From Bacteroidales bacterium (GTDB lineage Bacteria > Bacteroidota > Bacteroidia > Bacteroidales > P3), in contig JAGCVD010000003.1 in NCBI GenBank assembly GCA_017962545.1, forward strand, positions 1 through 56,463: a stretch of DNA of 56,463 nucleotides. Direction: 5' to 3'. Below, piece by piece: positions 1 through 56,463 of the stretch. Positions within the stretch are counted from its first letter, which is position 1; every line of letters starts with the position of its first letter. Both the position numbers and the translations under genes were made by a program. Under the pieces are notes generated by a model that saw only the letters and a program-made list of their open reading frames with translations, was not told the DNA's origin and made no database searches.

Positions 1-105
1 ACCGGCAGCGTGACGATAGATGTGAGCGGCTACGCCAAGGGCGCCTACTTCGTCCGCGTGACGGGCGAGAGCACCACGGCCATCCGCAAGCTCATCGTGA
101 AGTAG
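1..105 (+). CDS. C-terminal fragment of a T9SS-exported protein
   Basis: Only the last 34 codons of this gene lie in the window, ending with TAG. The tail reads as a type IX secretion (Por) sorting domain, type A: a short beta-rich stretch with GAYFVRV followed by a basic end, RKLIVK. In this family the C-terminal domain directs a Sec-exported protein through the outer-membrane T9SS, where PorU removes it. porU and porV occur further along the window, so the machinery is present. The nature of the cargo cannot be told from this fragment. Confidence 0.8.
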   Translation, partial: TGSVTIDVSGYAKGAYFVRVTGESTTAIRKLIVK

Positions 106-125
106 TTGTTCATAAAACACTACAT

Positions 126-163
126 AAAAAAGTGGAAGAGCACGCGTGCTCTTCCACTTTTTT
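126..163. terminator. Perfect palindromic terminator
   Basis: A perfect 13+13 bp palindrome (arm gtggaagagcacg) is flanked by a run of A on the left and T on the right, so it can form a Rho-independent terminator in either direction. It follows the stop of the T9SS cargo gene by about 20 bases and separates it from the phosphatase promoter. Confidence 0.9.
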
Positions 164-167
164 TTCG

Positions 168-175
168 TATATTTG
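168..175 (+). promoter_or_regulatory. Bacteroidota -7 box (phosphatase gene)
   Basis: TATATTTG matches the Bacteroidota -7 consensus TAnnTTTG and is followed by the usual C. It lies 27 bases before the ATG of the alkaline phosphatase gene. No clear -33 TTTG is visible because the terminator T tract occupies that place. Confidence 0.65.
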
Positions 176-202
176 CATCGTAAAATAAATATATAATACT
201 TT

Positions 203-1273
203 ATGAAACGACTGATATTCCCATTGTTTATGGCTGCCGCGATGTTGCTGTGCGGCTGTGCGCGTCAGGAGAAGGCGCCGAAGAACGTCATCCTTATCGT
301 GGGCGACGGCATGGGTGTGGCGCAGGTCTACGCTTCGGTGGTGGCGGCGCAGGGCGACAATTCGGCTTTCCTGCGCTTCCCCGTGACGGGATTCTCGCGC
401 ACCTACTCGCTCAACAAGTACCGCACCGACTCGTCGGCCGGCGGCACGGCGCTCACCACAGGCCAGAAGGTGGAGAACTACCACGTGAACTGGGGCCCCG
501 ACTCGTCGCGCTACCAGACCATCTATGACGATGCGGTGGCTCACGGGTTGCTCACCGGATTTGTAGTCGTTAGCGACTGCATGGATGCCACGCCGGCAGC
601 CACCTACGGCCATGTGCCCTACCGCAAGATGTACGACACCCTCAGCCTGCAGCTGGCACAATGTCAGCACAGCGTGATGGTGGGCGGCGGATATAAGTAT
701 TTCCTTCCCGAGAACCGCAAGGACGGCCTGTCGCCCCTCGACACGTTGGCGGCTCGCGGCTACTGTGTGCTGCGCGACCTCGACAGTTTGCTGGCCTTCG
801 AGGGCGACAAGGTGGTGGGACTGCTCTACGACGGCGACCCGCTGACCGAGCCCGACCGTGGCGATGTGCTGCGCCCCGCCTCGATAAAAGCCATCGAGAT
901 GCTCAGCCGTAACCCTAAGGGTTTTGCCATGCTCATCGAAGGGTCGCAGATAGACTGGGCTTGCCATAACAACGACTCTGCCTATCTGATTGCTGAGTTG
1001 AAGGACTTTGAGTTAATGCTCCATGCGGTGCTCGACTGGGCTGAGAAGGACGGCAACACCCTTGTTGTTGTCACCGCCGACCATGAAACCGGCGGCCTTA
1101 CGCTGCCCAGCGGAGACATCGAGGCTGGCATCAATGTGCCGAGGTTCCACTGGGGCAGCCACACGGGTGTCATGGTGCCTGTCTTCGCCTACGGCCCCGG
1201 TGCCGAGCGCTTCACCGGTATCCAGCAGAACACTGACATACCGCGGAAGATTAGAGAAATAATGGGATGGTAA
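203..1273 (+). CDS. Alkaline phosphatase family lipoprotein
   Basis: 356 residues. A signal peptide ends in a lipobox (LCGC, Cys19), so the mature protein is probably a lipid-anchored periplasmic or surface enzyme that hydrolyses phosphate monoesters. The PhoA-type metal site is recognisable: GDGMG near residue 34, the nucleophile loop TDSSAGGTALTTG with Ser77 at the place of E. coli Ser102, GHVPYR, EGSQIDWACHNND, VTADHETGG and HWGSHTG near the C-terminus. The length is on the short side for the family, but all metal-ligand motifs appear. The following gene starts 38 bases after the stop, with a 7-bp repeat tract between. No Pho-box-like site was identified. Confidence 0.9.
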   Translation: MKRLIFPLFMAAAMLLCGCARQEKAPKNVILIVGDGMGVAQVYASVVAAQGDNSAFLRFPVTGFSRTYSLNKYRTDSSAGGTALTTGQKVENYHVNWGPDSSRYQTIYDDAVAHGLLTGFVVVSDCMDATPAATYGHVPYRKMYDTLSLQLAQCQHSVMVGGGYKYFLPENRKDGLSPLDTLAARGYCVLRDLDSLLAFEGDKVVGLLYDGDPLTEPDRGDVLRPASIKAIEMLSRNPKGFAMLIEGSQIDWACHNNDSAYLIAELKDFELMLHAVLDWAEKDGNTLVVVTADHETGGLTLPSGDIEAGINVPRFHWGSHTGVMVPVFAYGPGAERFTGIQQNTDIPRKIREIMGW

Positions 1274-1315
1274 CCCTGAAACTTGAACCCTGAAACTTTA
1301 AACTTAAAACCTTGA
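1274..1315 (+). repeat. 7-bp degenerate tandem repeat spacer
   Basis: Six 7-bp units, for example ccctgaa and acttgaa, begin at the base after the phosphatase stop codon and run through the TTG start codon of the transporter gene. The repeat therefore makes up the whole intergenic spacer. It is the reverse-complement type of the tract at 3751-3806 (consensus tttcagg). Confidence 0.85.
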
Positions 1316-2661
1316 TCAAGTTCTGTGTCCGATTGGTGCAGCGTTGGCTGCCCGAGCCTTTCATCTTCGCCATACTGCTCACTTTTGTGGCGGCGCTGAC
1401 GGCCATGCCTGTGTGTCACCAAACGCCCGTCGAGGTGGTGGAACACTGGGGCGGTGGCGTATGGAACCTGCTGGCTTTCGCCATGCAGATGTCGTTGGTG
1501 CTGGTGTGCGGCTCGGCGCTGGCGGCGGCACCTGTGGTGAAGAAGGCCATCACAGCCTTGGCGCGGCTGCCCAAGAGCGCTGCCGGCGCTATAGCGCTTG
1601 TCACCGTGGTGTCGGCGCTGGCTTGCTGGCTTAACTGGGGCTTCGGTCTCATCGTGGGTGTCATCTTCGCCAAGGAGATAGCGCGTCAGCTACAGGGCGT
1701 CGACTACCGATTGCTCATCGCTTCGGCTTACAGTGGCTTCGTGGTGTGGCATGCGGGTCTGTCGGGTTCCATACCGCTAACTATGGCCACGCCGGGCGAG
1801 GCCCTCGCCGTGGCTACCAACGGTGCCCTCACGGCTCCGGTGTCTGTCGGACAGACCATCCTCGACCCGCACAACCTCGTTATGGTACTGTTGGTCATCG
1901 CGGGTATCACGGTGGCCAACACACTGATGCACCCCAGACAGGGCGCTGTGACGGTGGATCCCAGCCTCCTCGAAGAAGACCCTAAAGACCTTAAGGACCT
2001 TAAAGTCCTTAAAGACCTTACCCCTGCCCAACGCATGGAGCAGAGCCCCGCGCTTTCGTGGCTCATCGGAGGACTGCTGCTGGCTTATCTGGTATTGCGG
2101 CTGGGCTTCCGTGGTGGCAATCTCGACCTGGGCGCCGTCATTATGCTTTTCCTCTCGCTGGGCCTGCTGTTGCATGGCACACCGGTAGCCTATGTGCGTG
2201 CCTTTGGGAAGGCCGCCACAGGGGCTGCGGGCATCATACTGCAGTTTCCGTTCTATGCCGGTATCATGGGTATCATTACCGGCATAGGCGCCAGCGGTAT
2301 CAGTCTGGGCAATGTGCTGGCTGACGCCTGTATCAGGGTGTCGGGGCCTGTCACCTATCCGTTGCTGACCTTCCTCTGTGCCGCTGTGCTCAACCTCTTT
2401 GTGCCGAGTGGCGGCGGCCACTGGGCCATCCAGGCACCCATCATGTTCACCGCTGGCGCCGACCTGGGTGTCGACCCCGGTCTCACCGGCATTGCCATCG
2501 CTTGGGGTGACGCGTGGACTAACCTTATACAGCCCTTCTGGGCCTTGCCGGCGCTGGCCATAGCACGTCTCAGCGCCAAGGACATCATGGGCTTCTGCTT
2601 GATAGACCTGCTTGTCACCGGTGTTATCATCGGCGGTGGGCTGCTGCTATGGGCAATGTGA
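1312..2661 (+). CDS. atoE: Short-chain fatty acid transporter, AtoE family
   Basis: 449 residues of a polytopic inner-membrane protein of the SCFA_trans family, which moves short-chain fatty acids such as acetoacetate or butyrate. The N-terminus (RWLPEPFIFAILLT), the GFGLIVG segment, and the C-terminal motif VPSGGGHWAIQAP are typical. The start is TTG; no nearby ATG gives the conserved N-terminus. A hydrophilic loop (about residues 222-238) carries a 9-bp repeat encoding PKD-LKD-LKV-LKD, absent from the usual family sequence. The gene lies far from the kamDE/CoA-transferase operon in this window, so a link to fermentation is only suggestive. Confidence 0.9.
   Translation: MIKFCVRLVQRWLPEPFIFAILLTFVAALTAMPVCHQTPVEVVEHWGGGVWNLLAFAMQMSLVLVCGSALAAAPVVKKAITALARLPKSAAGAIALVTVVSALACWLNWGFGLIVGVIFAKEIARQLQGVDYRLLIASAYSGFVVWHAGLSGSIPLTMATPGEALAVATNGALTAPVSVGQTILDPHNLVMVLLVIAGITVANTLMHPRQGAVTVDPSLLEEDPKDLKDLKVLKDLTPAQRMEQSPALSWLIGGLLLAYLVLRLGFRGGNLDLGAVIMLFLSLGLLLHGTPVAYVRAFGKAATGAAGIILQFPFYAGIMGIITGIGASGISLGNVLADACIRVSGPVTYPLLTFLCAAVLNLFVPSGGGHWAIQAPIMFTAGADLGVDPGLTGIAIAWGDAWTNLIQPFWALPALAIARLSAKDIMGFCLIDLLVTGVIIGGGLLLWAM
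1981..2016 (+). repeat. 9-bp tandem repeat inside atoE
   Basis: Four 9-bp units (cctaaagac, cttaaggac and variants) lie in frame and encode a charged tripeptide repeat of the LKD type in a loop between predicted membrane segments. Because the unit is three codons, a change in copy number would not shift the frame. Confidence 0.85.
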
Positions 2662-2680
2662 AAAATGAAAAGCAAAAGAT

Positions 2681-3244
2681 ATGTTCGAAGACGTCATTAA
2701 ACACTATCCTGATTTCCCCAAAGCGGGTATTGATTTCATCGATGTGTTGCCTTTCTTGCAAAACAAGGAGGCCTTCAAGGAGGCTATCGCCGAAATTGAC
2801 CGCCGTTGCACGGCGCCCAACATCGCCACCGTCGAGGCGCGGGGTTTCCTCTTCACGGCACCCTTGCTGACAGACTCCAACCGTGTGCAGACCATTGTGC
2901 CCATTCGTAAGAAAGGCAAGCTGCCCCATGCCGAGGGCGACTTGGTGCGGGTGGAGATAGAGAAGGAGTATGGCAGCGATGAGGTGTTCTACCGTCGCAG
3001 CGACCTGGCGGCCTGCGTGGCAGAGGGGGAGTTCATAGAGCTTACCTTGTTGGACGACCTACTGGCTACCGGCGGCACAGCCCAGGGAATAGCACAGGCG
3101 TTGAACAACGAGGTAATCAATGGCCGCCGTGTGCGCGTCAAGGAATTTGTTTTTCTGGTTGAGTTGCCGGCCCTCAAAGGTCGTGAGGTGCTGGAGAGCA
3201 TAGCCCCGGTGCACTCGCTGATGAGTCTGGCGGGAGTGGAGTAG
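2681..3244 (+). CDS. apt: Adenine phosphoribosyltransferase
   Basis: 187 residues. Converts adenine and PRPP to AMP in purine salvage, in the cytosol. The N-terminal VIKHYPDFPKAGIDFIDVLPFL, read as two short blocks (HYPDFPKAGI, DFIDVLPF), the ARGFLF motif, the RKKGKLPH loop and the PRPP-binding loop LLDDLLATGGTA near residue 130 are all in place. The length matches the family. The start lies 19 bases after the transporter stop, so the two are probably co-transcribed. The 3' end meets the convergent DUF456 gene after one base. Confidence 0.93.
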   Translation: MFEDVIKHYPDFPKAGIDFIDVLPFLQNKEAFKEAIAEIDRRCTAPNIATVEARGFLFTAPLLTDSNRVQTIVPIRKKGKLPHAEGDLVRVEIEKEYGSDEVFYRRSDLAACVAEGEFIELTLLDDLLATGGTAQGIAQALNNEVINGRRVRVKEFVFLVELPALKGREVLESIAPVHSLMSLAGVE

Positions 3245-3245
3245 G

Positions 3246-3737
3246 CTAGAAGAGCCCCACGATAACCAATATCAGCAACACCAAGCAGTAGATGACTTTG
3301 GCGACGATGCCGGCCATCATGCCCAGGAAGGATCCCACGGCGGCCCGCAGGGCTGTCGTGGGATCTTTCTGTTTGAGAAATTCGCCTACGAAGGCTCCCA
3401 CGAAAGGCCAGAAGAAGACGCCTACAAGGCCCGCAGGTCCGAAGGGCAGCCCTATGAGCGACAGCAGCAAGCCTATGGTACAGCCCCAGACACCCCATTT
3501 GGTGCCTCCGAAATGCCGTGTCGTCAGCAGAGGGAAGATGTAGTCGAACACCATCAGCACCACACCGATGACGGCACTCCACAGCAGCAGGCTGTTGCTC
3601 ACGGCGACATAGCCGCTCAGGCGCGCCAGCAGCAGGCCGCCCCAGGCTACAGGCACCGCCGGCGGCACGGGAGTGAAGACGGCCACGATGGCTACCAGCA
3701 GGCAGACAAAAGCCAGGATAATCAAGACGGTATTCAT
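3246..3737 (-). CDS. DUF456 family membrane protein
   Basis: 163 residues, almost entirely hydrophobic, with about four predicted membrane segments. The glycine- and proline-rich start after the first helix (TPVPPAVPVAWGGLLLA) and the later GPFGPAG-type and FVGEFLKQKD segments fit DUF456, a family of unknown function found in many bacteria. It is the downstream neighbour of the GNAT-HD gene on the same strand and is separated from it by a 7-bp repeat tract. No biochemical role can be assigned. Confidence 0.75.
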   Translation of the reverse strand: MNTVLIILAFVCLLVAIVAVFTPVPPAVPVAWGGLLLARLSGYVAVSNSLLLWSAVIGVVLMVFDYIFPLLTTRHFGGTKWGVWGCTIGLLLSLIGLPFGPAGLVGVFFWPFVGAFVGEFLKQKDPTTALRAAVGSFLGMMAGIVAKVIYCLVLLILVIVGLF

Positions 3738-3750
3738 GGGGTGGGGGGAG

Positions 3751-3806
3751 TTTCAGGTTTTAGGTTTCAAGTTTTAGGTTTCAGGTTTCAAGTTTCAGGT
3801 TTAAAG
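3751..3806 (-). repeat. 7-bp degenerate tandem repeat, eight units
   Basis: Eight consecutive 7-bp units alternate among tttcagg, ttttagg and tttcaag. They fill most of the gap upstream of the DUF456 gene and run into the last six codons of the GNAT-HD gene, whose C-terminal KPET and stop codon are made of repeat sequence. Confidence 0.9.
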
Positions 3807-4945
3807 AAGGTGTCGAATAGTGTGCGGAGGCGGGATTCGTCGCGGATAAGGGCACGTAGGTCGGTCAGAGGGGCGGCATTGATAGAGTCTGGCAGCCAGA
3901 GCTTTAGATAGCCCCCTTCGGCGTATTTCTCGTGCAGGTGTTCGAGGGTGCGCTGCCAGTGTCCCTCGCGGTCGAGGGTGGGGTAGTGGCTGAGGCCGTA
4001 CTCGACGGTGCGGCGCACGATGGTCTCGGGTTCTATGTCGCGGTCGGCCTCGGCGACGATGGCGCCAAGTTTGCTACGTGGCGGCTGGGTAGCCGACGCA
4101 CGGTGGTCCTCGGCAGCTTGGGCGATAGTCTCTATCTGTTTATTATCGAACCAACGGTACAGGTCGTCGCAGGAACGGATGAGACGTCCCGAGGCCAGGT
4201 GATGCTCCTCGCGACCTTCGGCAAGCCCGAGGTCGTGCATGGCGGCGGCTGTGTAGACCATTTCAGGCATCATGGTGACGATGGGAGCGTCGGGCGGCGC
4301 CATGCGTTCCCGCTGGTGGCGGTAAATCACCATGGCGCGGGCGATGACGCGGCGTGCATGGTCGTGGCGATGGGCGGCATCGAAAGCATCGTAGCGGGGC
4401 AATACCATTTGCTCTACCCACTCTTGCAAGGTGGAAAACACTTCGTCCCAGCTCCACCACTCGTAGGCCATTCGTGGCGAACCGTCGTCCATATAGACGA
4501 TGCCGCAGTAGACGAATTCCTCTTTTTCCAACAGGTGACGCATGACGAGGTTGTCGGCATGGGTGTCGGCCCGCAGGTGGAAGTAGCGTGCTTTGGCGGT
4601 CTGGAAGGCGAGTGCTGCAATATTGTGGCCATCGGCATTCTTGGCCACGCGGTGTATAGTGGCATAGGGTGTCGCGTCGTCGATCCAGCGGCCATGCTCG
4701 ATGATGCCGTAGGTGGGCTCGATGCCTGGAACCACAGCGAAGGTGCCCACGGCCTTGTCGTCGCATTCGACGATATAGGAGGCTTTGCGACGGATGTCGT
4801 CCAGCACATCGTTGCGGGTGGGATAGCCCACCCACTGTGTGAAGTTGCCGGCAGCACGCATAAGGCTACGAGAGTATTCGTACATGGCCAGTATGGTGTC
4901 GACGTCACTGTCGGTGGCAGGGAGTATGCGGTAGTTTTTCATCAT
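3788..4945 (-). CDS. GNAT acetyltransferase - HD hydrolase fusion
   Basis: 385 residues with two domains. Residues 1-155 look like a GNAT N-acetyltransferase fold of the kind seen in short stand-alone Bacteroidota proteins. Residues 185-330 form an HD-type metal phosphohydrolase: AAHRHDH (His194/196), the HD pair His237-Asp238 in MHDLGL, EHHLASG, EDH (His281) and EADRD (Asp301). HD proteins of this size often act on nucleotides or phosphate esters; the substrate here is unknown. The last codons lie in a 7-bp repeat. The gene is followed on the same strand by the DUF456 gene. The first two codons are both ATG, so the exact start could be one codon later. Confidence 0.75.
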   Translation of the reverse strand: MMKNYRILPATDSDVDTILAMYEYSRSLMRAAGNFTQWVGYPTRNDVLDDIRRKASYIVECDDKAVGTFAVVPGIEPTYGIIEHGRWIDDATPYATIHRVAKNADGHNIAALAFQTAKARYFHLRADTHADNLVMRHLLEKEEFVYCGIVYMDDGSPRMAYEWWSWDEVFSTLQEWVEQMVLPRYDAFDAAHRHDHARRVIARAMVIYRHQRERMAPPDAPIVTMMPEMVYTAAAMHDLGLAEGREEHHLASGRLIRSCDDLYRWFDNKQIETIAQAAEDHRASATQPPRSKLGAIVAEADRDIEPETIVRRTVEYGLSHYPTLDREGHWQRTLEHLHEKYAEGGYLKLWLPDSINAAPLTDLRALIRDESRLRTLFDTFFKPET

Positions 4946-5125
4946 TAATAATAACGATGAAGGTCTTCTTTTATTGTGTCATATTCAGGGATGCATATAA
5001 GCCATCCCTTTGCTGTCTGTCCTCTCCCTATCCTCTCCCTATATTCGCTCTGTTTTTGTTGCACACTATAGGTAATACCTTCGTATAAAAATCGAAGATA
5101 AAACGAGACTTAACCGAAACAATAA

Positions 5126-5170
5126 GGGAGAGGGTAGGGCGGGAAACGGGCGGGAACGGGGTGGGGTGGG
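5126..5170 (+). other. G-rich tract with quadruplex potential
   Basis: Nine runs of three or four G occur within 45 bases on the plus strand, separated by one to four bases. This fits the G3+N1-7 quadruplex rule more than twice over. It sits about 50 bases upstream of the ffh -7 box. Confidence 0.6.
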
Positions 5171-5221
5171 TAACGATGTCGCCGTCTGTAAAAAACATTT
5201 GTCCATGTCGGTGTTTTTTTG

Positions 5222-5229
5222 TATTTTTG
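5222..5229 (+). promoter_or_regulatory. Bacteroidota -7 box (ffh)
   Basis: TATTTTTG followed by C, 27 bases before the ffh ATG, matches TAnnTTTG. Confidence 0.65.
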
Positions 5230-5256
5230 CAACGCGTTAATAATGTACGGCAGACT

Positions 5257-6582
5257 ATGTTTGAGAACCTTAGTAGTAAGATAGAGAAAGCGTTACATAC
5301 CCTTCGAGGCAAGGGGTCGATTACCGATATCAATGTGGCGGAGACCGTCAAGGAGGTGCGCAAGGCACTGCTTGACGCCGACGTGAGTTATCCCATCGCC
5401 AAGGAGTTTACCGACAAGGTGAAGGCCGAGGCCATGGGCCGTAATGTGATACAGAGCATCGAGCCAGGTCAGTTGATGGTGAAGATTGTTCACGAGAAGC
5501 TGACGGAGTTGATGGGTACGGAGGCTGTGGACATCAATGTCAAAGGGCAGCCTGCCGTGGTGCTCGTGGCCGGTCTGCAGGGCTCTGGTAAGACGACCTT
5601 CTCGGCCAAGTTGGCCTATATGCTGAAGAACAAGCGCGCCAAGAGCGTGATGCTGGTGGCCGGTGACGTTTACCGTCCCGCCGCTATCAGCCAGTTGCAG
5701 ACGTTGGGTGAGCAGATTGGCGTGCCGGTGTATACCGAAGAAGGCTCGAAGAATCCCGTACAGATTGCCAAGAATGCTATCAAGGATGCCAAACTGAAGG
5801 GTATCAACGTGGTTATAGTCGATACTGCCGGTCGACTGGCTGTCGACGAGCAGATGATGGACGAGATAGCGGCGTTGAAGAAAGAGTTGCAGCCGCAGGA
5901 GACCCTCTTTGTGGTCGACGCCATGACGGGTCAGGATGCCGTCAACACAGCCAAGGCTTTCAACGACAGGCTGGACTTCGACGGTGTGGTGCTGACGAAG
6001 TTGGACGGCGACACACGTGGCGGTGCGGCGTTGACGATACGCTACACGGTGACGAAGCCTATCAAGTTTGTCGGTGTGGGCGAGAAGATGGATGCCCTCG
6101 ATGTGTTCCATCCCGACCGCATGGCCAACCGTATCTTGGGCATGGGCGACGTGGTGAGTCTGGTGGAGCGTGCCGAAGCCCAGTATGACGAGCAGGAGGC
6201 GCGTAAAATATCGAAGCGCTTGATGCGCGACGAGTATAACTTCGAGGACTTCCTGTCGCAGGTGTCGCAGGTGAAGAAGATGGGGTCGATGAAAGACTTG
6301 GTGGGTATGATTCCCGGCATGGACAAACTGACGAAGAATGTGGAAATCAGCGACGACGCCTTTGTGCCCATCGAGGCTATGATAGGCAGCATGACGCCCT
6401 ATGAGCGTCAGCACCCGCAGTGTCTCAACGGTAGTCGCAAGCAGCGCATTGCCGCCGGCAGCGGACGGTCGATACAGGAGCTCAACCGCTTCCTGAAGCA
6501 GTTCGATGACACGCGCAAGATGATGAAGATGGTGAGCAAGAACGGCGGCCGCGTTCCCGCGGCGGGAAGAAAACGCCGGTGA
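5257..6582 (+). CDS. ffh: Signal recognition particle protein Ffh
   Basis: 441 residues. Ffh is the SRP GTPase that binds signal sequences of nascent inner-membrane proteins and delivers them to FtsY. The N domain covers residues 1-95; the G domain has the P-loop GLQGSGKTT (about 107), DVYRPAAISQL, DTAGRLAVDE and TKLDGDTRGG; the methionine-rich M domain runs from about 295 to the end and includes NGSRKQRIAAGSG, the SRP-RNA binding helix region. I chose the ATG at 5257 because the protein then begins MFENLSSKIE as in relatives and follows a promoter; an in-frame GTG lies 96 bases earlier, upstream of the -7 box. Confidence 0.95.
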   Translation: MFENLSSKIEKALHTLRGKGSITDINVAETVKEVRKALLDADVSYPIAKEFTDKVKAEAMGRNVIQSIEPGQLMVKIVHEKLTELMGTEAVDINVKGQPAVVLVAGLQGSGKTTFSAKLAYMLKNKRAKSVMLVAGDVYRPAAISQLQTLGEQIGVPVYTEEGSKNPVQIAKNAIKDAKLKGINVVIVDTAGRLAVDEQMMDEIAALKKELQPQETLFVVDAMTGQDAVNTAKAFNDRLDFDGVVLTKLDGDTRGGAALTIRYTVTKPIKFVGVGEKMDALDVFHPDRMANRILGMGDVVSLVERAEAQYDEQEARKISKRLMRDEYNFEDFLSQVSQVKKMGSMKDLVGMIPGMDKLTKNVEISDDAFVPIEAMIGSMTPYERQHPQCLNGSRKQRIAAGSGRSIQELNRFLKQFDDTRKMMKMVSKNGGRVPAAGRKRR

Positions 6583-6614
6583 AAAAGAGAAGATAAGAAA
6601 TATTCAAACCATAT

Positions 6615-7490
6615 ATGACAGATATTTTGGACGGCAAGGCGCTGGCTTTGCAGATTAAAGAAGAGATAGCCAATGAGGTGCGGCAGTTGACGGCGGAAGG
6701 ACACCGTGCTCCTCATCTGGCCGCTGTAATTGTAGGCACCGACGGTGCCAGTATGACCTATGTGGCCAACAAGGAGAAGTCGAGCCATGAGGTGGGCTTC
6801 ACCTCGAGTGTGTATCGTATGAGTGAGACCACCACAGAGAAGCAACTGCTTGAGACTATTGATTTCCTCAACAACGACCCCGACATCGACGGCTTCATCG
6901 TGCAGCTGCCCTTACCCAAGCACATCAATGAGCAGAGGGTTATCAATGCCATCTCTCCCGACAAGGATGTCGATGGCTTCACTCCTGTCAACATTGGACG
7001 TATGGTGCTCGGCGAGGAGTGCTTTGTGCCTGCCACGCCTATGGGCATCTGCACGCTGCTGCAGCGTTATGGTATCGAGACTGCCGGCAAGCATTGTGTG
7101 GTCATCGGGCGCAGCAATATCGTGGGTACGCCAGTGGCCAACCTGCTGAGTCGTAAAGGTTTCGACTGTACGGTGACGATGTGCCACAGTAAGACGCAGA
7201 ACCTGCCGGAGATTACGCGTCAGGCTGACATCCTGGTGGTGGCTATCGGCAAGGCCGAATTTATCACCGCCGACATGGTCAAGGAGGGTGCCGTTTTGGT
7301 CGACGTGGGAATCCATCGTGTGGAGGATGCCACGAAGAAGAACGGTTATCGGGTCATTGGCGATGTGAAACATTCGGAGGTGGATGCCAAATGCAGTTGG
7401 GTGACGCCTGTCCCCGGCGGCGTAGGGCCGCTGACGATAGTGAGCCTGCTGCAGAATACGCTGAAGGCTTACAAGAAACACCGGAAATAA
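6615..7490 (+). CDS. folD: Bifunctional methylene-THF dehydrogenase/cyclohydrolase
   Basis: 291 residues. FolD interconverts 5,10-methylene-THF and 10-formyl-THF in one-carbon metabolism. The catalytic region [10 protein letters not shown] contains the Tyr-Lys pair, followed by [15 protein letters not shown] and PATPMGI, and the NADP-binding segment [15 protein letters not shown]-terminal [11 protein letters not shown] is typical. The gene starts 32 bases after ffh with no terminator between, so the two are probably one transcript, ending at the strong hairpin that overlaps the folD stop. Confidence 0.95.
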
Positions 7491-7529
7491 AAGAATGGGC
7501 GACACGGAAGTGTCGCCCATTCTTTTATT
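7486..7529. terminator. 20-bp stem bidirectional terminator
   Basis: A perfect 20-bp stem with loop ggaa (arm aataaaagaatgggcgacac) begins inside the folD stop codon and ends 14 bases before the convergent lipoprotein gene. A/T at the outer ends makes it suitable for both directions. Confidence 0.9.
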
Positions 7530-7543
7530 GTTATTACAGACAA

Positions 7544-7993
7544 TTAGTGTTCGACCGGCATTGTCACCACCACGCGGAAGGTGATAGGAGCGCTGTTGGT
7601 GAGACCTTCGGGCATGCCGCCGTCAAGGTCTTGCATACGGAAGGAAATCTTACCGAGGCTGAGGTCGTAAGTGATGTTCTCGGGCACGACCACGTTGCCA
7701 GTGGCGGTGGTGTAGGTGATGGGCACAATGTAAGGCAGCGGGCACTGGTATTCTCCGTCATAGACGTAGGCCGACACATTGCCAAAATTGAGCACGTCAG
7801 CAGTGATGGCATCCCAAGGCACATCGACGTAGAGATATGCAGTGGCGCCGTCGTCAACCCATTGGGTCCATTCGATTGTGGTCGTCATGGCGCGAGTGTT
7901 CGTGTCACCGAAATATTCGCTTTCGCACGACGTCATGGTGAAGCCCAGCACAAGTGCCAGCAACATCGGAAGGATTAATTTTACTTTTTTCAT
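7544..7993 (-). CDS. Hypothetical lipoprotein
   Basis: 149 residues. A signal peptide with lipobox MTSC puts the protein on a membrane outside the cytosol. The mature part is rich in aromatic and beta-branched residues, with no catalytic motif I recognise. It has its own -7 box and ends at a shared convergent terminator, so it is a single-gene unit between folD and rpoD. The family could not be named. Confidence 0.7.
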   Translation of the reverse strand: MKKVKLILPMLLALVLGFTMTSCESEYFGDTNTRAMTTTIEWTQWVDDGATAYLYVDVPWDAITADVLNFGNVSAYVYDGEYQCPLPYIVPITYTTATGNVVVPENITYDLSLGKISFRMQDLDGGMPEGLTNSAPITFRVVVTMPVEH

Positions 7994-8067
7994 GTTTCTT
8001 GCTATTTTATTGGTTTGTTATTCTTTGTAATGAAACGTTGTTCAGGTGCATTTATTGTTTTCGAGTG

Positions 8068-8075
8068 CAAAATTA
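8068..8075 (-). promoter_or_regulatory. Bacteroidota -7 box (lipoprotein gene)
   Basis: On the minus strand the sequence reads TAATTTTG, a match to TAnnTTTG, with 74 bases to the lipoprotein ATG. Confidence 0.5.
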
Positions 8076-8201
8076 CAACTCTTTGGCGAATAAAATTCCT
8101 GAGGGGAAAAATATTTTTCCAAAAAAAATTATTTACATGTAACAAATAATATTTTTTTGCGTTATTGGATTGAATATTTGTGCAAACTAAGCGAGAAGAG
8201 T

Positions 8202-9062
8202 ATGAGACAACTGAAGATTACCCATTCCATTACCAACCGCGATATCAAGTCGTTGGATAAATACCTGCAAGATATCTGCAGCGAGGAGTTGCTCACTCCA
8301 GAACAGGAGGTGCAGCTGGCGCAGCGTATCAAGCAGGGTGACCAGGCGGCGTTGGAGCGTCTCACGAAGGCTAATTTGAGATTTGTTGTGTCTGTGGCCA
8401 AGCAGTACCAGAATCAAGGTCTCAGTCTGCCTGACCTCATCAATGAGGGCAATGTGGGTCTTATCAAGGCAGCCAAACGTTTTGACGAGACTCGCGGTTT
8501 TAAGTTTATCAGTTATGCGGTGTGGTGGATACGTCAGAGCATACTGCAGGCTATAGCCGAGAATTCTCGCATCGTGCGCCTGCCTTCCAACCAGCTTGGT
8601 GCCCTCAATAAACTGAAAAAGGAAATCAGCAAACTGGAGCAGCAGTTGGAGCGTCCGCCATCAGAGGAGGAGCTGGCTGACATGCTCGATATTCCGGAAG
8701 ACAAGATCAAGGCTATTATGGGTATCAGCGGCCGTCATGTGAGTATCGACGCCCCGTTGGCCAGCGATGAGGACGTGAACTTTGTTGACGTGCTTCCCAA
8801 TGAAGACACCCCGCCGACCGACGACAAGTTGATGCAGGAGAGCCTCTCGCAAGAGATTGAGCGTTGCCTGTCGACGTTGACGGAATATGAGCGCGAGGTC
8901 ATCAAGATGTATTTCGGCATCGGCCTGCCTCACCCGTTGAGTCTGGATGAGATTGCCATGAAGTTCAACCTCACTCGTGAGCGAGTGCGCCAGATTAAAG
9001 AGAAAGGTATCAAACGCCTCAAGACCAGCAGCAAGAGCAAGCACTTGAAAGCGTATCTTTAG
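8202..9062 (+). CDS. rpoD: Housekeeping RNA polymerase sigma factor RpoD
   Basis: 286 residues, the compact form normal for Bacteroidota, in place of the 600-residue proteobacterial sigma-70. Region 1.2/2 begins at [26 protein letters not shown] and [14 protein letters not shown] mark region 2.1-2.2; [15 protein letters not shown] is region 2.3-2.4 (promoter melting); the C-terminus has [28 protein letters not shown], the region 4.2 helix-turn-helix. I chose the ATG that gives [14 protein letters not shown]; an in-frame codon 45 bases upstream would add residues not found in relatives. The stop codon is the first part of an 8-bp repeat spacer leading into rsmG. Confidence 0.95.
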
Positions 9063-9103
9063 TAGTTAAGTAGATAGGAAGTTAAGTAGTTAAGACAATA
9101 GAA
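9061..9103 (+). repeat. 8-bp degenerate tandem repeat spacer
   Basis: Units such as agtagtta and agtagata repeat five times from the rpoD stop codon to the TTG start of rsmG and make up the entire spacer. The tract ends in ttaagacaatag, nearly the same ending as the tracts at 19112 and 24983. Confidence 0.85.
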
Positions 9104-9704
9104 TTGGATATAATTCTGAAATATTTCCCGGAGATGACGGAGCGGCAGCGCGAACAGTTTGCCGCTCTGTTTCCTTTATATGAGAACTGGAATGCTCAGA
9201 TCAATGTCATTTCGCGCAAAGACATGGAGCATTTCTATGAACACCATGTGCTTCACTCGTTGGCGATTGCCAAGGTGATACAGTTCAAGCCCATGTGCGA
9301 GGTGCTCGACGTGGGTACCGGCGGAGGCTTCCCCGGGGTGCCATTGGCTATCATGTTTCCGGAGAGTCGTTTTATGCTGGTGGACTCTATCGGCAAAAAG
9401 ATTAAAGTTGTCAGCGATGTGGCGGAACAGTTGAGTCTAGATAATGTCAAGGCTCAGCAAACTCGGGCTGAGAGCGTGGAGGGTGAGTTCGATTTCATTG
9501 TTTCGCGGGCGGTGACGACACTGGGTGAGTTTGTGCCTTGGGTGAAGGGTAAGGTGTCGAAGACGCAGTACCACCATCTGCACAATGGAATACTCTATCT
9601 CAAGGGCGGAGACCTTACGAAAGAATTGTTTCCATTTCGTCACAAGGTGAGGACATGGGAGGTCAGTGACTTCTTCGAGGAGGAGTATTTCGAGACCAAG
9701 AAGG

Positions 9705-9724
<20 letters not shown>
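9104..9724 (+). CDS. rsmG: 16S rRNA (guanine-527-N7) methyltransferase
   Basis: 206 residues. RsmG methylates G527 of 16S rRNA with SAM. The N-terminus (ILKYFPEMTERQREQFAALFPLY, in parts), NWNAQINVISRKD, the SAM-binding loop DVGTGGGFPGVPLAI and SRAVTTL are characteristic. The start is TTG; the next ATG would remove the conserved amphipathic N-terminal segment. The 3' end overlaps the convergent MoxR gene by 20 bases. Loss of this enzyme gives low-level streptomycin resistance in other bacteria. Confidence 0.93.
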
Positions 9725-10664
<940 letters not shown>

Positions 10665-10670
10665 GGCAGT

Positions 10671-12017
10671 CTATTTAAGGTTCTCGAACACACAGTCTTT
10701 GTATTCGTCGCTGAGGCGGACGTAGGTGACAGACATCTGGTGGACGGCCCATTTGCGCAGTTTCTTTTGTTTGGCGGCAGCGAGGGCGGCGTTGTAGATA
10801 TTGTCGTAATCGTCGGTGAGATTGGTGCGGTGGGCAGGAAGCTTCTTGTTGACACGCACGATGCGGTAAGCGTCGTGGTTGTCCTCTGTTTTCATGGAGG
10901 AGGCGTTGCTTATCTGACCTTCGTCCATATTCTGGATGCCGACATTATAGTAGCGCTCGTTGATGGCATTGCGGTCGAATCGTGTGGTACCGTCGTTGCT
11001 GTTGACGGCTGTACCGCCCTGTTTGGCGTTGGATGCGGTGCTATACTGGCGAGCGGCATCTTCGAAACTGATTTTGCCAGCACGTATTTCGGCTGCCAGG
11101 CTGTCGAGGGTTATGCGTGCCTGCAGCAGGTCTTCGGACGACACTTTGGGAATCAAGAGTATGTGGCGGGCATTGATGCTGTTGCCACGTCGCTCGATGA
11201 GCTGTATAATGTGGAATCCAAATTGTGTCTCGATGATGGGGGACACCTCGCCGGGCTTCAGGGCAAATGCCGCCGACTCGAATTCGCTGACCATTTTGCC
11301 ACGTGTGAAGAATCCCAGTTCGCCGCCTTTCTTGGCAGAACCGGGATCTTGCGAGTAGAGTGTGGCAAGCATGGAAAACTTCTCGCCCTTGAGGACACGT
11401 TCGCGCAGTTCGGCCAACTGCGTGCGCACACGGTCGCGCTCCGCCTCTGAGACAACAGGCTGCAGTTCAATTTCCGACAGCTCGTAGCGCTCCGGAATTT
11501 CGGGCAGGCTGTCAATAGGTATGCTGTTGAAGAATTCTGTCACCTCGTGTGGGGTGATTTTAACATCCTGCGTGAGTTGGTATTGTACGCGTTGGCTTAC
11601 CATGAGATTACGAATCATGCGTTCGTATTCTTCTTTGAGCTCGTCGTAGGAGAATCCCGTGGCTTCACGCAGAGCCTCCTTGGAGCCATACTGCATCAAG
11701 TCGTTCTCAAGGTAGCTTTGCACGTATTGGTTCACGTCATTGTCGCTGATCTCCTTGCTGTCGACACTGTCAAGCTCGCCTTTGTGTATCAGCAGTTGGT
11801 TGAGGATAAGGTTCTCCAATATGGCACACTTGTTCTCGAACGGTTTGTCGTTGCCGGAGCGTAGACGCACCTGCGCGTAGGAGCGGTCGATATCGGAGTA
11901 TTTGATGATGTTCTTTCCCACGATGGCTGCCACGCCATCGACAATGGTCTCTTGGGCCAGTAGCGTGTTGAATGGAGTGAGGAGGGCGAGAATCGCCAAT
12001 ATGGTTATTTTCTTCAT
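10671..12017 (-). CDS. surA: SurA-like peptidyl-prolyl isomerase
   Basis: 448 residues with a signal peptide ending near LLAQ. Residues 25-170 form a SurA-type chaperone N-domain (VDGVAAIVGKNIIKYSDID). Two parvulin/PpiC modules follow: about 175-275 (GGELGFFTRGKMVSEFE, TQFGFHIIQLIERR) and about 280-400 (ARHILLIP, TRFDRNA). SurA escorts outer-membrane proteins through the periplasm. The gene starts 4 bases after the stop of the upstream lipoprotein and stops 6 bases before moxR, so it is within an operon dedicated to envelope protein folding. Confidence 0.88.
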   Translation of the reverse strand: MKKITILAILALLTPFNTLLAQETIVDGVAAIVGKNIIKYSDIDRSYAQVRLRSGNDKPFENKCAILENLILNQLLIHKGELDSVDSKEISDNDVNQYVQSYLENDLMQYGSKEALREATGFSYDELKEEYERMIRNLMVSQRVQYQLTQDVKITPHEVTEFFNSIPIDSLPEIPERYELSEIELQPVVSEAERDRVRTQLAELRERVLKGEKFSMLATLYSQDPGSAKKGGELGFFTRGKMVSEFESAAFALKPGEVSPIIETQFGFHIIQLIERRGNSINARHILLIPKVSSEDLLQARITLDSLAAEIRAGKISFEDAARQYSTASNAKQGGTAVNSNDGTTRFDRNAINERYYNVGIQNMDEGQISNASSMKTEDNHDAYRIVRVNKKLPAHRTNLTDDYDNIYNAALAAAKQKKLRKWAVHQMSVTYVRLSDEYKDCVFENLK

Positions 12018-12021
12018 GTTC

Positions 12022-12873
12022 TTAAATGTATCTTTTCACGTGGTCGCCTTTCTCGGCTTCTTCCAGAAGGTCGTTTTGCAGGCGGTTGAGTATGTCGATT
12101 TTACGATGGTTCAGCAGGATGGAGCGGATGTTCTCGGTCTGTAGTTCCAGTGGCGATGTCTCGTCGCTCATCTTATAGTCCAGGATGCGCACCAGATAGG
12201 TGATATCGTTGTCGGTGAGCATGATGGTGCGGTTCTGTTTCAGGTAGAGGTTCTCGTTGTAGGTGGTGACAGGTACAGAGCTCTGAAGTGTGTAGAAAGG
12301 TATCCAGGTGTCAAGGTCATAGTAGCCCGACAGATTGTGGCGGCTGGCCAACGTCTCCAACTCCACGACATCTTGGTCGTCGAAGTCGCGCCGGTCGATA
12401 ATCTTCTTTATCTTTCCTACCAGAGGTGATTTGGCAGGTGCTGTCACATACACGGCTTTGACGATGGCACTCTTCAGGTGAAACTCGTCACGGTGCTGCT
12501 CGTAGTATTCTGCAATGAGCTCCTCGCTAATGTTGGTGTCGAGCAGTTGGTTGATAATCTGTTGCTCGTAGGCGTAGGTGAGCAGGCTGTTCTTGTATTC
12601 CCGAAGTTGTCGGTCGAAGTTGTCTGTGATGTTCTTCTCAGCTTTGGTGAGGATAACCGTCTGGCGTATCCACTGGTCGACATAGCTGGCCACGATGGCT
12701 GCGCTGTCGTCGGAACTGACGCCTTCGCCCACTAATCCTGCGAGATCGCTACGGTGTAACTCGTGACCATAGACCGAGGCCAGCAGCGGAGTGTCGTCAC
12801 TGCGCCGTTGGCATCCTGTCGACAGCAGGGCTGTCAGCAGCAAAAGGCTAGAAAGTAATCTTGCGCACCACAT
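12022..12873 (-). CDS. Lipoprotein with SurA/parvulin-like N-domain
   Basis: 283 residues with lipobox LLSTGC. The mature protein resembles the helical chaperone part of PpiC/SurA proteins (SYVDQWIRQTVILTKAEKN, a domain seen in foldases) but I see no intact parvulin catalytic domain. It overlaps the upstream 698-residue PpiC gene by 26 bases and is followed 4 bases later by the SurA-like gene. The likely role is a membrane-anchored helper of outer-membrane protein folding. Confidence 0.75.
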   Translation of the reverse strand: MWCARLLSSLLLLTALLSTGCQRRSDDTPLLASVYGHELHRSDLAGLVGEGVSSDDSAAIVASYVDQWIRQTVILTKAEKNITDNFDRQLREYKNSLLTYAYEQQIINQLLDTNISEELIAEYYEQHRDEFHLKSAIVKAVYVTAPAKSPLVGKIKKIIDRRDFDDQDVVELETLASRHNLSGYYDLDTWIPFYTLQSSVPVTTYNENLYLKQNRTIMLTDNDITYLVRILDYKMSDETSPLELQTENIRSILLNHRKIDILNRLQNDLLEEAEKGDHVKRYI

Positions 12874-14944
12874 CGCGGTGGATTTTCACATTGTATTTCT
12901 TCCACAAATCTTCATTCAACTGCTGCTCCACCTCGTTCTGCCATGCGTTGAGGTAGTATCCGCGGGCCTCGCGGATGCCTTTGAGGCTGCGGGGCAGCAC
13001 TTCTTCCACTACGAGCAGACGGTAGCCATTGTCCTTAGCCACGGTGTAGACGCCGGGCTGCCATTGGTCATCGGCCAGCAGGCGCTGGCGAGTCTGTTCC
13101 ACCTGCTCTACACCAATAGTGACAAGGTTCTCGGCAGCATACTTTTTCTGGTCGACTTTCTTCAGCAGTTGCGCTTTCATCTCGTTGCTGCCCAGGCTCT
13201 TCTTACGGGCTTTCTCGATAATCTTCTGTGCCTTGGTGGCTTCCAGCGCCTCGGCGTCAGCCACATCGATGACGGTGACACGGGCACGAGGATGGAAGAA
13301 ATAGATAGAGTCGTCGGGGTTGTCGAGGCGTTTGGTGCGGCTCTCACGAGCGTAGAAATCGGCGAAGCCGATAGTGTCGTTGATGGCTTTGTGCCATATC
13401 ATGGCGTCGTTGTAGTTGAATATCATCAGACCACGACGGTATTCATCCACAATCTGAGCAAAATCGGGATATTCCTTCTCCAGCTGGCTGTCGGCATAGT
13501 CTATGCTGACACTGTCGAGGAAGTTCTCGTAGCGGTGGCGCAGGTAGACCTGCATGTCCTCGCGCTGGCCACGTTTCTGCTGACGGTAGATATAACGGCC
13601 CACATCGAGAGAGGTGTATCTCTTGGAGGGGGTGACTATCAGCGCTGTGGTGTCGGTGAAGAGACTCTCGTTGATACGCCAGCGGGCTTGGCGCACAGAG
13701 TCGGGCACTACACGACTCAGTTCGTCGAGAGAAGCCATCATCTTCACGGGAGCGTTCTTCTTCTTGCGGCCTTTCTCTATGATGGGTGTCGTGGTGCAGT
13801 CAACGATGCCGTATTTCTTGCGGCTGTTGGCGGCGAAGGTCTTGCGCGACTCTTCGCCACGCAGGTCGCGAGCCATACGTTGTTTGTAGAAGCCTTCCAG
13901 GTCTTCCGGCTGTGGCAGTGTGTCGCGTTTGATGAGTTTGATGATGTGCCATCCGTACTGAGTGAAGAATGGTTTGCTGAACTCACCATTCTTCATGTCG
14001 ACCAGTTTATGGACATATTCGGCTGGCAGTTGCGACAGGCTGACATCCCCCAACATACCGCCGTTTCTCGACGTGGTGCGGTCGTCGCTTTGGCGTGCCA
14101 AAGAAGCGAATTCAAGGCCCTGCGACAGCTCATTGTAGATGTTGTATATGTCGTTGCGACGAGTGCTCGAGTCGGTGCTGTGCAGCCAGATGTGGGCTAG
14201 GGTGACGCGGCCGTAAAGGCCTTCCACACGGTCGAGCAGTTTGATGATATGGAATCCGTAGCGTGTGCGTACGGGCTTGCTGACTTCGCCAACCTGAAGG
14301 GCGTAGGCAGCGTTCTCAAAGGGATATACCATATCGAATACCGAGAAGAATCCGAGGTCGCCCTCGTTGGGACGAGGAGTCACCTCGGGTTTGGTCTTGC
14401 GGAGATATTCGACGGCGACCTCGAAGAAATCCTCACCACCGTTGACGATGCGGTTATATAATCCCATGGCGGTGTTGTAGGCGTTCAGCGAGTCTTCCGG
14501 TGTGGCGTAGAGGGGTGTCGATACCAGAATGTGTGCGGCATGCAACGAATAGTGGTTGCGCTCGTAAGCTTCGGCCAACAGCTGTTGCAGTACGGTTGAG
14601 TCGATGAGGTAGGGTGCCGCCAGCTCTTTGCGGTAGCGCATCAACTCGTCCTGCAGGGCGGCGGCAGTGTCGAAGCCGCGAACATGGGCGTCGAGCAGTT
14701 TGGCGCGGAAAGTGGCGTAGAGGTCGACATACTCTTCCAGCGCGGCGCGTTTCTCGGCCGTGGTGACGTCACCCTTCCGGTTCAATTGCTGGCCTACATT
14801 GGCGTTGAATTCTTTAAGGAATTCTGACTGGCGTATCTGTTGGTCGCCGACCTCAATGACGATGGGGTCGGTCTGTGCTTGTAAAGTTGAAAATTGAAAA
14901 TTGAAAATTGAAATGATGGCAGCTGCCAGCAAAATCTTCTTCAT
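12848..14944 (-). CDS. Large PpiC-type periplasmic foldase
   Basis: 698 residues. Two PpiC modules sit at about residues 125-225 (SLHAAHILVS, GDLGFFSVFDMVYPFE, TRYGFHIIKLLDR) and 240-345 (TLAHIWLHS, MLGDVSLSQLPAEY, TQYGWHIIKLI); the remaining C-terminal half is a long helical region. The signal peptide core, IFNFQFSTL, is written by a 7-bp repeat (see 14883). The gene is the first of three foldase genes, 41 bases after guaB, with the gap filled by repeats. PpiC proteins isomerise Xaa-Pro bonds and chaperone outer-membrane proteins. Confidence 0.85.
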   Translation of the reverse strand: MKKILLAAAIISIFNFQFSTLQAQTDPIVIEVGDQQIRQSEFLKEFNANVGQQLNRKGDVTTAEKRAALEEYVDLYATFRAKLLDAHVRGFDTAAALQDELMRYRKELAAPYLIDSTVLQQLLAEAYERNHYSLHAAHILVSTPLYATPEDSLNAYNTAMGLYNRIVNGGEDFFEVAVEYLRKTKPEVTPRPNEGDLGFFSVFDMVYPFENAAYALQVGEVSKPVRTRYGFHIIKLLDRVEGLYGRVTLAHIWLHSTDSSTRRNDIYNIYNELSQGLEFASLARQSDDRTTSRNGGMLGDVSLSQLPAEYVHKLVDMKNGEFSKPFFTQYGWHIIKLIKRDTLPQPEDLEGFYKQRMARDLRGEESRKTFAANSRKKYGIVDCTTTPIIEKGRKKKNAPVKMMASLDELSRVVPDSVRQARWRINESLFTDTTALIVTPSKRYTSLDVGRYIYRQQKRGQREDMQVYLRHRYENFLDSVSIDYADSQLEKEYPDFAQIVDEYRRGLMIFNYNDAMIWHKAINDTIGFADFYARESRTKRLDNPDDSIYFFHPRARVTVIDVADAEALEATKAQKIIEKARKKSLGSNEMKAQLLKKVDQKKYAAENLVTIGVEQVEQTRQRLLADDQWQPGVYTVAKDNGYRLLVVEEVLPRSLKGIREARGYYLNAWQNEVEQQLNEDLWKKYNVKIHRDVVRKITF
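14883..14914 (-). repeat. 7-bp tandem repeat in a signal peptide
   Basis: Units aaaattg repeat four times (first one aaagttg). Read on the minus strand they encode the hydrophobic centre of the PpiC protein signal peptide. Confidence 0.9.
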
Positions 14945-14947
14945 TTG

Positions 14948-14988
14948 TCTACTACTTATCTACTTAACTATAGTCTACTAAACTACTA
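14948..14988 (-). repeat. 8-bp degenerate tandem repeat spacer
   Basis: Units related to ttaactac fill the gap between guaB and the large PpiC gene and run into the guaB stop codon. It is the reverse-complement type of the tract after rpoD. Confidence 0.85.
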
Positions 14989-16458
14989 ACGCGAATAGTT
15001 CGGAGCTTCGCGGGTGATGGCGATGTCGTGCGGATGACTCTCGGTGCGGCCGGCAGCAGTGATGCGTATGAACTTGGCCTGCTGCAGGTCTTCGATGGTG
15101 CGGCTGCCAGTGTAGCCCATGCCGGCCTTCAGGCCACCCACCATCTGGTAGAGTACCTCGCTGAGGGTGCCTTTGTAAGGCACGCGGCCTACGACACCTT
15201 CGGGGACGAGCTTCTTGGCGTCGGTCTCCTTGTCTTGGAAGTAGCGGTCCTTCGAGCCGCTCTGCATGGCCTCGAGCGAGCCCATGCCACGGTAGGACTT
15301 GAACTTACGGCCTTCGAAGATGATGGTCTCGCCTGGAGCCTCGTCCACGCCAGCTACCAGGCTGCCCACCATGATGCTGCTGGCACCTGCGGCGATGGCC
15401 TTCACGATGTCGCCGCTGTAGCGGATGCCGCCGTCGGCGATGACGGGCACATCGTAGCCCTTCTGCTTGAGGGCACCGCAGACCTCGCAGACGGCGGTGA
15501 GCTGCGGCACACCGATGCCGGCAACGATACGTGTTGAGCAGATGCTTCCGGGTCCTATGCCCACTTTGATGGCGTCGGCGCCGGCCTCGGCCAGCATGAT
15601 GGCTGCCTCGCCGGTGGCGATGTTGCCCACCACGACGTCAATCTCCGAATAGGCGTCTTTCACTTTCTTCAGCGCCTCGACTACACGGATGCTGTGGCCG
15701 TGGGCGGTGTCGATGACGATGGCGTCAGCACCGGCTTTCACCAGCGCGTCGACACGGTCCATCATGTCGGGCGTGATGCCTACGCCGGCGGCTACGCGCA
15801 GACGTCCGTTGCTGTCCTTGCAAGCGTTGGGGCGCTCCTTGGTCTTCATGATGTCGCGGTAGGTGATGAGACCCATGAACTGTCCTTTTTCGTTGACCAC
15901 AGGCAGCTTCTCAATCTTGTGCTGTTGCAGTATATCGGTGGCCTCGGCGAAGGTGGTGCCCACATGTGTGGTGATGAGCTTGGTAATCATAATCTCGCTC
16001 AGCGGACGCTCCATGTCGCGCTCGAAGCGCAGGTCACGATTCGTCACCATGCCGATGAGCATGCGGTTTTCGTCGACGATGGGAATGCCGCCGATGCCGT
16101 ACTCGGCCATCAGACGCAGGGCATCCTTTACCTTGGCGTCCTTGTCGAGGGTCACGGGGTCGATAATCATGCCGTTCTCGGCACGTTTCACCTTGCGCAC
16201 CTCGTTGGCCTGACGCTCGATGCTCATATTCTTGTGCAGCACGCCGATGCCGCCCTCCTGGGCCATGCCGATGGCCATAGCGGCCTCTGTCACGGTGTCC
16301 ATGGCTGCCGACACGAGCGGCGTGTTGAGCATGATACGCTTCGAGAAGCGCGACGCTACCGAGACTTCGCGGGGCAGCACTTCAGAATAGGCGGGGACGA
16401 GCAGCACGTCGTCGTAAGTAAGGCCTTCGCCGATCAATTTAGTGGTGTCTGTATACAT
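14986..16458 (-). CDS. guaB: IMP dehydrogenase
   Basis: 490 residues. Oxidises IMP to XMP with NAD+, the committed step of GMP synthesis. The barrel is split by two CBS domains (about residues 95-210). The catalytic loop [11 protein letters not shown] holds the nucleophilic Cys; [27 protein letters not shown] and the flap region GVEGRVPYKG-like VVGRVPYKG are present. It has its own promoter and heads a minus-strand run that continues through three foldases and moxR, though the repeat-filled gap leaves open whether transcription continues. Confidence 0.95.
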
Positions 16459-16492
16459 AATTGCGCAATATTTTGTCCGAATTAATAAAATG

Positions 16493-16500
16493 CAAAGATA
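16493..16500 (-). promoter_or_regulatory. Bacteroidota -7 box (guaB)
   Basis: The minus strand reads TATCTTTG followed by C, an exact TAnnTTTG match, 34 bases before the guaB ATG. Confidence 0.7.
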
Positions 16501-16570
16501 CGCATTTTTTATATATTGAGAAATAAAAAATATGCGCAGTTGTATTTGTGTATTAATTTACAGACATTTA

Positions 16571-18727
16571 TTATGCGCCATGCATTACCTCGTTGAGGGT
16601 CTTGACGGTGATTTTTGCATGCGACACGTCGGCTTTGGGGTCGGTGGGGATAAAGGTGGTGGTGACGCTTTCGCCAGCCGTGAGGTCGAAAATGTTACGC
16701 GTGAAGTGGCCGTTGATGTGTGGGTCGGTGTCGAGGTATACATCGTAAAGGTCGCTTTGTGCGGTGATGGTCACCTGTAGTGATGAGTGATGGGTAATGA
16801 GTGATGAGTTGACAGTGTAGCGGGGTTCTGGATAGGTGCGGTCTTTGGGATAGACGCTGTAGTATTGTTCCCATTTCGACAGGTCCACGTCGTCGGCGTA
16901 AAGCGCCTGTACACGGTAGTGCAAGGCCTTCCAGTTGCCGTAGTAGTCGATAGAGCTCCACGAGGCTACGGGCCAGCAGTCGTTGAGTTGCCAATAGAGG
17001 GTGCCCATGCAGTGGGGTTGCTGCTTGATGTGCTGGAGGATGCCGTAGCCGACGCCCCAGGCTTGCAACAGTTGACTGACGTAGCAGTAGTCCTCCAATG
17101 AGAGGCTCTTGCTGTCGAAGCCGTAGTACTGTCGCATGGCTTTGTCGATGATTTCACGGCCGCGGCCATGTTTCTGGTGGCTTCTTAATGTGGGTGAGTC
17201 GATGCTGAGCTGCTCCTCAGGGCAGAACTGGCGGATGGTGCTCATCATGGGGTAGCTCTGGAAGCCGTACTCGCTCATGAAGCGACCGGTCTTTTCGGCA
17301 TATTTCTCGAAGGGTTCTTCGCCCCACCAGACACCCCAGTAGTGGCTGTCGCCGTGGGTGACGCATTCGGGGTGCCCCCAGCCGTAGAGCGGCGAGGTGG
17401 TGATGTAGGGGCGCTGCAGCGGGTCGCAGTCTTTCACCGCTTTTGCCAGAATACTAGATGTGCTAGAATTACTAGATGTGCTAGGATATCCGAAGATGGT
17501 GTCCATGGCTTTCTCCAGGCGGGCGCGCTGCTCGGGCGTCCAGTTGAATTGTCCCTGCCAGCCCCAGTCTTCCCAGCCGTTCTTCACCTCGTTGTTGCCG
17601 CACCAAAGGACGACGCAGGGGTGCTTTGCAATGCGGCTTACCTGTTGGCGCACCTCGTGGTAGATGTTATTCAGCATCTCCGCGTTGTCGGGATAAGGCG
17701 AGCCGGCGAAGATGAAGTCCTGCCACACCATTATGCCCAGCGAGTCGCAGAGGTCGTAGAAGTAGTCGTGCTCGTAGATGCCGCCGCCCCAGACGCGCAG
17801 CATGTTGAAGCCCGCCTCCTTGGCGGAGGTGAGTAGCAGTCGGTAGCGGTAGCGGTTGGCTTTGTCGTCCACGGGGAAGCTGTGGACAGGAATCCAGTTG
17901 GCCCCCTTGATGAATAGCCTCACCCCCTTACCCCTCTCCTCGGAGGAGAGGGGTGTGGATACTCCCGTGTCGGCAATGAAATAGAAGGACTGCCCTATGC
18001 TGTCGGGCTCCTGTATTAGCCTGACGTTGCGGTAAGGGAAGCTAAAGGCTCTCCTTACCTCGGAGGAGAGGGGTTGGGGGTGAGGCTTATTTGTGATATA
18101 TACCGACTTCCAGATGCCGCAGGTGGGCAGCTTGGGGCCCCAGTCCCATCCCGGCTGATAGGGCGCCATACGTGTGAAGGCGCGCCGGTCGGGAAGGGTG
18201 ATGCCATATTCGGCCTCGCGGACAGAGTCGTTCAAAGGCTCGAACATAATCATAATGGGTATCGAATCCTTGAAGACATACTGCTTCATCATCTGTTTTA
18301 CACCGGGCAAAGGAATCTCGTAACGACAGAACATATTATCCATTGACCAAATATGTTGTGGCACTATGATTACGCCGTTTATGGTGTCTTCTGGGTAGGG
18401 GTTCCCGATCCAAAGGCTTGCGTTGCCGGCCAGCCCTTCGAACACCAGCCAGAGGGTGTCGCCGTCAGGCAGTTTGTCATAATGAAGATAGGTACGGTAT
18501 ATCCATAAGCTGTCACTTACCCAACGCACAGAGTCCTCGTTGGTGCAGTAATACGGGTCGGGGATAATGCCGTTGGCCATCAGGTCGGTGTGGATGAATC
18601 CCGGCACCGTCGCCGGATACCACTTGCCGTTGTATTCAAACTGCCAGTCGGTCAGCTCTATCGTGTTGGGCTTTGTCGCGCATGCCGCCAGCAGCAACGG
18701 CAACAACAATAAGGGTAAATGTTTCAT
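16571..18727 (-). CDS. GH2 beta-mannosidase, domain replaced by repeats
   Basis: 718 residues with a lipoprotein signal (LLAAC). The N-terminal sugar-binding domain (residues 20-210) and the TIM barrel (from about 270) match GH2 beta-mannosidases: QPGWDWGPKL, FIKGANWIP, MLRVWGGGIYEHDYF, the acid/base Glu380 in GNNE, and the nucleophile Glu486 in SEYGFQ. Relatives run to about 850 residues. The beta-sandwich domain expected between GIWKSVYI (206) and the barrel is nearly gone; in its place are two copies of a palindromic repeat at residues 213-226 and 252-268. Two more repeats lie at residues 415-426 and 640-650. The frame is open throughout, but activity is doubtful. It may be a decaying gene. 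Confidence 0.8.
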   Translation of the reverse strand: MKHLPLLLLPLLLAACATKPNTIELTDWQFEYNGKWYPATVPGFIHTDLMANGIIPDPYYCTNEDSVRWVSDSLWIYRTYLHYDKLPDGDTLWLVFEGLAGNASLWIGNPYPEDTINGVIIVPQHIWSMDNMFCRYEIPLPGVKQMMKQYVFKDSIPIMIMFEPLNDSVREAEYGITLPDRRAFTRMAPYQPGWDWGPKLPTCGIWKSVYITNKPHPQPLSSEVRRAFSFPYRNVRLIQEPDSIGQSFYFIADTGVSTPLSSEERGKGVRLFIKGANWIPVHSFPVDDKANRYRYRLLLTSAKEAGFNMLRVWGGGIYEHDYFYDLCDSLGIMVWQDFIFAGSPYPDNAEMLNNIYHEVRQQVSRIAKHPCVVLWCGNNEVKNGWEDWGWQGQFNWTPEQRARLEKAMDTIFGYPSTSSNSSTSSILAKAVKDCDPLQRPYITTSPLYGWGHPECVTHGDSHYWGVWWGEEPFEKYAEKTGRFMSEYGFQSYPMMSTIRQFCPEEQLSIDSPTLRSHQKHGRGREIIDKAMRQYYGFDSKSLSLEDYCYVSQLLQAWGVGYGILQHIKQQPHCMGTLYWQLNDCWPVASWSSIDYYGNWKALHYRVQALYADDVDLSKWEQYYSVYPKDRTYPEPRYTVNSSLITHHSSLQVTITAQSDLYDVYLDTDPHINGHFTRNIFDLTAGESVTTTFIPTDPKADVSHAKITVKTLNEVMHGA
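16779..16813 (-). repeat. 7-bp tandem repeat inside the mannosidase
   Basis: Five units (agtgatg and variants ggtaatg, agttgac). On the minus strand they encode SSLITHHSSL-type residues near the C-terminal domain of the GH2 protein. Confidence 0.88.
17453..17485 (-). repeat. 9-bp tandem repeat inside the mannosidase
   Basis: Alternating units actagatgt and gctagaatt, about four copies, encode a Ser/Thr-rich insert (STSSNSSTSS) in a barrel loop after the acid/base Glu. The unit keeps the reading frame. Confidence 0.85.
17916..18087 (-). repeat. Two copies of a palindromic element in an ORF
   Basis: Both copies contain ctcggaggagagggg. The left copy holds a perfect palindrome cccctctcctc-g-gaggagagggg (17931-17953). 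The outer 12 bases, agcctcaccccc at 17916 and its exact complement ending at 18087, form a terminal inverted repeat around 172 bp. The left copy has lost its right arm and the right copy its left arm, as if one 50-bp palindrome had been split or two copies recombined. Both are translated in frame as PLSSE-containing peptides. Confidence 0.75.
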
Positions 18728-18728
18728 G

Positions 18729-19106
18729 CTATTTGGTCTTGTAAAAGGCGAAGAAGACGGCGAGCAGGATGAAGACGAAGCTGACGAGGTGGTTCCAGCG
18801 GATGGGCTCGCTCTTGAAGACGGTGGCCACGATGACGGTGAAGACCGTCAGCGAGATGCACTCGGCCAGTATCTTGAGCTGCATCAGCGAGAAGGGACCT
18901 CCGTTGATCTGGCTGCCGATGCGGTTGGCCGGTATCATGAACGAATACTCGAAGAAGGCCACGCCCCACGAGGTGAGGATGATGAGTATCAGTGGCCAGC
19001 TGGTGTTGATTTTCAGCTCGGTGAGCTTCAGGTTGCCGTACCAGGCAAAGGTCATGAAGACGTTGCTCACGATGAGCAGCAGGACGGTGATCAGTGCTTT
19101 GGGCAT
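18729..19106 (-). CDS. DUF486 (DMT-like) membrane protein
   Basis: 125 residues, four predicted membrane helices, matching the DUF486 family often annotated as a DMT family protein. Recognisable parts are NVFMTFAWYGNLK, SWGVAFFEYSFMIPANRIG and PFSLMQLKILAE. Such proteins resemble half-size drug/metabolite transporters; the substrate is unknown. The stop lies one base before the mannosidase start, so the two are probably co-transcribed, with cinA upstream across an 8-bp repeat spacer. Confidence 0.85.
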   Translation of the reverse strand: MPKALITVLLLIVSNVFMTFAWYGNLKLTELKINTSWPLILIILTSWGVAFFEYSFMIPANRIGSQINGGPFSLMQLKILAECISLTVFTVIVATVFKSEPIRWNHLVSFVFILLAVFFAFYKTK

Positions 19107-19111
19107 ATTCT

Positions 19112-19154
19112 TTAAGGAGTTAAGGAGACAGGAGATAAGGAGTTAAGGCAATAG
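19112..19154 (-). repeat. 8-bp degenerate tandem repeat spacer
   Basis: Units ttaaggag, ataaggag and variants fill the gap between cinA and the DUF486 gene. The tract ends in ttaaggcaatag and covers the cinA stop codon and last three codons. Confidence 0.85.
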
Positions 19155-20375
19155 CTTCATCAGCATGGAGTAGGCTTGGTTGGTGGTGCGGTCGATGGTC
19201 TGCTGGCGGCGGTCGCCGTAGTGCATCAGCTGTGTGACGGTCTTGTCTTTAGAGCATACGGCCACCCAGACGGTTCCGACGGGCTTCTCTGGCGTGCCGC
19301 CGCCGGGGCCGGCGATGCCAGTGGTGGCTATGGCATAGTCGGCGCCAAGGCGTTCGCGCACACCCTCCACCATCTCGCGGACCGTCTCTTCGCTTACGGC
19401 GCCATGGTCCGCGATGGTCTCGTGCTTCACGCCCAGGGTGCACTCCTTCACCTCGTTGCTGTAGGCTATCACGCCGCCACGGAAATAGGCCGAGGCGCCA
19501 GCCTGTGCCGTAAGCAGTCGTGCGATGTTACCGCCTGTGCAACTTTCGGCGGTGGCAAGGGTCTTTCCCTTGGCAATGAGTGTCTTGTGCACCAGTTCGT
19601 CCAGCGTCTCGCAGTCCTCGCCGACGATGTGTTGGCTGGCAAGTTTGTATAGCCCGGGCAGGAGACTATTTAAATTATTTTGATTGGTTCCATTAGGAAA
19701 CCTGGCAGTTAATCTCAGCTTCACCATTCCCGCCACGGGCAAGTAGGCCAGTTTGATGTTCTCGGGCAGCGACAGTTCCCAGGGTTCAATAAGGTCGCTG
19801 AGAAAACTCTCGCCGATGCCCTGCACGAGGATGTTTTTCTTGATGATGACGTCCGTCTTGAAGGTCTCCTGCAGCTTTGGGATGACTCGGTTGCGCATCA
19901 GCCACTCCATCTCGAAGGGCACGCCGGGGAGGGAAACCAATACTTTGCCGTCTGTGTTGAACCACATGCAGGGTGCCGTCCCCAAGTCGTTGTTCAAGAC
20001 TTCGCAGCACTTCGGCACAAGAGCCTGTGCCCGGTTGACAGGCGTCAATTCGTAGCCGCGGCTATCAAAGATGCGCTTCACATTCGCCAGCGCTACTTCA
20101 CTCTCCACCAGTTCGCTGTCGAAATACTCGCACAGCAACTTCTTGGTGATGTCGTCCTTGGTGGGTCCGAGGCCTCCAGTCACCAGCGCTGCGTCGCTCT
20201 CCCGCAAGGCTTCGTCAACGGTGACCCAGATGTCCTTGTAGTTATCACCCACCACCACTGTGCGAGTCACCGCCATGCCTGCCTCAGTGAGCAGGTGACT
20301 CATCGTCGAGGCGTTGGTGTTGACGACCTGCCCGATGAGCAGTTCGTCGCCGATATTAATGATTGTTACATTCAT
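19143..20375 (-). CDS. cinA: CinA-family NMN amidohydrolase/ADP-ribose hydrolase
   Basis: 410 residues. The N-terminal MoCF-like domain (IINIGDELLIGQVVNTN, TGGLGPTKDDIT) is a COG1058 pyrophosphatase; the C-terminal PncC domain (ATAESCTGGNIARLLT, VSEETVREM, ATTGIAGPGGGTPEKPVGTVW) deamidates nicotinamide mononucleotide for NAD recycling. The length is full. The start lies inside the end of folA (20-base overlap), so hydF, folA and cinA form one translationally linked unit. The last codons belong to a repeat tract. Confidence 0.92.
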   Translation of the reverse strand: MNVTIINIGDELLIGQVVNTNASTMSHLLTEAGMAVTRTVVVGDNYKDIWVTVDEALRESDAALVTGGLGPTKDDITKKLLCEYFDSELVESEVALANVKRIFDSRGYELTPVNRAQALVPKCCEVLNNDLGTAPCMWFNTDGKVLVSLPGVPFEMEWLMRNRVIPKLQETFKTDVIIKKNILVQGIGESFLSDLIEPWELSLPENIKLAYLPVAGMVKLRLTARFPNGTNQNNLNSLLPGLYKLASQHIVGEDCETLDELVHKTLIAKGKTLATAESCTGGNIARLLTAQAGASAYFRGGVIAYSNEVKECTLGVKHETIADHGAVSEETVREMVEGVRERLGADYAIATTGIAGPGGGTPEKPVGTVWVAVCSKDKTVTQLMHYGDRRQQTIDRTTNQAYSMLMKLLP

Positions 20376-20889
20376 ATTTTCTGTCGTATTCTGCGTAGCT
20401 GAACCCCAGACCGCTCTTCTCGTCGGTCATAATCTCCGTCTCGTTGACCTTGGTGAATTCCGAGAGGTCGATGACGGGGAAGAAGGTGTCGGCCTCGGTG
20501 AACTCCTTGTACACCCAGGTGATATATAGGCGATTCACCCACGGCATCAGCATGTTGTAGATGCGACCGCCACCGATGATGAACACCTCGTCGTCGCAGT
20601 CTTTCAACAGGTCGAAGAGTCCGTTGATACTGTGAACTATCTCGGCTCCTTCTGGCGCAAAGGCTTCGCTCTGCGAGAAGACGATATTGCGACGGCCTGC
20701 CAACGGATGTTTGGGCAGGCTCTCCCAGGTGCGGCGTCCCATCACCACGGTATGCCCCATGGTCAGCGCCTTGAAGCGCTTGAGGTCGCCCGAAAGATGC
20801 CACGGCATGTCGCCGTTGAGGCCGATGGCACGGTTCGTAGCCAGTGCCACGATGATGCTCAGGTTGGGTTTCTTGTTGGTATCTATCAT
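20356..20889 (-). CDS. folA: Dihydrofolate reductase
   Basis: 177 residues. Reduces dihydrofolate with NADPH for one-carbon metabolism. SIIVALATNRAIGLNGDMPWHLSGDLKRF holds the Met20-like loop and substrate site (read as IGLNGDMPWHL); GHTVVMGRRTWESLP and FIIGGGRIY are the cofactor motifs; ITWVYKEFTEADTFFP closes the fold. I set the start at the ATG giving MIDTNKKPNLS, four bases overlapping the hydF stop; a longer reading would add a 48-residue tail lying inside hydF. Confidence 0.93.
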   Translation of the reverse strand: MIDTNKKPNLSIIVALATNRAIGLNGDMPWHLSGDLKRFKALTMGHTVVMGRRTWESLPKHPLAGRRNIVFSQSEAFAPEGAEIVHSINGLFDLLKDCDDEVFIIGGGRIYNMLMPWVNRLYITWVYKEFTEADTFFPVIDLSEFTKVNETEIMTDEKSGLGFSYAEYDRKYECNNH

Positions 20890-22004
20890 TGTCTGAAAAT
20901 CTTTGTTGCTCTGTCGAATATACCGTTGCACCAGGCGAGGGCAAGGCCGTAGTTGCTTACAGGCACTCCAGCCTCCAAGGCTGGCAGGAGGCGTGCTTTG
21001 ACTTGTTGGGCGGTAATCACGCAGCCGCCACACTGTATTACCAGTGCATAATGAGACAAGTCAGCAGGTAGCGGTGACTGACCACCGATGACTTCGCACC
21101 GCAACCGTTTGCCGGTGGCTTTCTGCAGCAGGGCGGGCAGTTTCACGCGGCCGATGTCCTCACAGGTAACGTTGTGTGTGCAACTCTCCAGTAGCAACAC
21201 GCGGTCGCCGTCCTTCAATTCTCCAATCTTTTTCGTACCTTCAAGGTACTCTTGGAACAGCCCTTTCTGTCGTGCCAGCACCACGCTGAATGAAGTAAGA
21301 GGTATTTCGTCAGGAACAATGGCTGCCACCTGTTGGAATGCCTGACTGTCGGTGACCACCAATGCTGGGGGCTCTTTAAGCGCTGCCAATGTGGTGGTCA
21401 GTTCTTCCGTCTGGCAGAAGAATGCCTGTGCGTGGATATCCATCAGGTCGCGCAGCACCTGTACCTGTGGTAGTATCATGCGCCCTTCGGGGGCGGAGCT
21501 GTCGATGGGGGTGACGAGGACTACCGTGTCGCCCGACGCTACCACGTCGCCCAACAGCGAGTGGCCGCGGTAGGCGCTCTCGGGCAGCGCCTCTTTTATC
21601 TGTGCTATCAGCTGTTCCTTGTCGATAGGGACTGCCTTGGTCAGCACTTTAAGCATCGGTGTGCCGTGCTCTGTGCACCAGCGCTCCACCTTCTCTTCAG
21701 GCTCGCCATAGGCCCCTTCGGTGTAGAGCAGCAGTGCCAAATCCACTTCAGCTAAAGCTGCCATGCTCTTCTCCACGCGCAGGGCACCCAGCTCGCCCTC
21801 GTCGTCGATGCCGGCAGTGTCGATGAGTACCACGGGACCAATGCCACCAATCTCCATGCTCTTGCGCACGGGGTCTGTGGTGGTGCCGGCGGTGTCGCTC
21901 ACGATGGCTATCTGCTGGCCGGTCAGCCAGTTGATCATGGTGCTCTTGCCCACGTTCCGACGGCCGAAGAAGCCTATGCGCGGTTTCAGTTCATTTCCTT
22001 TCAT
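20886..22004 (-). CDS. hydF: FeFe-hydrogenase maturation GTPase HydF
   Basis: 372 residues. HydF is the scaffold on which the H-cluster 2Fe subcluster is built before transfer to HydA; it needs HydE and HydG, which are not in the window. The GTPase domain has GRRNVGKS (14-21), TAGTTTDPV and IDTAGIDD; the C-terminal cluster domain has Cys275-x-His277 and, 47 residues later, Cys325-GG-Cys328, the expected CxHx(46-53)CxxC pattern. folA and cinA follow with overlaps. A -7 box lies 5 bases upstream of the ATG, so the message is probably leaderless. Confidence 0.92.
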   Translation of the reverse strand: MKGNELKPRIGFFGRRNVGKSTMINWLTGQQIAIVSDTAGTTTDPVRKSMEIGGIGPVVLIDTAGIDDEGELGALRVEKSMAALAEVDLALLLYTEGAYGEPEEKVERWCTEHGTPMLKVLTKAVPIDKEQLIAQIKEALPESAYRGHSLLGDVVASGDTVVLVTPIDSSAPEGRMILPQVQVLRDLMDIHAQAFFCQTEELTTTLAALKEPPALVVTDSQAFQQVAAIVPDEIPLTSFSVVLARQKGLFQEYLEGTKKIGELKDGDRVLLLESCTHNVTCEDIGRVKLPALLQKATGKRLRCEVIGGQSPLPADLSHYALVIQCGGCVITAQQVKARLLPALEAGVPVSNYGLALAWCNGIFDRATKIFRQ

Positions 22005-22008
22005 GCTG

Positions 22009-22016
22009 CAAAAATA
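22009..22016 (-). promoter_or_regulatory. -7 box at the hydF start codon
   Basis: The minus strand reads TATTTTTG, then GC, with only four bases between the box and the ATG. At the usual Bacteroidota spacing, transcription would begin at or next to the start codon. Confidence 0.6.
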
Positions 22017-22070
22017 CTAAATAAAATGTACACGCGCGAAGAAAGTTATCAACCTGTCGGGGAAAAGTTG

Positions 22071-22078
22071 TATCTTTG
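22071..22078 (+). promoter_or_regulatory. Bacteroidota -7 box (DUF4919-like gene)
   Basis: TATCTTTG followed by C matches TAnnTTTG and lies 10 bases before the ATG. Confidence 0.65.
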
Positions 22079-22088
22079 CAATTATACT

Positions 22089-22568
22089 ATGAAAAGGCTG
22101 TTTGTTATAATCTCCTTGTTGATAGTCTCTTGCACTGCTATGGCGCAGGAAAATGGGGCCACTATGAAACCCAACTACCGTAAGATTGCCCGTGTGGTTA
22201 AGTCGCTCAACAGCCCTTATTACCTCGACTCGCTTGAGGCTCGCTTCTTGCGTTGCGACACCACGATGACCGTCGACCACTTGCGCTGTCTTTACTACAG
22301 TGGACATATTACACTGGCCAGCGCTCATCAACAGCTTCTGTTATTGTCGAGCCGTTTTGGCGTCACGTCGCGCCCTGCTGGCGATGCCTGGTGGCGTTAC
22401 CAGATGTTGCTGACAGCGGTGTGGAGCTCAGGGGATGGCTCAAGACGCAAGCCGCTGTATGTAACACAGATGGACGATGCTATCCAGACGGCCACTGATT
22501 TTGGTGCGCCATTGTTTTTCAAGGTAAAGAGAACCCATAAGAAGGTCACCGTAGCTCCACGACAGTGA
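22089..22568 (+). CDS. Secreted DUF4919-like protein
   Basis: 159 residues with a Sec signal peptide (KRLFVIISLLIVSCTAMAQ). Residues 30-70 (SPYYLDSLEARFLRCDTTMTVDHLRCLYYS) and a later SSGDGS...YVTQMDDA pattern resemble DUF4919, a Bacteroidota family of unknown function that begins with a paired Tyr and a DxTxT motif. I chose the inner ATG because the promoter lies just upstream of it; the longer ORF starts before the promoter. The 3' end overlaps mutS2 by 23 bases, convergently. No catalytic residues can be named. Confidence 0.65.
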   Translation: MKRLFVIISLLIVSCTAMAQENGATMKPNYRKIARVVKSLNSPYYLDSLEARFLRCDTTMTVDHLRCLYYSGHITLASAHQQLLLLSSRFGVTSRPAGDAWWRYQMLLTAVWSSGDGSRRKPLYVTQMDDAIQTATDFGAPLFFKVKRTHKKVTVAPRQ

Positions 22569-24975
22569 TACCTGCGCCACCCAGTTCCAGTTTCTCGGGA
22601 TGGAATGTACGGACATCGCGCATGGCTTTCAGTTCCTGCTGGATGATTTGCATAAGGATGCCATAGCCTTTGCCGTGGAGGATGCGTACCTCTTTCTCGC
22701 TGAGCAAGAGGGCGGTGTCGAGGAACTGGTGCAGTTCGCTGATGGCCTCCTCGGCGCGGTGGCCGCGAAGGTCGAGGGTGGGGTTGAAGTGGGCCCGCTT
22801 CTCGTTGATGTCGTTGTAGATGCCGCGGCTGACACTCACATTGGGTTTGGTAGTGGGAATCTTTTGTTTAGCGGTACCGCTGAGGCGAGAGAGTGGGATG
22901 GTCATACGAATGCTGTTGCTCTCCACGACGGCTTTCTTTCCCTTGATCTCCACCACCTGCCCGAAGGTCTCCTCGCCGTCAATACGGACGATGCTGCCGA
23001 TGACAATGGGAGAGTCGGATTTGTTGGACACGTCGGACTTGTTCCGATGCTGTTCATCGGCTTTCTTTATTTCTTTTTCCACCTGTTCGGTGGCTTTGGA
23101 AAGCATGGCGCGGGCCTGCAGGGTGGCTTCTTTCTCGGCTTTGGCCGACTTGATGTCGCTGATGGTGCGTTCGACGGTACGGTTGGCGTCGGTGAGTATC
23201 TGCTGCGCCTCGCGACGGGCTGCGCCGATAATTTCGTGGCGGCGGGCCTGCAGGTTGTCGTTGAGGCGTTGGTATTTCTGTGTCACCTCGTTGAGGAAGT
23301 CGTCGGCCACCTTCAGTTCTTCGCGCTGACGGGCAATCTCCTGTTTGTCGAGCTCAAGTTGCTGTAGCTGGTGCTCGAAGTTGAGCTGCTCGCGTCCCAC
23401 CATCTCGCCGGCGCGGTCGAGAATCTCCTTAGGAAATCCGATGCTCTCGGCTATCTCGAAGGCGAAGCTGCTGCCTGGATGTCCCACGGCGAGGCGGTAG
23501 AGCGGCCGCATGGCGTCGGTGTCGAAGAGCATGGCACCGTTGACGATGCCCGGCATACGGTCGGCCAACAGTTTGAGGTCGGCGAAGTGGGTGGTCACCA
23601 CGCCATAAGCGCCTTTGTCATATAATGCCTCCAGCACTGCCTCGGCGATGGCGCAACCCGAACGGGGCTCGGTGCCGCCGCCCAGCTCGTCGAGGAGGAA
23701 GAGGGTTTTCTTGTCGGCCGAACCGACAAGCACTTTCATGTTCTGCAGGTGTGAGGTGTAAGTGGAAAGGTCGTTGTCGATGCTCTGCTGGTCGCCGATG
23801 TCAATGAATATGCTGCCGAAGAGACCGCACTCGGAGGTGGGTCGCAGGGGCACGGGCATGCCGCATTGCAGCATGTATTGTATTAGGCCTACGGCCTTGA
23901 GCAATACAGATTTGCCACCGGCATTGGGACCGGAAATGATGAGTATTTTTGTTGGTAGTTGGCAGTTGGCAGTTGACAGTTGGAGTGAGAAGGGGACGAC
24001 GGCGTCTTTTTTCTGCAGGTAGAGCAGTGGGTGACGGGCGTCCATCCATTCGATGCGGGGCTCACGGTGGAGGATAGGGACGCTGGCGCCCAGCTCCACG
24101 GCTACGCGGGCTTTGGCACGGAGGAAATCGATGCGTGCGAGGAAATGGTAGGCCTCCTCCAACTGCGGCAGCAGGGGACGAAGGCGGTCGCTGAACGAGA
24201 GCAGGATGCGCTGTATCTCGTGACGTTCATCGAAGTCGAGTTCTTTGAGGTCGTTGCCCAACTCCACCACCTCGGCAGGCTCCACGAAGGCGGTGAGACG
24301 TGTGGCGCTCTCGTCTTGTATGAGGCCCTTGATTTTGCGGCGATGGGTGGTGAGCAGCGGGATAACGGGGCGTCCGTCGCGGATGGTTACCTCGGCGCCT
24401 TCGGGTGCCCAACCTTCGCGCTTGGCGCGTGCTAGGGTGCTGTTAACTTGGGCATCCACTTCGGCGGCCTTGCGTGCTTTGGTGCGCCGTATCTCGGCCA
24501 GGGCAGGGGAGGCGTTGTCGTAAAGCTCGCCGTGGTCGTCGATGAGTTTGCCCAGGAGCGAGTTGATGACGTTGAGTTGCGAGCTCTTGCCGCCATAGCC
24601 CAGCTCCACCTCGATGGCAAGGTTTCGCAGGGCGGTATATTGCTGGTGCTCCTCGGCGGTGAGGAATAGGTAGCATTCGCGGATGGTGCGCAGCGAGAGT
24701 TTTAAATCGAACAGATTCTCGAGGGGGATGAAAGTGTTGCCTACCTTTAAATGGGTGAGGGTGGGGGTGAGGTCGATGAAGTCCTGCTGGGGAAACTCGC
24801 TCTCCATGAGTACTATTTGGCGCATCTCCTCGGTGAACTGCAGTTCATATTGTACCCTCTCAAAGTCGGAAGAGAAGCGCATTTCGCCGGCCATGCGGGC
24901 GGCGAGGTCGTTGGTGGTCTGTTCCTCCACCATCTGACGGATGCGGTCGAACCCCAGTTTCTGTTCTATATTCAT
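22546..24975 (-). CDS. mutS2: Endonuclease MutS2
   Basis: 809 residues. MutS2 suppresses homologous recombination and, in some species, rescues collided ribosomes. The lever and ATPase core carry Walker A GPNAGGKS (349-356), LDELGGGTEPRSG and VVTTHFADLK; a coiled coil follows at about 525-640, then KOW-like and, from about 735, the Smr nuclease domain with LDLRGHRAEEA and HGKGYGIL. Residues 331-343 (LQLSTANCQLPTK), directly before the Walker A strand, are written by a 7-bp repeat. The nitrilase gene follows after a gap; an 8-bp repeat tract precedes the start codon. Confidence 0.93.
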   Translation of the reverse strand: MNIEQKLGFDRIRQMVEEQTTNDLAARMAGEMRFSSDFERVQYELQFTEEMRQIVLMESEFPQQDFIDLTPTLTHLKVGNTFIPLENLFDLKLSLRTIRECYLFLTAEEHQQYTALRNLAIEVELGYGGKSSQLNVINSLLGKLIDDHGELYDNASPALAEIRRTKARKAAEVDAQVNSTLARAKREGWAPEGAEVTIRDGRPVIPLLTTHRRKIKGLIQDESATRLTAFVEPAEVVELGNDLKELDFDERHEIQRILLSFSDRLRPLLPQLEEAYHFLARIDFLRAKARVAVELGASVPILHREPRIEWMDARHPLLYLQKKDAVVPFSLQLSTANCQLPTKILIISGPNAGGKSVLLKAVGLIQYMLQCGMPVPLRPTSECGLFGSIFIDIGDQQSIDNDLSTYTSHLQNMKVLVGSADKKTLFLLDELGGGTEPRSGCAIAEAVLEALYDKGAYGVVTTHFADLKLLADRMPGIVNGAMLFDTDAMRPLYRLAVGHPGSSFAFEIAESIGFPKEILDRAGEMVGREQLNFEHQLQQLELDKQEIARQREELKVADDFLNEVTQKYQRLNDNLQARRHEIIGAARREAQQILTDANRTVERTISDIKSAKAEKEATLQARAMLSKATEQVEKEIKKADEQHRNKSDVSNKSDSPIVIGSIVRIDGEETFGQVVEIKGKKAVVESNSIRMTIPLSRLSGTAKQKIPTTKPNVSVSRGIYNDINEKRAHFNPTLDLRGHRAEEAISELHQFLDTALLLSEKEVRILHGKGYGILMQIIQQELKAMRDVRTFHPEKLELGGAGITVVELR
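23951..23985 (-). repeat. 7-bp tandem repeat inside mutS2
   Basis: Five units, gttggca with variants gttggta and gttgaca, lie just before the Walker A codons and encode the STANCQLPT segment. Confidence 0.9.
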
Positions 24976-24982
24976 TATCTAT

Positions 24983-25021
24983 GAGGTAAGGAGATAAGGA
25001 GGTAAAGAGATAAGACGATAG
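24983..25021 (-). repeat. 8-bp degenerate tandem repeat spacer
   Basis: Units gagataag and gaggtaag repeat between the mutS2 start and the nitrilase stop. The tract ends in ataagacgatag. Confidence 0.88.
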
Positions 25022-25044
25022 TGTTGCTATAATATTAATAGTTT

Positions 25045-25839
25045 TTAGTCGAAGTCGAGGTAGAAGGGCCAGTGTTGGCGGAAGGTGTTGAGCCTTTCTT
25101 TGTCGAGGGTGGCAGTGACGGTCTGGTTGGCGCCGTGTTCCGCTTCAGCGACGGAGAACCCTTTGTAGTCGACGAGGGCACTGTTGCCTGTGTATTTACC
25201 TCCTACACCATCTATGCCGCTGCGGTTGCAGCCCAGCACATAGCACAGGTTCTCTATAGCACGGGCTTTGAGGAGCGTGGTCCAAGCCTCGTGACGGCTT
25301 CCCGGCCAATTGGCGCAGATGAGCAGCAGGTCATAGTCTAGTTCGGAATTCGGAGAGCGGAGTTCGGAGTTGCGCAGCCATTTCGGGAAGCGGAGGTCGT
25401 AGCAGACGGCGGGCTTGATGCGCCAGCCTTTGTATTCGAACACAGCCTTTTCGGTGCCACGGGTTATCACGTCGGCCTCGCCGCTGACGCGGAAGGTGTG
25501 GCCTTTGTCGTAGGTGCCGAAAGTGCCGTCGGGGTAAACCCAGTGCAGACGATTGTAGACCTTGCCATCTTCTTTCACAATCCAGGTGCCGACGAAAAGC
25601 ATGTCATACTGTGCAGCCATGCGGCGTGCCCACTGCAGCGTGGGGCCTTCTTGCTCCTCGGCCAATGCAGCCATGTGGTCGCCAAAACCAGTGGTAAAAG
25701 TTTCGGGGACGACGAAGATGTCAGCGCCCGAAGCGCTGACCACAGTGTTGGCCAGCATTTTTTTCACCTTCTGACGGTTGGCTTCGGCATCGCCCCAGAT
25801 GATATCCTGTTGGTAAAAGGTTATGTGCAACTCGTTCAT
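25045..25839 (-). CDS. Nitrilase-family amidohydrolase
   Basis: 264 residues of the carbon-nitrogen hydrolase fold, closest in style to omega-amidase/YafV proteins that remove toxic alpha-ketoglutaramate-like products. The catalytic triad is visible: Glu46 in VPETF, Lys112 in YDKGH and Cys146 in VCYDLRFP. Residues 157-167, NSELRSPNSEL, right after the catalytic strand, are a 7-bp repeat insert; relatives pass directly from RFP-W-RN to YDLL. The start overlaps the ribF stop by four bases, so the two are translationally coupled. Whether the loop insert harms the active site is unknown. Confidence 0.85.
   Translation of the reverse strand: MNELHITFYQQDIIWGDAEANRQKVKKMLANTVVSASGADIFVVPETFTTGFGDHMAALAEEQEGPTLQWARRMAAQYDMLFVGTWIVKEDGKVYNRLHWVYPDGTFGTYDKGHTFRVSGEADVITRGTEKAVFEYKGWRIKPAVCYDLRFPKWLRNSELRSPNSELDYDLLLICANWPGSRHEAWTTLLKARAIENLCYVLGCNRSGIDGVGGKYTGNSALVDYKGFSVAEAEHGANQTVTATLDKERLNTFRQHWPFYLDFD
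25340..25374 (-). repeat. 7-bp tandem repeat inside the nitrilase gene
   Basis: Five units (agttcgg, aattcgg, agagcgg and variants) encode the NSELRSPNSEL insert. Confidence 0.9.
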
Positions 25840-26759
25840 GGGTTGATGCAGGATTCGAGGTCTTTTTGTAGTTGGGCGTGCAAGGCTTCAGAGGAGTTGA
25901 AATGCACGATGTCGCGCATGCGGTATCGCAGTTCCACTTCGATTTTGTGCCCGTAGAGGTCGCCGTCGAAGTCTCTCAGGTGCACTTCCAGCAGTGGTTT
26001 CTCTATTCCGAAAGTGGGTGCGGCTCCGAGATTGGCCATACCGTAGCAGATCAGCGGTTGGCAGAAATCGGACGTTACGCATACGGAGTAAACACCTTCT
26101 TTGGGAAGCATTTTGCGGGTGTTGTCCAAAGACACGTTGGCGGTAGGGAATCCCAGCATGTGGCCCACACCGCGGCCATGCACCACGCAGCCCTCGATGC
26201 GGTAGGGGTGACCCAATAGTTTTGCTGTTGACAGAACATCGCCCGACAACAGAGTCTGCCGGATTCGCGACGAACTGATGGGTTCGCCGTCGACAAGATA
26301 AGGTTCGCCGCGATGGAGTGTGAATCCCAGCTTGGCGGTCAGTTGGGGCAGGCGGTCGAAATCGTCGTTCTGCCTTGAACCGAAGCGGCTGTCATAACCC
26401 AGCAACAGGCTGCGCATGTTCAGTTGTTCGTACAGCAGACGAGCCATCTCGCAGGCCGACATCCGGGCAACTTCTGGGGTGAATGGGAGTACGGCAACAA
26501 ATTTTACACCGGCGTCGAAGAGCAAACTCAGGTGTTCTTCGGGGTCGTCGAGCCAGTATTCGCTGTCGCGGCGCCCAAGCACAAAGGAGGGGTGCGACGT
26601 CAGAGTCACCGCCAATGGCGCGAGGTGCGGTTCGAGTGTCGAAAGCTGTTCGAGGAGATGCTGGTGTCCACGGTGCACGCCGTCAAAGACACCCACCGTG
26701 ACGGCGGTGTCCTCCTTTATTGCCTCAATCGGCCCGTGTGCATCGTAGAGTTGGAACAT
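25836..26759 (-). CDS. ribF: Bifunctional riboflavin kinase/FAD synthetase
   Basis: 307 residues. Makes FMN and FAD from riboflavin and ATP. The N-terminal nucleotidyltransferase has VGVFDGVHRGHQHLL and LLGYDSRFG; the C-terminal kinase has ILSGDV-type LLSGDVLSTAKLLGHPY, GVGHMLGFPTANV and the LLEVHLRDFDGDLYG segment. Full length. It overlaps the upstream secreted-protein gene by one base and the nitrilase by four, so four minus-strand genes form one operon beginning with the TlpA-like gene. Confidence 0.95.
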   Translation of the reverse strand: MFQLYDAHGPIEAIKEDTAVTVGVFDGVHRGHQHLLEQLSTLEPHLAPLAVTLTSHPSFVLGRRDSEYWLDDPEEHLSLLFDAGVKFVAVLPFTPEVARMSACEMARLLYEQLNMRSLLLGYDSRFGSRQNDDFDRLPQLTAKLGFTLHRGEPYLVDGEPISSSRIRQTLLSGDVLSTAKLLGHPYRIEGCVVHGRGVGHMLGFPTANVSLDNTRKMLPKEGVYSVCVTSDFCQPLICYGMANLGAAPTFGIEKPLLEVHLRDFDGDLYGHKIEVELRYRMRDIVHFNSSEALHAQLQKDLESCINP

Positions 26760-27916
26760 CAGTGTAGTCTTATTGATGGCCAGAATGCTAGAGCGCAGTG
26801 CACGGCGAACTGCATCTGCTGCTCGCCGATGTCGTAGTGTGCCGAACCGCCGATGTGCAGATTGAACGGCTCGCCCTTGGGCCTCCAGTTATAGTAGGTG
26901 GTGAACGAGAGTATCTGTGTGCGGTCGAAGACTGTGGTGCCGTCGACCGATGAGAGGTTGCTGTAGAGCCAACTACCTAGCAGCGGCACAAAGCGCTCGC
27001 CCTGCCAGTAGCTGAATTCAAACGCCAAGCGTTTGCCGTTGACGACTTTCAGCATAGGATAGAGTCCCCAGCCCTGTGTGAACGGCACGGCTGTGTTGCC
27101 GTGCTGGTGGTAACACATCGCCAGACAGTGCAGCCCGACGGCCCAAGGCTCAGTCATGTTGTATTGGATGCCCAAGCCGCTGGCGGCGTTGAAGTTGTTC
27201 TGTATGGGCGTGGTGGTGGCCAGCACCTGTCCTCCGACATGCTGCGCCAGGAAATGCAGCGGCATTACCAGCGTCAGGTTTGTGAGCGGAATATCGTAGT
27301 AGATACGGCCCGAAAGGCCCATGGTGAAGCGTTCCTGGCGCGGGCTGTTGTTCCAAATGAACTCGCGCCAGTCAATCCACCAGTCGGCCGTGCCCCACAG
27401 GTATTCCCCCATGTCACCCCAGGCAGAAAGCATGAGGCCACATTCTGGGTCGGCGGCCACCTCACGCTCGATGTCGCGAAGCGGAGTTGGCAGATAGTGG
27501 TAGTCATCAGGGTCGAAAGATCCCAATGTGAGTTCCAGCCAGTCGGCAAGGTGTAACTTGGCCTGCAGCCAGGGCACGATATGCATTATGGTGGCGGTGT
27601 CGCTATAGTCTGGCAACACGCTGTAGCTCATGGTGTTGGGGTAGCTGTGGGCACCCCAGTAGTGCAGCCAGCTGACGCCGCCCGAGAGTGTGAGGTGCTT
27701 GTCGTTTGTCCACACCACCTTGGGGTTGAGCCGGAAGCCCGGCAGCGTGTAGCCCTCGATGCGGCGGCCGAAGTATTCGTCATCGATGAAGAAGAGGTAG
27801 CCATCAATGCGAAGGTCGATGGTGTTGGTATCTTGGGCATGGATAGGGTTAATGGGCTTAACAGGTATCAATCCTATCAAACCCATTAAACCGATTACTC
27901 CCAGGATTTTCCTCAT
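26759..27916 (-). CDS. Secreted barrel-like protein, repeat-made signal peptide
   Basis: 385 residues. The first 28 residues act as a signal peptide ending in HAQ, built of tripeptide-like repeats (ILG-VIG-LMG-LIG). The mature part alternates hydrophobic and polar residues with many aromatics and ends in aromatic-rich strands, as in an outer-membrane beta-barrel, but the family could not be named. It overlaps the TlpA-like gene upstream by four bases and ribF downstream by one, so it is made from a tight operon. Confidence 0.65.
   Translation of the reverse strand: MRKILGVIGLMGLIGLIPVKPINPIHAQDTNTIDLRIDGYLFFIDDEYFGRRIEGYTLPGFRLNPKVVWTNDKHLTLSGGVSWLHYWGAHSYPNTMSYSVLPDYSDTATIMHIVPWLQAKLHLADWLELTLGSFDPDDYHYLPTPLRDIEREVAADPECGLMLSAWGDMGEYLWGTADWWIDWREFIWNNSPRQERFTMGLSGRIYYDIPLTNLTLVMPLHFLAQHVGGQVLATTTPIQNNFNAASGLGIQYNMTEPWAVGLHCLAMCYHQHGNTAVPFTQGWGLYPMLKVVNGKRLAFEFSYWQGERFVPLLGSWLYSNLSSVDGTTVFDRTQILSFTTYYNWRPKGEPFNLHIGGSAHYDIGEQQMQFAVHCALAFWPSIRLH
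27845..27904 (-). repeat. 9-bp repeat with internal orientation switch
   Basis: The left part has units of the form taatgggct; from about 27870 the units are of the complementary form (tcaaaccca, ttaaaccga), in the same 9-bp phase. On the minus strand it encodes the signal peptide of the secreted barrel-like protein. The motif is the same as in the etfA-etfB spacer at 56235. Confidence 0.8.
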
Positions 27917-29016
27917 TTACCCAGCGCGTTGATAATGGCCTCTTCGATGGCGGGACCGCGGAGGTCGCGAGCCAGGATGGTGCCGTCCTTGTCAATGAGC
28001 ATAATCTGAGGGATGCCGTTGACACCGTAGGTGTCGGTGGCGGTGCGGGTGCTGTCGACCAGCTGGGGGTAGGTGATATTGAGGTCTTTTATCACCTTTT
28101 CATGGGCGGCCTTGCGGGCTTCGGCGTCGCCGCGCTCCCACACGTTGAGACCCACGATGACGAGGCCTTTCTTCTGATATTTCTTCCACAGCGGCACGAG
28201 GTTGTCCTTAATCTCGTTGCGGCAGGGACCGCACCAGCTGGCGTAGAAGTCGACCAGCGCCAGCTTGCCGTCGATGAGGTCGCTCAACTTGCCGTCCACA
28301 CCTTGGATGTCGGTGTAGTGTTTGCCAGCCGAGGTGGCTTCAATGGCAGTCAGTTGGGCAAGCCTTTTCTGCACAGGTTCGCTGTTGGCCACGCGGGGCG
28401 AGGCTGTTTTGACTATGCTGTCAAGCTCGTTATAAGTGAATTGTCCCATCTGTGCAATTTCCTCCATGGCAATCAAGCCGAGGATATTGTCTTTGTTCCC
28501 ATTATAGAGGTCCCAGTCGGCCTCGAGCAGGCGGGCGTATCCGATAGAGTCAAGGCTGTCAAGCACATGCTCGGCTTCGGCGCGGGCAGTTGCGTTGGGG
28601 GCGTTGTAATACATAGGGTAATACTCATCCATGGCATCCATAATGTCGTCAATGTTGTGCTTCTTGTTGTATGCCAGAAGCTTGTCGTTAAGGGGCGTGC
28701 CGCCGATGCTGTCACCGTTGATTACAATGGTGCCGGGTTCCAGGATGATTCTCACCAGGAACGGATTGTCGGGTGCTTCTATAATAACATTCTTGGGCTC
28801 CTCAACGGTTCCCTTGAAGGAGAACTTCCCATCGGTTACCACGGCGCTGTCAAGAGGCGTTTCCGGATTATCATACAGGTCGTGCATGTACACCATCTTA
28901 CCGTTTAATTCGGTACCATCGACGCTGCCGTTGACGGTGAACTGATGTTTGCTGCCACAGCTGTATATAAATACGCAGACGGTTGCAGCACAAATGATTA
29001 GAATGTATCTTTTCAT
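27913..29016 (-). CDS. TlpA-like thioredoxin lipoprotein
   Basis: 367 residues with lipobox IYSC (Cys20). Residues 25-120 resemble the DUF4369 domain (VNGSVDGTELNGKMVYMHD) that precedes thioredoxin domains in Bacteroidota; residues 235-365 are a TlpA/ResA-type thioredoxin fold with WCGPC (Cys262, Cys265) and a cis-Pro loop GIPQIMLID. Such proteins reduce disulfides or serve in periplasmic redox repair. I chose the inner ATG giving MKRYILIICAA because it fits the signal peptide and follows a -7 box; the longer reading would start at the box. Confidence 0.88.
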   Translation of the reverse strand: MKRYILIICAATVCVFIYSCGSKHQFTVNGSVDGTELNGKMVYMHDLYDNPETPLDSAVVTDGKFSFKGTVEEPKNVIIEAPDNPFLVRIILEPGTIVINGDSIGGTPLNDKLLAYNKKHNIDDIMDAMDEYYPMYYNAPNATARAEAEHVLDSLDSIGYARLLEADWDLYNGNKDNILGLIAMEEIAQMGQFTYNELDSIVKTASPRVANSEPVQKRLAQLTAIEATSAGKHYTDIQGVDGKLSDLIDGKLALVDFYASWCGPCRNEIKDNLVPLWKKYQKKGLVIVGLNVWERGDAEARKAAHEKVIKDLNITYPQLVDSTRTATDTYGVNGIPQIMLIDKDGTILARDLRGPAIEEAIINALGK

Positions 29017-29040
29017 AATGAGGAATGTTTTATTAAACTG

Positions 29041-29048
29041 CAAAGATA
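29041..29048 (-). promoter_or_regulatory. Bacteroidota -7 box (TlpA-like operon)
   Basis: The minus strand reads TATCTTTG followed by C, 24 bases before the ATG. It probably drives the TlpA-like, barrel, ribF and nitrilase genes. Confidence 0.7.
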
Positions 29049-29127
29049 CAAATTATTTTATAATGATAACAACTCTTTTTCATATCTTTTTTACAGCCGT
29101 TTTTTAGCTATTTCTTTGGATAAAAGC

Positions 29128-29170
29128 AAAGAAATACCAAAGAAATACCAAGGAAATACCATTGAAAATA
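29128..29170. repeat. 11-bp tandem repeat, intergenic
   Basis: Three clear copies of aaagaaatacc (third with one change) plus a weaker fourth lie in the roughly 300-bp divergent gap between the TlpA-like operon and the secreted-protein/panB pair. Apart from this and the two promoters, I see no other structure in that gap. Confidence 0.85.
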
Positions 29171-29245
29171 CATAGTATCAGTGAGATAGTGATGGTTTTA
29201 TACGGTGTTCGTCTATTACTTTTTGGCGGTATCGTTTTTTTTGTT

Positions 29246-29253
29246 TATTTTTG
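29246..29253 (+). promoter_or_regulatory. Promoter with -33 and -7 boxes
   Basis: TATTTTTG, followed by C, matches TAnnTTTG. A TTTG at 29222-29225 lies 20 bases upstream, near the usual -33 spacing. Confidence 0.7.
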
Positions 29254-29313
29254 CATTTTCTAACATGGCGTAAGATGAAATATATGAATGGCTGTAATGT
29301 ATTGGTAGTGAGC

Positions 29314-30567
29314 ATGAAGAGGTACTTTTTTATGTTTGTGGCAATGTGCTGGGCCTTCTCTTTGCAGGCGCAGACGGGTTTCTATGTGCCCTCCGCCAAG
29401 CCGGTGCGCGACATGCAGAAGGCGTTGACCAATCCCGAGGTGTTCCATCTGCTGCTCTGTGCACAGGGCGATGAGACGACCTACTCGGTGGCTGACCTTG
29501 ACTTGCTCGACTCGGCCTATGCCATCGCTTTCTCGCAGGAGAATCCGAAACTATACACCATGACCATTGAGGGCTATGGCGGCAATAACGAGGACCTCAC
29601 ACGTCAGCGTGTCGATGCCATCTACCGCTATTTTGCCATGCGTTGTCATGCCAATTTTCCTATACGCTATGCCAATAATCCTATCCACTGCTCTTGCAAC
29701 GGCGACACGGTGGAGGTGCTTCGCTATGAGGTGCCTGTCACGACGGCTGTTTACCGCTATGCGGAGTTGCCCGAGTCGCGTCGGCTGCTTAATAAAAGCG
29801 TTGATTTAAAGAACAGTGTGCTCATCACTTTCCGCAACGACCCTGACGAGTGTGTCGGCGGTGCCCGTGGATGCTATGTTCCGCGACAGGACAGCACCGT
29901 TTATGGCTACTACGCCTCCCTGTTGTTCACCAAAGGCTCGGTCTATGCCGTGGAGAACACCAAGGACACCTGTCCAAGTGGGTTCACCGTCAAGATTGAC
30001 GACTATCTGGACTATAAGTACATCGTGGACCGCTATTGCCTGATACCGCACCGCAAGCAGTTACTTGTGCAGGCTGGCTATATTGTTGTCACCGGCAGTT
30101 GGCCCATGGTTGGCGACAGTTGCAGTGAGGCTCAGAAAGACAGCATCTTTGTGCGTATCCCCGTCACGCAGGAGCAGATGGATGCCAAGCTGAAGTTCTT
30201 CGCCAAAGTGAAGACTTCCCGTGGCATGGAGTATAAGCAGCTGCCCACGCGCAAGGTGCCCGGCAAGGGTATGCTGGCGCTGCAGGCACCCGTCAACGTG
30301 ATGCAACTTGACACTATCTATGTCGGCAAGCGCATACAGGACAAAGAGGTGTCGAAATATTTCTATGAGGTCGACAGTCCCACCGAGGCGGCCTCGTTTG
30401 CCGTAGGCAGCCGTTTCTATGTGGCGTCGCGTCCCGGCAAGGACGGCCGTCCGATCCTCAAGAAACCCCTCAAGCAACTCTTCCGTATCATCCCCGACCA
30501 AGAAGAAGAAGTTGTTACTCCCGAGAAATCCAGAACGCCCAAGGGCGAAGAAATCATTGAAGAATAA
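29314..30567 (+). CDS. Secreted protein of unknown function
   Basis: 417 residues with a Sec signal peptide ending near SLQAQ. The start is the ATG giving [11 protein letters not shown]; the longer ORF begins at the promoter. Residues around [24 protein letters not shown] recall the peptidoglycan-binding helix of OmpA-like domains, but the key Asp/Arg pattern is incomplete, so this is weak. The C-terminal 60 residues are basic, then acidic. The stop codon shares one base with the panB start (TAATG), so translation is coupled, a pairing of envelope and pantothenate genes that I cannot explain. Confidence 0.7.
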
Positions 30568-31385
30568 TGGCTTATTTACAGACTGATGTGACCAAGGTCA
30601 CGACGCGTGTGTTGCAGAATATGAAGCTGCATGGCGAGAAGATTGCCATGCTAACGGCTTACGACTACTCCATGGCCTCGTTGCTGGAGAGCACCAAGAT
30701 AGATGTGGTGTTGGTCGGCGACTCGGCTGCCAACGTAATGCAAGGTCACAAGACCACCTTGCCCATCACCCTCGACGAGATGATTGTCTATGCCACTTCG
30801 GTGGTGCGTGCCATCAACCGAGCTTTGGTAGTGGTTGATATGCCTTTCGGTACCTATCAAGGTAATTCCAAGCAGGCTCTCGCCAGTGCCATACGTATTA
30901 TGAAGGAGACTGGCGCCGACGCCATCAAGATGGAAGGTGGCGAGGAGGTTCTTGAGAGTGTCCAGCGCATCCTTTCGGCAGGCATACCTGTTATGGGTCA
31001 TCTGGGACTCACGCCGCAGAGCATCAACAAGTTCGGTACCTATGCTGTGCGTGCCACCGACAAGGAGGAGGCCGACCGAGTGAAGAGGGATGCCCTGATA
31101 TTGCAGGAAGCCGGCTGTTTCGCGCTGGTGCTGGAGAAGATACCTGCCAAGTTGGCCGCCGAGGTGACGGCCGAACTGAAGATACCCACCATCGGTATCG
31201 GTGCCGGACAGGCTACCGATGGACAGGTGCTTGTGTTGCAGGACATGTTGGGCATCACCCAGCAGTTCAAGCCACGTTATCTGCGTACCTACGGCACCTT
31301 CGGTGAGGATATTTCCAATGCCATACGCCACTACATCAACGATGTGAAGAGCGGCGACTTCCCGAATGAGAAGGAGCAATACTGA
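30567..31385 (+). CDS. panB: 3-methyl-2-oxobutanoate hydroxymethyltransferase
   Basis: 272 residues. Makes ketopantoate from 2-ketoisovalerate and methylene-THF for CoA synthesis. [41 protein letters not shown] and GHLGLTPQS are the (beta/alpha)8 active-site motifs, with [19 protein letters not shown] near the end. Length is full. panC is not adjacent. The gene ends two bases before the convergent clpS stop with no hairpin between. Confidence 0.95.
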
Positions 31386-31387
31386 TA

Positions 31388-31675
31388 CTAATCTTTTATT
31401 TCTGAGGTAAGTTCCTTGTCAAGCAGCGCACTGTGCATGGGCAACAGTTCGCTGTAGGAACCTTGTTTGACGACACAGGAGCCATGGCAGTGGACGAGTA
31501 TGGCGCATTGTTCTGCCTGCTCCTCGGTATGACGGCAGATGTCCACCAATGCCTTGATGACATAGTCGAATGTGTGAACGTCGTCGTTGTAGAGCAACAG
31601 GCTGCAGCCGCTGTCTTCCAGCGTGTCGACAGCATCGTCGACTTCAGGGCTGACGTAAGGCTTCTCTTCGCTCAT
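31388..31675 (-). CDS. clpS: ATP-dependent Clp protease adaptor ClpS
   Basis: 95 residues. ClpS hands N-degron substrates to Clp[20 protein letters not shown] holds the ND-D motif that binds the N-terminal residue; [14 protein letters not shown] is the second conserved block. In Bacteroidota the protein is usually encoded apart from clpA, as here. Its start overlaps the ispF stop by four bases, so it is translated from the ispF message. Confidence 0.92.
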
Positions 31676-32148
31676 GACATTTCTTCAATTAACGCTACCG
31701 CTTGGGCGCTGATGCCTTCCATGCGGCCTTCGAAGCCGAGACGTTCGGTGGTGGTTGCCTTGACAGACACCTGGTCGATGCTGATGCCGAGGGTGTCGGC
31801 GATATTGTGGCGCATGGACTCGATGTGCGGCGCCAACTTGGGCTGCTGAGCCACCACGGTGCTGTCGATGTTGACAATGCGGTAGCCTTGCTTATGCAGC
31901 AGCGAGCCGACATGTGTCAATAGTTTGAGGCTGCTGATGCCTTTGTATTTGGGGTCGGTGTCGGGGAAATGCTTGCCGATGTCACCCAATGCCGCAGCGC
32001 CTAGAAGTGCGTCGCAGATGGTGTGCAGTAGCACGTCGGCATCGCTGTGTCCTATCAGACCGTGGCTGTGCGGTATCAGTTCGCCGCCAATCCACAGGGG
32101 CAATCCCTCACCCAGACGGTGTACATCGTATCCAGTGCCTATTCTCAT
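31672..32148 (-). CDS. ispF: 2-C-methyl-D-erythritol 2,4-cyclodiphosphate synthase
   Basis: 158 residues. IspF makes MEcPP in the MEP isoprenoid pathway. Conserved parts are GTGYDVHRL (metal ligands Asp and His), [33 protein letters not shown], and [14 protein letters not shown] at the C-terminus. Full length. The start shares one base with the porV stop and the stop overlaps clpS, so porU-porV-ispF-clpS look co-transcribed. Confidence 0.95.
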
Positions 32149-33320
32149 TAGTCCTCGGGCATAAGGTCCATCGACAGGGTGATGCGGATGGTGTTGGTCA
32201 ACGGATTGTTGGAAAGACGGGAGGTGGGAACGAGGTAGGAGAAATCGAAGGAGAAGAAATTATAGCGCAGTCCGAAGCCTACTGTGGCATACTGGCGCCC
32301 GCCTTTGTTAGCGTGTTCAAAGAAATAGCCTGCACGTACGGCGAAAGTCTCGGCGTACCAGTATTCGGCACCCATCGACAGCTGCAATTCCTGGAGTTCT
32401 TCGTTGATGCCGCCGGGGGCGTCGCCAAAAGACTGCAGGGCGCCGGCGACGACACCGATGTTGTTGTAGTCGGTCAGTGACTGGAGACTGTCGGTGCTGT
32501 AAGTGCGGAAATTGGGTGTAGGCACCAGCAGTTTGTTGATGTCAACCATGACGGAGACCTTGTTGTAGTCGTCGATACGGTTGGTATAGCGTCCGCCGAC
32601 ACGCAGGTTGGCGGGGAGGAATTCCTGATTGTTGTTGTCCTCGCTATAACGCAACTTGGCGCCGAGGTTACTGATGAAGGCACCCAGGGCAATCTCCTCG
32701 TTCCTGCTGACGAGACGCTGGTAGTACAGGCCTATGTCGGCGGCCAGCGAATTGGCAGCATGGGTCTCGCTGTTGCCACTGCCGTCGTTGATGGTCTGGC
32801 CATTGGTGAGGTCGCTACGCATGAAACGGCCTGTGGCACCGAGCGAAAGATTGTCGCTCAGCATCAGCGCGTAGGAGGCATCGAAGGCGAACTCGTTGGG
32901 GTGCAGGTCGGTGACTTTGTTACCCTCTATATCGGTCATGTCGATGTCACCCAGTGAGAAGTAGGTCAGCGAGGCCGCTACGGTGCTGCGTTTGTTGATG
33001 CGGTGGTAGCCTCCCAGGTAGAGCAGGTTCATGTCGCCCACCTTGAGGTTGCGCAGCCATGGGGTGAAAGTGGTGCTGATGCCCATGGTGCCTTCGACGA
33101 AGGCGAATTTGGCGTTGTTCCAGTGCGCCGAATAGGCATCGGGGGTGGTGGCGGCACCTACGTCGCCCATGCCGCTGCTGACAGCGTCGGGGGCGATGAG
33201 CAAGATAGGCATACCGGTGGAGATATAGTTCTGGTTGCTGCTTTGTCCAAGCCAAGAGGTCTGTGCCCAGAGGTTGCAACCCAAGAGGGTGAGTATTGTC
33301 AGAAGGGTGAGTTTCTTCAT
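32148..33320 (-). CDS. porV: Type IX secretion outer-membrane protein PorV
   Basis: 390 residues with a signal peptide. PorV (LptO) is a 14-stranded barrel that carries T9SS cargo from the translocon to the PorU sortase. The N-terminus after cleavage ([28 protein letters not shown], read as [10 protein letters not shown] and GMGDVGAA) is the family signature, and the C-terminus is strand-rich. It lies 52 bases after the porU start region on the same strand order porU-porV, as in other Bacteroidota. Confidence 0.93.
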
Positions 33321-33372
33321 TCTATAAATGTTGGTTTGTGCTAAATAACGCTATTGTGATTGTTTTATTGCA

Positions 33373-36300
33373 TCAGCGGACAATACATTTTGTTGTCTGT
33401 TGGTGAGTGTGACCTTCGGTGTCAGTCACGAGGATACGTGCCAGATAGAGTCCTGGCGGCACTGACGACAGGTTCCAGTTGACAGGTCCTACCACATAGC
33501 CGTCGGCCGAGATGGCGGGTGTGTGACTGTATACTAGCTGGCCATGATAGTTGTAGATGTGCAACTCAGCCGAGGTTATCTGCGCGGTGTTGTTGACCTC
33601 CAGCATAAATTGCGTGTGTTCGCGGGCGGGGTTAGGGTAGCAATGCAACGCTGAGAGTGCCAGCGTGTCGGGGTTGCACACGATGAAGTTGATGGAGGCT
33701 TCAGCGGAGATGTTGAAGATGTTCCAAGCTTTCAGCGTCAGGGTGTGAGGGCCGGGGGTGAGGTCGTTGTACTGGTAGCTCACGCTGCCGCAGCCGGCGT
33801 GCTCCACATCAGAGTCGTAGAAGTCGTTGAGCACTATTAAACTGTTAGGGTTGCCATCAAGGATGGCAGTGATGTCGTGTCCCAGACCTGAACCGGCGTT
33901 GATGCCCGCCGAGTCGTAGAGTAGCGCTACCAGGGTGGGGTTGGCGTCGGTGATGCCTCCGTCGAGGAAGTTGGTGTCGCCGATGAAGAGTCGCACCACA
34001 GGTGCAGAGGTGCTTATACTGGCGCTGTCGTTGAGACCGCCCAACAGCAGTTGGGAGTAGCTGCCTGCGGCATGGTCGCTGGCCGACTTGGCATAGTGGC
34101 TCAGCTTGGCATAGTCATACTGATAGGCTACATCCTGTGGAACGATGAACGAATATTCGAAGCGGCCGCCTTCGACGGCATGGCTGCCGCGGTAGAGGAT
34201 ATTCTTCTGTTGCGTGAAGCTCACCTCCGTGCCGGGGTTGTCGTTAGCCAGGGTGCTGCTGCGCATGGTGCGGTCGAAAACGATGGGGTAGAGGGTGCCG
34301 TCGAAGTCGGTCAGCAGCACTCCGTTGCTGTCTTGTATCTCACCGCTGACGGTGACACGCGAAAGCACTGTGGCGGTGTCGTCGACACCTTCGGTGACGG
34401 GCCTCGCGTTGATGTGCGTCACCACGACACGGTTCTCTGGTTGGCTCAGCCGTAAGGCGGGGTCACCGGTGAGGCCTATACATTGTGATACCGAGGTGCG
34501 GTTCTTTGCCAGGCGCAGAGCGTCGCCGATGGTGTTTTTGGGGTTGAGAGCGTAGGTGACGACGTCGTTATTGAAGCGTTCAATATGACTGATGGGTCTT
34601 GAGGCGCTGATGACAGCCACGGCGGCGGCAGGCGCCAGCAGACAGGCCTCGGCGCCGCTGACCACGTCGGGCAGGTCGAAGCGGCCGTAGGAGCAGGTGC
34701 TTGTGACGAAGAGCGGCAGACGGTCGGTGTTGCCATAGGTGTCGATGTCGCTGAGTTCAATGTAGCGTTCGGTACCGATATAGGATGTTGATCCATGGCC
34801 TATGTAATTCAGCAGCAGGCAGCCTTTGTTCATGCGTTGCCGCAGGGCGTTGTTGAGGTCGGGATAATAGGAACCTATAGCGCCGCTGCTCTGGTGATAC
34901 GAGTCGGCATAGAGTTTGTCGATGTTCAACTGTGGGTACAGCCGGTTGATGTTATTGGCCACCACCTCGCTGGAGTGTGCAAAGGCGCTGTCGTCAGGAT
35001 GCCCGGGATCGGCATCGTCGGACAGCAGGGCCACCCAGTTGCGCCAGTCGCCATGACCGCCGTCTTCCAGCAGGTCGCGCCGTGTCATGTAGCCTTCAAT
35101 CTTGTTGACCATATGGTTGGCTTCAGCAAGGCTTTTGGCTGGCAGTCGGCCCACGCTGACATCCATTGTCTCCGTGGTGGCGCCACGGCCATTGTCGGCG
35201 AGGTAGCCCATGATATCGTCACTGCAATAGGAATTTCCGTCCTCGTCGAAAGAGTAGGGGGTCTCATAGGTTACCACCGTCGGCACCTCGCCGCCGTCCT
35301 GCAGATGGCGGTTGTCGTATGTGCCGCTGCCCATCAGCAGCAGGTAGCGTGGTGCGGCCTCAGGGTGGCGTGCTTTCAAATCCCGCAGTAGCGTGCGTAT
35401 TGCCATGGGATCCTGTTTGCCCGAAGAATACTCGTTGTACACTTGTGCGTCGGTGACGGTCAAGGTGTTCAGTCCGTCGAAAATTTCGTGCAACGTGGCG
35501 AGATGTTGTGCCGCGCTGAGCAGCGAGGGGTGGCTCACCACAACCATATCAACGGCCTCGCAGCTATGCAGGTTCTGGTTTTCCAGGGTGACGATATTGG
35601 CTGGTGTGAGAAAACTGCTGCCATCGAATATGATGTAGCGTCGGGCTGCCACAGTGCTGTCGCTCCATGTGCCGTTGCTGACAGCCATCTCACGTTCGTT
35701 GCCAGTCTGGGTGACATCCCATACACGCATGCGGCTGGTGACGCCGTTCGCTGTGAAGGTTGCTGCTGTCCCCATGTTCTGGTCATTGCGGACTATCAAC
35801 TGGCCGCCGTTGAAGCGCAGCGGGGCGTGGCTGTTCAATTCAAAGAAGTCCAAGTAGCCGGCTGCGGTGCTTTCTCCGCCGGCAAAGGTTATCGTAAAAT
35901 CAAAACTGCTGGCGGTGGTCGAGAAAGCATCGAGCGTGGTGCTGTAGACGGTGCGGCTGTTGATGCCCACATGGTTGTTGTAACCAGGGGTGCTCACCGT
36001 GAATTGGCTGCTTGTCGATGACTGGTTGGCAAGGGCGTAGCGTAATTTGACATACCCGTCGCTGTTGCCCGTTACCTGTAGCGTGAAGGTGCGGCTTGTT
36101 ACCCCGGTGCCGAACTTCTCGCCCATCCACTTTTGTCCGGTACGGAAGACATTAACCAAGTCGTTGTCGATATAATCCACGCTGGTGTAGCTGTTCACGG
36201 TCTCGGTTGCCGTTACCAAGTCGGCGTAAGTGATGCGGCGAGGATTGGAAGTACTGGTGGTAAGGTAGTAATAGTTGTGGTTTGCGTAGGCGTGCCGCTC

Positions 36301-36669
36301 ATGTTCCCAGCGCCCGTCGTTGGAAGCGTAGTACCAGCGGTCGGCCCCTTCGCCGAAGAAGAGCACCGTGTCACCCGTGCCGAAGATACCGTCGCCGTTA
36401 TGGTCGATGATGTCGATGGCCAGGGGGCATAGCCCTTCGGTGGAGACCTCGCTGTTGAGCAACGGCAGCATGCCGCCGCCCATGCCATAGATGCCGATGC
36501 TGTCGATGCTGGCGCCTTGCAGTGCAGGCATCTCGGCGGTCGTCAGACGGTAGAGACCTTCCGTGTCGACGGTCATCTTCCACCAACGGCCACTGCCGAG
36601 CACCGACCCCTGTGCAACAGCACAGAGGGTATGCCCTAATATTAATATGTATAAAAGACCTTTTTTCAT
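33373..36669 (-). CDS. porU: Type IX secretion C-terminal signal peptidase PorU
   Basis: 1098 residues. PorU is a gingipain-type (C25) cysteine protease on the cell surface that removes the T9SS C-terminal signal and attaches A-LPS to cargo. The catalytic pair is seen: His625 in NYIGHGS and Cys659 in VTSTCSYG. A signal peptide leads the protein; residues 1000-1098 are PorU's own C-terminal sorting-type domain (HCYPNPAREHTQFML). The length matches the family. porV follows, and no other por genes are in the window. Confidence 0.95.
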   Translation of the reverse strand: MKKGLLYILILGHTLCAVAQGSVLGSGRWWKMTVDTEGLYRLTTAEMPALQGASIDSIGIYGMGGGMLPLLNSEVSTEGLCPLAIDIIDHNGDGIFGTGDTVLFFGEGADRWYYASNDGRWEHERHAYANHNYYYLTTSTSNPRRITYADLVTATETVNSYTSVDYIDNDLVNVFRTGQKWMGEKFGTGVTSRTFTLQVTGNSDGYVKLRYALANQSSTSSQFTVSTPGYNNHVGINSRTVYSTTLDAFSTTASSFDFTITFAGGESTAAGYLDFFELNSHAPLRFNGGQLIVRNDQNMGTAATFTANGVTSRMRVWDVTQTGNEREMAVSNGTWSDSTVAARRYIIFDGSSFLTPANIVTLENQNLHSCEAVDMVVVSHPSLLSAAQHLATLHEIFDGLNTLTVTDAQVYNEYSSGKQDPMAIRTLLRDLKARHPEAAPRYLLLMGSGTYDNRHLQDGGEVPTVVTYETPYSFDEDGNSYCSDDIMGYLADNGRGATTETMDVSVGRLPAKSLAEANHMVNKIEGYMTRRDLLEDGGHGDWRNWVALLSDDADPGHPDDSAFAHSSEVVANNINRLYPQLNIDKLYADSYHQSSGAIGSYYPDLNNALRQRMNKGCLLLNYIGHGSTSYIGTERYIELSDIDTYGNTDRLPLFVTSTCSYGRFDLPDVVSGAEACLLAPAAAVAVISASRPISHIERFNNDVVTYALNPKNTIGDALRLAKNRTSVSQCIGLTGDPALRLSQPENRVVVTHINARPVTEGVDDTATVLSRVTVSGEIQDSNGVLLTDFDGTLYPIVFDRTMRSSTLANDNPGTEVSFTQQKNILYRGSHAVEGGRFEYSFIVPQDVAYQYDYAKLSHYAKSASDHAAGSYSQLLLGGLNDSASISTSAPVVRLFIGDTNFLDGGITDANPTLVALLYDSAGINAGSGLGHDITAILDGNPNSLIVLNDFYDSDVEHAGCGSVSYQYNDLTPGPHTLTLKAWNIFNISAEASINFIVCNPDTLALSALHCYPNPAREHTQFMLEVNNTAQITSAELHIYNYHGQLVYSHTPAISADGYVVGPVNWNLSSVPPGLYLARILVTDTEGHTHQQTTKCIVR

Positions 36670-36793
36670 CTCACAACATCTAATAACGTCTCTTTATATA
36701 TTATATTGTATTGATTGGTGTTTGTTTGAGTAGGATTTTTTTTGACGGATGCACAATAATAATATTTTTACCTCGTTATGAGGTCTGTATTTT

Positions 36794-36870
36794 GGCCCCG
36801 TAGTTCAGCTGAATAGAACGTCGGATTCCGGTTCCGAAAGTCGTGGGTTTGAATCCCGCCGGGGTCACCA
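36794..36870 (+). tRNA. tRNA-Arg (anticodon CCG)
   Basis: A 77-nt cloverleaf: acceptor ggccccg paired with cggggtc (one G-T), D-stem gttc/gaac, anticodon stem tcgga/tccga around loop ttccggt (anticodon CCG, reading CGG), T-stem gtggg/cccgc around tttgaat, and an encoded CCA end. The CPBP protease ATG lies only three bases beyond. Confidence 0.95.
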
Positions 36871-36873
36871 ATC

Positions 36874-37746
36874 ATGAAAAAATCAACTCATCCTTTGTTG
36901 CAGTTGCTTGTGATGCTTGCAATTGCATTGGGTATGCTGCTGTTCTCCAGCATGCTCTCAGTGCCGTTCGTTTTGGTAGGCGGCGAATTGTCAACTACGG
37001 ACATGCTGTGGATTCAAGGTGCTACCCAGGTGTTCTCCTTCCTCGCGCCCGTGATTTTGATGACGATTATCTACTACCGTGGTCGGCAGCGCGAGTTCTG
37101 CCGTCTTGATTTCAGTGGGCAGAAATGGCTCTACGGACTTGTCGGCGTGGTGATTATGCTGCTGATTATTCCTCTGAATGACTGGCTGACGACATGGAAC
37201 GACTCGTGGGATCTTGGACGTTTCGGTGATTTGCTGCGCTCTTTCCAAGAACAGACGGAGGGCATAGTGGAGCAGATGGTGACTGTCGACACCGTAGGTG
37301 GCCTGCTGGCCAACCTGCTGGTTGTGGCGCTGATACCGGCAGTCTGTGAGGAGGCATTCTTCCGTGTCGGTATACAGAACTTGCTGCAGCGCTGGCTCTC
37401 TGCCGACGGCCGCAAGGCTTGGGGTGTGCATCTGGCCATCTGGCTGACGGCCATTATCTTCAGCCTTGGCCACGGTGAGATATTCTCCTTTATGCCACGT
37501 TTGGTGTTGGGCGTCATTCTGGGGTATCTCTACGTTTATAGCGGCTCCGTACTTCCCAATATGCTGGCCCATTTCTTCAACAATGCCCTCGTAGTGGTGC
37601 TCTATTGGCTGGTGGCACGCGGAGTGCTCGACATCGACCCCGAAGCGCCGTTGCAGGTGGGCTTTACCCTCACCGCATGTTGCTCGTTGGCAGCGGTGGC
37701 ATTGTTTGTTGTGACATTCGGTAAAAGGTTAAAAACTAGCCGTTAG
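36874..37746 (+). CDS. CPBP family intramembrane metalloprotease
   Basis: 290 residues with about eight membrane helices. Motif 1 of the CPBP/CAAX-Rce1-like family is CEEAFFRVGI (Glu159, Glu160, Arg164); motif 2 includes SLGHGE (His200), and motif 3 LPNMLAHFFNN (His233). Such proteases process prenylated or other membrane peptides; in bacteria the substrate is usually unknown, some act in bacteriocin immunity. The ATG used lies three bases after the tRNA CCA; an inner ATG at 36913 is possible but would cut the first helix. Confidence 0.88.
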   Translation: MKKSTHPLLQLLVMLAIALGMLLFSSMLSVPFVLVGGELSTTDMLWIQGATQVFSFLAPVILMTIIYYRGRQREFCRLDFSGQKWLYGLVGVVIMLLIIPLNDWLTTWNDSWDLGRFGDLLRSFQEQTEGIVEQMVTVDTVGGLLANLLVVALIPAVCEEAFFRVGIQNLLQRWLSADGRKAWGVHLAIWLTAIIFSLGHGEIFSFMPRLVLGVILGYLYVYSGSVLPNMLAHFFNNALVVVLYWLVARGVLDIDPEAPLQVGFTLTACCSLAAVALFVVTFGKRLKTSR

Positions 37747-37891
37747 AAGGGATCTAAAGACCTTCCTGTAGCGCTTAGAAAAGTGTGGTAGGTAAAAATC
37801 TTGCTGTTAGTATATTGTTGTATAACAATAAGATGAGTGATTGCTGATTGTTAAAATGAAAAAAAATATTCGCCGTTTGAAAAAAAAGTAT

Positions 37892-37899
37892 TATTTTTG
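37892..37899 (+). promoter_or_regulatory. Bacteroidota -7 box (HU operon)
   Basis: TATTTTTG followed by C, 50 bases before the HU ATG, in a strongly AT-rich 200-bp gap that otherwise shows nothing. Confidence 0.65.
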
Positions 37900-37949
37900 C
37901 AGCCCAATTTGAATGAAATACAGTTAATAACATTAAAAAGTATAGAAAA

Positions 37950-38234
37950 ATGACAAAGGCAGAAATCGTAGCTGAAATAGCTCAGAAAACTGGTATCGAG
38001 AAGGTCGCCATCCAGGCCACCGTCGAGGAGTTTATGTCCGTTATCAAAGAGAGCCTGTCCGAGGGTGAGAACGTCTACCTGCGTGGCTTTGGCAGCTTCA
38101 TCGTGAAGAAACGCGCCGAGAAGACCGGCCGTAACATCAGCCGCAACACCACCATCATCATCCCGGCTCACAACATTCCCGCTTTCAAGCCCGCCAAGAC
38201 TTTCATGCAGGAAGTGAAAAAGAAAGTTAAATAA
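37950..38234 (+). CDS. hup: HU/IHF-family DNA-binding protein
   Basis: 94 residues. The HU fold is clear: KAEIVAEIAQKTGI at the N-terminus, the ESLSEGENVYLRGFGSFIVKKR saddle region (read as GFGSFIVKKR), the arm GRNISRNTTIIIP and a C-terminal KPAKTF. HU compacts and bends DNA as a dimer. The paralogue copy number in this organism is unknown. A tiny basic gene follows after 16 bases, and the unit ends at the 38378 terminator. Confidence 0.92.
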   Translation: MTKAEIVAEIAQKTGIEKVAIQATVEEFMSVIKESLSEGENVYLRGFGSFIVKKRAEKTGRNISRNTTIIIPAHNIPAFKPAKTFMQEVKKKVK

Positions 38235-38250
38235 GTAAAGTTTTTTTACG

Positions 38251-38340
38251 ATGCCTAACGGAAAGAAGCATAAACGTCATAAAATGTCTACGCACAAGCG
38301 TAAAAAACGCCTGCGCAAGAACAGACACAAGAAGAAATAA
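38251..38340 (+). CDS. Tiny basic protein, bS22/AURKAIP1-like
   Basis: 29 codons, of which 18 are Lys or Arg and 5 His. The pattern KKHKRHKM, then HKRKKRLRKNRHKKK at the C-terminus, resembles the AURKAIP1/COX24 domain (PF08213), which includes mitochondrial mS38 and the 33-residue actinobacterial ribosomal protein bS22. A ribosomal role is therefore plausible but unproven here. The ATG follows HU by 16 bases and a long T run; the gene ends before a strong terminator. It is far below the usual gene-caller limit. Confidence 0.75.
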   Translation: MPNGKKHKRHKMSTHKRKKRLRKNRHKKK

Positions 38341-38377
38341 GTGACCGCATAGGTCGCAGACTTTCGACACCAAATCT

Positions 38378-38424
38378 AAAACAAATTACACACCATCCCT
38401 CTGGGACGGTATGTAATTTGTTTT
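38378..38424 (+). terminator. Hairpin terminator after the HU operon
   Basis: A 13-bp outer stem (aaaacaaattaca / tgtaatttgtttt) encloses an inner imperfect stem ccatccc/gggacgg and is followed by a T-rich stretch. Confidence 0.8.
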
Positions 38425-38461
38425 ATTTATAAATAGTACCATATTGCATTTTAAGTTTTAA

Positions 38462-40015
38462 GTGGAAAAAGAACTCATTATATCCTCACAGGAAGACGGC
38501 GTCCAGATAGCCCTCATGGAGGACAAGCTCTTGGTGGAGCTTCATAAGGAACAGTCTGGAGGACAGTATGCTGTGGGAGACATCTACTTCGGCAAGGTGA
38601 AGAAGATCATGCAGGGCCTCAATGCCGCCTTTATAGATGTGGGCGGCGACAAGGAGGGCTTTATGCATTACCTTGACCTGGGCCCCGACTACAACTCCGT
38701 CGACAAATACCTCCGCTTGGCCATGAACGGCGACAAAGGCGCCGCCACGCTGGCCAATTTCAAGATAGAGCCTGTCTTGGGTAAGGCTGGCAATTTCGAC
38801 AGCGTCCTCAAGGTAGGACAGCCCATCCTGGTTCAAGTGACCAAGGAACCAATCTCCACCAAAGGTCCCAAGGTGACGGGCGATATCAGCATCGCCGGCC
38901 ACTATCTGGTGCTGACACCTTTCTCTAACAAGATTTCTATCTCGCAGAAAATCAAAGGCTCCGAAGAACGTAGCCGCTTGCGCCGGCTCATGCAGAGCAT
39001 TCGTCCGCAGAACTTCGGCGTCATCGTGCGCACCGTCGCTGAGGGTAAGAGTGTCGCCGAACTCGATGCCGACCTACGTCACTTGATGGACTGTTGGGCC
39101 CAGATGACCGAGAAACTCAAGCATGTCAGCGCCCCCGCCAAGGTGCATGCCGAACTCGACACCACGTCGGCTCTGCTGCGCGATGTGCTTACCGATGACT
39201 TCTCCAGCATTTATGTCGATGATGCCGCCCTTTACGAAGAGGTGCGCCGTACCGTCAAGATGATGATGCCCGGCAAGGAGGATCTTGTGAGACTCTACAA
39301 GTTGGATACGCCCATTTTCGAGCAGTTCGGCATCCAGCGCGACATCCGGCGCGCCTTCGGCCGCATTGTCACTATCCGCTCGGGCGTCTACCTCTATATC
39401 GAGCATACCGAGGCCATGCATGTCATTGATGTGAATAGCGGCAATCATATCAAGGCCGGCAGCGGTCAGGAAGACACCGCCCTGCAGGTCAATATCGAGA
39501 GCGGTCGCGAGATTGCCCGTCAGTTGCGTCTGCGCGACATGGGTGGCATCGTCATCGTCGACTTTATCGACATGGACAAGGCCGAGAACAGAAAGAAGCT
39601 CTTCGACGTGATGACCGAAGCCATGCGTCCCGACAAAGCCCGTCACACTATCCTGCCGCTCAGTAAGTTTGGTCTTATGCAAATTACGCGCCAGCGTGTG
39701 CGTCCTGCCATGGAGGTTGACGTGCAGGAGAAATGCCCCATGTGCGACGGCACGGGCCATATCAAGCAGAGTCTCGTTATCGTCGATGAGATAGAGGCCA
39801 ATGTGCGTCACCTGGCCACCGCCCAAGGCGAGCGACGTCTGACCATCGTCATGCATCCCTATATCCACGCCTACCTCACCAAAGGCGGCCTCCGGAGCCT
39901 GCGCCGCAAATGGATGCGTCGCTACCACCTGCATCTTGATATGCGGGCATCTGAGAGTCATGCATTACTGGAATTTAAATTCTTCCACAGCAATGGCGAT
40001 GAGATTCAGATGTAG
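38462..40015 (+). CDS. rng: Ribonuclease E/G family protein
   Basis: 517 residues with a GTG start, which gives the conserved MEKELIIS beginning. An S1 domain lies at about residues 35-125 (VGDIYFGKVKKIMQGLNAAFIDVG, in parts), followed by the catalytic core with YLYIEHTEAMHVIDVNSG and GGIVIVDFIDM (metal ligand Asp), and the Zn-link CPMCDGTG near the C-terminus. RNase G matures 16S rRNA and starts mRNA decay. A short double ttttaag repeat ends at the start codon. The lysozyme gene overlaps the 3' end by 17 bases. Confidence 0.93.
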   Translation: MEKELIISSQEDGVQIALMEDKLLVELHKEQSGGQYAVGDIYFGKVKKIMQGLNAAFIDVGGDKEGFMHYLDLGPDYNSVDKYLRLAMNGDKGAATLANFKIEPVLGKAGNFDSVLKVGQPILVQVTKEPISTKGPKVTGDISIAGHYLVLTPFSNKISISQKIKGSEERSRLRRLMQSIRPQNFGVIVRTVAEGKSVAELDADLRHLMDCWAQMTEKLKHVSAPAKVHAELDTTSALLRDVLTDDFSSIYVDDAALYEEVRRTVKMMMPGKEDLVRLYKLDTPIFEQFGIQRDIRRAFGRIVTIRSGVYLYIEHTEAMHVIDVNSGNHIKAGSGQEDTALQVNIESGREIARQLRLRDMGGIVIVDFIDMDKAENRKKLFDVMTEAMRPDKARHTILPLSKFGLMQITRQRVRPAMEVDVQEKCPMCDGTGHIKQSLVIVDEIEANVRHLATAQGERRLTIVMHPYIHAYLTKGGLRSLRRKWMRRYHLHLDMRASESHALLEFKFFHSNGDEIQM

Positions 40016-40691
40016 TATTATAGTGATACTTCTGAGCCTGTGCGCCTATAGCGCACAGGCTCAGGTCCGCACTCGCGGTATCGACGTCTCCAAGTTCCAG
40101 GGCACTGTCAACTGGGCCAAGGTAGCCAAGGATTCTACTATCAAGTTTGCCTATATCCGCGCCACGGAAGGAACCTCCATACAGGACCCAAACTATAAGA
40201 CCAACCTCAAGGCGGCCCGCAAGGCCGGCCTGCTGGTGGGCAGCTACCATGTCTATAGCAGTAAGACCACGGCTTACCAACAGATGGCCAACATGCGCAA
40301 GATGGTCAAAAAAAGCGAACAGGACCTCATCCCAGTGCTTGACATCGAAGGGCATCATTCGGGGCGTCTCTATATGGAGCGTGTTGATAAGTTGCTGGAA
40401 CTCATGGAGACCGAGTATGGCGTCAAGCCTATGATTTATACCAGCGAGAAGGTCTACAAGACCCACTTCGCCATCAAGAAGTACGCCAAGTATCATATTT
40501 TCATTGCCAACTACCGCGGCTATCCCACCACACGCTTCACCTTATGGCAGTACACCGAGAAAGGCCATTGTAACGGCATCAGCGGTTATGTCGACTTCAA
40601 TCGCTTCCACCGCAACCACTCGCTGGCTGACATCAAGATGCCCAAGCCGAAGCCTAAGGCACAGCCTGCCGACAGTACCGCAAAGAAATAA
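39999..40691 (+). CDS. GH25 family lysozyme
   Basis: 230 residues with a Sec signal peptide ending near SAQAQ. The Chalaropsis-type GH25 fold begins GIDVSKFQG (Asp29), then FAYIRATEG, the catalytic DxE in VLDIEGH (Asp115, Glu117), WQYTEKG and GYVDFNRF. Such enzymes cut peptidoglycan; here it probably acts in the periplasm or against other cells. A Lys/Pro-rich tail follows. The start lies inside rng; another ATG six bases earlier is equally possible. A terminator follows directly. Confidence 0.88.
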   Translation: MRFRCSIIVILLSLCAYSAQAQVRTRGIDVSKFQGTVNWAKVAKDSTIKFAYIRATEGTSIQDPNYKTNLKAARKAGLLVGSYHVYSSKTTAYQQMANMRKMVKKSEQDLIPVLDIEGHHSGRLYMERVDKLLELMETEYGVKPMIYTSEKVYKTHFAIKKYAKYHIFIANYRGYPTTRFTLWQYTEKGHCNGISGYVDFNRFHRNHSLADIKMPKPKPKAQPADSTAKK

Positions 40692-40696
40692 CAGAG

Positions 40697-40722
40697 AGGC
40701 TCTCCGATGAGAGCCTTTTCTT
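40697..40722 (+). terminator. Hairpin terminator after the lysozyme gene
   Basis: Stem aggctctc / gagagcct with loop cgat, followed by ttttctttt. It isolates rng-lysozyme from the kam operon. Confidence 0.85.
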
Positions 40723-40796
40723 TTGTGTCAGGCATCATCCTCACATTTTTTTGCGGCTATATTTTATTTTTAGTTCTTAGATATATAATTTTTTTG

Positions 40797-40804
40797 TATC
40801 TTTG
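40797..40804 (+). promoter_or_regulatory. Bacteroidota -7 box (kamDE operon)
   Basis: TATCTTTG followed by C, 48 bases before the kamD ATG. The leader contains a small hairpin (cattTT-type arms at 40805-40821) but no cobalamin-riboswitch motifs that I can see. Confidence 0.7.
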
Positions 40805-40852
40805 CATTTTGAATTAAAATGTAAAAACGTTAAAACTAACAATACAATTACA

Positions 40853-42409
40853 ATGCAAAAAAGTAAAGTAGGACTTGATTTTGTGGAGGTTGAGCACGCG
40901 CGTTCGGTGGCAAAGAAGATTGCCGGACAAGTGCAGGATTTTGTCGAAGACTACACAACGGTGGCTGTGGAACGCACGCTGTGCCGCTTTATGGGCATCG
41001 ACGGCGTGGACGCCAACGAAGTGCCTATGCCCAATGTGGTAGTCGACGAACTGAAGGCCAAGGGTGTGCTCGGCGAGGGCGTGATGTTCTATGTGGGTAA
41101 TGCCATGGTGGAGACCGGCAAGAGCCCGCAGGAAATAGCCGAGGCTATCGCCGTCGGCACGCTGGACATCACCAAGATGCCCGTTCACAGCAAGGCGGAT
41201 ATCGACAAGGCGTTGGAGCCCGTCATCAACGCCACCATTGACAAGGTGCGCGGCAACCGTCTTCGCCGCGAGAAGTACATCGAGACAATAGGTGAGGGCA
41301 GCAAGCCCTACCTCTATATCATCGTGGCTACCGGAAACATCTACGAGGATGTGGTGCAAGCGCAAGCCGGTGCCCGTCAGGGTGCCGACATCATCGCCGT
41401 GATCCGCACCACGGGACAGTCGCTGCTCGACTATGTGCCCTACGGCGCCACCACCGAGGGCTTCGGCGGCACTTTCGCCACCCAGGAGAACTTCCGCATC
41501 ATGCGCAAGGCCCTCGACGAGGTAGGCGAGGAGGTGGGTCGCTATATCCGCCTCTGCAACTACTGTTCGGGACTCTGCATGCCGGAGATTGCCGCCATGG
41601 GCGCCCTGGAAGGCCTCGACGTGATGCTCAACGACGCCCTCTATGGCATCCTGTTCCGCGACATCAATATGCAGCGCACGCTGATTGACCAGTACTTCAG
41701 CCGTATCATCAACGGATTCGCCGGCGTCATTATCAACACAGGTGAGGACAACTACCTGACCACCGCCGACGCCTACGAGGAGGCACACACCGTGTTGGCT
41801 TCCGACCTTATCAACGAGCAGCTGGCCCTGATGGCTGGCCTGCCCGAGGAGCAGCAGGGATTGGGTCATGCCTTCGAGATGGACCCCATGCTCGAGAACG
41901 GCTTCCTCTACGAGTTGGCACAGGCTCAGATGATTCGCGAGATTTTCCCCAAGGCCCCTCTGAAATACATGCCCCCCACCAAGTTCATGACCGGTAATAT
42001 CTTCCGTGGCCATATCCAGGATGCCCTGTTCAACATCATCGGTCAGTGGACGCACCAGGGCCTGCAGCTGCTGGGTATGCCCACCGAGGCTATCCACACG
42101 CCCTTCATGAGCGACCGTTACCTGTCCATCGAGAACGCCAAATATATCTTCAACAACATGAAGGATATCGGCGAGGAGGTGGAGTTTAAGGAGGGTGGTA
42201 TCATCAAGAGCCGTGCCCAAGAGGTGCTGCACAACGCCACCAAGTTGCTCGAGGCCATGGAGAGCGAGGGTCTCTTCACCGCACTGGAGAAAGGTATCTT
42301 CGCCAACGTGAAGCGTCCGAAGACTGGAGGTAAGGGGCTTGACGGCGTCACCCTGAAGGGTGAGCACTATTTTAATCCGTTTGTTGAATTAATGAAAGGA
42401 AAGAAGTAA
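40853..42409 (+). CDS. kamD: Lysine 5,6-aminomutase alpha subunit
   Basis: 518 residues, the family's usual size. With KamE it moves the terminal amino group of D-lysine or beta-lysine, using adenosylcobalamin and PLP, an early step of lysine fermentation to acetate and butyrate. The barrel sequence is well conserved (EHARSVAKKIAGQVQDFV in parts, IRTTGQSLLDYVPYGATTEGFGGTFATQENFRIMR in parts, LCNYCSGLCMPEIAAMGALEGLDVM in parts). I chose the ATG giving MQKSKVGLDF; the longer ORF starts at the -7 box. kamE follows after one base. kamA, kdd, kce and kal are not in the window. Confidence 0.95.
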   Translation: MQKSKVGLDFVEVEHARSVAKKIAGQVQDFVEDYTTVAVERTLCRFMGIDGVDANEVPMPNVVVDELKAKGVLGEGVMFYVGNAMVETGKSPQEIAEAIAVGTLDITKMPVHSKADIDKALEPVINATIDKVRGNRLRREKYIETIGEGSKPYLYIIVATGNIYEDVVQAQAGARQGADIIAVIRTTGQSLLDYVPYGATTEGFGGTFATQENFRIMRKALDEVGEEVGRYIRLCNYCSGLCMPEIAAMGALEGLDVMLNDALYGILFRDINMQRTLIDQYFSRIINGFAGVIINTGEDNYLTTADAYEEAHTVLASDLINEQLALMAGLPEEQQGLGHAFEMDPMLENGFLYELAQAQMIREIFPKAPLKYMPPTKFMTGNIFRGHIQDALFNIIGQWTHQGLQLLGMPTEAIHTPFMSDRYLSIENAKYIFNNMKDIGEEVEFKEGGIIKSRAQEVLHNATKLLEAMESEGLFTALEKGIFANVKRPKTGGKGLDGVTLKGEHYFNPFVELMKGKK

Positions 42410-42410
42410 T

Positions 42411-43199
42411 ATGAGCGAAGGATTGTATTCGATGGAGGCTAAGGATTACGACAAAACCTTAGACCTTACCAAGATAAAGCCATACGGCGACACAATGAAC
42501 GACGGCAAGGTTCAGCTGAGTTTCACCCTGCCGGTGCCTGCGGGAGCTGAGGCCGAAGAGGCCGCCAAACAGTTGCTCAAGAAGATGGGCTTCGAGAATC
42601 CTCTGGTGGTGTATCAGAAAGAGCTGACCGAAGGCTTCTGCTTCATGAACTGCTACGGTTCGCTGACCCATACGGTGGATTACACCAGCATCCATGTGCC
42701 CAAGGTGGAGAGCACCACGATGGACATGCACGAGTGCGATGAGTATATCCGTGAGCACATCGGCCGCAAGATAGTCATCGTGGGTGCCTCGACGGGTACC
42801 GACGCCCACACTGTGGGTATCGACGCCATCATGAACATGAAGGGCTATGCCGGCCACTACGGCTTGGAGCGCTACGACATGATTGATGCCTACAACCTCG
42901 GCAGCCAGGTGCCCAACGAGGAGTTCATCGCCAAAGGTATTGAGCTGCATGCCGACGCCCTCATCGTCAGCCAGACGGTGACGCAGAAGGATGTGCATAT
43001 CAAGAACCTCACCGAACTCGTAGAGATGCTCGAGGCTGAGGGCCTTCGCGACAAAGTCATCCTTATCTGCGGCGGTCCCCGTATCAGTCACGAACTGGCC
43101 AAGGAACTTGGTTATGATGCCGGCTTCGGTCCCAACACCTACGCTGACGACGAAGCCTCATACATCGCCCAGGAGATGGTGGCCCGCGGATGGAAATGA
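42411..43199 (+). CDS. kamE: Lysine 5,6-aminomutase beta subunit
   Basis: 262 residues. The beta subunit holds both cofactors. The base-off cobalamin motif is DAHTVG with His133 as cobalt ligand, and Lys144 in MNMKG is at the position of the PLP-binding Lys144 of the Clostridium sticklandii enzyme. A Rossmann domain follows, ending in GGPRISHELAKELGYDAGFG. The N-terminal dimerisation arm is complete. The gene starts one base after kamD and stops at the repeat that leads to the CoA-transferase. Confidence 0.95.
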   Translation: MSEGLYSMEAKDYDKTLDLTKIKPYGDTMNDGKVQLSFTLPVPAGAEAEEAAKQLLKKMGFENPLVVYQKELTEGFCFMNCYGSLTHTVDYTSIHVPKVESTTMDMHECDEYIREHIGRKIVIVGASTGTDAHTVGIDAIMNMKGYAGHYGLERYDMIDAYNLGSQVPNEEFIAKGIELHADALIVSQTVTQKDVHIKNLTELVEMLEAEGLRDKVILICGGPRISHELAKELGYDAGFGPNTYADDEASYIAQEMVARGWK

Positions 43200-43226
43200 A
43201 AATTAAAAATTAAAAATCAAAAATAA
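43199..43226 (+). repeat. 7-bp tandem repeat spacer
   Basis: Four units (aaaatta twice, aaaatca, aaaataa) fill the gap between the kamE stop and the CoA-transferase ATG; the last base is the A of the start codon. Confidence 0.85.
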
Positions 43227-43885
43227 TGGAAAAAGAACAGATTAAACCTTTTATCGCCAAGCGCGCGGCCCAGGAGCTGCATGACGGCGATGTCGTCAAT
43301 CTCGGTATCGGTCTGCCGACCATGATTCCCAACTTCCTGCCTGCCGGCGTGAAGGTTATCCTGCAGTCGGAGAACGGTATGATTGGTATGGGCCCCACCC
43401 CTGAAGAGGGTAAAGAAGACCCTTGGTTTATCAATGCCGGTGGTGGCTTTGTGACCCCCGTCGAGGGTGCCAGCACTTTCGACAGCGCCACTTCGTTCGG
43501 TATCATCCGTGGCGGCCATGTGGATGTGAGCGTCCTGGGTGCCATGCAGGTGGACGAGGAAGGCGACTTGGCCAACTGGATGATTCCTGGCAAGAAGACC
43601 CCCGGTATGGGTGGTGCTATGGACCTCCTCGTCGGTGCCAAGAAGGTGATCCTCGCCATGGAGCACACCGCCAAAGGTAACCCCAAGATTTTGAAAAAAT
43701 GCACCCTGCCGCTGACCGCCAAAGGTCAGGTGAACATGATTATCACCGAGATGGGTGTCATGGAGATTACCCCCAAGGGCATCGTGCTGACGGAGATCAA
43801 TCCCGAGTTCACCGTTGAGCAGGTGCAGGCTGCCACCGAGGCTACGCTGATTGTCAGCCCCGACCTCAAGCCGATGAATGCTTAA
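43226..43885 (+). CDS. atoA: Acetate/butyrate-acetoacetate CoA-transferase subunit B
   Basis: 219 residues of the SCOT-type B subunit. The catalytic Glu49 sits in QSENGMIGMGP; GGGFVTPVEGASTFDSATSF, GHVDVSVLGAMQVDEEGDLANW and GMGGAMDLL are the family blocks. With an A subunit it moves CoA between acetoacetate and short acids, the last but one phase of lysine or butyrate fermentation. The A subunit (atoD) is not next to it: the flanks are kamE and a barrel protein, so the partner must be elsewhere, which is unusual. Confidence 0.88.
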   Translation: MEKEQIKPFIAKRAAQELHDGDVVNLGIGLPTMIPNFLPAGVKVILQSENGMIGMGPTPEEGKEDPWFINAGGGFVTPVEGASTFDSATSFGIIRGGHVDVSVLGAMQVDEEGDLANWMIPGKKTPGMGGAMDLLVGAKKVILAMEHTAKGNPKILKKCTLPLTAKGQVNMIITEMGVMEITPKGIVLTEINPEFTVEQVQAATEATLIVSPDLKPMNA

Positions 43886-43894
43886 ATTTCTGTT

Positions 43895-44503
43895 ATGAAA
43901 AAGATATTAATCGTTATCGTGGCCATGGTCTCTTTATGTGGCTATGCTCAAGAGCAGCGCCACATAGAGTTCCGTTGGCACGGAGTCTATCTGGTGGGGG
44001 ACGCCTCCTATGGCTTCAACCTCAACCGTGAAATGGACGAGTACGATACCATTGCCACCACCCTCAATGCCTTTATGCCCGGCTTCAGCGTGGGCTATCA
44101 GATTCGCAAGGAGACAGGTATTGGTGTGGGTTTCAACTATGTGGCTGATCCGACAGGTGCTTATACCCAGTTGCCCGTCTATGCTGAGTTGCGCAGCCAT
44201 ATCTGGCGCAATCAACTTACACCCTACACGGTGTTGCAGGTGGGTTACACCCTGCCGCTGGGTGCATCGTCGGTGGCCGACCCTGTGAGCAGCAAGATAG
44301 AGGAAGGTGGTCTCTACTTCGGTCTTGAAGTGGGCGCCCGTTATGCTATCAGTCGATCATTGGCTGTCGCTGGACATGTCGGCTATCGTCTGCTGCAGTC
44401 CAACCTTGTCAGCCGTACCGACTTGCAGGGTCACTCCATTCTTTCGGTGCCCATCACATTGCATGTCCTCGCCATAGGTGCATCGGTCTACTTTGGGAAT
44501 TAA
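43895..44503 (+). CDS. Outer-membrane beta-barrel protein
   Basis: 202 residues with a signal peptide (LCGYAQ). The mature part has alternating hydrophobic strands with glycines (GFSVGYQIRKETGIGVGFNY, in parts; YFGLEVGARYAIS; LAIGASVYFGN with an aromatic near the end), typical of an 8-stranded OmpX/OMP_b-brl type barrel. No function is known. It starts 9 bases after the CoA-transferase, so it may be part of the kam transcript. Confidence 0.78.
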   Translation: MKKILIVIVAMVSLCGYAQEQRHIEFRWHGVYLVGDASYGFNLNREMDEYDTIATTLNAFMPGFSVGYQIRKETGIGVGFNYVADPTGAYTQLPVYAELRSHIWRNQLTPYTVLQVGYTLPLGASSVADPVSSKIEEGGLYFGLEVGARYAISRSLAVAGHVGYRLLQSNLVSRTDLQGHSILSVPITLHVLAIGASVYFGN

Positions 44504-44519
44504 GAGATAAGGATTGGGA

Positions 44520-47500
44520 ATGTTGTTCAACGGTCATCGTTTGCCATCTGTCGCCATACTTGTCTGCGTTGGCCTGCTACTTCATTCTTCATTCTTTACC
44601 CGTAATACTCTCAGTGCTCAGTCAATGCCGGCACGCTCTAACGTGACGCCATACTATGATGAGAATGGTGTGGCGAAGGAGGCCTATCGTGAATCGCCGT
44701 ACTATATGGAATTCACGGGCAGTTGGCAGCAGCGTCAGACCGATAGTTCGGTTTGCTATATACGGCAAGTGGACGCCGAAAAGAGCTGGAAGGACTATTT
44801 GGTGTATCTGAATGTCCGAGCCGGCCGTGCGGTACGTGTGTCGGTAAATGGCAAGGAGGTGGGTTACGCCGACGATTCACGCCAGTGGAATGAGTTTCTG
44901 CTGACGCCCAGTCTCAGGTATGACAGAGCAAACACGCTCGTTGTCGAGACCTTGCATCAGGGACAGGGAGCGTTGCTGGAAGATGCAACATTGTCCGTAG
45001 GTCTCAACGGTGAGCCTTACCTTATCTTCAAGAATGACCCCAATGTGGCCGATTTCACGATGACGGCCGACTACGATGCTGCCAGCACCACAGGTATATT
45101 GTCTGTGAGCGCCAATGTCTTCTGCGGCAAACGTAAAGGGAAATACTACCTGGAGGTCGAGATATGGGATCCTCGGGGTCGCAATTTCGACCGTATGGGT
45201 CGTTGGGTGGTGTTCAACGGCAGGAGTGAAGAGACGGTCGACGTCAGTCGCTCATGGGCCGGTGTCTCACCGTGGAACGCGGAAGAGCCCAACCTCTACA
45301 CTGCGGTGATACGTCTGCGCAACGACAAGATGGAAGAGGAGGAGGTTGTCGGAGGCCGTTTTGGTTTCCGACGTGTGGAGGTGAAAGACGGAGTGCTGCA
45401 ACTCAATGGCAAAGCCATCACCCTTAAGGGGGTCACCTATGGGGTGGAGCATACCGAAGGTTGTGCTTCTCGCCAGCAGATGCAACATGATGTGGAGACC
45501 ATGAAGCGTAACAACATCAATGCTGTGCGAACAGCACGCTATTCGCCGATGGATTCTTGGTTCTACGAACTATGCGACCGTTATGGACTGTATGTTGTAT
45601 GCGATGCTAATCTGTTGCCCCTTTCGGAACAGCGACAGGCCGTGGCGACGAATTCAGACTTTATGCCGCTGTTCGAGCACCGTGTGGAGAATCTGTATGG
45701 AAAATACAAGAACCATACCAGTATCATCGCCTGGTCGTTGGGCAACACGCGCGACAATGCCGTCTGTATGACGGCGGCTTACAAACGCCTGAAGGCCAAG
45801 GATAAGACGCGCCCTGTGATTTTTTCTGGCGCTGACCATGGCGATGCCACCGACGTGATAGCGCCACAGCAGCCTGAATTGATGGCGTTGCGCCAAAGCT
45901 TGAAGAAGCAAGGCGAAAGGCCATATCTCCTCCTGACCAGTGTTGACAGAGTCCATTTTGCTGACCTCGAGGCATTGTGGCAACTCGTTGTTGACAACAG
46001 GCAGCTGCAGGGTGGCTTTGTTGACGCGTGGCCTCTCGGTAGCGTGATGCTTTCCGAGTTGAAGTACCTTTACCAGCCTTTCGATGTCAGACTCGATAAG
46101 ATGACGCCCGACGACGGCGAGTTTGTGGTCTATAACCGTAACGACTTTACTCCTTTCGGACGTTATTCGCTGGATTATAGCATCTTCACTAACTTGAGGC
46201 CCTCCATCACTGGTGGTGAGTTGCCAGCGGTGCCTCCCTGTGGTGGCAGCGACAAGGTGAGCATGCGCATCCCGCATGTCGACCTGCAGGCAGGCGAGGA
46301 AATGTTCATACGTTTCAACCTAAGGGTGAGTGGACAAAGCGCCTCGGCTACCCAAGGCACCATAGTGTTTCCTCTGGAGCCCCCAAAGCGCACCAAGCCG
46401 ATGTTCGAGAATGGTGGCGAGATAATGGGTACTCCCGACTTGATACTGACGGATTTGGGTTTTGTCAATCACTCCGATTGGCATAAGGAGATTGTCGACA
46501 GACGTGAACGTCGGACGGATACCAAAACATTTTGCATCGATGTAATGGAACGTTATCTAGAGCCGGAGAGCGGTGCGACAATGTGCGACGTCCGTTCCAC
46601 TTACACCTATTTCAGTAGTGGTGACGTGGTGCTGGATTATACGGTGTTTCCTTCTGACTTGTTGCGGGGAACTACGACGCGGACTTTCGTCAAGGTCTTT
46701 TATGAAAGCGATAGTGTGACATGGTTCGGTAACAACCGTGAGGTCTACTTTCGTGAGGGTAAATCTGCCGATGTCGGCGTGTATAGCCATAACTCCAACG
46801 GAGTTGTCCGTCAACAGGTACGCTGGTGTGCCACACACAAGGGTGGGGAAGGAGTGTTTATGGAAGTGCTCGACGAGAAGTGCGGCATGGAAGTCTGCAA
46901 GGAATCAGTGATGCTGCTTCCAGAAAGCCAGCAAAGTTTCCGTCTGCATCTTCGTCCATATTCAGGTGTTGATCCCGCGGAGTTCTATGGGAAAGCCTAC
47001 CCTCGCATGCAGGCGGGAGTGCTTGAAATGCCCGTTATCACGGCCTCCGACACTCGTTTCTCAGCTCCTTTAATAGTGTCCATTACAAGCAGTCAATCAG
47101 ACAATCAGGCAATCATAAGATATACTCTCGACGGCTCCGACCCAACGATGGAGTCGCCGCTTTACATCGCACCTTTCGAGATTACCTCCACCACGACGGT
47201 CAAGGCGCGGGCCTTTGCAAAGGATATGCCGCCGTCGTTCACCGCCACACGCAAGTTCAACTACGACCACATCGTGAAGACCACCTTCTCGCGCAAAGCC
47301 AATACACCCTATAATGTCGGTGCCGACACAATCCTTTTCGATGGCGTCAAAGGTACTATAGAAGACCTCTCGCAGGGATGGCTTGGGTTCTCTGGCGAGC
47401 CTGTCGTCACCACCGTGCAGCTTGCCAAGCTTATCAATGTGGAACATATCACGCTGCGTTATGCCCATACCCCTGGCACATGGGCTTTCGCCCCTCGTCA

Positions 47501-47750
47501 AGTGATGATAGCCCTCTCGTCCGACGGCATCACTTATGGCGATACACTCATCGCTGATATTACTTTCGACCCAGCCGATGAAGAAGAGGTCTCGCCGCGT
47601 GTAACGGAAATTAAGGTGCCTGTCGGCAAAGATGCCGTCGGATTTATGAAAATAATACCTAAGACCATAGACAGAATCCCCGTTTGGCATCGTGCCAAAG
47701 GACTGAAACCGTGGATGCTTATGGATGAAATAGAAATTAGTGAAAAGTGA
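44520..47750 (+). CDS. GH2/LacZ-fold protein lacking catalytic glutamates
   Basis: 1076 residues. The fold follows bacterial beta-galactosidase: jelly-roll domain (about 60-165), immunoglobulin domain with WNAEEPNLYTAVIRL (about 253), TIM barrel with DVETMKRNNINAVRTARY and FYELCDRYGLYVVCDAN, the FVVYNRNDF domain, and a Bgal_small-like domain with YTYFSSGDVVLDY. Where LacZ has the acid/base Glu in SLGNE, this protein has SLGNT (Thr410), and the nucleophile segment LCEYAHAMGN is replaced by LLTSVDRVHF without Glu. A CHB_HEX_C-like domain (YTLDGSDPTMESPLY) and a discoidin-like end follow. Probably a binding or structural protein. The first ATG is used; an in-frame TTG lies 6 bases earlier. Confidence 0.8.
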   Translation: MLFNGHRLPSVAILVCVGLLLHSSFFTRNTLSAQSMPARSNVTPYYDENGVAKEAYRESPYYMEFTGSWQQRQTDSSVCYIRQVDAEKSWKDYLVYLNVRAGRAVRVSVNGKEVGYADDSRQWNEFLLTPSLRYDRANTLVVETLHQGQGALLEDATLSVGLNGEPYLIFKNDPNVADFTMTADYDAASTTGILSVSANVFCGKRKGKYYLEVEIWDPRGRNFDRMGRWVVFNGRSEETVDVSRSWAGVSPWNAEEPNLYTAVIRLRNDKMEEEEVVGGRFGFRRVEVKDGVLQLNGKAITLKGVTYGVEHTEGCASRQQMQHDVETMKRNNINAVRTARYSPMDSWFYELCDRYGLYVVCDANLLPLSEQRQAVATNSDFMPLFEHRVENLYGKYKNHTSIIAWSLGNTRDNAVCMTAAYKRLKAKDKTRPVIFSGADHGDATDVIAPQQPELMALRQSLKKQGERPYLLLTSVDRVHFADLEALWQLVVDNRQLQGGFVDAWPLGSVMLSELKYLYQPFDVRLDKMTPDDGEFVVYNRNDFTPFGRYSLDYSIFTNLRPSITGGELPAVPPCGGSDKVSMRIPHVDLQAGEEMFIRFNLRVSGQSASATQGTIVFPLEPPKRTKPMFENGGEIMGTPDLILTDLGFVNHSDWHKEIVDRRERRTDTKTFCIDVMERYLEPESGATMCDVRSTYTYFSSGDVVLDYTVFPSDLLRGTTTRTFVKVFYESDSVTWFGNNREVYFREGKSADVGVYSHNSNGVVRQQVRWCATHKGGEGVFMEVLDEKCGMEVCKESVMLLPESQQSFRLHLRPYSGVDPAEFYGKAYPRMQAGVLEMPVITASDTRFSAPLIVSITSSQSDNQAIIRYTLDGSDPTMESPLYIAPFEITSTTTVKARAFAKDMPPSFTATRKFNYDHIVKTTFSRKANTPYNVGADTILFDGVKGTIEDLSQGWLGFSGEPVVTTVQLAKLINVEHITLRYAHTPGTWAFAPRQVMIALSSDGITYGDTLIADITFDPADEEEVSPRVTEIKVPVGKDAVGFMKIIPKTIDRIPVWHRAKGLKPWMLMDEIEISEK
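44581..44601 (+). repeat. Short 7-bp repeat in a signal peptide
   Basis: Two exact ttcattc units and one variant (tttaccc) encode HSSFFTR in the signal peptide of the GH2-like protein. A weak 8-bp type remnant (agagataagg) also lies just before the start codon. Confidence 0.55.
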
Positions 47751-48724
47751 TGAAACTCAAGATTCATAATTCATTTTTAATCGTGACAGCGCTGCTGTTG
47801 CTCACCTCCTGTGAGGTGGAGTTTTCGCCCAATGCCGAGTATGTGGAGACCCCAGTGGTCTATTGTGTGCTCGACCAGGATGACGACACTTCATGGGTGC
47901 GTGTGGAGCGATGCTTCCTCGAAGATGGCAATATCTATAGTTATGGCTCTCAGAGCGAGCTCTACACATACCCTCAGGGAACACTGCAAGTCACTTTTCT
48001 TGCCTATCGTCAAGGACAGCTGGTGTCTACTGACGTGTTGACCGAAATCCTGCGCCCGCGCAACGACGGCGATTTCGACAACTCGCCGCTACCGGTCTTC
48101 TACACCGTGACTTCACTCGACACCACCTGTATGTATAAGTTGGAGGTGCGTCATGTCGACAATGACAGCCTTATCGCCAGTACCGACTCCATCCCTTTGA
48201 TCCTCCAGACTGAAACAACCCTCATCAATACCCCGACCAACAACCAGCGTTTCCGTTTTGTCAACGGTGTCTGCAAGATTTCGTGGAATGCTCTCGAACA
48301 TGCCCGCCGCTACCAACCTTTTGTGCGTTTCTATTACGGTGAACTCGGCGACACACTCCATATCGACCTCTTCTGTAACAGCGTGACGACGCTCTCTACC
48401 GAATACGGACTTCAGTCGTTCCTCAACTCTGTAAAGGCTGCCCTCAAGGACGACCCCAATCCCAAGGAGTATCTGCAATATGTCGATATCTATCTCACGT
48501 CTTGCGATGAGAACCTCAATGTCTATATGAGCTCCGTCCATAGCGGAACCAACCTCAACCAGACCACTGACACCTATACCAACATCCGTGGAGGTGTGGG
48601 TATCTTTGCTGTGCGGCGCACCCATCTCTACAAGAACCTCCTCGCCGACAACTCCATGAACCCCATCCATACCAGTGCCCCCGGCCTTTATGCTTACCTC
48701 CATGATCTTGGCGTGGGCTTCTAA
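47750..48724 (+). CDS. DUF4249-like lipoprotein
   Basis: 324 residues with lipobox LTSC. The pattern after the lipobox (VETPVVYCVLDQDDDTSWVRVERCF, in parts YVETPVVYCVL) and NIRGGVGIFAVRR near the C-terminus resemble DUF4249, a family of surface or periplasmic Bacteroidota lipoproteins often found beside TonB-dependent receptors; none is adjacent here. The ATG overlaps the stop of the GH2-like gene (TGATG), so the two are translationally coupled and may act together at the cell surface. Confidence 0.7.
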   Translation: MKLKIHNSFLIVTALLLLTSCEVEFSPNAEYVETPVVYCVLDQDDDTSWVRVERCFLEDGNIYSYGSQSELYTYPQGTLQVTFLAYRQGQLVSTDVLTEILRPRNDGDFDNSPLPVFYTVTSLDTTCMYKLEVRHVDNDSLIASTDSIPLILQTETTLINTPTNNQRFRFVNGVCKISWNALEHARRYQPFVRFYYGELGDTLHIDLFCNSVTTLSTEYGLQSFLNSVKAALKDDPNPKEYLQYVDIYLTSCDENLNVYMSSVHSGTNLNQTTDTYTNIRGGVGIFAVRRTHLYKNLLADNSMNPIHTSAPGLYAYLHDLGVGF

Positions 48725-48754
48725 AAAAGAAGCCGACATGTGAAAAAATATATG

Positions 48755-48762
48755 TATATTTG
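48755..48762 (+). promoter_or_regulatory. Bacteroidota -7 box (tig)
   Basis: TATATTTG followed by C, 52 bases before the trigger factor ATG. Confidence 0.7.
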
Positions 48763-48814
48763 CATTTTCAATAAAAAATAGAAAATATTAATACACAATA
48801 AAATAAACAATCAG

Positions 48815-50170
48815 ATGAACATCACAAGAGAGAAATTAAGTGATTTGGAACTCTGTATCAAGGTTGATATAGAGGAAAAAGACTACATTGAGAACGTTAC
48901 AAAGCAACTCAAAGACTACCAAAAGAAAGCCACCGTTCCCGGCTTCCGTAAAGGTATGGCCCCCATGGGTCTCATACAGCGCATGTATAAAGGCGCCATC
49001 GTGGGTGATGCAGTGCAGAACGAACTGAACAGCAGTCTCTTTAAGTATATTGACGATGAGAAACTGCACATCCTCGGTATGCCCATGTCCGACGACGAGA
49101 AGACCGGTGAGGTCGACTTCGCCAAGCAGCAGAACTTTTCTTTCTATTTCAATGTGGCTTTGGCACCCGAGTTCGACATCGACTGGAGCAAGATCAACGT
49201 GGTGTACAACCAGATAAAGGTAACGTCGAAAGAGGTGGAGAACGAGATTGCCAACGTCACCAACCGCTACGGTAAGTTCGAGACACCCGAAACTGTCGGT
49301 AAAGGCGACATCATGTACGGCAAACTTGTCGAACTCGACAAGAAAGGCAACGTCAAAGAAGGCGGTGTGAGCACCTTCGTCAGCCTCAACCTCATCAACC
49401 TCAAAGACGAGGCCCTACTGCCTCTCTTCGAAGGCAAGAAAGCAGAGGAGAAGATTGTCTTCAATCTCTACAAGGCTTTCCCGGTGGCCGACATCGAGCG
49501 CGCTCTGCATATTGACACCGATGCCGCCAAGAAGTTCAAGAGCGACGTCGAACTGACCCTCAGCGGCATCTCCCGCATCATCCCCCACGACATCGACGAA
49601 GACCTCTTCAAGCTCGTCTTCCCCGACCAGAAGATTAAGGATGCCGACGCCTTCACCAAGGCCATGAAGAAAGAGTTCGAGAAAGCCAATGGCGAGCAGA
49701 GCGACTACCTCTTTGTCAACCAGGTCCGCAAGGCCTTGGTCGAGAACTTTGACAAGCCGCTGCCCGAGAATTTCCTGAAGAAATGGTTTGCCAGCCGTGG
49801 TGAAAAAGATATGACGCCCGATAGTATTGAAGCCGACTGGGCCGAGAAATACCTCCCCTCGCTGAAGTGGGAACTCATCGAGAGCAAACTCGAGGAGATT
49901 CAGCCCGTCGAGCCTACCAGCAACCAGATTGTCGACTACATTAAGGATATCCTCCGTCGCAATGACCATAAGCCTGAAGGCGAGAAGAAGGAGGAGACCG
50001 AGCAGCGCCTCGAGCAGGCCGCCCGCAGCATCGCCGCCGACCGTAAGAACGTCCAGCAGTTGGTCGACCGCCTCTACGCCGAGAATCTGGCCAAACTCTT
50101 CAAAGAGCAGCTTAAGCCCACGGTGGAGAAGGTCTCCGCCAAGGAGTTCGCCGAGCGTGCACAGAATTAA
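48815..50170 (+). CDS. tig: Trigger factor
   Basis: 451 residues. The ribosome-bound chaperone that meets nascent chains. The N-terminal ribosome-binding domain carries the tail signature VPGFRKGMAPMGLIQRMYK (Bacteroidota form of GFRxGKxP). The middle FKBP-like domain (about 160-245) is weakly conserved and probably lacks isomerase activity, as in relatives. The C-terminal arm domain is rich in charged helices. It has its own promoter and is followed after 31 bases by a barrel protein gene. Confidence 0.92.
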   Translation: MNITREKLSDLELCIKVDIEEKDYIENVTKQLKDYQKKATVPGFRKGMAPMGLIQRMYKGAIVGDAVQNELNSSLFKYIDDEKLHILGMPMSDDEKTGEVDFAKQQNFSFYFNVALAPEFDIDWSKINVVYNQIKVTSKEVENEIANVTNRYGKFETPETVGKGDIMYGKLVELDKKGNVKEGGVSTFVSLNLINLKDEALLPLFEGKKAEEKIVFNLYKAFPVADIERALHIDTDAAKKFKSDVELTLSGISRIIPHDIDEDLFKLVFPDQKIKDADAFTKAMKKEFEKANGEQSDYLFVNQVRKALVENFDKPLPENFLKKWFASRGEKDMTPDSIEADWAEKYLPSLKWELIESKLEEIQPVEPTSNQIVDYIKDILRRNDHKPEGEKKEETEQRLEQAARSIAADRKNVQQLVDRLYAENLAKLFKEQLKPTVEKVSAKEFAERAQN

Positions 50171-50201
50171 TTTGTCTCTAACATAGTAAACAGGAATTGT
50201 T

Positions 50202-51401
50202 ATGAAGAAATTGTTGTTGTCAGCCCTGATGGTTTGCATCGCCTTAGGCCTGTCGGCCCAAGAGAACGACGGGATTGTGTATCCTAATACCTTGTATGGC
50301 TCTGTCAATGTGGGTGCTTTCGACTATGCCCACAATGGGGAAAGCGCCTTTGGCGCGCCCTCTTTCGGACTCACAGGAGGTTGTTGGATGGGCTCCTCGC
50401 TGGCAGCTCAGCTCGCCTTTGATGGAGTGATGGCGCCCAGCACGGCTGGCAACAACACATTCTTCCTGTTTGTGGGACCTGAGTTCAAGTGGGATGTTAA
50501 CGCTACTTTCTTCCACGTCTACAACAAGAACTTCCTCTATCCCGTTCCTTTCTATCCCCTCATAGGGCTCGGGCTTTCCGCCTGTAACCTCGGCGACTCG
50601 GCCTTGGCCGACTACGCCTTCCATGTGATGCTCGGCCTGCAGGTGCCCTATCGCATCAACGAGAATGTAGATGCCTATTTCCAATACAAGTGCTTCTTCC
50701 TTCGCCAGGGTTTTGACAATTCTCCGGGCGACAACTACATGCACACTTTTGGTGTGGGCTTCCTCTTCAGCCAACGTCATGATCCTTTCCATCGCCGTAC
50801 CATCTATTCTACACGTACACAAACGGAAGACTGGTTCTTTGGTATCGGTATCGGCGCCAACTATTCGGCTTTCGACCTCTTCTCCAACCCCAACCTCGGC
50901 GGTACTGCCATGGTAGGTGTGGCCCCCGAACTGATGGTCGGACGCAATTTCAGCAACTTCTGGTCGGTGCGTGTCCAACTCGGCGGCCTGTCGGCGCATG
51001 AGATTTACGACACTGTACAGCAGGCAGCCGGCAAAGCTTATAGCTTCTCGCACATCCATGCCGACCTCATGCTCAACCTCAGCAGTTTGTTCTGCCGTCA
51101 GCGTGGTGTCAAATTCAATGTTATGCCTTATCTCGGTGCCGGTCCCGTGTGGCGTTACGATAACCTTACCTTCGATGTGGGTGCCGATATGGGCTTGTTC
51201 CTTCGCTACTATATCGACCACAAGAGCGACATCTACTTTGATGCCAAATACTTGATGGTGGCTCCTGCCATTGGTGGCGGCCGTGGCCCCTCAGGCAATT
51301 TCTATGGCGTAGGACTGCCCAGTGTGACGGTGGGTTATATCTATAACTTTGGCCAACACACCACGCGTTACCGCATGCCTCTCGACAAGGTCATGCGCTA
51401 A
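50202..51401 (+). CDS. Outer-membrane barrel protein with two similar halves
   Basis: 399 residues with a signal peptide ending LSAQ. Two halves look alike: both end in a strand with tyrosine or phenylalanine followed by glycine (THFGVGFLFSQ-like HTFGVGFLFSQ at about 185, and TVGYIYNFGQ at about 380), and both carry a PYLGAG/YPLIGLG block followed by an aromatic-rich strand. This suggests two tandem 8-strand barrels or one 16-strand barrel from a duplication. The family is unknown. It follows trigger factor by 31 bases. Confidence 0.7.
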   Translation: MKKLLLSALMVCIALGLSAQENDGIVYPNTLYGSVNVGAFDYAHNGESAFGAPSFGLTGGCWMGSSLAAQLAFDGVMAPSTAGNNTFFLFVGPEFKWDVNATFFHVYNKNFLYPVPFYPLIGLGLSACNLGDSALADYAFHVMLGLQVPYRINENVDAYFQYKCFFLRQGFDNSPGDNYMHTFGVGFLFSQRHDPFHRRTIYSTRTQTEDWFFGIGIGANYSAFDLFSNPNLGGTAMVGVAPELMVGRNFSNFWSVRVQLGGLSAHEIYDTVQQAAGKAYSFSHIHADLMLNLSSLFCRQRGVKFNVMPYLGAGPVWRYDNLTFDVGADMGLFLRYYIDHKSDIYFDAKYLMVAPAIGGGRGPSGNFYGVGLPSVTVGYIYNFGQHTTRYRMPLDKVMR

Positions 51402-51417
51402 CGCATTGACGTAATCC

Positions 51418-51822
51418 TTATCTCACCGTCGGCTTTCCCGACTGGAGCCAGGCCATGATGCCGCCGCCCAAGTCGTAGACGTTGTAGCCCTGCTCGGCAA
51501 TCATCATCGCGGCCTTTTGGCTGCGCTTGCCGCTGCGGCAGTAGACGGCCACGTCGCCTTTTAGACGCAGACGCTCGACGAAGTCGGGTTGGTTGACGTC
51601 GACATTCTCGGCACCGGCAATGTGTCCTTCGGCATACTCGCTGCGCGTGCGCACGTCGATGACACGCACCTCGCCCTTGTGCACGAGCTTCTCGAAGTCG
51701 TTGACATGCAGAATGGTGATGCGGTCTTGCGGCTTTATCTGCTCCGTCTGTTCGGCTTTCTTGCTGCAACTGCAGCCCATCGCCATCACGGCGACGATGG
51801 TCATAAGTAGAATCTTCTTCAT
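51418..51822 (-). CDS. Rhodanese-like lipoprotein
   Basis: 134 residues with lipobox AMGC (Cys17) and a following CSC. The rhodanese fold includes VRVIDVRTRSEYAEGHIAGAENVDV and the active loop CRSGKR with Cys95. Single-domain rhodaneses carry a persulfide for sulfur transfer; the extracytoplasmic anchor points to the periplasm. The start lies one base after the stop of the PatB/MalY lyase gene. Cys-S chemistry in both genes (a beta C-S lyase makes sulfide) makes a joint role in sulfur handling reasonable, though not shown. Confidence 0.88.
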   Translation of the reverse strand: MKKILLMTIVAVMAMGCSCSKKAEQTEQIKPQDRITILHVNDFEKLVHKGEVRVIDVRTRSEYAEGHIAGAENVDVNQPDFVERLRLKGDVAVYCRSGKRSQKAAMMIAEQGYNVYDLGGGIMAWLQSGKPTVR

Positions 51823-51823
51823 A

Positions 51824-52999
51824 TTATTGTTTATTTATCATTTGTTCAATACGTTCTAGGGCGTCGAGAAGGGTGGCCTTCGGACAGCCAAGGTTCATGC
51901 GGAAGCAGCGTTGATAAGCGACACCTCCAAAGGCGGTGCCGTCGTTCAATACCACTTTGGCCTCGTTGATAAGCCTGTCGGCCAGCTCTTTGTGGGTGAG
52001 ACCGTAGGCGCCGAAATCGAGCCAGGCGAGATAGGAGGCTTCGGGCAGCACGGCTTTCACCTTGGGCATCTTGGCGCGCAGGAATGCGTCAAGTGTCTGC
52101 ACGTTGTCGTTCAGGTAGTCAAGCATCTGCCGCAGCCACTCCTCGCCCTGTTTAAAGGCCGCTTCGGCGGCGGTGAAGGCGAAGATGTTGCCGCCGGCCA
52201 CGCCGAGGGCGTCGAGCCACCCGAAGAAACGCTTCCGCAGGTCGGGGTTGGCGATATAGCATACCGAACTGCCCAAGCCGGCAATATTGAAGGTCTTGCT
52301 GGGTGCCATGAAGGTGAGGCTGTGACGAGCAGCAGCCTCGCTGACGGTGCTGTAGCTCACATGATGATGGCCGGGGAGGGTGAGGTCGGCGTGTATCTCA
52401 TCGCTGATGACCAGCAGCCCTTTGCGCTCGCAGATATCGGCTATTTTCTGCAGCACTTCCTTTCCCCACACCGTTCCTGCAGGGTTGTGTGGATTGCTTA
52501 GAATAAAGAGTTTGCAACCTTCCGCCTTGCGCTCGAGATCGTCAAAGTCGATAGCGAAATGGCCATCGGTAATTCTAAGCGGGCTGCATACCAGCGTCCT
52601 CCTGCTCTCTTTCGGCAGGTTGAGAAACGGTGGGTAGACAGGTGTTGTCACCAGCACTTTGTCTCCAGGCTCCGTGAGGCAGAGCAGTGTGTAGGCGATG
52701 CCCGCCACGATGCCGGGAATGAAGTGCAGTTCTTCCTTGGCCGCCTGTATGTTGTAATGCTTCTGTAGCCATGTGGTCGCTGCCTGCCAGTAGTCCTCCG
52801 AGGGCATGGTGTAGCCCAGTACCTCGTGCTCGCAACGCTTGCGGATGGCATCCATCACGAAGTCCGGCGAGCGGAAGTCCATATCCGCCACCCACATGGG
52901 CGTCAAATCCTCGCGCCCGTACATTGCCGGCAGCGCGTCCCATTTGAAGCAGTCGCTCCCTTTCCGCTCGATTGTCTCGTCGAAGTTATAGTGCGTCAT
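51824..52999 (-). CDS. PatB/MalY-type cystathionine beta-lyase
   Basis: 391 residues of the fold-type I PLP family. PLP Lys235 lies in APSKTFNIAG; SNPHNPAGTVW, SDEIHADLTL and MWVADMDF are the MalY/PatB signatures. Such enzymes split cystathionine or cysteine conjugates to a thiol, pyruvate and ammonia, and in some genomes regulate maltose genes. I chose MTHYNFDETIERKG; an ATG two codons earlier and a longer ORF are possible. The rhodanese gene follows on the same strand. Confidence 0.9.
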   Translation of the reverse strand: MTHYNFDETIERKGSDCFKWDALPAMYGREDLTPMWVADMDFRSPDFVMDAIRKRCEHEVLGYTMPSEDYWQAATTWLQKHYNIQAAKEELHFIPGIVAGIAYTLLCLTEPGDKVLVTTPVYPPFLNLPKESRRTLVCSPLRITDGHFAIDFDDLERKAEGCKLFILSNPHNPAGTVWGKEVLQKIADICERKGLLVISDEIHADLTLPGHHHVSYSTVSEAAARHSLTFMAPSKTFNIAGLGSSVCYIANPDLRKRFFGWLDALGVAGGNIFAFTAAEAAFKQGEEWLRQMLDYLNDNVQTLDAFLRAKMPKVKAVLPEASYLAWLDFGAYGLTHKELADRLINEAKVVLNDGTAFGGVAYQRCFRMNLGCPKATLLDALERIEQMINKQ

Positions 53000-53018
53000 G
53001 AGCATCTGATTTGGAATG

Positions 53019-53026
53019 CAAAAATA
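53019..53026 (-). promoter_or_regulatory. Bacteroidota -7 box (lyase gene)
   Basis: The minus strand reads TATTTTTG followed by C, 19 bases before the chosen ATG. Confidence 0.6.
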
Positions 53027-53102
53027 CAAGTTTTTCCGCAAACATGGAAATCTTTTTCTAACCCACTCAATATTCCAATGGTTGTCACGTTATTAGCTGG
53101 TA

Positions 53103-54095
53103 ATGTTTATTGGTGAAACTATAGCTTTGGGTGTGGCGGTGTCGTGGACCGCCACGGCGCTCTTCGCCGAGGTGGCGTCGAAGCGCATGGGGTCGCTGCC
53201 GCTCAACACGCTGCGCATGACCATGTCGCTCCTCCTGCTGGCGGTGACGCTGTGGCTGCTACTGGGCGTGCCTTATCCGCGTTATGCCGACGGCGACACA
53301 TGGCTCTGGCTGGCGCTCTCGGGCGTGGTGGGCTATGTCATCGGCGACTACTGCCTGATGCAAGGCTATATCTATATCGGTTCACGCTTTGGACAACTCT
53401 TTATGACCCTCTCGGCCCCCACGGCAGCTCTCATGGGGCGCTTGCTGCTGGGCGAGGAGATGAGCTGGCTCGCTATCATAGGCATGGTGGTGACGCTGAG
53501 TGGTATTTCGATGTCGATTCTGTCTAAAGGAGAGAAAGGGAGTGAAAGGACAATGGAAAAGCTACCGCAGTTGAAACTTCCCCGAAAGGGTGTATTTTTT
53601 GCTGCGGTAGCGGGTATATGTCAGGGTTTGGGGTTGGTGCTGAGTAAGATGGGATTGGAGAAATACGACAATGTTTTGTCGTTGGCGGGAATAGACTCCG
53701 CTATTGCACCCGAAGGAGCGTTGCTACCTGTGCCGCTGATGTTTTCCATTCCTTTCGCCGCCACTATGATACGCGCCTCGATAGGACTTGTGGGCTTCTT
53801 CGTGCTGCTGATGGTTTTTAACCGCGATTGGCAGCAGAAATTGAGTCACGCCGCCCACGACAGCAAGGCCATGTGGTGCCTGCTGGGGGCTACCGTCTTC
53901 GGACCTTTTGTGGGCGTCAGCGCCTCACTGCTGGCCACACAATACACCGCCACAGGCATCGCGCAGACACTCTTCGCCCTCACGCCCGTTCTCATCATCG
54001 CCCCTGCCGCATGGCTCTTCCATCAAAAAGTGACGGCACGCGAGGTTGTCGGTGCCGTCATCAGTGTCGTGGGCGTCTGCTTGTTCTTTATCTAA
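53103..54095 (+). CDS. EamA/DMT family transporter
   Basis: 330 residues with ten predicted membrane segments and two EamA repeats (residues 1-140 and 155-330) separated by a charged linker. The short loops and the final helix (VGAVISVVGVCLFFI) fit drug/metabolite exporters of amino acids or other small solutes; the substrate is not visible. It is transcribed away from the lyase gene across a 103-bp gap. The downstream deaminase gene is convergent, with 20 bases between the stops. Confidence 0.88.
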   Translation: MFIGETIALGVAVSWTATALFAEVASKRMGSLPLNTLRMTMSLLLLAVTLWLLLGVPYPRYADGDTWLWLALSGVVGYVIGDYCLMQGYIYIGSRFGQLFMTLSAPTAALMGRLLLGEEMSWLAIIGMVVTLSGISMSILSKGEKGSERTMEKLPQLKLPRKGVFFAAVAGICQGLGLVLSKMGLEKYDNVLSLAGIDSAIAPEGALLPVPLMFSIPFAATMIRASIGLVGFFVLLMVFNRDWQQKLSHAAHDSKAMWCLLGATVFGPFVGVSASLLATQYTATGIAQTLFALTPVLIIAPAAWLFHQKVTAREVVGAVISVVGVCLFFI

Positions 54096-54115
54096 GTGGC
54101 TCTGTGTGCCGCTGT

Positions 54116-54583
54116 TTAATAATCCTTGTGTGTCATCTTGTTGTACTCGTCGAAAAGACGGAGGCATTCGTCGCGGTCGATTTCTGTGAGCAGGTCTCCA
54201 AGTTTCTCTCGGCCGCCGAAAAGGTCATCGAAATGTTCGTCGCGGAAGCCTATGCGGGCATTGTCGGTGATGGTGCAGCCGTAGTACACCTTGCTTATGT
54301 TGGCCCAGAGGATGGCGCAGAGGCACATGTGGCAGGGTTCTCCGGTGGTGTAGAGTGTGCAGCCCTCGAGGTCGTGGGTGCCTAGCACCTCGCCGGCCTC
54401 GCGTATGGCCATTATCTCGCCGTGGGCGGTAGCGTCGTGATTCTGCAACACACGGTTGTGGGCTTTGGCCAGCACCTCGCCGTCTTTCACGATGACGCAG
54501 CCGAACGGTCCTCCATGCCCCTGACGGATACCCTCGCGAGCTTCCGCTATGGCCATCTGCATATATTCATGATTTTTATCCAT
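54116..54583 (-). CDS. Guanine deaminase-like nucleoside deaminase
   Basis: 155 residues of the cytidine deaminase superfamily, closest in pattern to guanine deaminases of the GuaD type. Zn motifs are His54-Gly-Glu56 and PCHMC (Cys84, Cys87). The C-terminal ARIGFRDEHFDDLF segment that closes the active site of GuaD is present. It makes xanthine from guanine or acts on a similar base. The start is the ATG giving MDKNHEYMQ; the longer ORF runs into the GNAT gene. It may be co-transcribed with the small GNAT gene across an 8-bp repeat. Confidence 0.82.
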   Translation of the reverse strand: MDKNHEYMQMAIAEAREGIRQGHGGPFGCVIVKDGEVLAKAHNRVLQNHDATAHGEIMAIREAGEVLGTHDLEGCTLYTTGEPCHMCLCAILWANISKVYYGCTITDNARIGFRDEHFDDLFGGREKLGDLLTEIDRDECLRLFDEYNKMTHKDY

Positions 54584-54589
54584 GGTCGT

Positions 54590-54621
54590 AAAAGTCGAAG
54601 AGTCAAAAAGTCTAAAAGTGG
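54590..54621 (-). repeat. 8-bp tandem repeat between genes
   Basis: Four units (aaaagtcg, aagagtca, aaaagtct, aaaagtgg) lie between the GNAT gene end and the deaminase start and include the GNAT stop codon. Confidence 0.8.
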
Positions 54622-54881
54622 TTCGTGAGTTCGCAGCCACGGTTTTTGGCCAGCCACAACTGTGCATACGAGCAGGTCGCCTCCACGCGGCCCCCTCTGC
54701 CTTCGATTTCCTTCACCGCACGGCGCACCAGCTCGGAGGCGATACCTTGTCCTCGTAGGCGGTCGTCGACGTAGGTGTGGTTGATGACATAGATGCCGTT
54801 CCTTTCGGGAAATGTCACTTCTCCCACTTCCTCGCCGCCCTCGATGACGTATATTCTGTGTTTCTCGGTGATGTACTCCAT
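54612..54881 (-). CDS. Small GNAT N-acetyltransferase
   Basis: 89 residues, the short GNAT form (YidJ-like, PF14542). The acetyl-CoA loop is DRLRGQGIASELVRRAV, followed by CSYAQLWLAKN. The substrate is unknown. The ATG giving MEYITEKHRIYVI matches the usual length; an upstream ATG adds ten residues. The C-terminal residues lie in the 8-bp repeat. The 82-residue IscX-like gene precedes it on the same strand after 33 bases. Confidence 0.85.
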   Translation of the reverse strand: MEYITEKHRIYVIEGGEEVGEVTFPERNGIYVINHTYVDDRLRGQGIASELVRRAVKEIEGRGGRVEATCSYAQLWLAKNRGCELTNHF

Positions 54882-54914
54882 GGTTTTGTAAGGTTTACAG
54901 TTTCTGTCCACTAT

Positions 54915-55163
54915 TTATATGTATGCGTCTGGAACATACTTAGTGTCGTCGCCACCATGCTGAACCACAACCCACGCGGAAGCCAACGCAAATAAGTAAA
55001 CATCATCATCTGGCAACTCGGGCATTCCTTTGGCTTTGTCCAGCGACAGAAGCATCTTTGCCAAATCATCGTATGACAACGAGAGCAAGTCCGTCATTGG
55101 ATATTTTTTCTCCAATTCGTTTGCCCAGAAATCAAGGGAGTACCAATTGTGTTTGTTTTTCAT
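54915..55163 (-). CDS. Small IscX-like acidic protein
   Basis: 82 residues. The order [16 protein letters not shown] - [15 protein letters not shown] - DDD - LASAW recalls IscX (PF04384): Trp followed by a helix, KYP, a Asp-Leu pair, the DDxP-like acidic turn and a closing helix with AW. IscX is a regulator of IscS in Fe-S assembly. The match is by eye only and the protein is longer than the 66 residues usual for IscX, so treat the call as a suggestion. A terminator of the etfA-side gene precedes it. Confidence 0.45.
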
Positions 55164-55173
55164 GGTGTCTAAA

Positions 55174-55201
55174 AAAGCCGAGATAGCAAGACCTCGGCTT
55201 T
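55174..55201. terminator. Hairpin terminator after etfA
   Basis: Stem aaagccgag / ctcggcttt with a 10-base loop; A run on the left gives a T tract for the minus strand, so it ends the etf transcript, 23 bases beyond the etfA stop. Confidence 0.8.
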
Positions 55202-55223
55202 CGTTTGTTGATGCAGGATGTTG

Positions 55224-56234
55224 TTATTTCTGCATGGTCTTCAATCTCTCTGTGAGCATCGGGACGATCTTGTGGAGGTCGCCGACGATGCCGAGGTCAG
55301 CCACTTGGAAGATAGGGGCGAACTTGTCTTTGTTGATGGCGATGATGAGCTCGCTCTCCTCCATACCGGCAAGGTGTTGGATGGCACCGCTAATGCCGCA
55401 AGCCATGTAGAGGGCGGGACGGACGGTCTTACCCGTCTGACCGACCTGACGGCTGGCATCCATGACGCCGGCGTCGACCATGGCACGGCTGCTGGAGACT
55501 TCGCCGCCGAGTTCGTTGGCCAGTGCCTCGAGCTTGCTGAATCCGTCCTTGGTACCTACACCGCGGCCACCGCTGACGAGCACCTTGGCCTGGCTGATGT
55601 CGGTGATGGTCTTCTCTTCCTTGACGGTCTTGACCAGCTTGACGCGGGCAATCTTCTTCTCGTCGAAGGTGACCTTGTAGTCAACGACCTCGCCTTTGCG
55701 GCTCTTGTCGGCGGCCATCTTCTGCATGACGCCGGGGCGGACGGTGGACATCTGCGGGCGGTTGTTCTTGCAGAGGATGGTGGCCATGAGGTTGCCGCCG
55801 AAGGCGGGACGGGTCATGCGGAACTCGTGGGCCTCGTCGTCGCTGATCTCCAGCTTGGTGGCGTCGGCGGTGAGGCCGGTGCGGTTGCGGGCGGAGACGC
55901 GGGGGCCGAGGTCGCGGCCGATAGTGGTGGCGCCGATGAGCATGATGCTGGGCTTCTGCTCGGTGATGATTTGGGTGATGGCCTCGGTGTAGGGCTCGGT
56001 GAGGTAGTCCTTCAGCAGGTCGTGGTCGACGACGAGGACCTTGTCGGCACCGTGCTCGATGAGGGTGTTGGCGAGGGGCTTGATGTCCTTGCCAAGGAGC
56101 ATGGCAACGACCTTCTCCTGGTTGGCGTCGGCGAGCTCGCGAGCCTTACCCAACAGCTCAAGAGCCACATTCTGCAGTTTGCCGTCGCGCTGCTCGGCAA
56201 ACACGTAAACGTCTTTATATTCTGATAAATCCAT
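55224..56234 (-). CDS. etfA: Electron transfer flavoprotein alpha subunit
   Basis: 336 residues. EtfA holds the FAD and passes electrons to or from acyl-CoA dehydrogenases; in fermenters it may take part in electron bifurcation with butyryl-CoA dehydrogenase. The FAD site is seen as [35 protein letters not shown] and [20 protein letters not shown]. Full length. It follows etfB on the same strand with a 42-bp spacer of 9-bp repeats, and a hairpin terminator ends the unit. Confidence 0.94.
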
Positions 56235-56280
56235 AGTCTTAATGGGTTTAATGGGTCTAATAGGTCTAATGGTCTATTAG
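56235..56280 (-). repeat. 9-bp tandem repeat spacer
   Basis: About five units (cttaatggg, tctaatagg and variants) fill the entire space between the etfB stop and the etfA start and include the etfB stop codon. The same unit type appears in the signal peptide at 27845-27904. Confidence 0.88.
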
Positions 56281-56463
56281 ATGATGTGTTTTTCTTTCAG
56301 TTTATTCACTATCAGTTCGACGGCCTCTTCGGGGGTAACCTCGAAGGTCTGGCCGGCGGGCTTGAGCTGCTTGGGGAACGACTTGAAGACGCTCGTGGGC
56401 GAGCCGGCCTTGCCGATGTGCTCTTCGGTCACGTTGATGCGGTCGGCGCCCCACACCTCAACT
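56277..56463 (-). CDS. etfB: Electron transfer flavoprotein beta subunit, 3' end
   Basis: The last 61 codons of the gene are present; the rest lies beyond the window edge. The C-terminal WGADRINVTEEHIGKAGSPTSVFKS segment (read as HIGKAGSPTSV) fits EtfB, whose AMP-binding domain pairs with EtfA. The partner etfA follows directly. Confidence 0.85.
   Translation of the reverse strand, partial: VEVWGADRINVTEEHIGKAGSPTSVFKSFPKQLKPAGQTFEVTPEEAVELIVNKLKEKHII

What the first reader, a model, noticed from the sequence alone, without database searches (positions are those of the whole stretch)
1274..56280. A scattered set of period-7/8/9 tandem repeats in spacers and genes
About 18 loci show degenerate tandem repeats with unit lengths of exactly 7 (1274, 3751, 14883, 16779, 23951, 25340, 43199, 44581), 8 (9061, 14948, 19112, 24983, 54590) or 9 bp (1981, 17453, 27845, 56235), plus one of 11 (29128). 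The unit sequences differ widely, yet length classes recur, and complementary unit types occur (ccctgaa/acttgaa against tttcagg/tttcaag; agtagtta against ttaactac). Six of them form nearly the whole spacer between co-directional genes and run into stop or start codons. Different sequences sharing a period suggests they are made by one process, such as a template-free or slippage-type synthesis, rather than copied from each other. I know of no accepted name or mechanism for this set.
Basis: seen in the sequence. Interest (0 to 1): 0.85.

Follow-up and report, generated by a model that had tools for sequence, protein, structure and literature searches.

The report
Seven-letter repeats overwriting dispensable DNA
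In a group of uncultured gut bacteria, short tandem repeats, most often with a seven-letter unit, fill gaps between genes and even encode what look like signal peptides and protein loops; the same spot can carry a different repeat in each species, which points to a fast repeat-making process whose mechanism is not yet known.

Summary
Of 18 listed sites, 16 exceed chance; 44581 and 27845 are weak. In 396 kb of this genome, 196 spacers hold 9 arrays of period 7, 8 of period 8 and 9 of period 11 (none in 20 shuffles); genes hold 16 of period 7 (none in 5 codon shuffles). In 80 related loci (1.51 Mb), period 7 has 110 arrays, 11 has 68, 8 has 18, 9 has 15; 5, 10 and 13 have 0, 3 and 1. Heptamer load marks some species near Ca. 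Colimorpha and was almost absent from samples of a deeper same-genus genome and four other families.

"One process, not copied" is only partly right. The classes differ: heptamers mostly lack G on one strand and share a pattern, 9-mer units are palindromic, many 11-mers form hairpins. Related species carry different units at one site, and units do not resemble the site's array-free allele (28 events). Genome-specific units are strong for 11-mers, weak for 7-mers, mixed for 8-mers. I slightly favour non-local copying plus purging selection over polymerase slippage. New variant of known bacterial heptamer repeats.

The parts
1272..1310 (.). 7/14-bp array (AACCCTGAAACTTG; TRF calls 1272-1298, the rest degenerate) filling the spacer between an alkaline-phosphatase-family gene (203-1273 +) and a short-chain fatty acid transporter (1312-2661 +)
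   Evidence: TRF score 54; spacer read; flanking genes by Pfam
3749..3806 (.). 7-bp array (GTTTCAG/GTTTCAA/GTTTTAG) between genes 3246-3737 - (DUF456) and 3788-4945 -, running over the end of the latter; inverted relative of the 1272 array (88% over 42 nt)
   Evidence: TRF score 94; inverted repeat I1
9061..9094 (.). 8-bp array (AGTTAAGT) between a sigma-70 factor gene (8202-9062 +) and a gidB-like gene (start 9104 or 9134)
   Evidence: TRF score 47; genes by Pfam; L029, L031 and L039 show no such array there, L032 has a longer stretch with other repeat-like sequence
14883..14913 (-). 7-bp array (TTTTCAA on the coding strand) encoding the hydrophobic core of the predicted leader MKKILLAAAI-ISIFNFQFSTL-QAQ of a PPIC-type peptidyl-prolyl isomerase (12848-14944 -)
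   Evidence: several relatives carry other or similar 7-mers at these codons; signal peptide judged by eye
14951..14989 (.). 8-bp array (ACTACTAA) filling the spacer between IMP dehydrogenase (14986-16458 -) and the isomerase gene, reaching the IMPDH stop codon
   Evidence: IMPDH by Pfam; the same spacer holds 7-, 8- or 9-mers in some relatives
16779..16809 (-). 7-bp array (AGTGATG) inside a glycoside hydrolase family 2-like gene (16571-18727 -), about codons 640-650, encoding NSSLITHHSSL
   Evidence: a similar array in L029; L031 and L039 lack it, L032 has a different degenerate stretch
17444..17488 (-). 9/18-bp array with palindromic CTAG units in the same gene, encoding YPSTSSNSSTSSI
   Evidence: TRF score 67; palindromic 9-mer class
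19112..19148 (.). 8-bp array (AAGGAGTT) filling the spacer between cinA-like (19143-20375 -) and DUF486 (18729-19106 -) genes
   Evidence: genes by Pfam; L029 and L050 have only a few bases there, L031 a short 7-mer stretch
23951..23983 (-). 7-bp array (GTTGGCA) in mutS2 (22546-24975 -), in the variable stretch just before the Walker A motif (encodes LQLSTANCQLPT)
   Evidence: short or with other 7- or 9-mers in relatives
24983..25014 (.). 8/16-bp array (GAGATAAG) between mutS2 and the carbon-nitrogen hydrolase gene
   Evidence: TRF score 57; an 8-mer in L045 and a degenerate one in L054; in L029, L028, L030, L031, L040, L046 and L050 my extraction returned only a few bases, so absence there is not certain
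25340..25371 (-). 7-bp array (AGTTCGG) in place of a short variable stretch after LRFPKWLRN in a carbon-nitrogen hydrolase (25045-25839 -), 21 nt longer than in L029
   Evidence: different 7-mers in L047 and L048 at the same codons
27845..27900 (-). degenerate 9-bp repeat encoding GVIGLMGLIGLIPV in the N-terminal stretch of gene 26759-27916 -; weak
   Evidence: TRF score 31, 1.6 expected by chance
43199..43224 (.). 7-bp array (AAAATTA) forming the spacer between a B12-binding aminomutase subunit (42411-43199 +) and a CoA transferase gene (43226-43885 +)
44580..44596 (+). short 7-bp repeat (CTTCATT, 2.4 copies) near the N-terminus of a glycoside hydrolase family 2 gene; weak
   Evidence: TRF score 34, 0.6 expected by chance
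54590..54619 (-). 8-bp repeat (AAAAGTCA) near the N-terminus of a cytidine deaminase-like gene (54116-54667 -)
   Evidence: TRF score 39
1976..2020 (+). 9-bp array (AAGACCTTA) encoding KDLKDLK in the fatty acid transporter
   Evidence: TRF score 69
56239..56276 (.). 9-bp array (TAATGGGTT) filling the spacer between electron transfer flavoprotein alpha (55224-56234 -) and the gene 56277 onward (-)
   Evidence: TRF score 53
29127..29161 (.). 11-bp array (CAAAGAAATAC) between divergent genes, with a partial inverted copy just upstream (TATTTCTTTGG)
   Evidence: TRF score 63; sequence; closely related 11-mers at other places of this genome (list)

Best explanation
These are long-unit microsatellite arrays produced by a lineage-specific mutational process in a group of rumen/gut Bacteroidales. 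Seen: short arrays of 7 (also 8) bp occupy DNA where sequence seems to matter little: spacers between co-directional genes, N-terminal stretches that look like signal-peptide cores (by eye), and variable stretches of proteins that alignments suggest are loops. Seen: the same site in related species can hold an array of the same period and similar length but of another unit, or no array. Seen: units are restricted (mostly no G on one strand; pattern [AC][AC]YT..) and do not resemble the allele of relatives called array-free. Inferred: new arrays are seeded, and old ones overwritten, by short-patch copying from other arrays of the genome (microhomology template switching or ectopic conversion) without flanks, and selection removes copies that harm. 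Period-9 arrays with palindromic units and period-11 hairpin arrays are separate classes; at least one 11-mer type (G012) is a dispersed palindromic element of about 110 bp.
For: Period spectrum and excess. Lineage: 27 heptamer arrays in 396 kb (own), 77 in 400 kb (G002), 23 in 200 kb (G012), 0 in 200 kb of G016, 1 in 400 kb of four other families. One site, other unit: mutS2, hydrolase with three different heptamers in window, L047 and L048, and 15 of 20 aligned proteins short, a 301-aa protein and the isomerase leader. Of 45 orthologous-site pairs with different units, 27 differ by at most one residue in length (pairs overlap, and some compare neighbouring arrays of one site). No local seed: longest exact match of array to the relative's allele 4.36 against 4.56 for permuted sites, 28 events, 1753 of 2000 permutations as high. 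Genome-specific units: 11-mers identical in 103 of 561 same-genome pairs against 1 of 960 and 0 of 500 permutations as high over the 80 loci plus own; 7-mers at 6 of 7 or better 525 of 3446 against 461 of 4471, 4 of 1000 permutations as high; 8-mers at 7 of 8 or better 20 of 193 against 0 of 171 between own and G002. Flanks unrelated in 89 of 90 same-genome pairs that share a long imperfect segment. Shared pattern.
Against: Over the 80 loci plus own, 8-mers show no same-genome excess (391 of 500 permutations as high) and the mean similarity of 7-mers does not either (89 of 500), though the fraction at 6 of 7 does (4 of 500). The 8-mer of L048, from the G002 species, matches 8 remote arrays of the window's genome and 1 of its own. 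For the window's heptamers, remote arrays of G002 match at least as often as those of the same genome. With unit and length controlled, imperfect segments are shared hardly more within genomes (54 of 268) than between them (87 of 557). Some alleles used as array-free carry 9-mers or decayed repeats, and relatives are roughly 10-20% diverged, so a lost local seed could be missed. My gene caller accepts only open frames, so arrays that break a gene would not be counted as in-gene. No birth was seen directly.
Confidence: 0.4

Rival explanations
1. Independent local births by replication slippage, with the period set by the polymerase (the explanation proposed for the heptamer excess in bacteria). 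Each array grows from a chance seed at its own site; the shared pattern reflects which heptamers slip easily.
For: Period-7 preference with many different units; pattern shared by 137 arrays of 39 genomes; after control, imperfect segments are shared about equally within and between genomes; +7 residues (21 nt) in L047 against 10 of 12 orthologues and in the window against L029; one 22-bp array differs by a unit between L089 and L090.
Against: No resemblance of array to the relative's allele; net length change against the best-scoring orthologue called array-free is 0 or 7 residues in only 4 of 31 events, and for example +5 in L039 against 7 of 8 orthologues, though the relatives' own lengths vary too; 11-mer units are shared between unlinked loci of one genome.
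Confidence: 0.36
2. The arrays are functional cis elements, such as translational or regulatory binding sites near start and stop codons.
For: Many sit directly at stop or start codons, as reported for TAACTGA repeats near start codons (PMC4679880, abstract and passages).
Against: In co-directional spacers the G-poor strand is sense 23 times and antisense 23 times, with 2 ties; units differ between species at one site; 45 of 110 period-7 arrays of the 80 loci are in genes.
Confidence: 0.06
3. A telomerase-like or other reverse transcriptase writes the repeats from an RNA template (DRT10 makes tandem-repeat cDNA, 9 nt in one system, PMC12632851).
For: Tandem repeats of short unit with variable sequence are the reported product of DRT10 (passages). 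G012, which has heptamers, has one weak match to PF00078.
Against: G002, the array-richest genome sampled (98% complete), and the window's genome (81% complete) have no PF00078 match; 9 of 25 genomes have one. No DRT-specific model was searched.
Confidence: 0.04
4. Phase-variation contingency loci: copy-number changes of 7 bp switch genes on and off.
For: 7-bp units inside genes shift the frame when one unit is gained.
Against: The window's host genes are mostly housekeeping; 8 of 22 orthologous pairs with similar units keep the exact length, 14 do not. Broken alleles would be missed by my gene caller.
Confidence: 0.04

Closest known systems
Long simple sequence repeats with 5-11 bp units, heptamers most abundant (Mrazek et al. 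2007, not seen itself; as described in passages of PMC4679880 and PMC4692102)
   Same: Unit length range, heptamer excess, phylogenetically scattered occurrence
   Different: Here arrays are short and degenerate, 45 of 110 period-7 arrays lie in genes, and one site can change unit between species
TAACTGA direct repeats of marine Beggiatoaceae, Cyanobacteria and five Bacteroidetes (PMC4679880; abstract, sections 12 and 15 and passages read)
   Same: 7-bp direct repeats, mostly in spacers near codons, some in genes near the ends of proteins; in two Bacteroidetes the spacer also holds other heptamers and close relatives lack the repeats
   Different: One fixed unit there, related heptamers rare as repeats in that genome; here dozens of units with a shared pattern
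GGGAATC repeats of Xanthomonas and GGGGA(T/C)T of Nostoc (PMC4692102; abstract text and passages read)
   Same: Heptamers between co-directional genes, length and sequence variation between relatives
   Different: G-quadruplex-forming, four-unit preference, under-represented in genes
Heptamer-derived satellites of bacteria, e.g. GATAGRA of Chloroflexus (PMC6749651; passages read)
   Same: Dispersed heptamer arrays in one species
   Different: Longer regular satellites of a single unit
Tandem repeats of archaeal Borg elements (PMC9879509; passages read)
   Same: Fast, independent formation; new protein segments; base-composition bias of units
   Different: Perfect repeats, units in genes divisible by three, different domain and replicon
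Cyanobacterial STRR heptamers (name recalled; PMC4692102 mentions three heptamers in Calothrix)
   Same: Heptamers in a bacterial genome
   Different: Not compared here
REP/MITE-like palindromic elements (recalled) for the 11-mer hairpins
   Same: Dispersed palindromic intergenic element in G012 with near-constant ends
   Different: Stem built of 11-bp tandem units; units differ between species

Membership tests
Bacterial long simple sequence repeats (5-11 bp units) | Tandem units of 5-11 bp in excess over chance | tested here: met
Bacterial long simple sequence repeats (5-11 bp units) | Heptamers the most abundant class | tested here: met
   110 of 286 arrays (periods 4-24) in 80 loci have period 7
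TAACTGA direct repeats | Unit TAACTGA | tested here: not met
   Not among the heptamers of own, G002 and G012 or the 80 loci, read by eye
Contingency loci / VNTR | Copy number varies between close strains | tested here: inconclusive
   Species-level comparison only; one 22-bp array differs by one unit between L089 and L090
Borg tandem repeats | Repeats in genes have units divisible by three | tested here: not met
   45 of 79 in-gene arrays of the 80 loci have period 7
Products of telomerase-like DRT10 | A reverse transcriptase gene in array-rich genomes | tested here: not met
   PF00078: no match in own genome (81% complete) or G002 (98%); one weak match in G012; a very divergent enzyme could be missed
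REP elements with RAYT transposase (for 11-mers; definition recalled) | Dispersed palindromic intergenic element | tested here: met
   G012 hairpin at the 7 places read
REP elements with RAYT transposase (for 11-mers; definition recalled) | Y1 transposase in the genome | tested here: inconclusive
   PF01797 in 19 of 25 genomes, 3 matches in G012, none in the window's genome; no link to the element tested

The most novel reading that the evidence does not exclude
A dedicated, sequence-specific enzymatic process in this clade writes or copies heptamer (and separately octamer) arrays of a defined pattern into many sites, each genome with its own preferred units, so that spacers, signal peptides and loops are continually rewritten.
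Probability: 0.11. Interest if true: 0.88.

Novelty: new variant of a known kind. Interest (0 to 1): 0.62.

Why it matters
A heptamer excess in bacterial genomes has been reported since 2007 (as cited in PMC4679880) with slippage only hypothesised. Here many related species carry different arrays at the same, mappable sites, which makes birth, replacement and decay of arrays countable. It also suggests that signal-peptide cores and variable loops of housekeeping proteins can be made from simple-repeat DNA, a route to rapid change of low-constraint protein segments.

Tried and rejected
Cyanobacterial origin (STRR) was the first idea; the genome lacks PF00124 and relatives are Bacteroidales MAGs. 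Transposon or segmental duplication as carrier of the heptamers: 40-80 nt away, 89 of 90 same-genome pairs are unrelated; the exception is L162/L166. Long shared imperfect segments (90 of 4803 same-genome against 10 of 5810 cross-genome pairs) were dropped as proof of copying after the control, which removed perfect arrays and orthologous cross-genome pairs and cut arrays to 36 nt. Local seeding looked significant at first (20 and 7 of 2000 permutations as high, 31 events); that came from repeats that were not new arrays. I then left out arrays with under 60% period-7 self-match (meant for the acidic repeats of L044 and L046) and L048 16910, and lowered the array-free cut-off from 9 to 7; 28 events remained (list not printed) and the effect vanished. 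Reverse transcriptase. Sense-strand function. Second array-rich clade: the TTTTCAA pattern occurs in 38 of 295 genomes of the order (its reversed control is itself a possible heptamer and rings in other genomes, so it is no clean control), but samples of four such genomes hold 7 heptamer arrays in 362 kb. In one search the IMPDH gene of L078 was mis-extracted by my script (0.316, against 91% protein identity); only that one value is void. L040 was left out of the alignment because its gene call was 410 aa. The 222 heptamers leave out L048 and L031 (same genomes as G002 and G012) but count shared ancestral arrays more than once. Papers: 7 of 10 searches listed no report of signal peptides or loops made of heptamer arrays; that covers only listings of the open library.

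Full report
Setting. The window is a contig of a 1.95-Mb, 42-contig genome (81% complete). An IMP dehydrogenase search in named genomes kept the best 80 loci of 162, titled Bacteroidales or Bacteroidetes MAGs with few exceptions, many from ruminants, two of them Candidatus Colimorpha. Gene calls are mine (a codon-usage caller); it accepts only open frames, so an array that breaks a gene would not be counted as in-gene.

Is it real? Yes. TRF has rows at the listed sites and shuffled windows do not reproduce them: at score 40 or more there are 6, 4, 4 and 3 rows of period 7, 8, 9 and 11 against means of 0, 0, 0.05 and 0.08. 44581 and 27845 do not exceed chance by score. With a separate self-match detector on the window plus 339 kb of the same genome, 196 spacers hold 9 arrays of period 7, 8 of period 8 and 9 of period 11, and genes hold 16 of period 7, all absent from shuffles (list at a slightly lower cut-off). 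In 1.51 Mb of 80 loci there are 286 arrays: period 7 has 110 (65 in spacers, 45 in genes), 11 has 68 (63 and 5), 8 has 18, 9 has 15; 5, 10, 12 and 13 have 0, 3, 4 and 1; one block-shuffle gave none. Seven is not a multiple of three, so its frequency in genes is unexpected.

Where in the tree? Heptamer arrays number 27 in 396 kb (own), 77 in 400 kb (G002), 23 in 200 kb (G012), 0 in 200 kb of G016, a deeper member of the same genus whose sample has 11- and 22-mers but no 7- or 8-mers, and 1 in 400 kb of four other families. Load is uneven even among close species: L048 has 14 period-7-type arrays in 21 kb, L054 none. One unit (TTTTCAA, three copies, up to one mismatch) occurs patchily in 38 of 295 genomes of the order, but samples of four such genomes hold only 7 heptamer arrays in 362 kb.

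Anatomy by length class. Of 222 heptamer arrays, 196 lack G on one strand; aligned, these follow [AC][AC][CT]T..., with T at one position in 99%, TCA enriched 2.7-fold and TAT nearly absent; the fit (-4.78 log units per unit) exceeds random G-free heptamers of the same composition (-5.88 to -6.02) and G-free genomic heptamers (-6.08 to -6.29). 9-mers (22 arrays) have strongly self-complementary units (4.73 against 1.86). Of 76 11-mer arrays, 31 have a long inverted partner within 120 bp against none in shuffles, both arms being counted; in G012 an 11-mer hairpin is present at the seven places read, six of them with the same left end. So the set is not one class. Why the heptamers obey this pattern is unexplained.

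Same site, other repeat. In mutS2 (47 proteins aligned), the stretch before the Walker A motif is short in some species and longer in others; at the DNA level several of the longer ones hold 7-mers or 9-mers of different units. In the carbon-nitrogen hydrolase, the stretch after LRFPKWLRN is short in 15 of 20 aligned proteins, carries a CCGAACT array in the window, AACACTT in L047 and TCATCAC in L048, and is longer without a called array in L031 and L086; the best sequence match among solved structures, 2e11, also differs there. The isomerase leader holds TTTTCAA in the window and other heptamers in some relatives. Of 67 orthologous-site pairs with arrays in both, 45 have different units, 27 of these differing by no more than one residue in length; of the 22 with similar units, 8 have equal length and 14 differ by up to 6 residues. 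The pairs overlap, and some compare neighbouring arrays of one site.

In genes. Of 75 heptamer-type arrays in genes of own, G002 and G012, 18 begin in the first 40 codons; 13 of these encode a stretch of mean hydropathy above 0.9, such as IFIFHFSFFN or ISIFNFQFSTL, often followed by AQ as in a signal peptide, and 4 are hydrophilic (judged by eye, no predictor was run). The coding strand is the G-poor one in 50, the other in 20, tied in 5; in co-directional spacers it is 23 against 23, with 2 ties. This fits removal of in-frame stops rather than a sense-strand function.

How do they arise? Slippage from a local seed predicts that the unit resembles the site. It does not in 28 events (4.36 against 4.56 for permuted sites); an earlier run that seemed to show it was driven by unsuitable events. 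Power is limited, since some alleles counted as array-free carry other or decayed repeats. Net length changes are 0 or 7 residues in 4 of 31 events; L039 shows +5 against 7 of 8 orthologues, but L047 shows exactly +7 against 10 of 12. Copying from other arrays predicts genome-specific units. That holds strongly for 11-mers; for 7-mers it is weak; for 8-mers it holds between own and G002 but not over the 80 loci. For L048 the remote arrays of its own genome match far more often (222 matches, 117 arrays) than those of own (18, 38) and G012 (11, 29), but for the window's heptamers they do not. Shared imperfect segments looked like proof but do not survive control for unit and length (54 of 268 against 87 of 557). 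Flanks are not copied. A reverse transcriptase writer is unlikely: no PF00078 match in the array-richest genome sampled. I therefore put non-local copying with purging selection first and polymerase-biased slippage a close second.

Known or new? Heptamer-rich repeats in bacteria are described, with slippage proposed for the length (PMC4679880 and PMC4692102, sections and passages read; also PMC6749651, passages). The mixture of lengths with separate patterns, the change of unit at a fixed site, and arrays as apparent signal peptides and loops were not found in the listings of seven paper searches. I file it as a new variant of a known kind.

Noticed in passing
L158 10016-10100, L159 2013-2097 and 14158-14240, L160 17245-17329, L162 629-709, L163 10004-10088, L166 9946-10030: A dispersed palindromic intergenic element, ends CCTCCGCCATTTT (left end different in L163), whose stem is three 11-bp tandem units (TTACGGTAGTA) and their inverse.
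   Followed up: partly
about 150-500 bp upstream of IMPDH in many of L027-L106 (near locus position 9500-9860): 11-bp arrays, often as long hairpins, recur at this place with different units in different species; the window itself lacks one there.
   Followed up: partly
mutS2 of L060, L080, L118, L120 (L060 DNA); window 17924-18080: In these genomes the mutS2 stretch that takes heptamers elsewhere holds another insert, and a second mutS2 site of L060 shows a CTCTCC...GGAGAGG palindrome; the window has such an inverted repeat inside its glycoside hydrolase gene.
   Followed up: no
about L162 2568-2645, L166 19898-19975, L045 8411-8533: Some heptamer arrays occur as close inverted pairs (16 of 137 arrays have a long inverted partner, none in shuffles), possibly a fold-back copying product.
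   Followed up: no
window 167, 16487, 40796, 48754: Repeated TATNTTTGCA-like stretches upstream of genes look like the Bacteroidetes promoter -7 box (recognised from recall).
   Followed up: no
L089 1073-1125 and L090 2333-2400: A 22-bp higher-order repeat differs by one unit between two closely related genomes, a sign of unit-wise length change in that class.
   Followed up: partly
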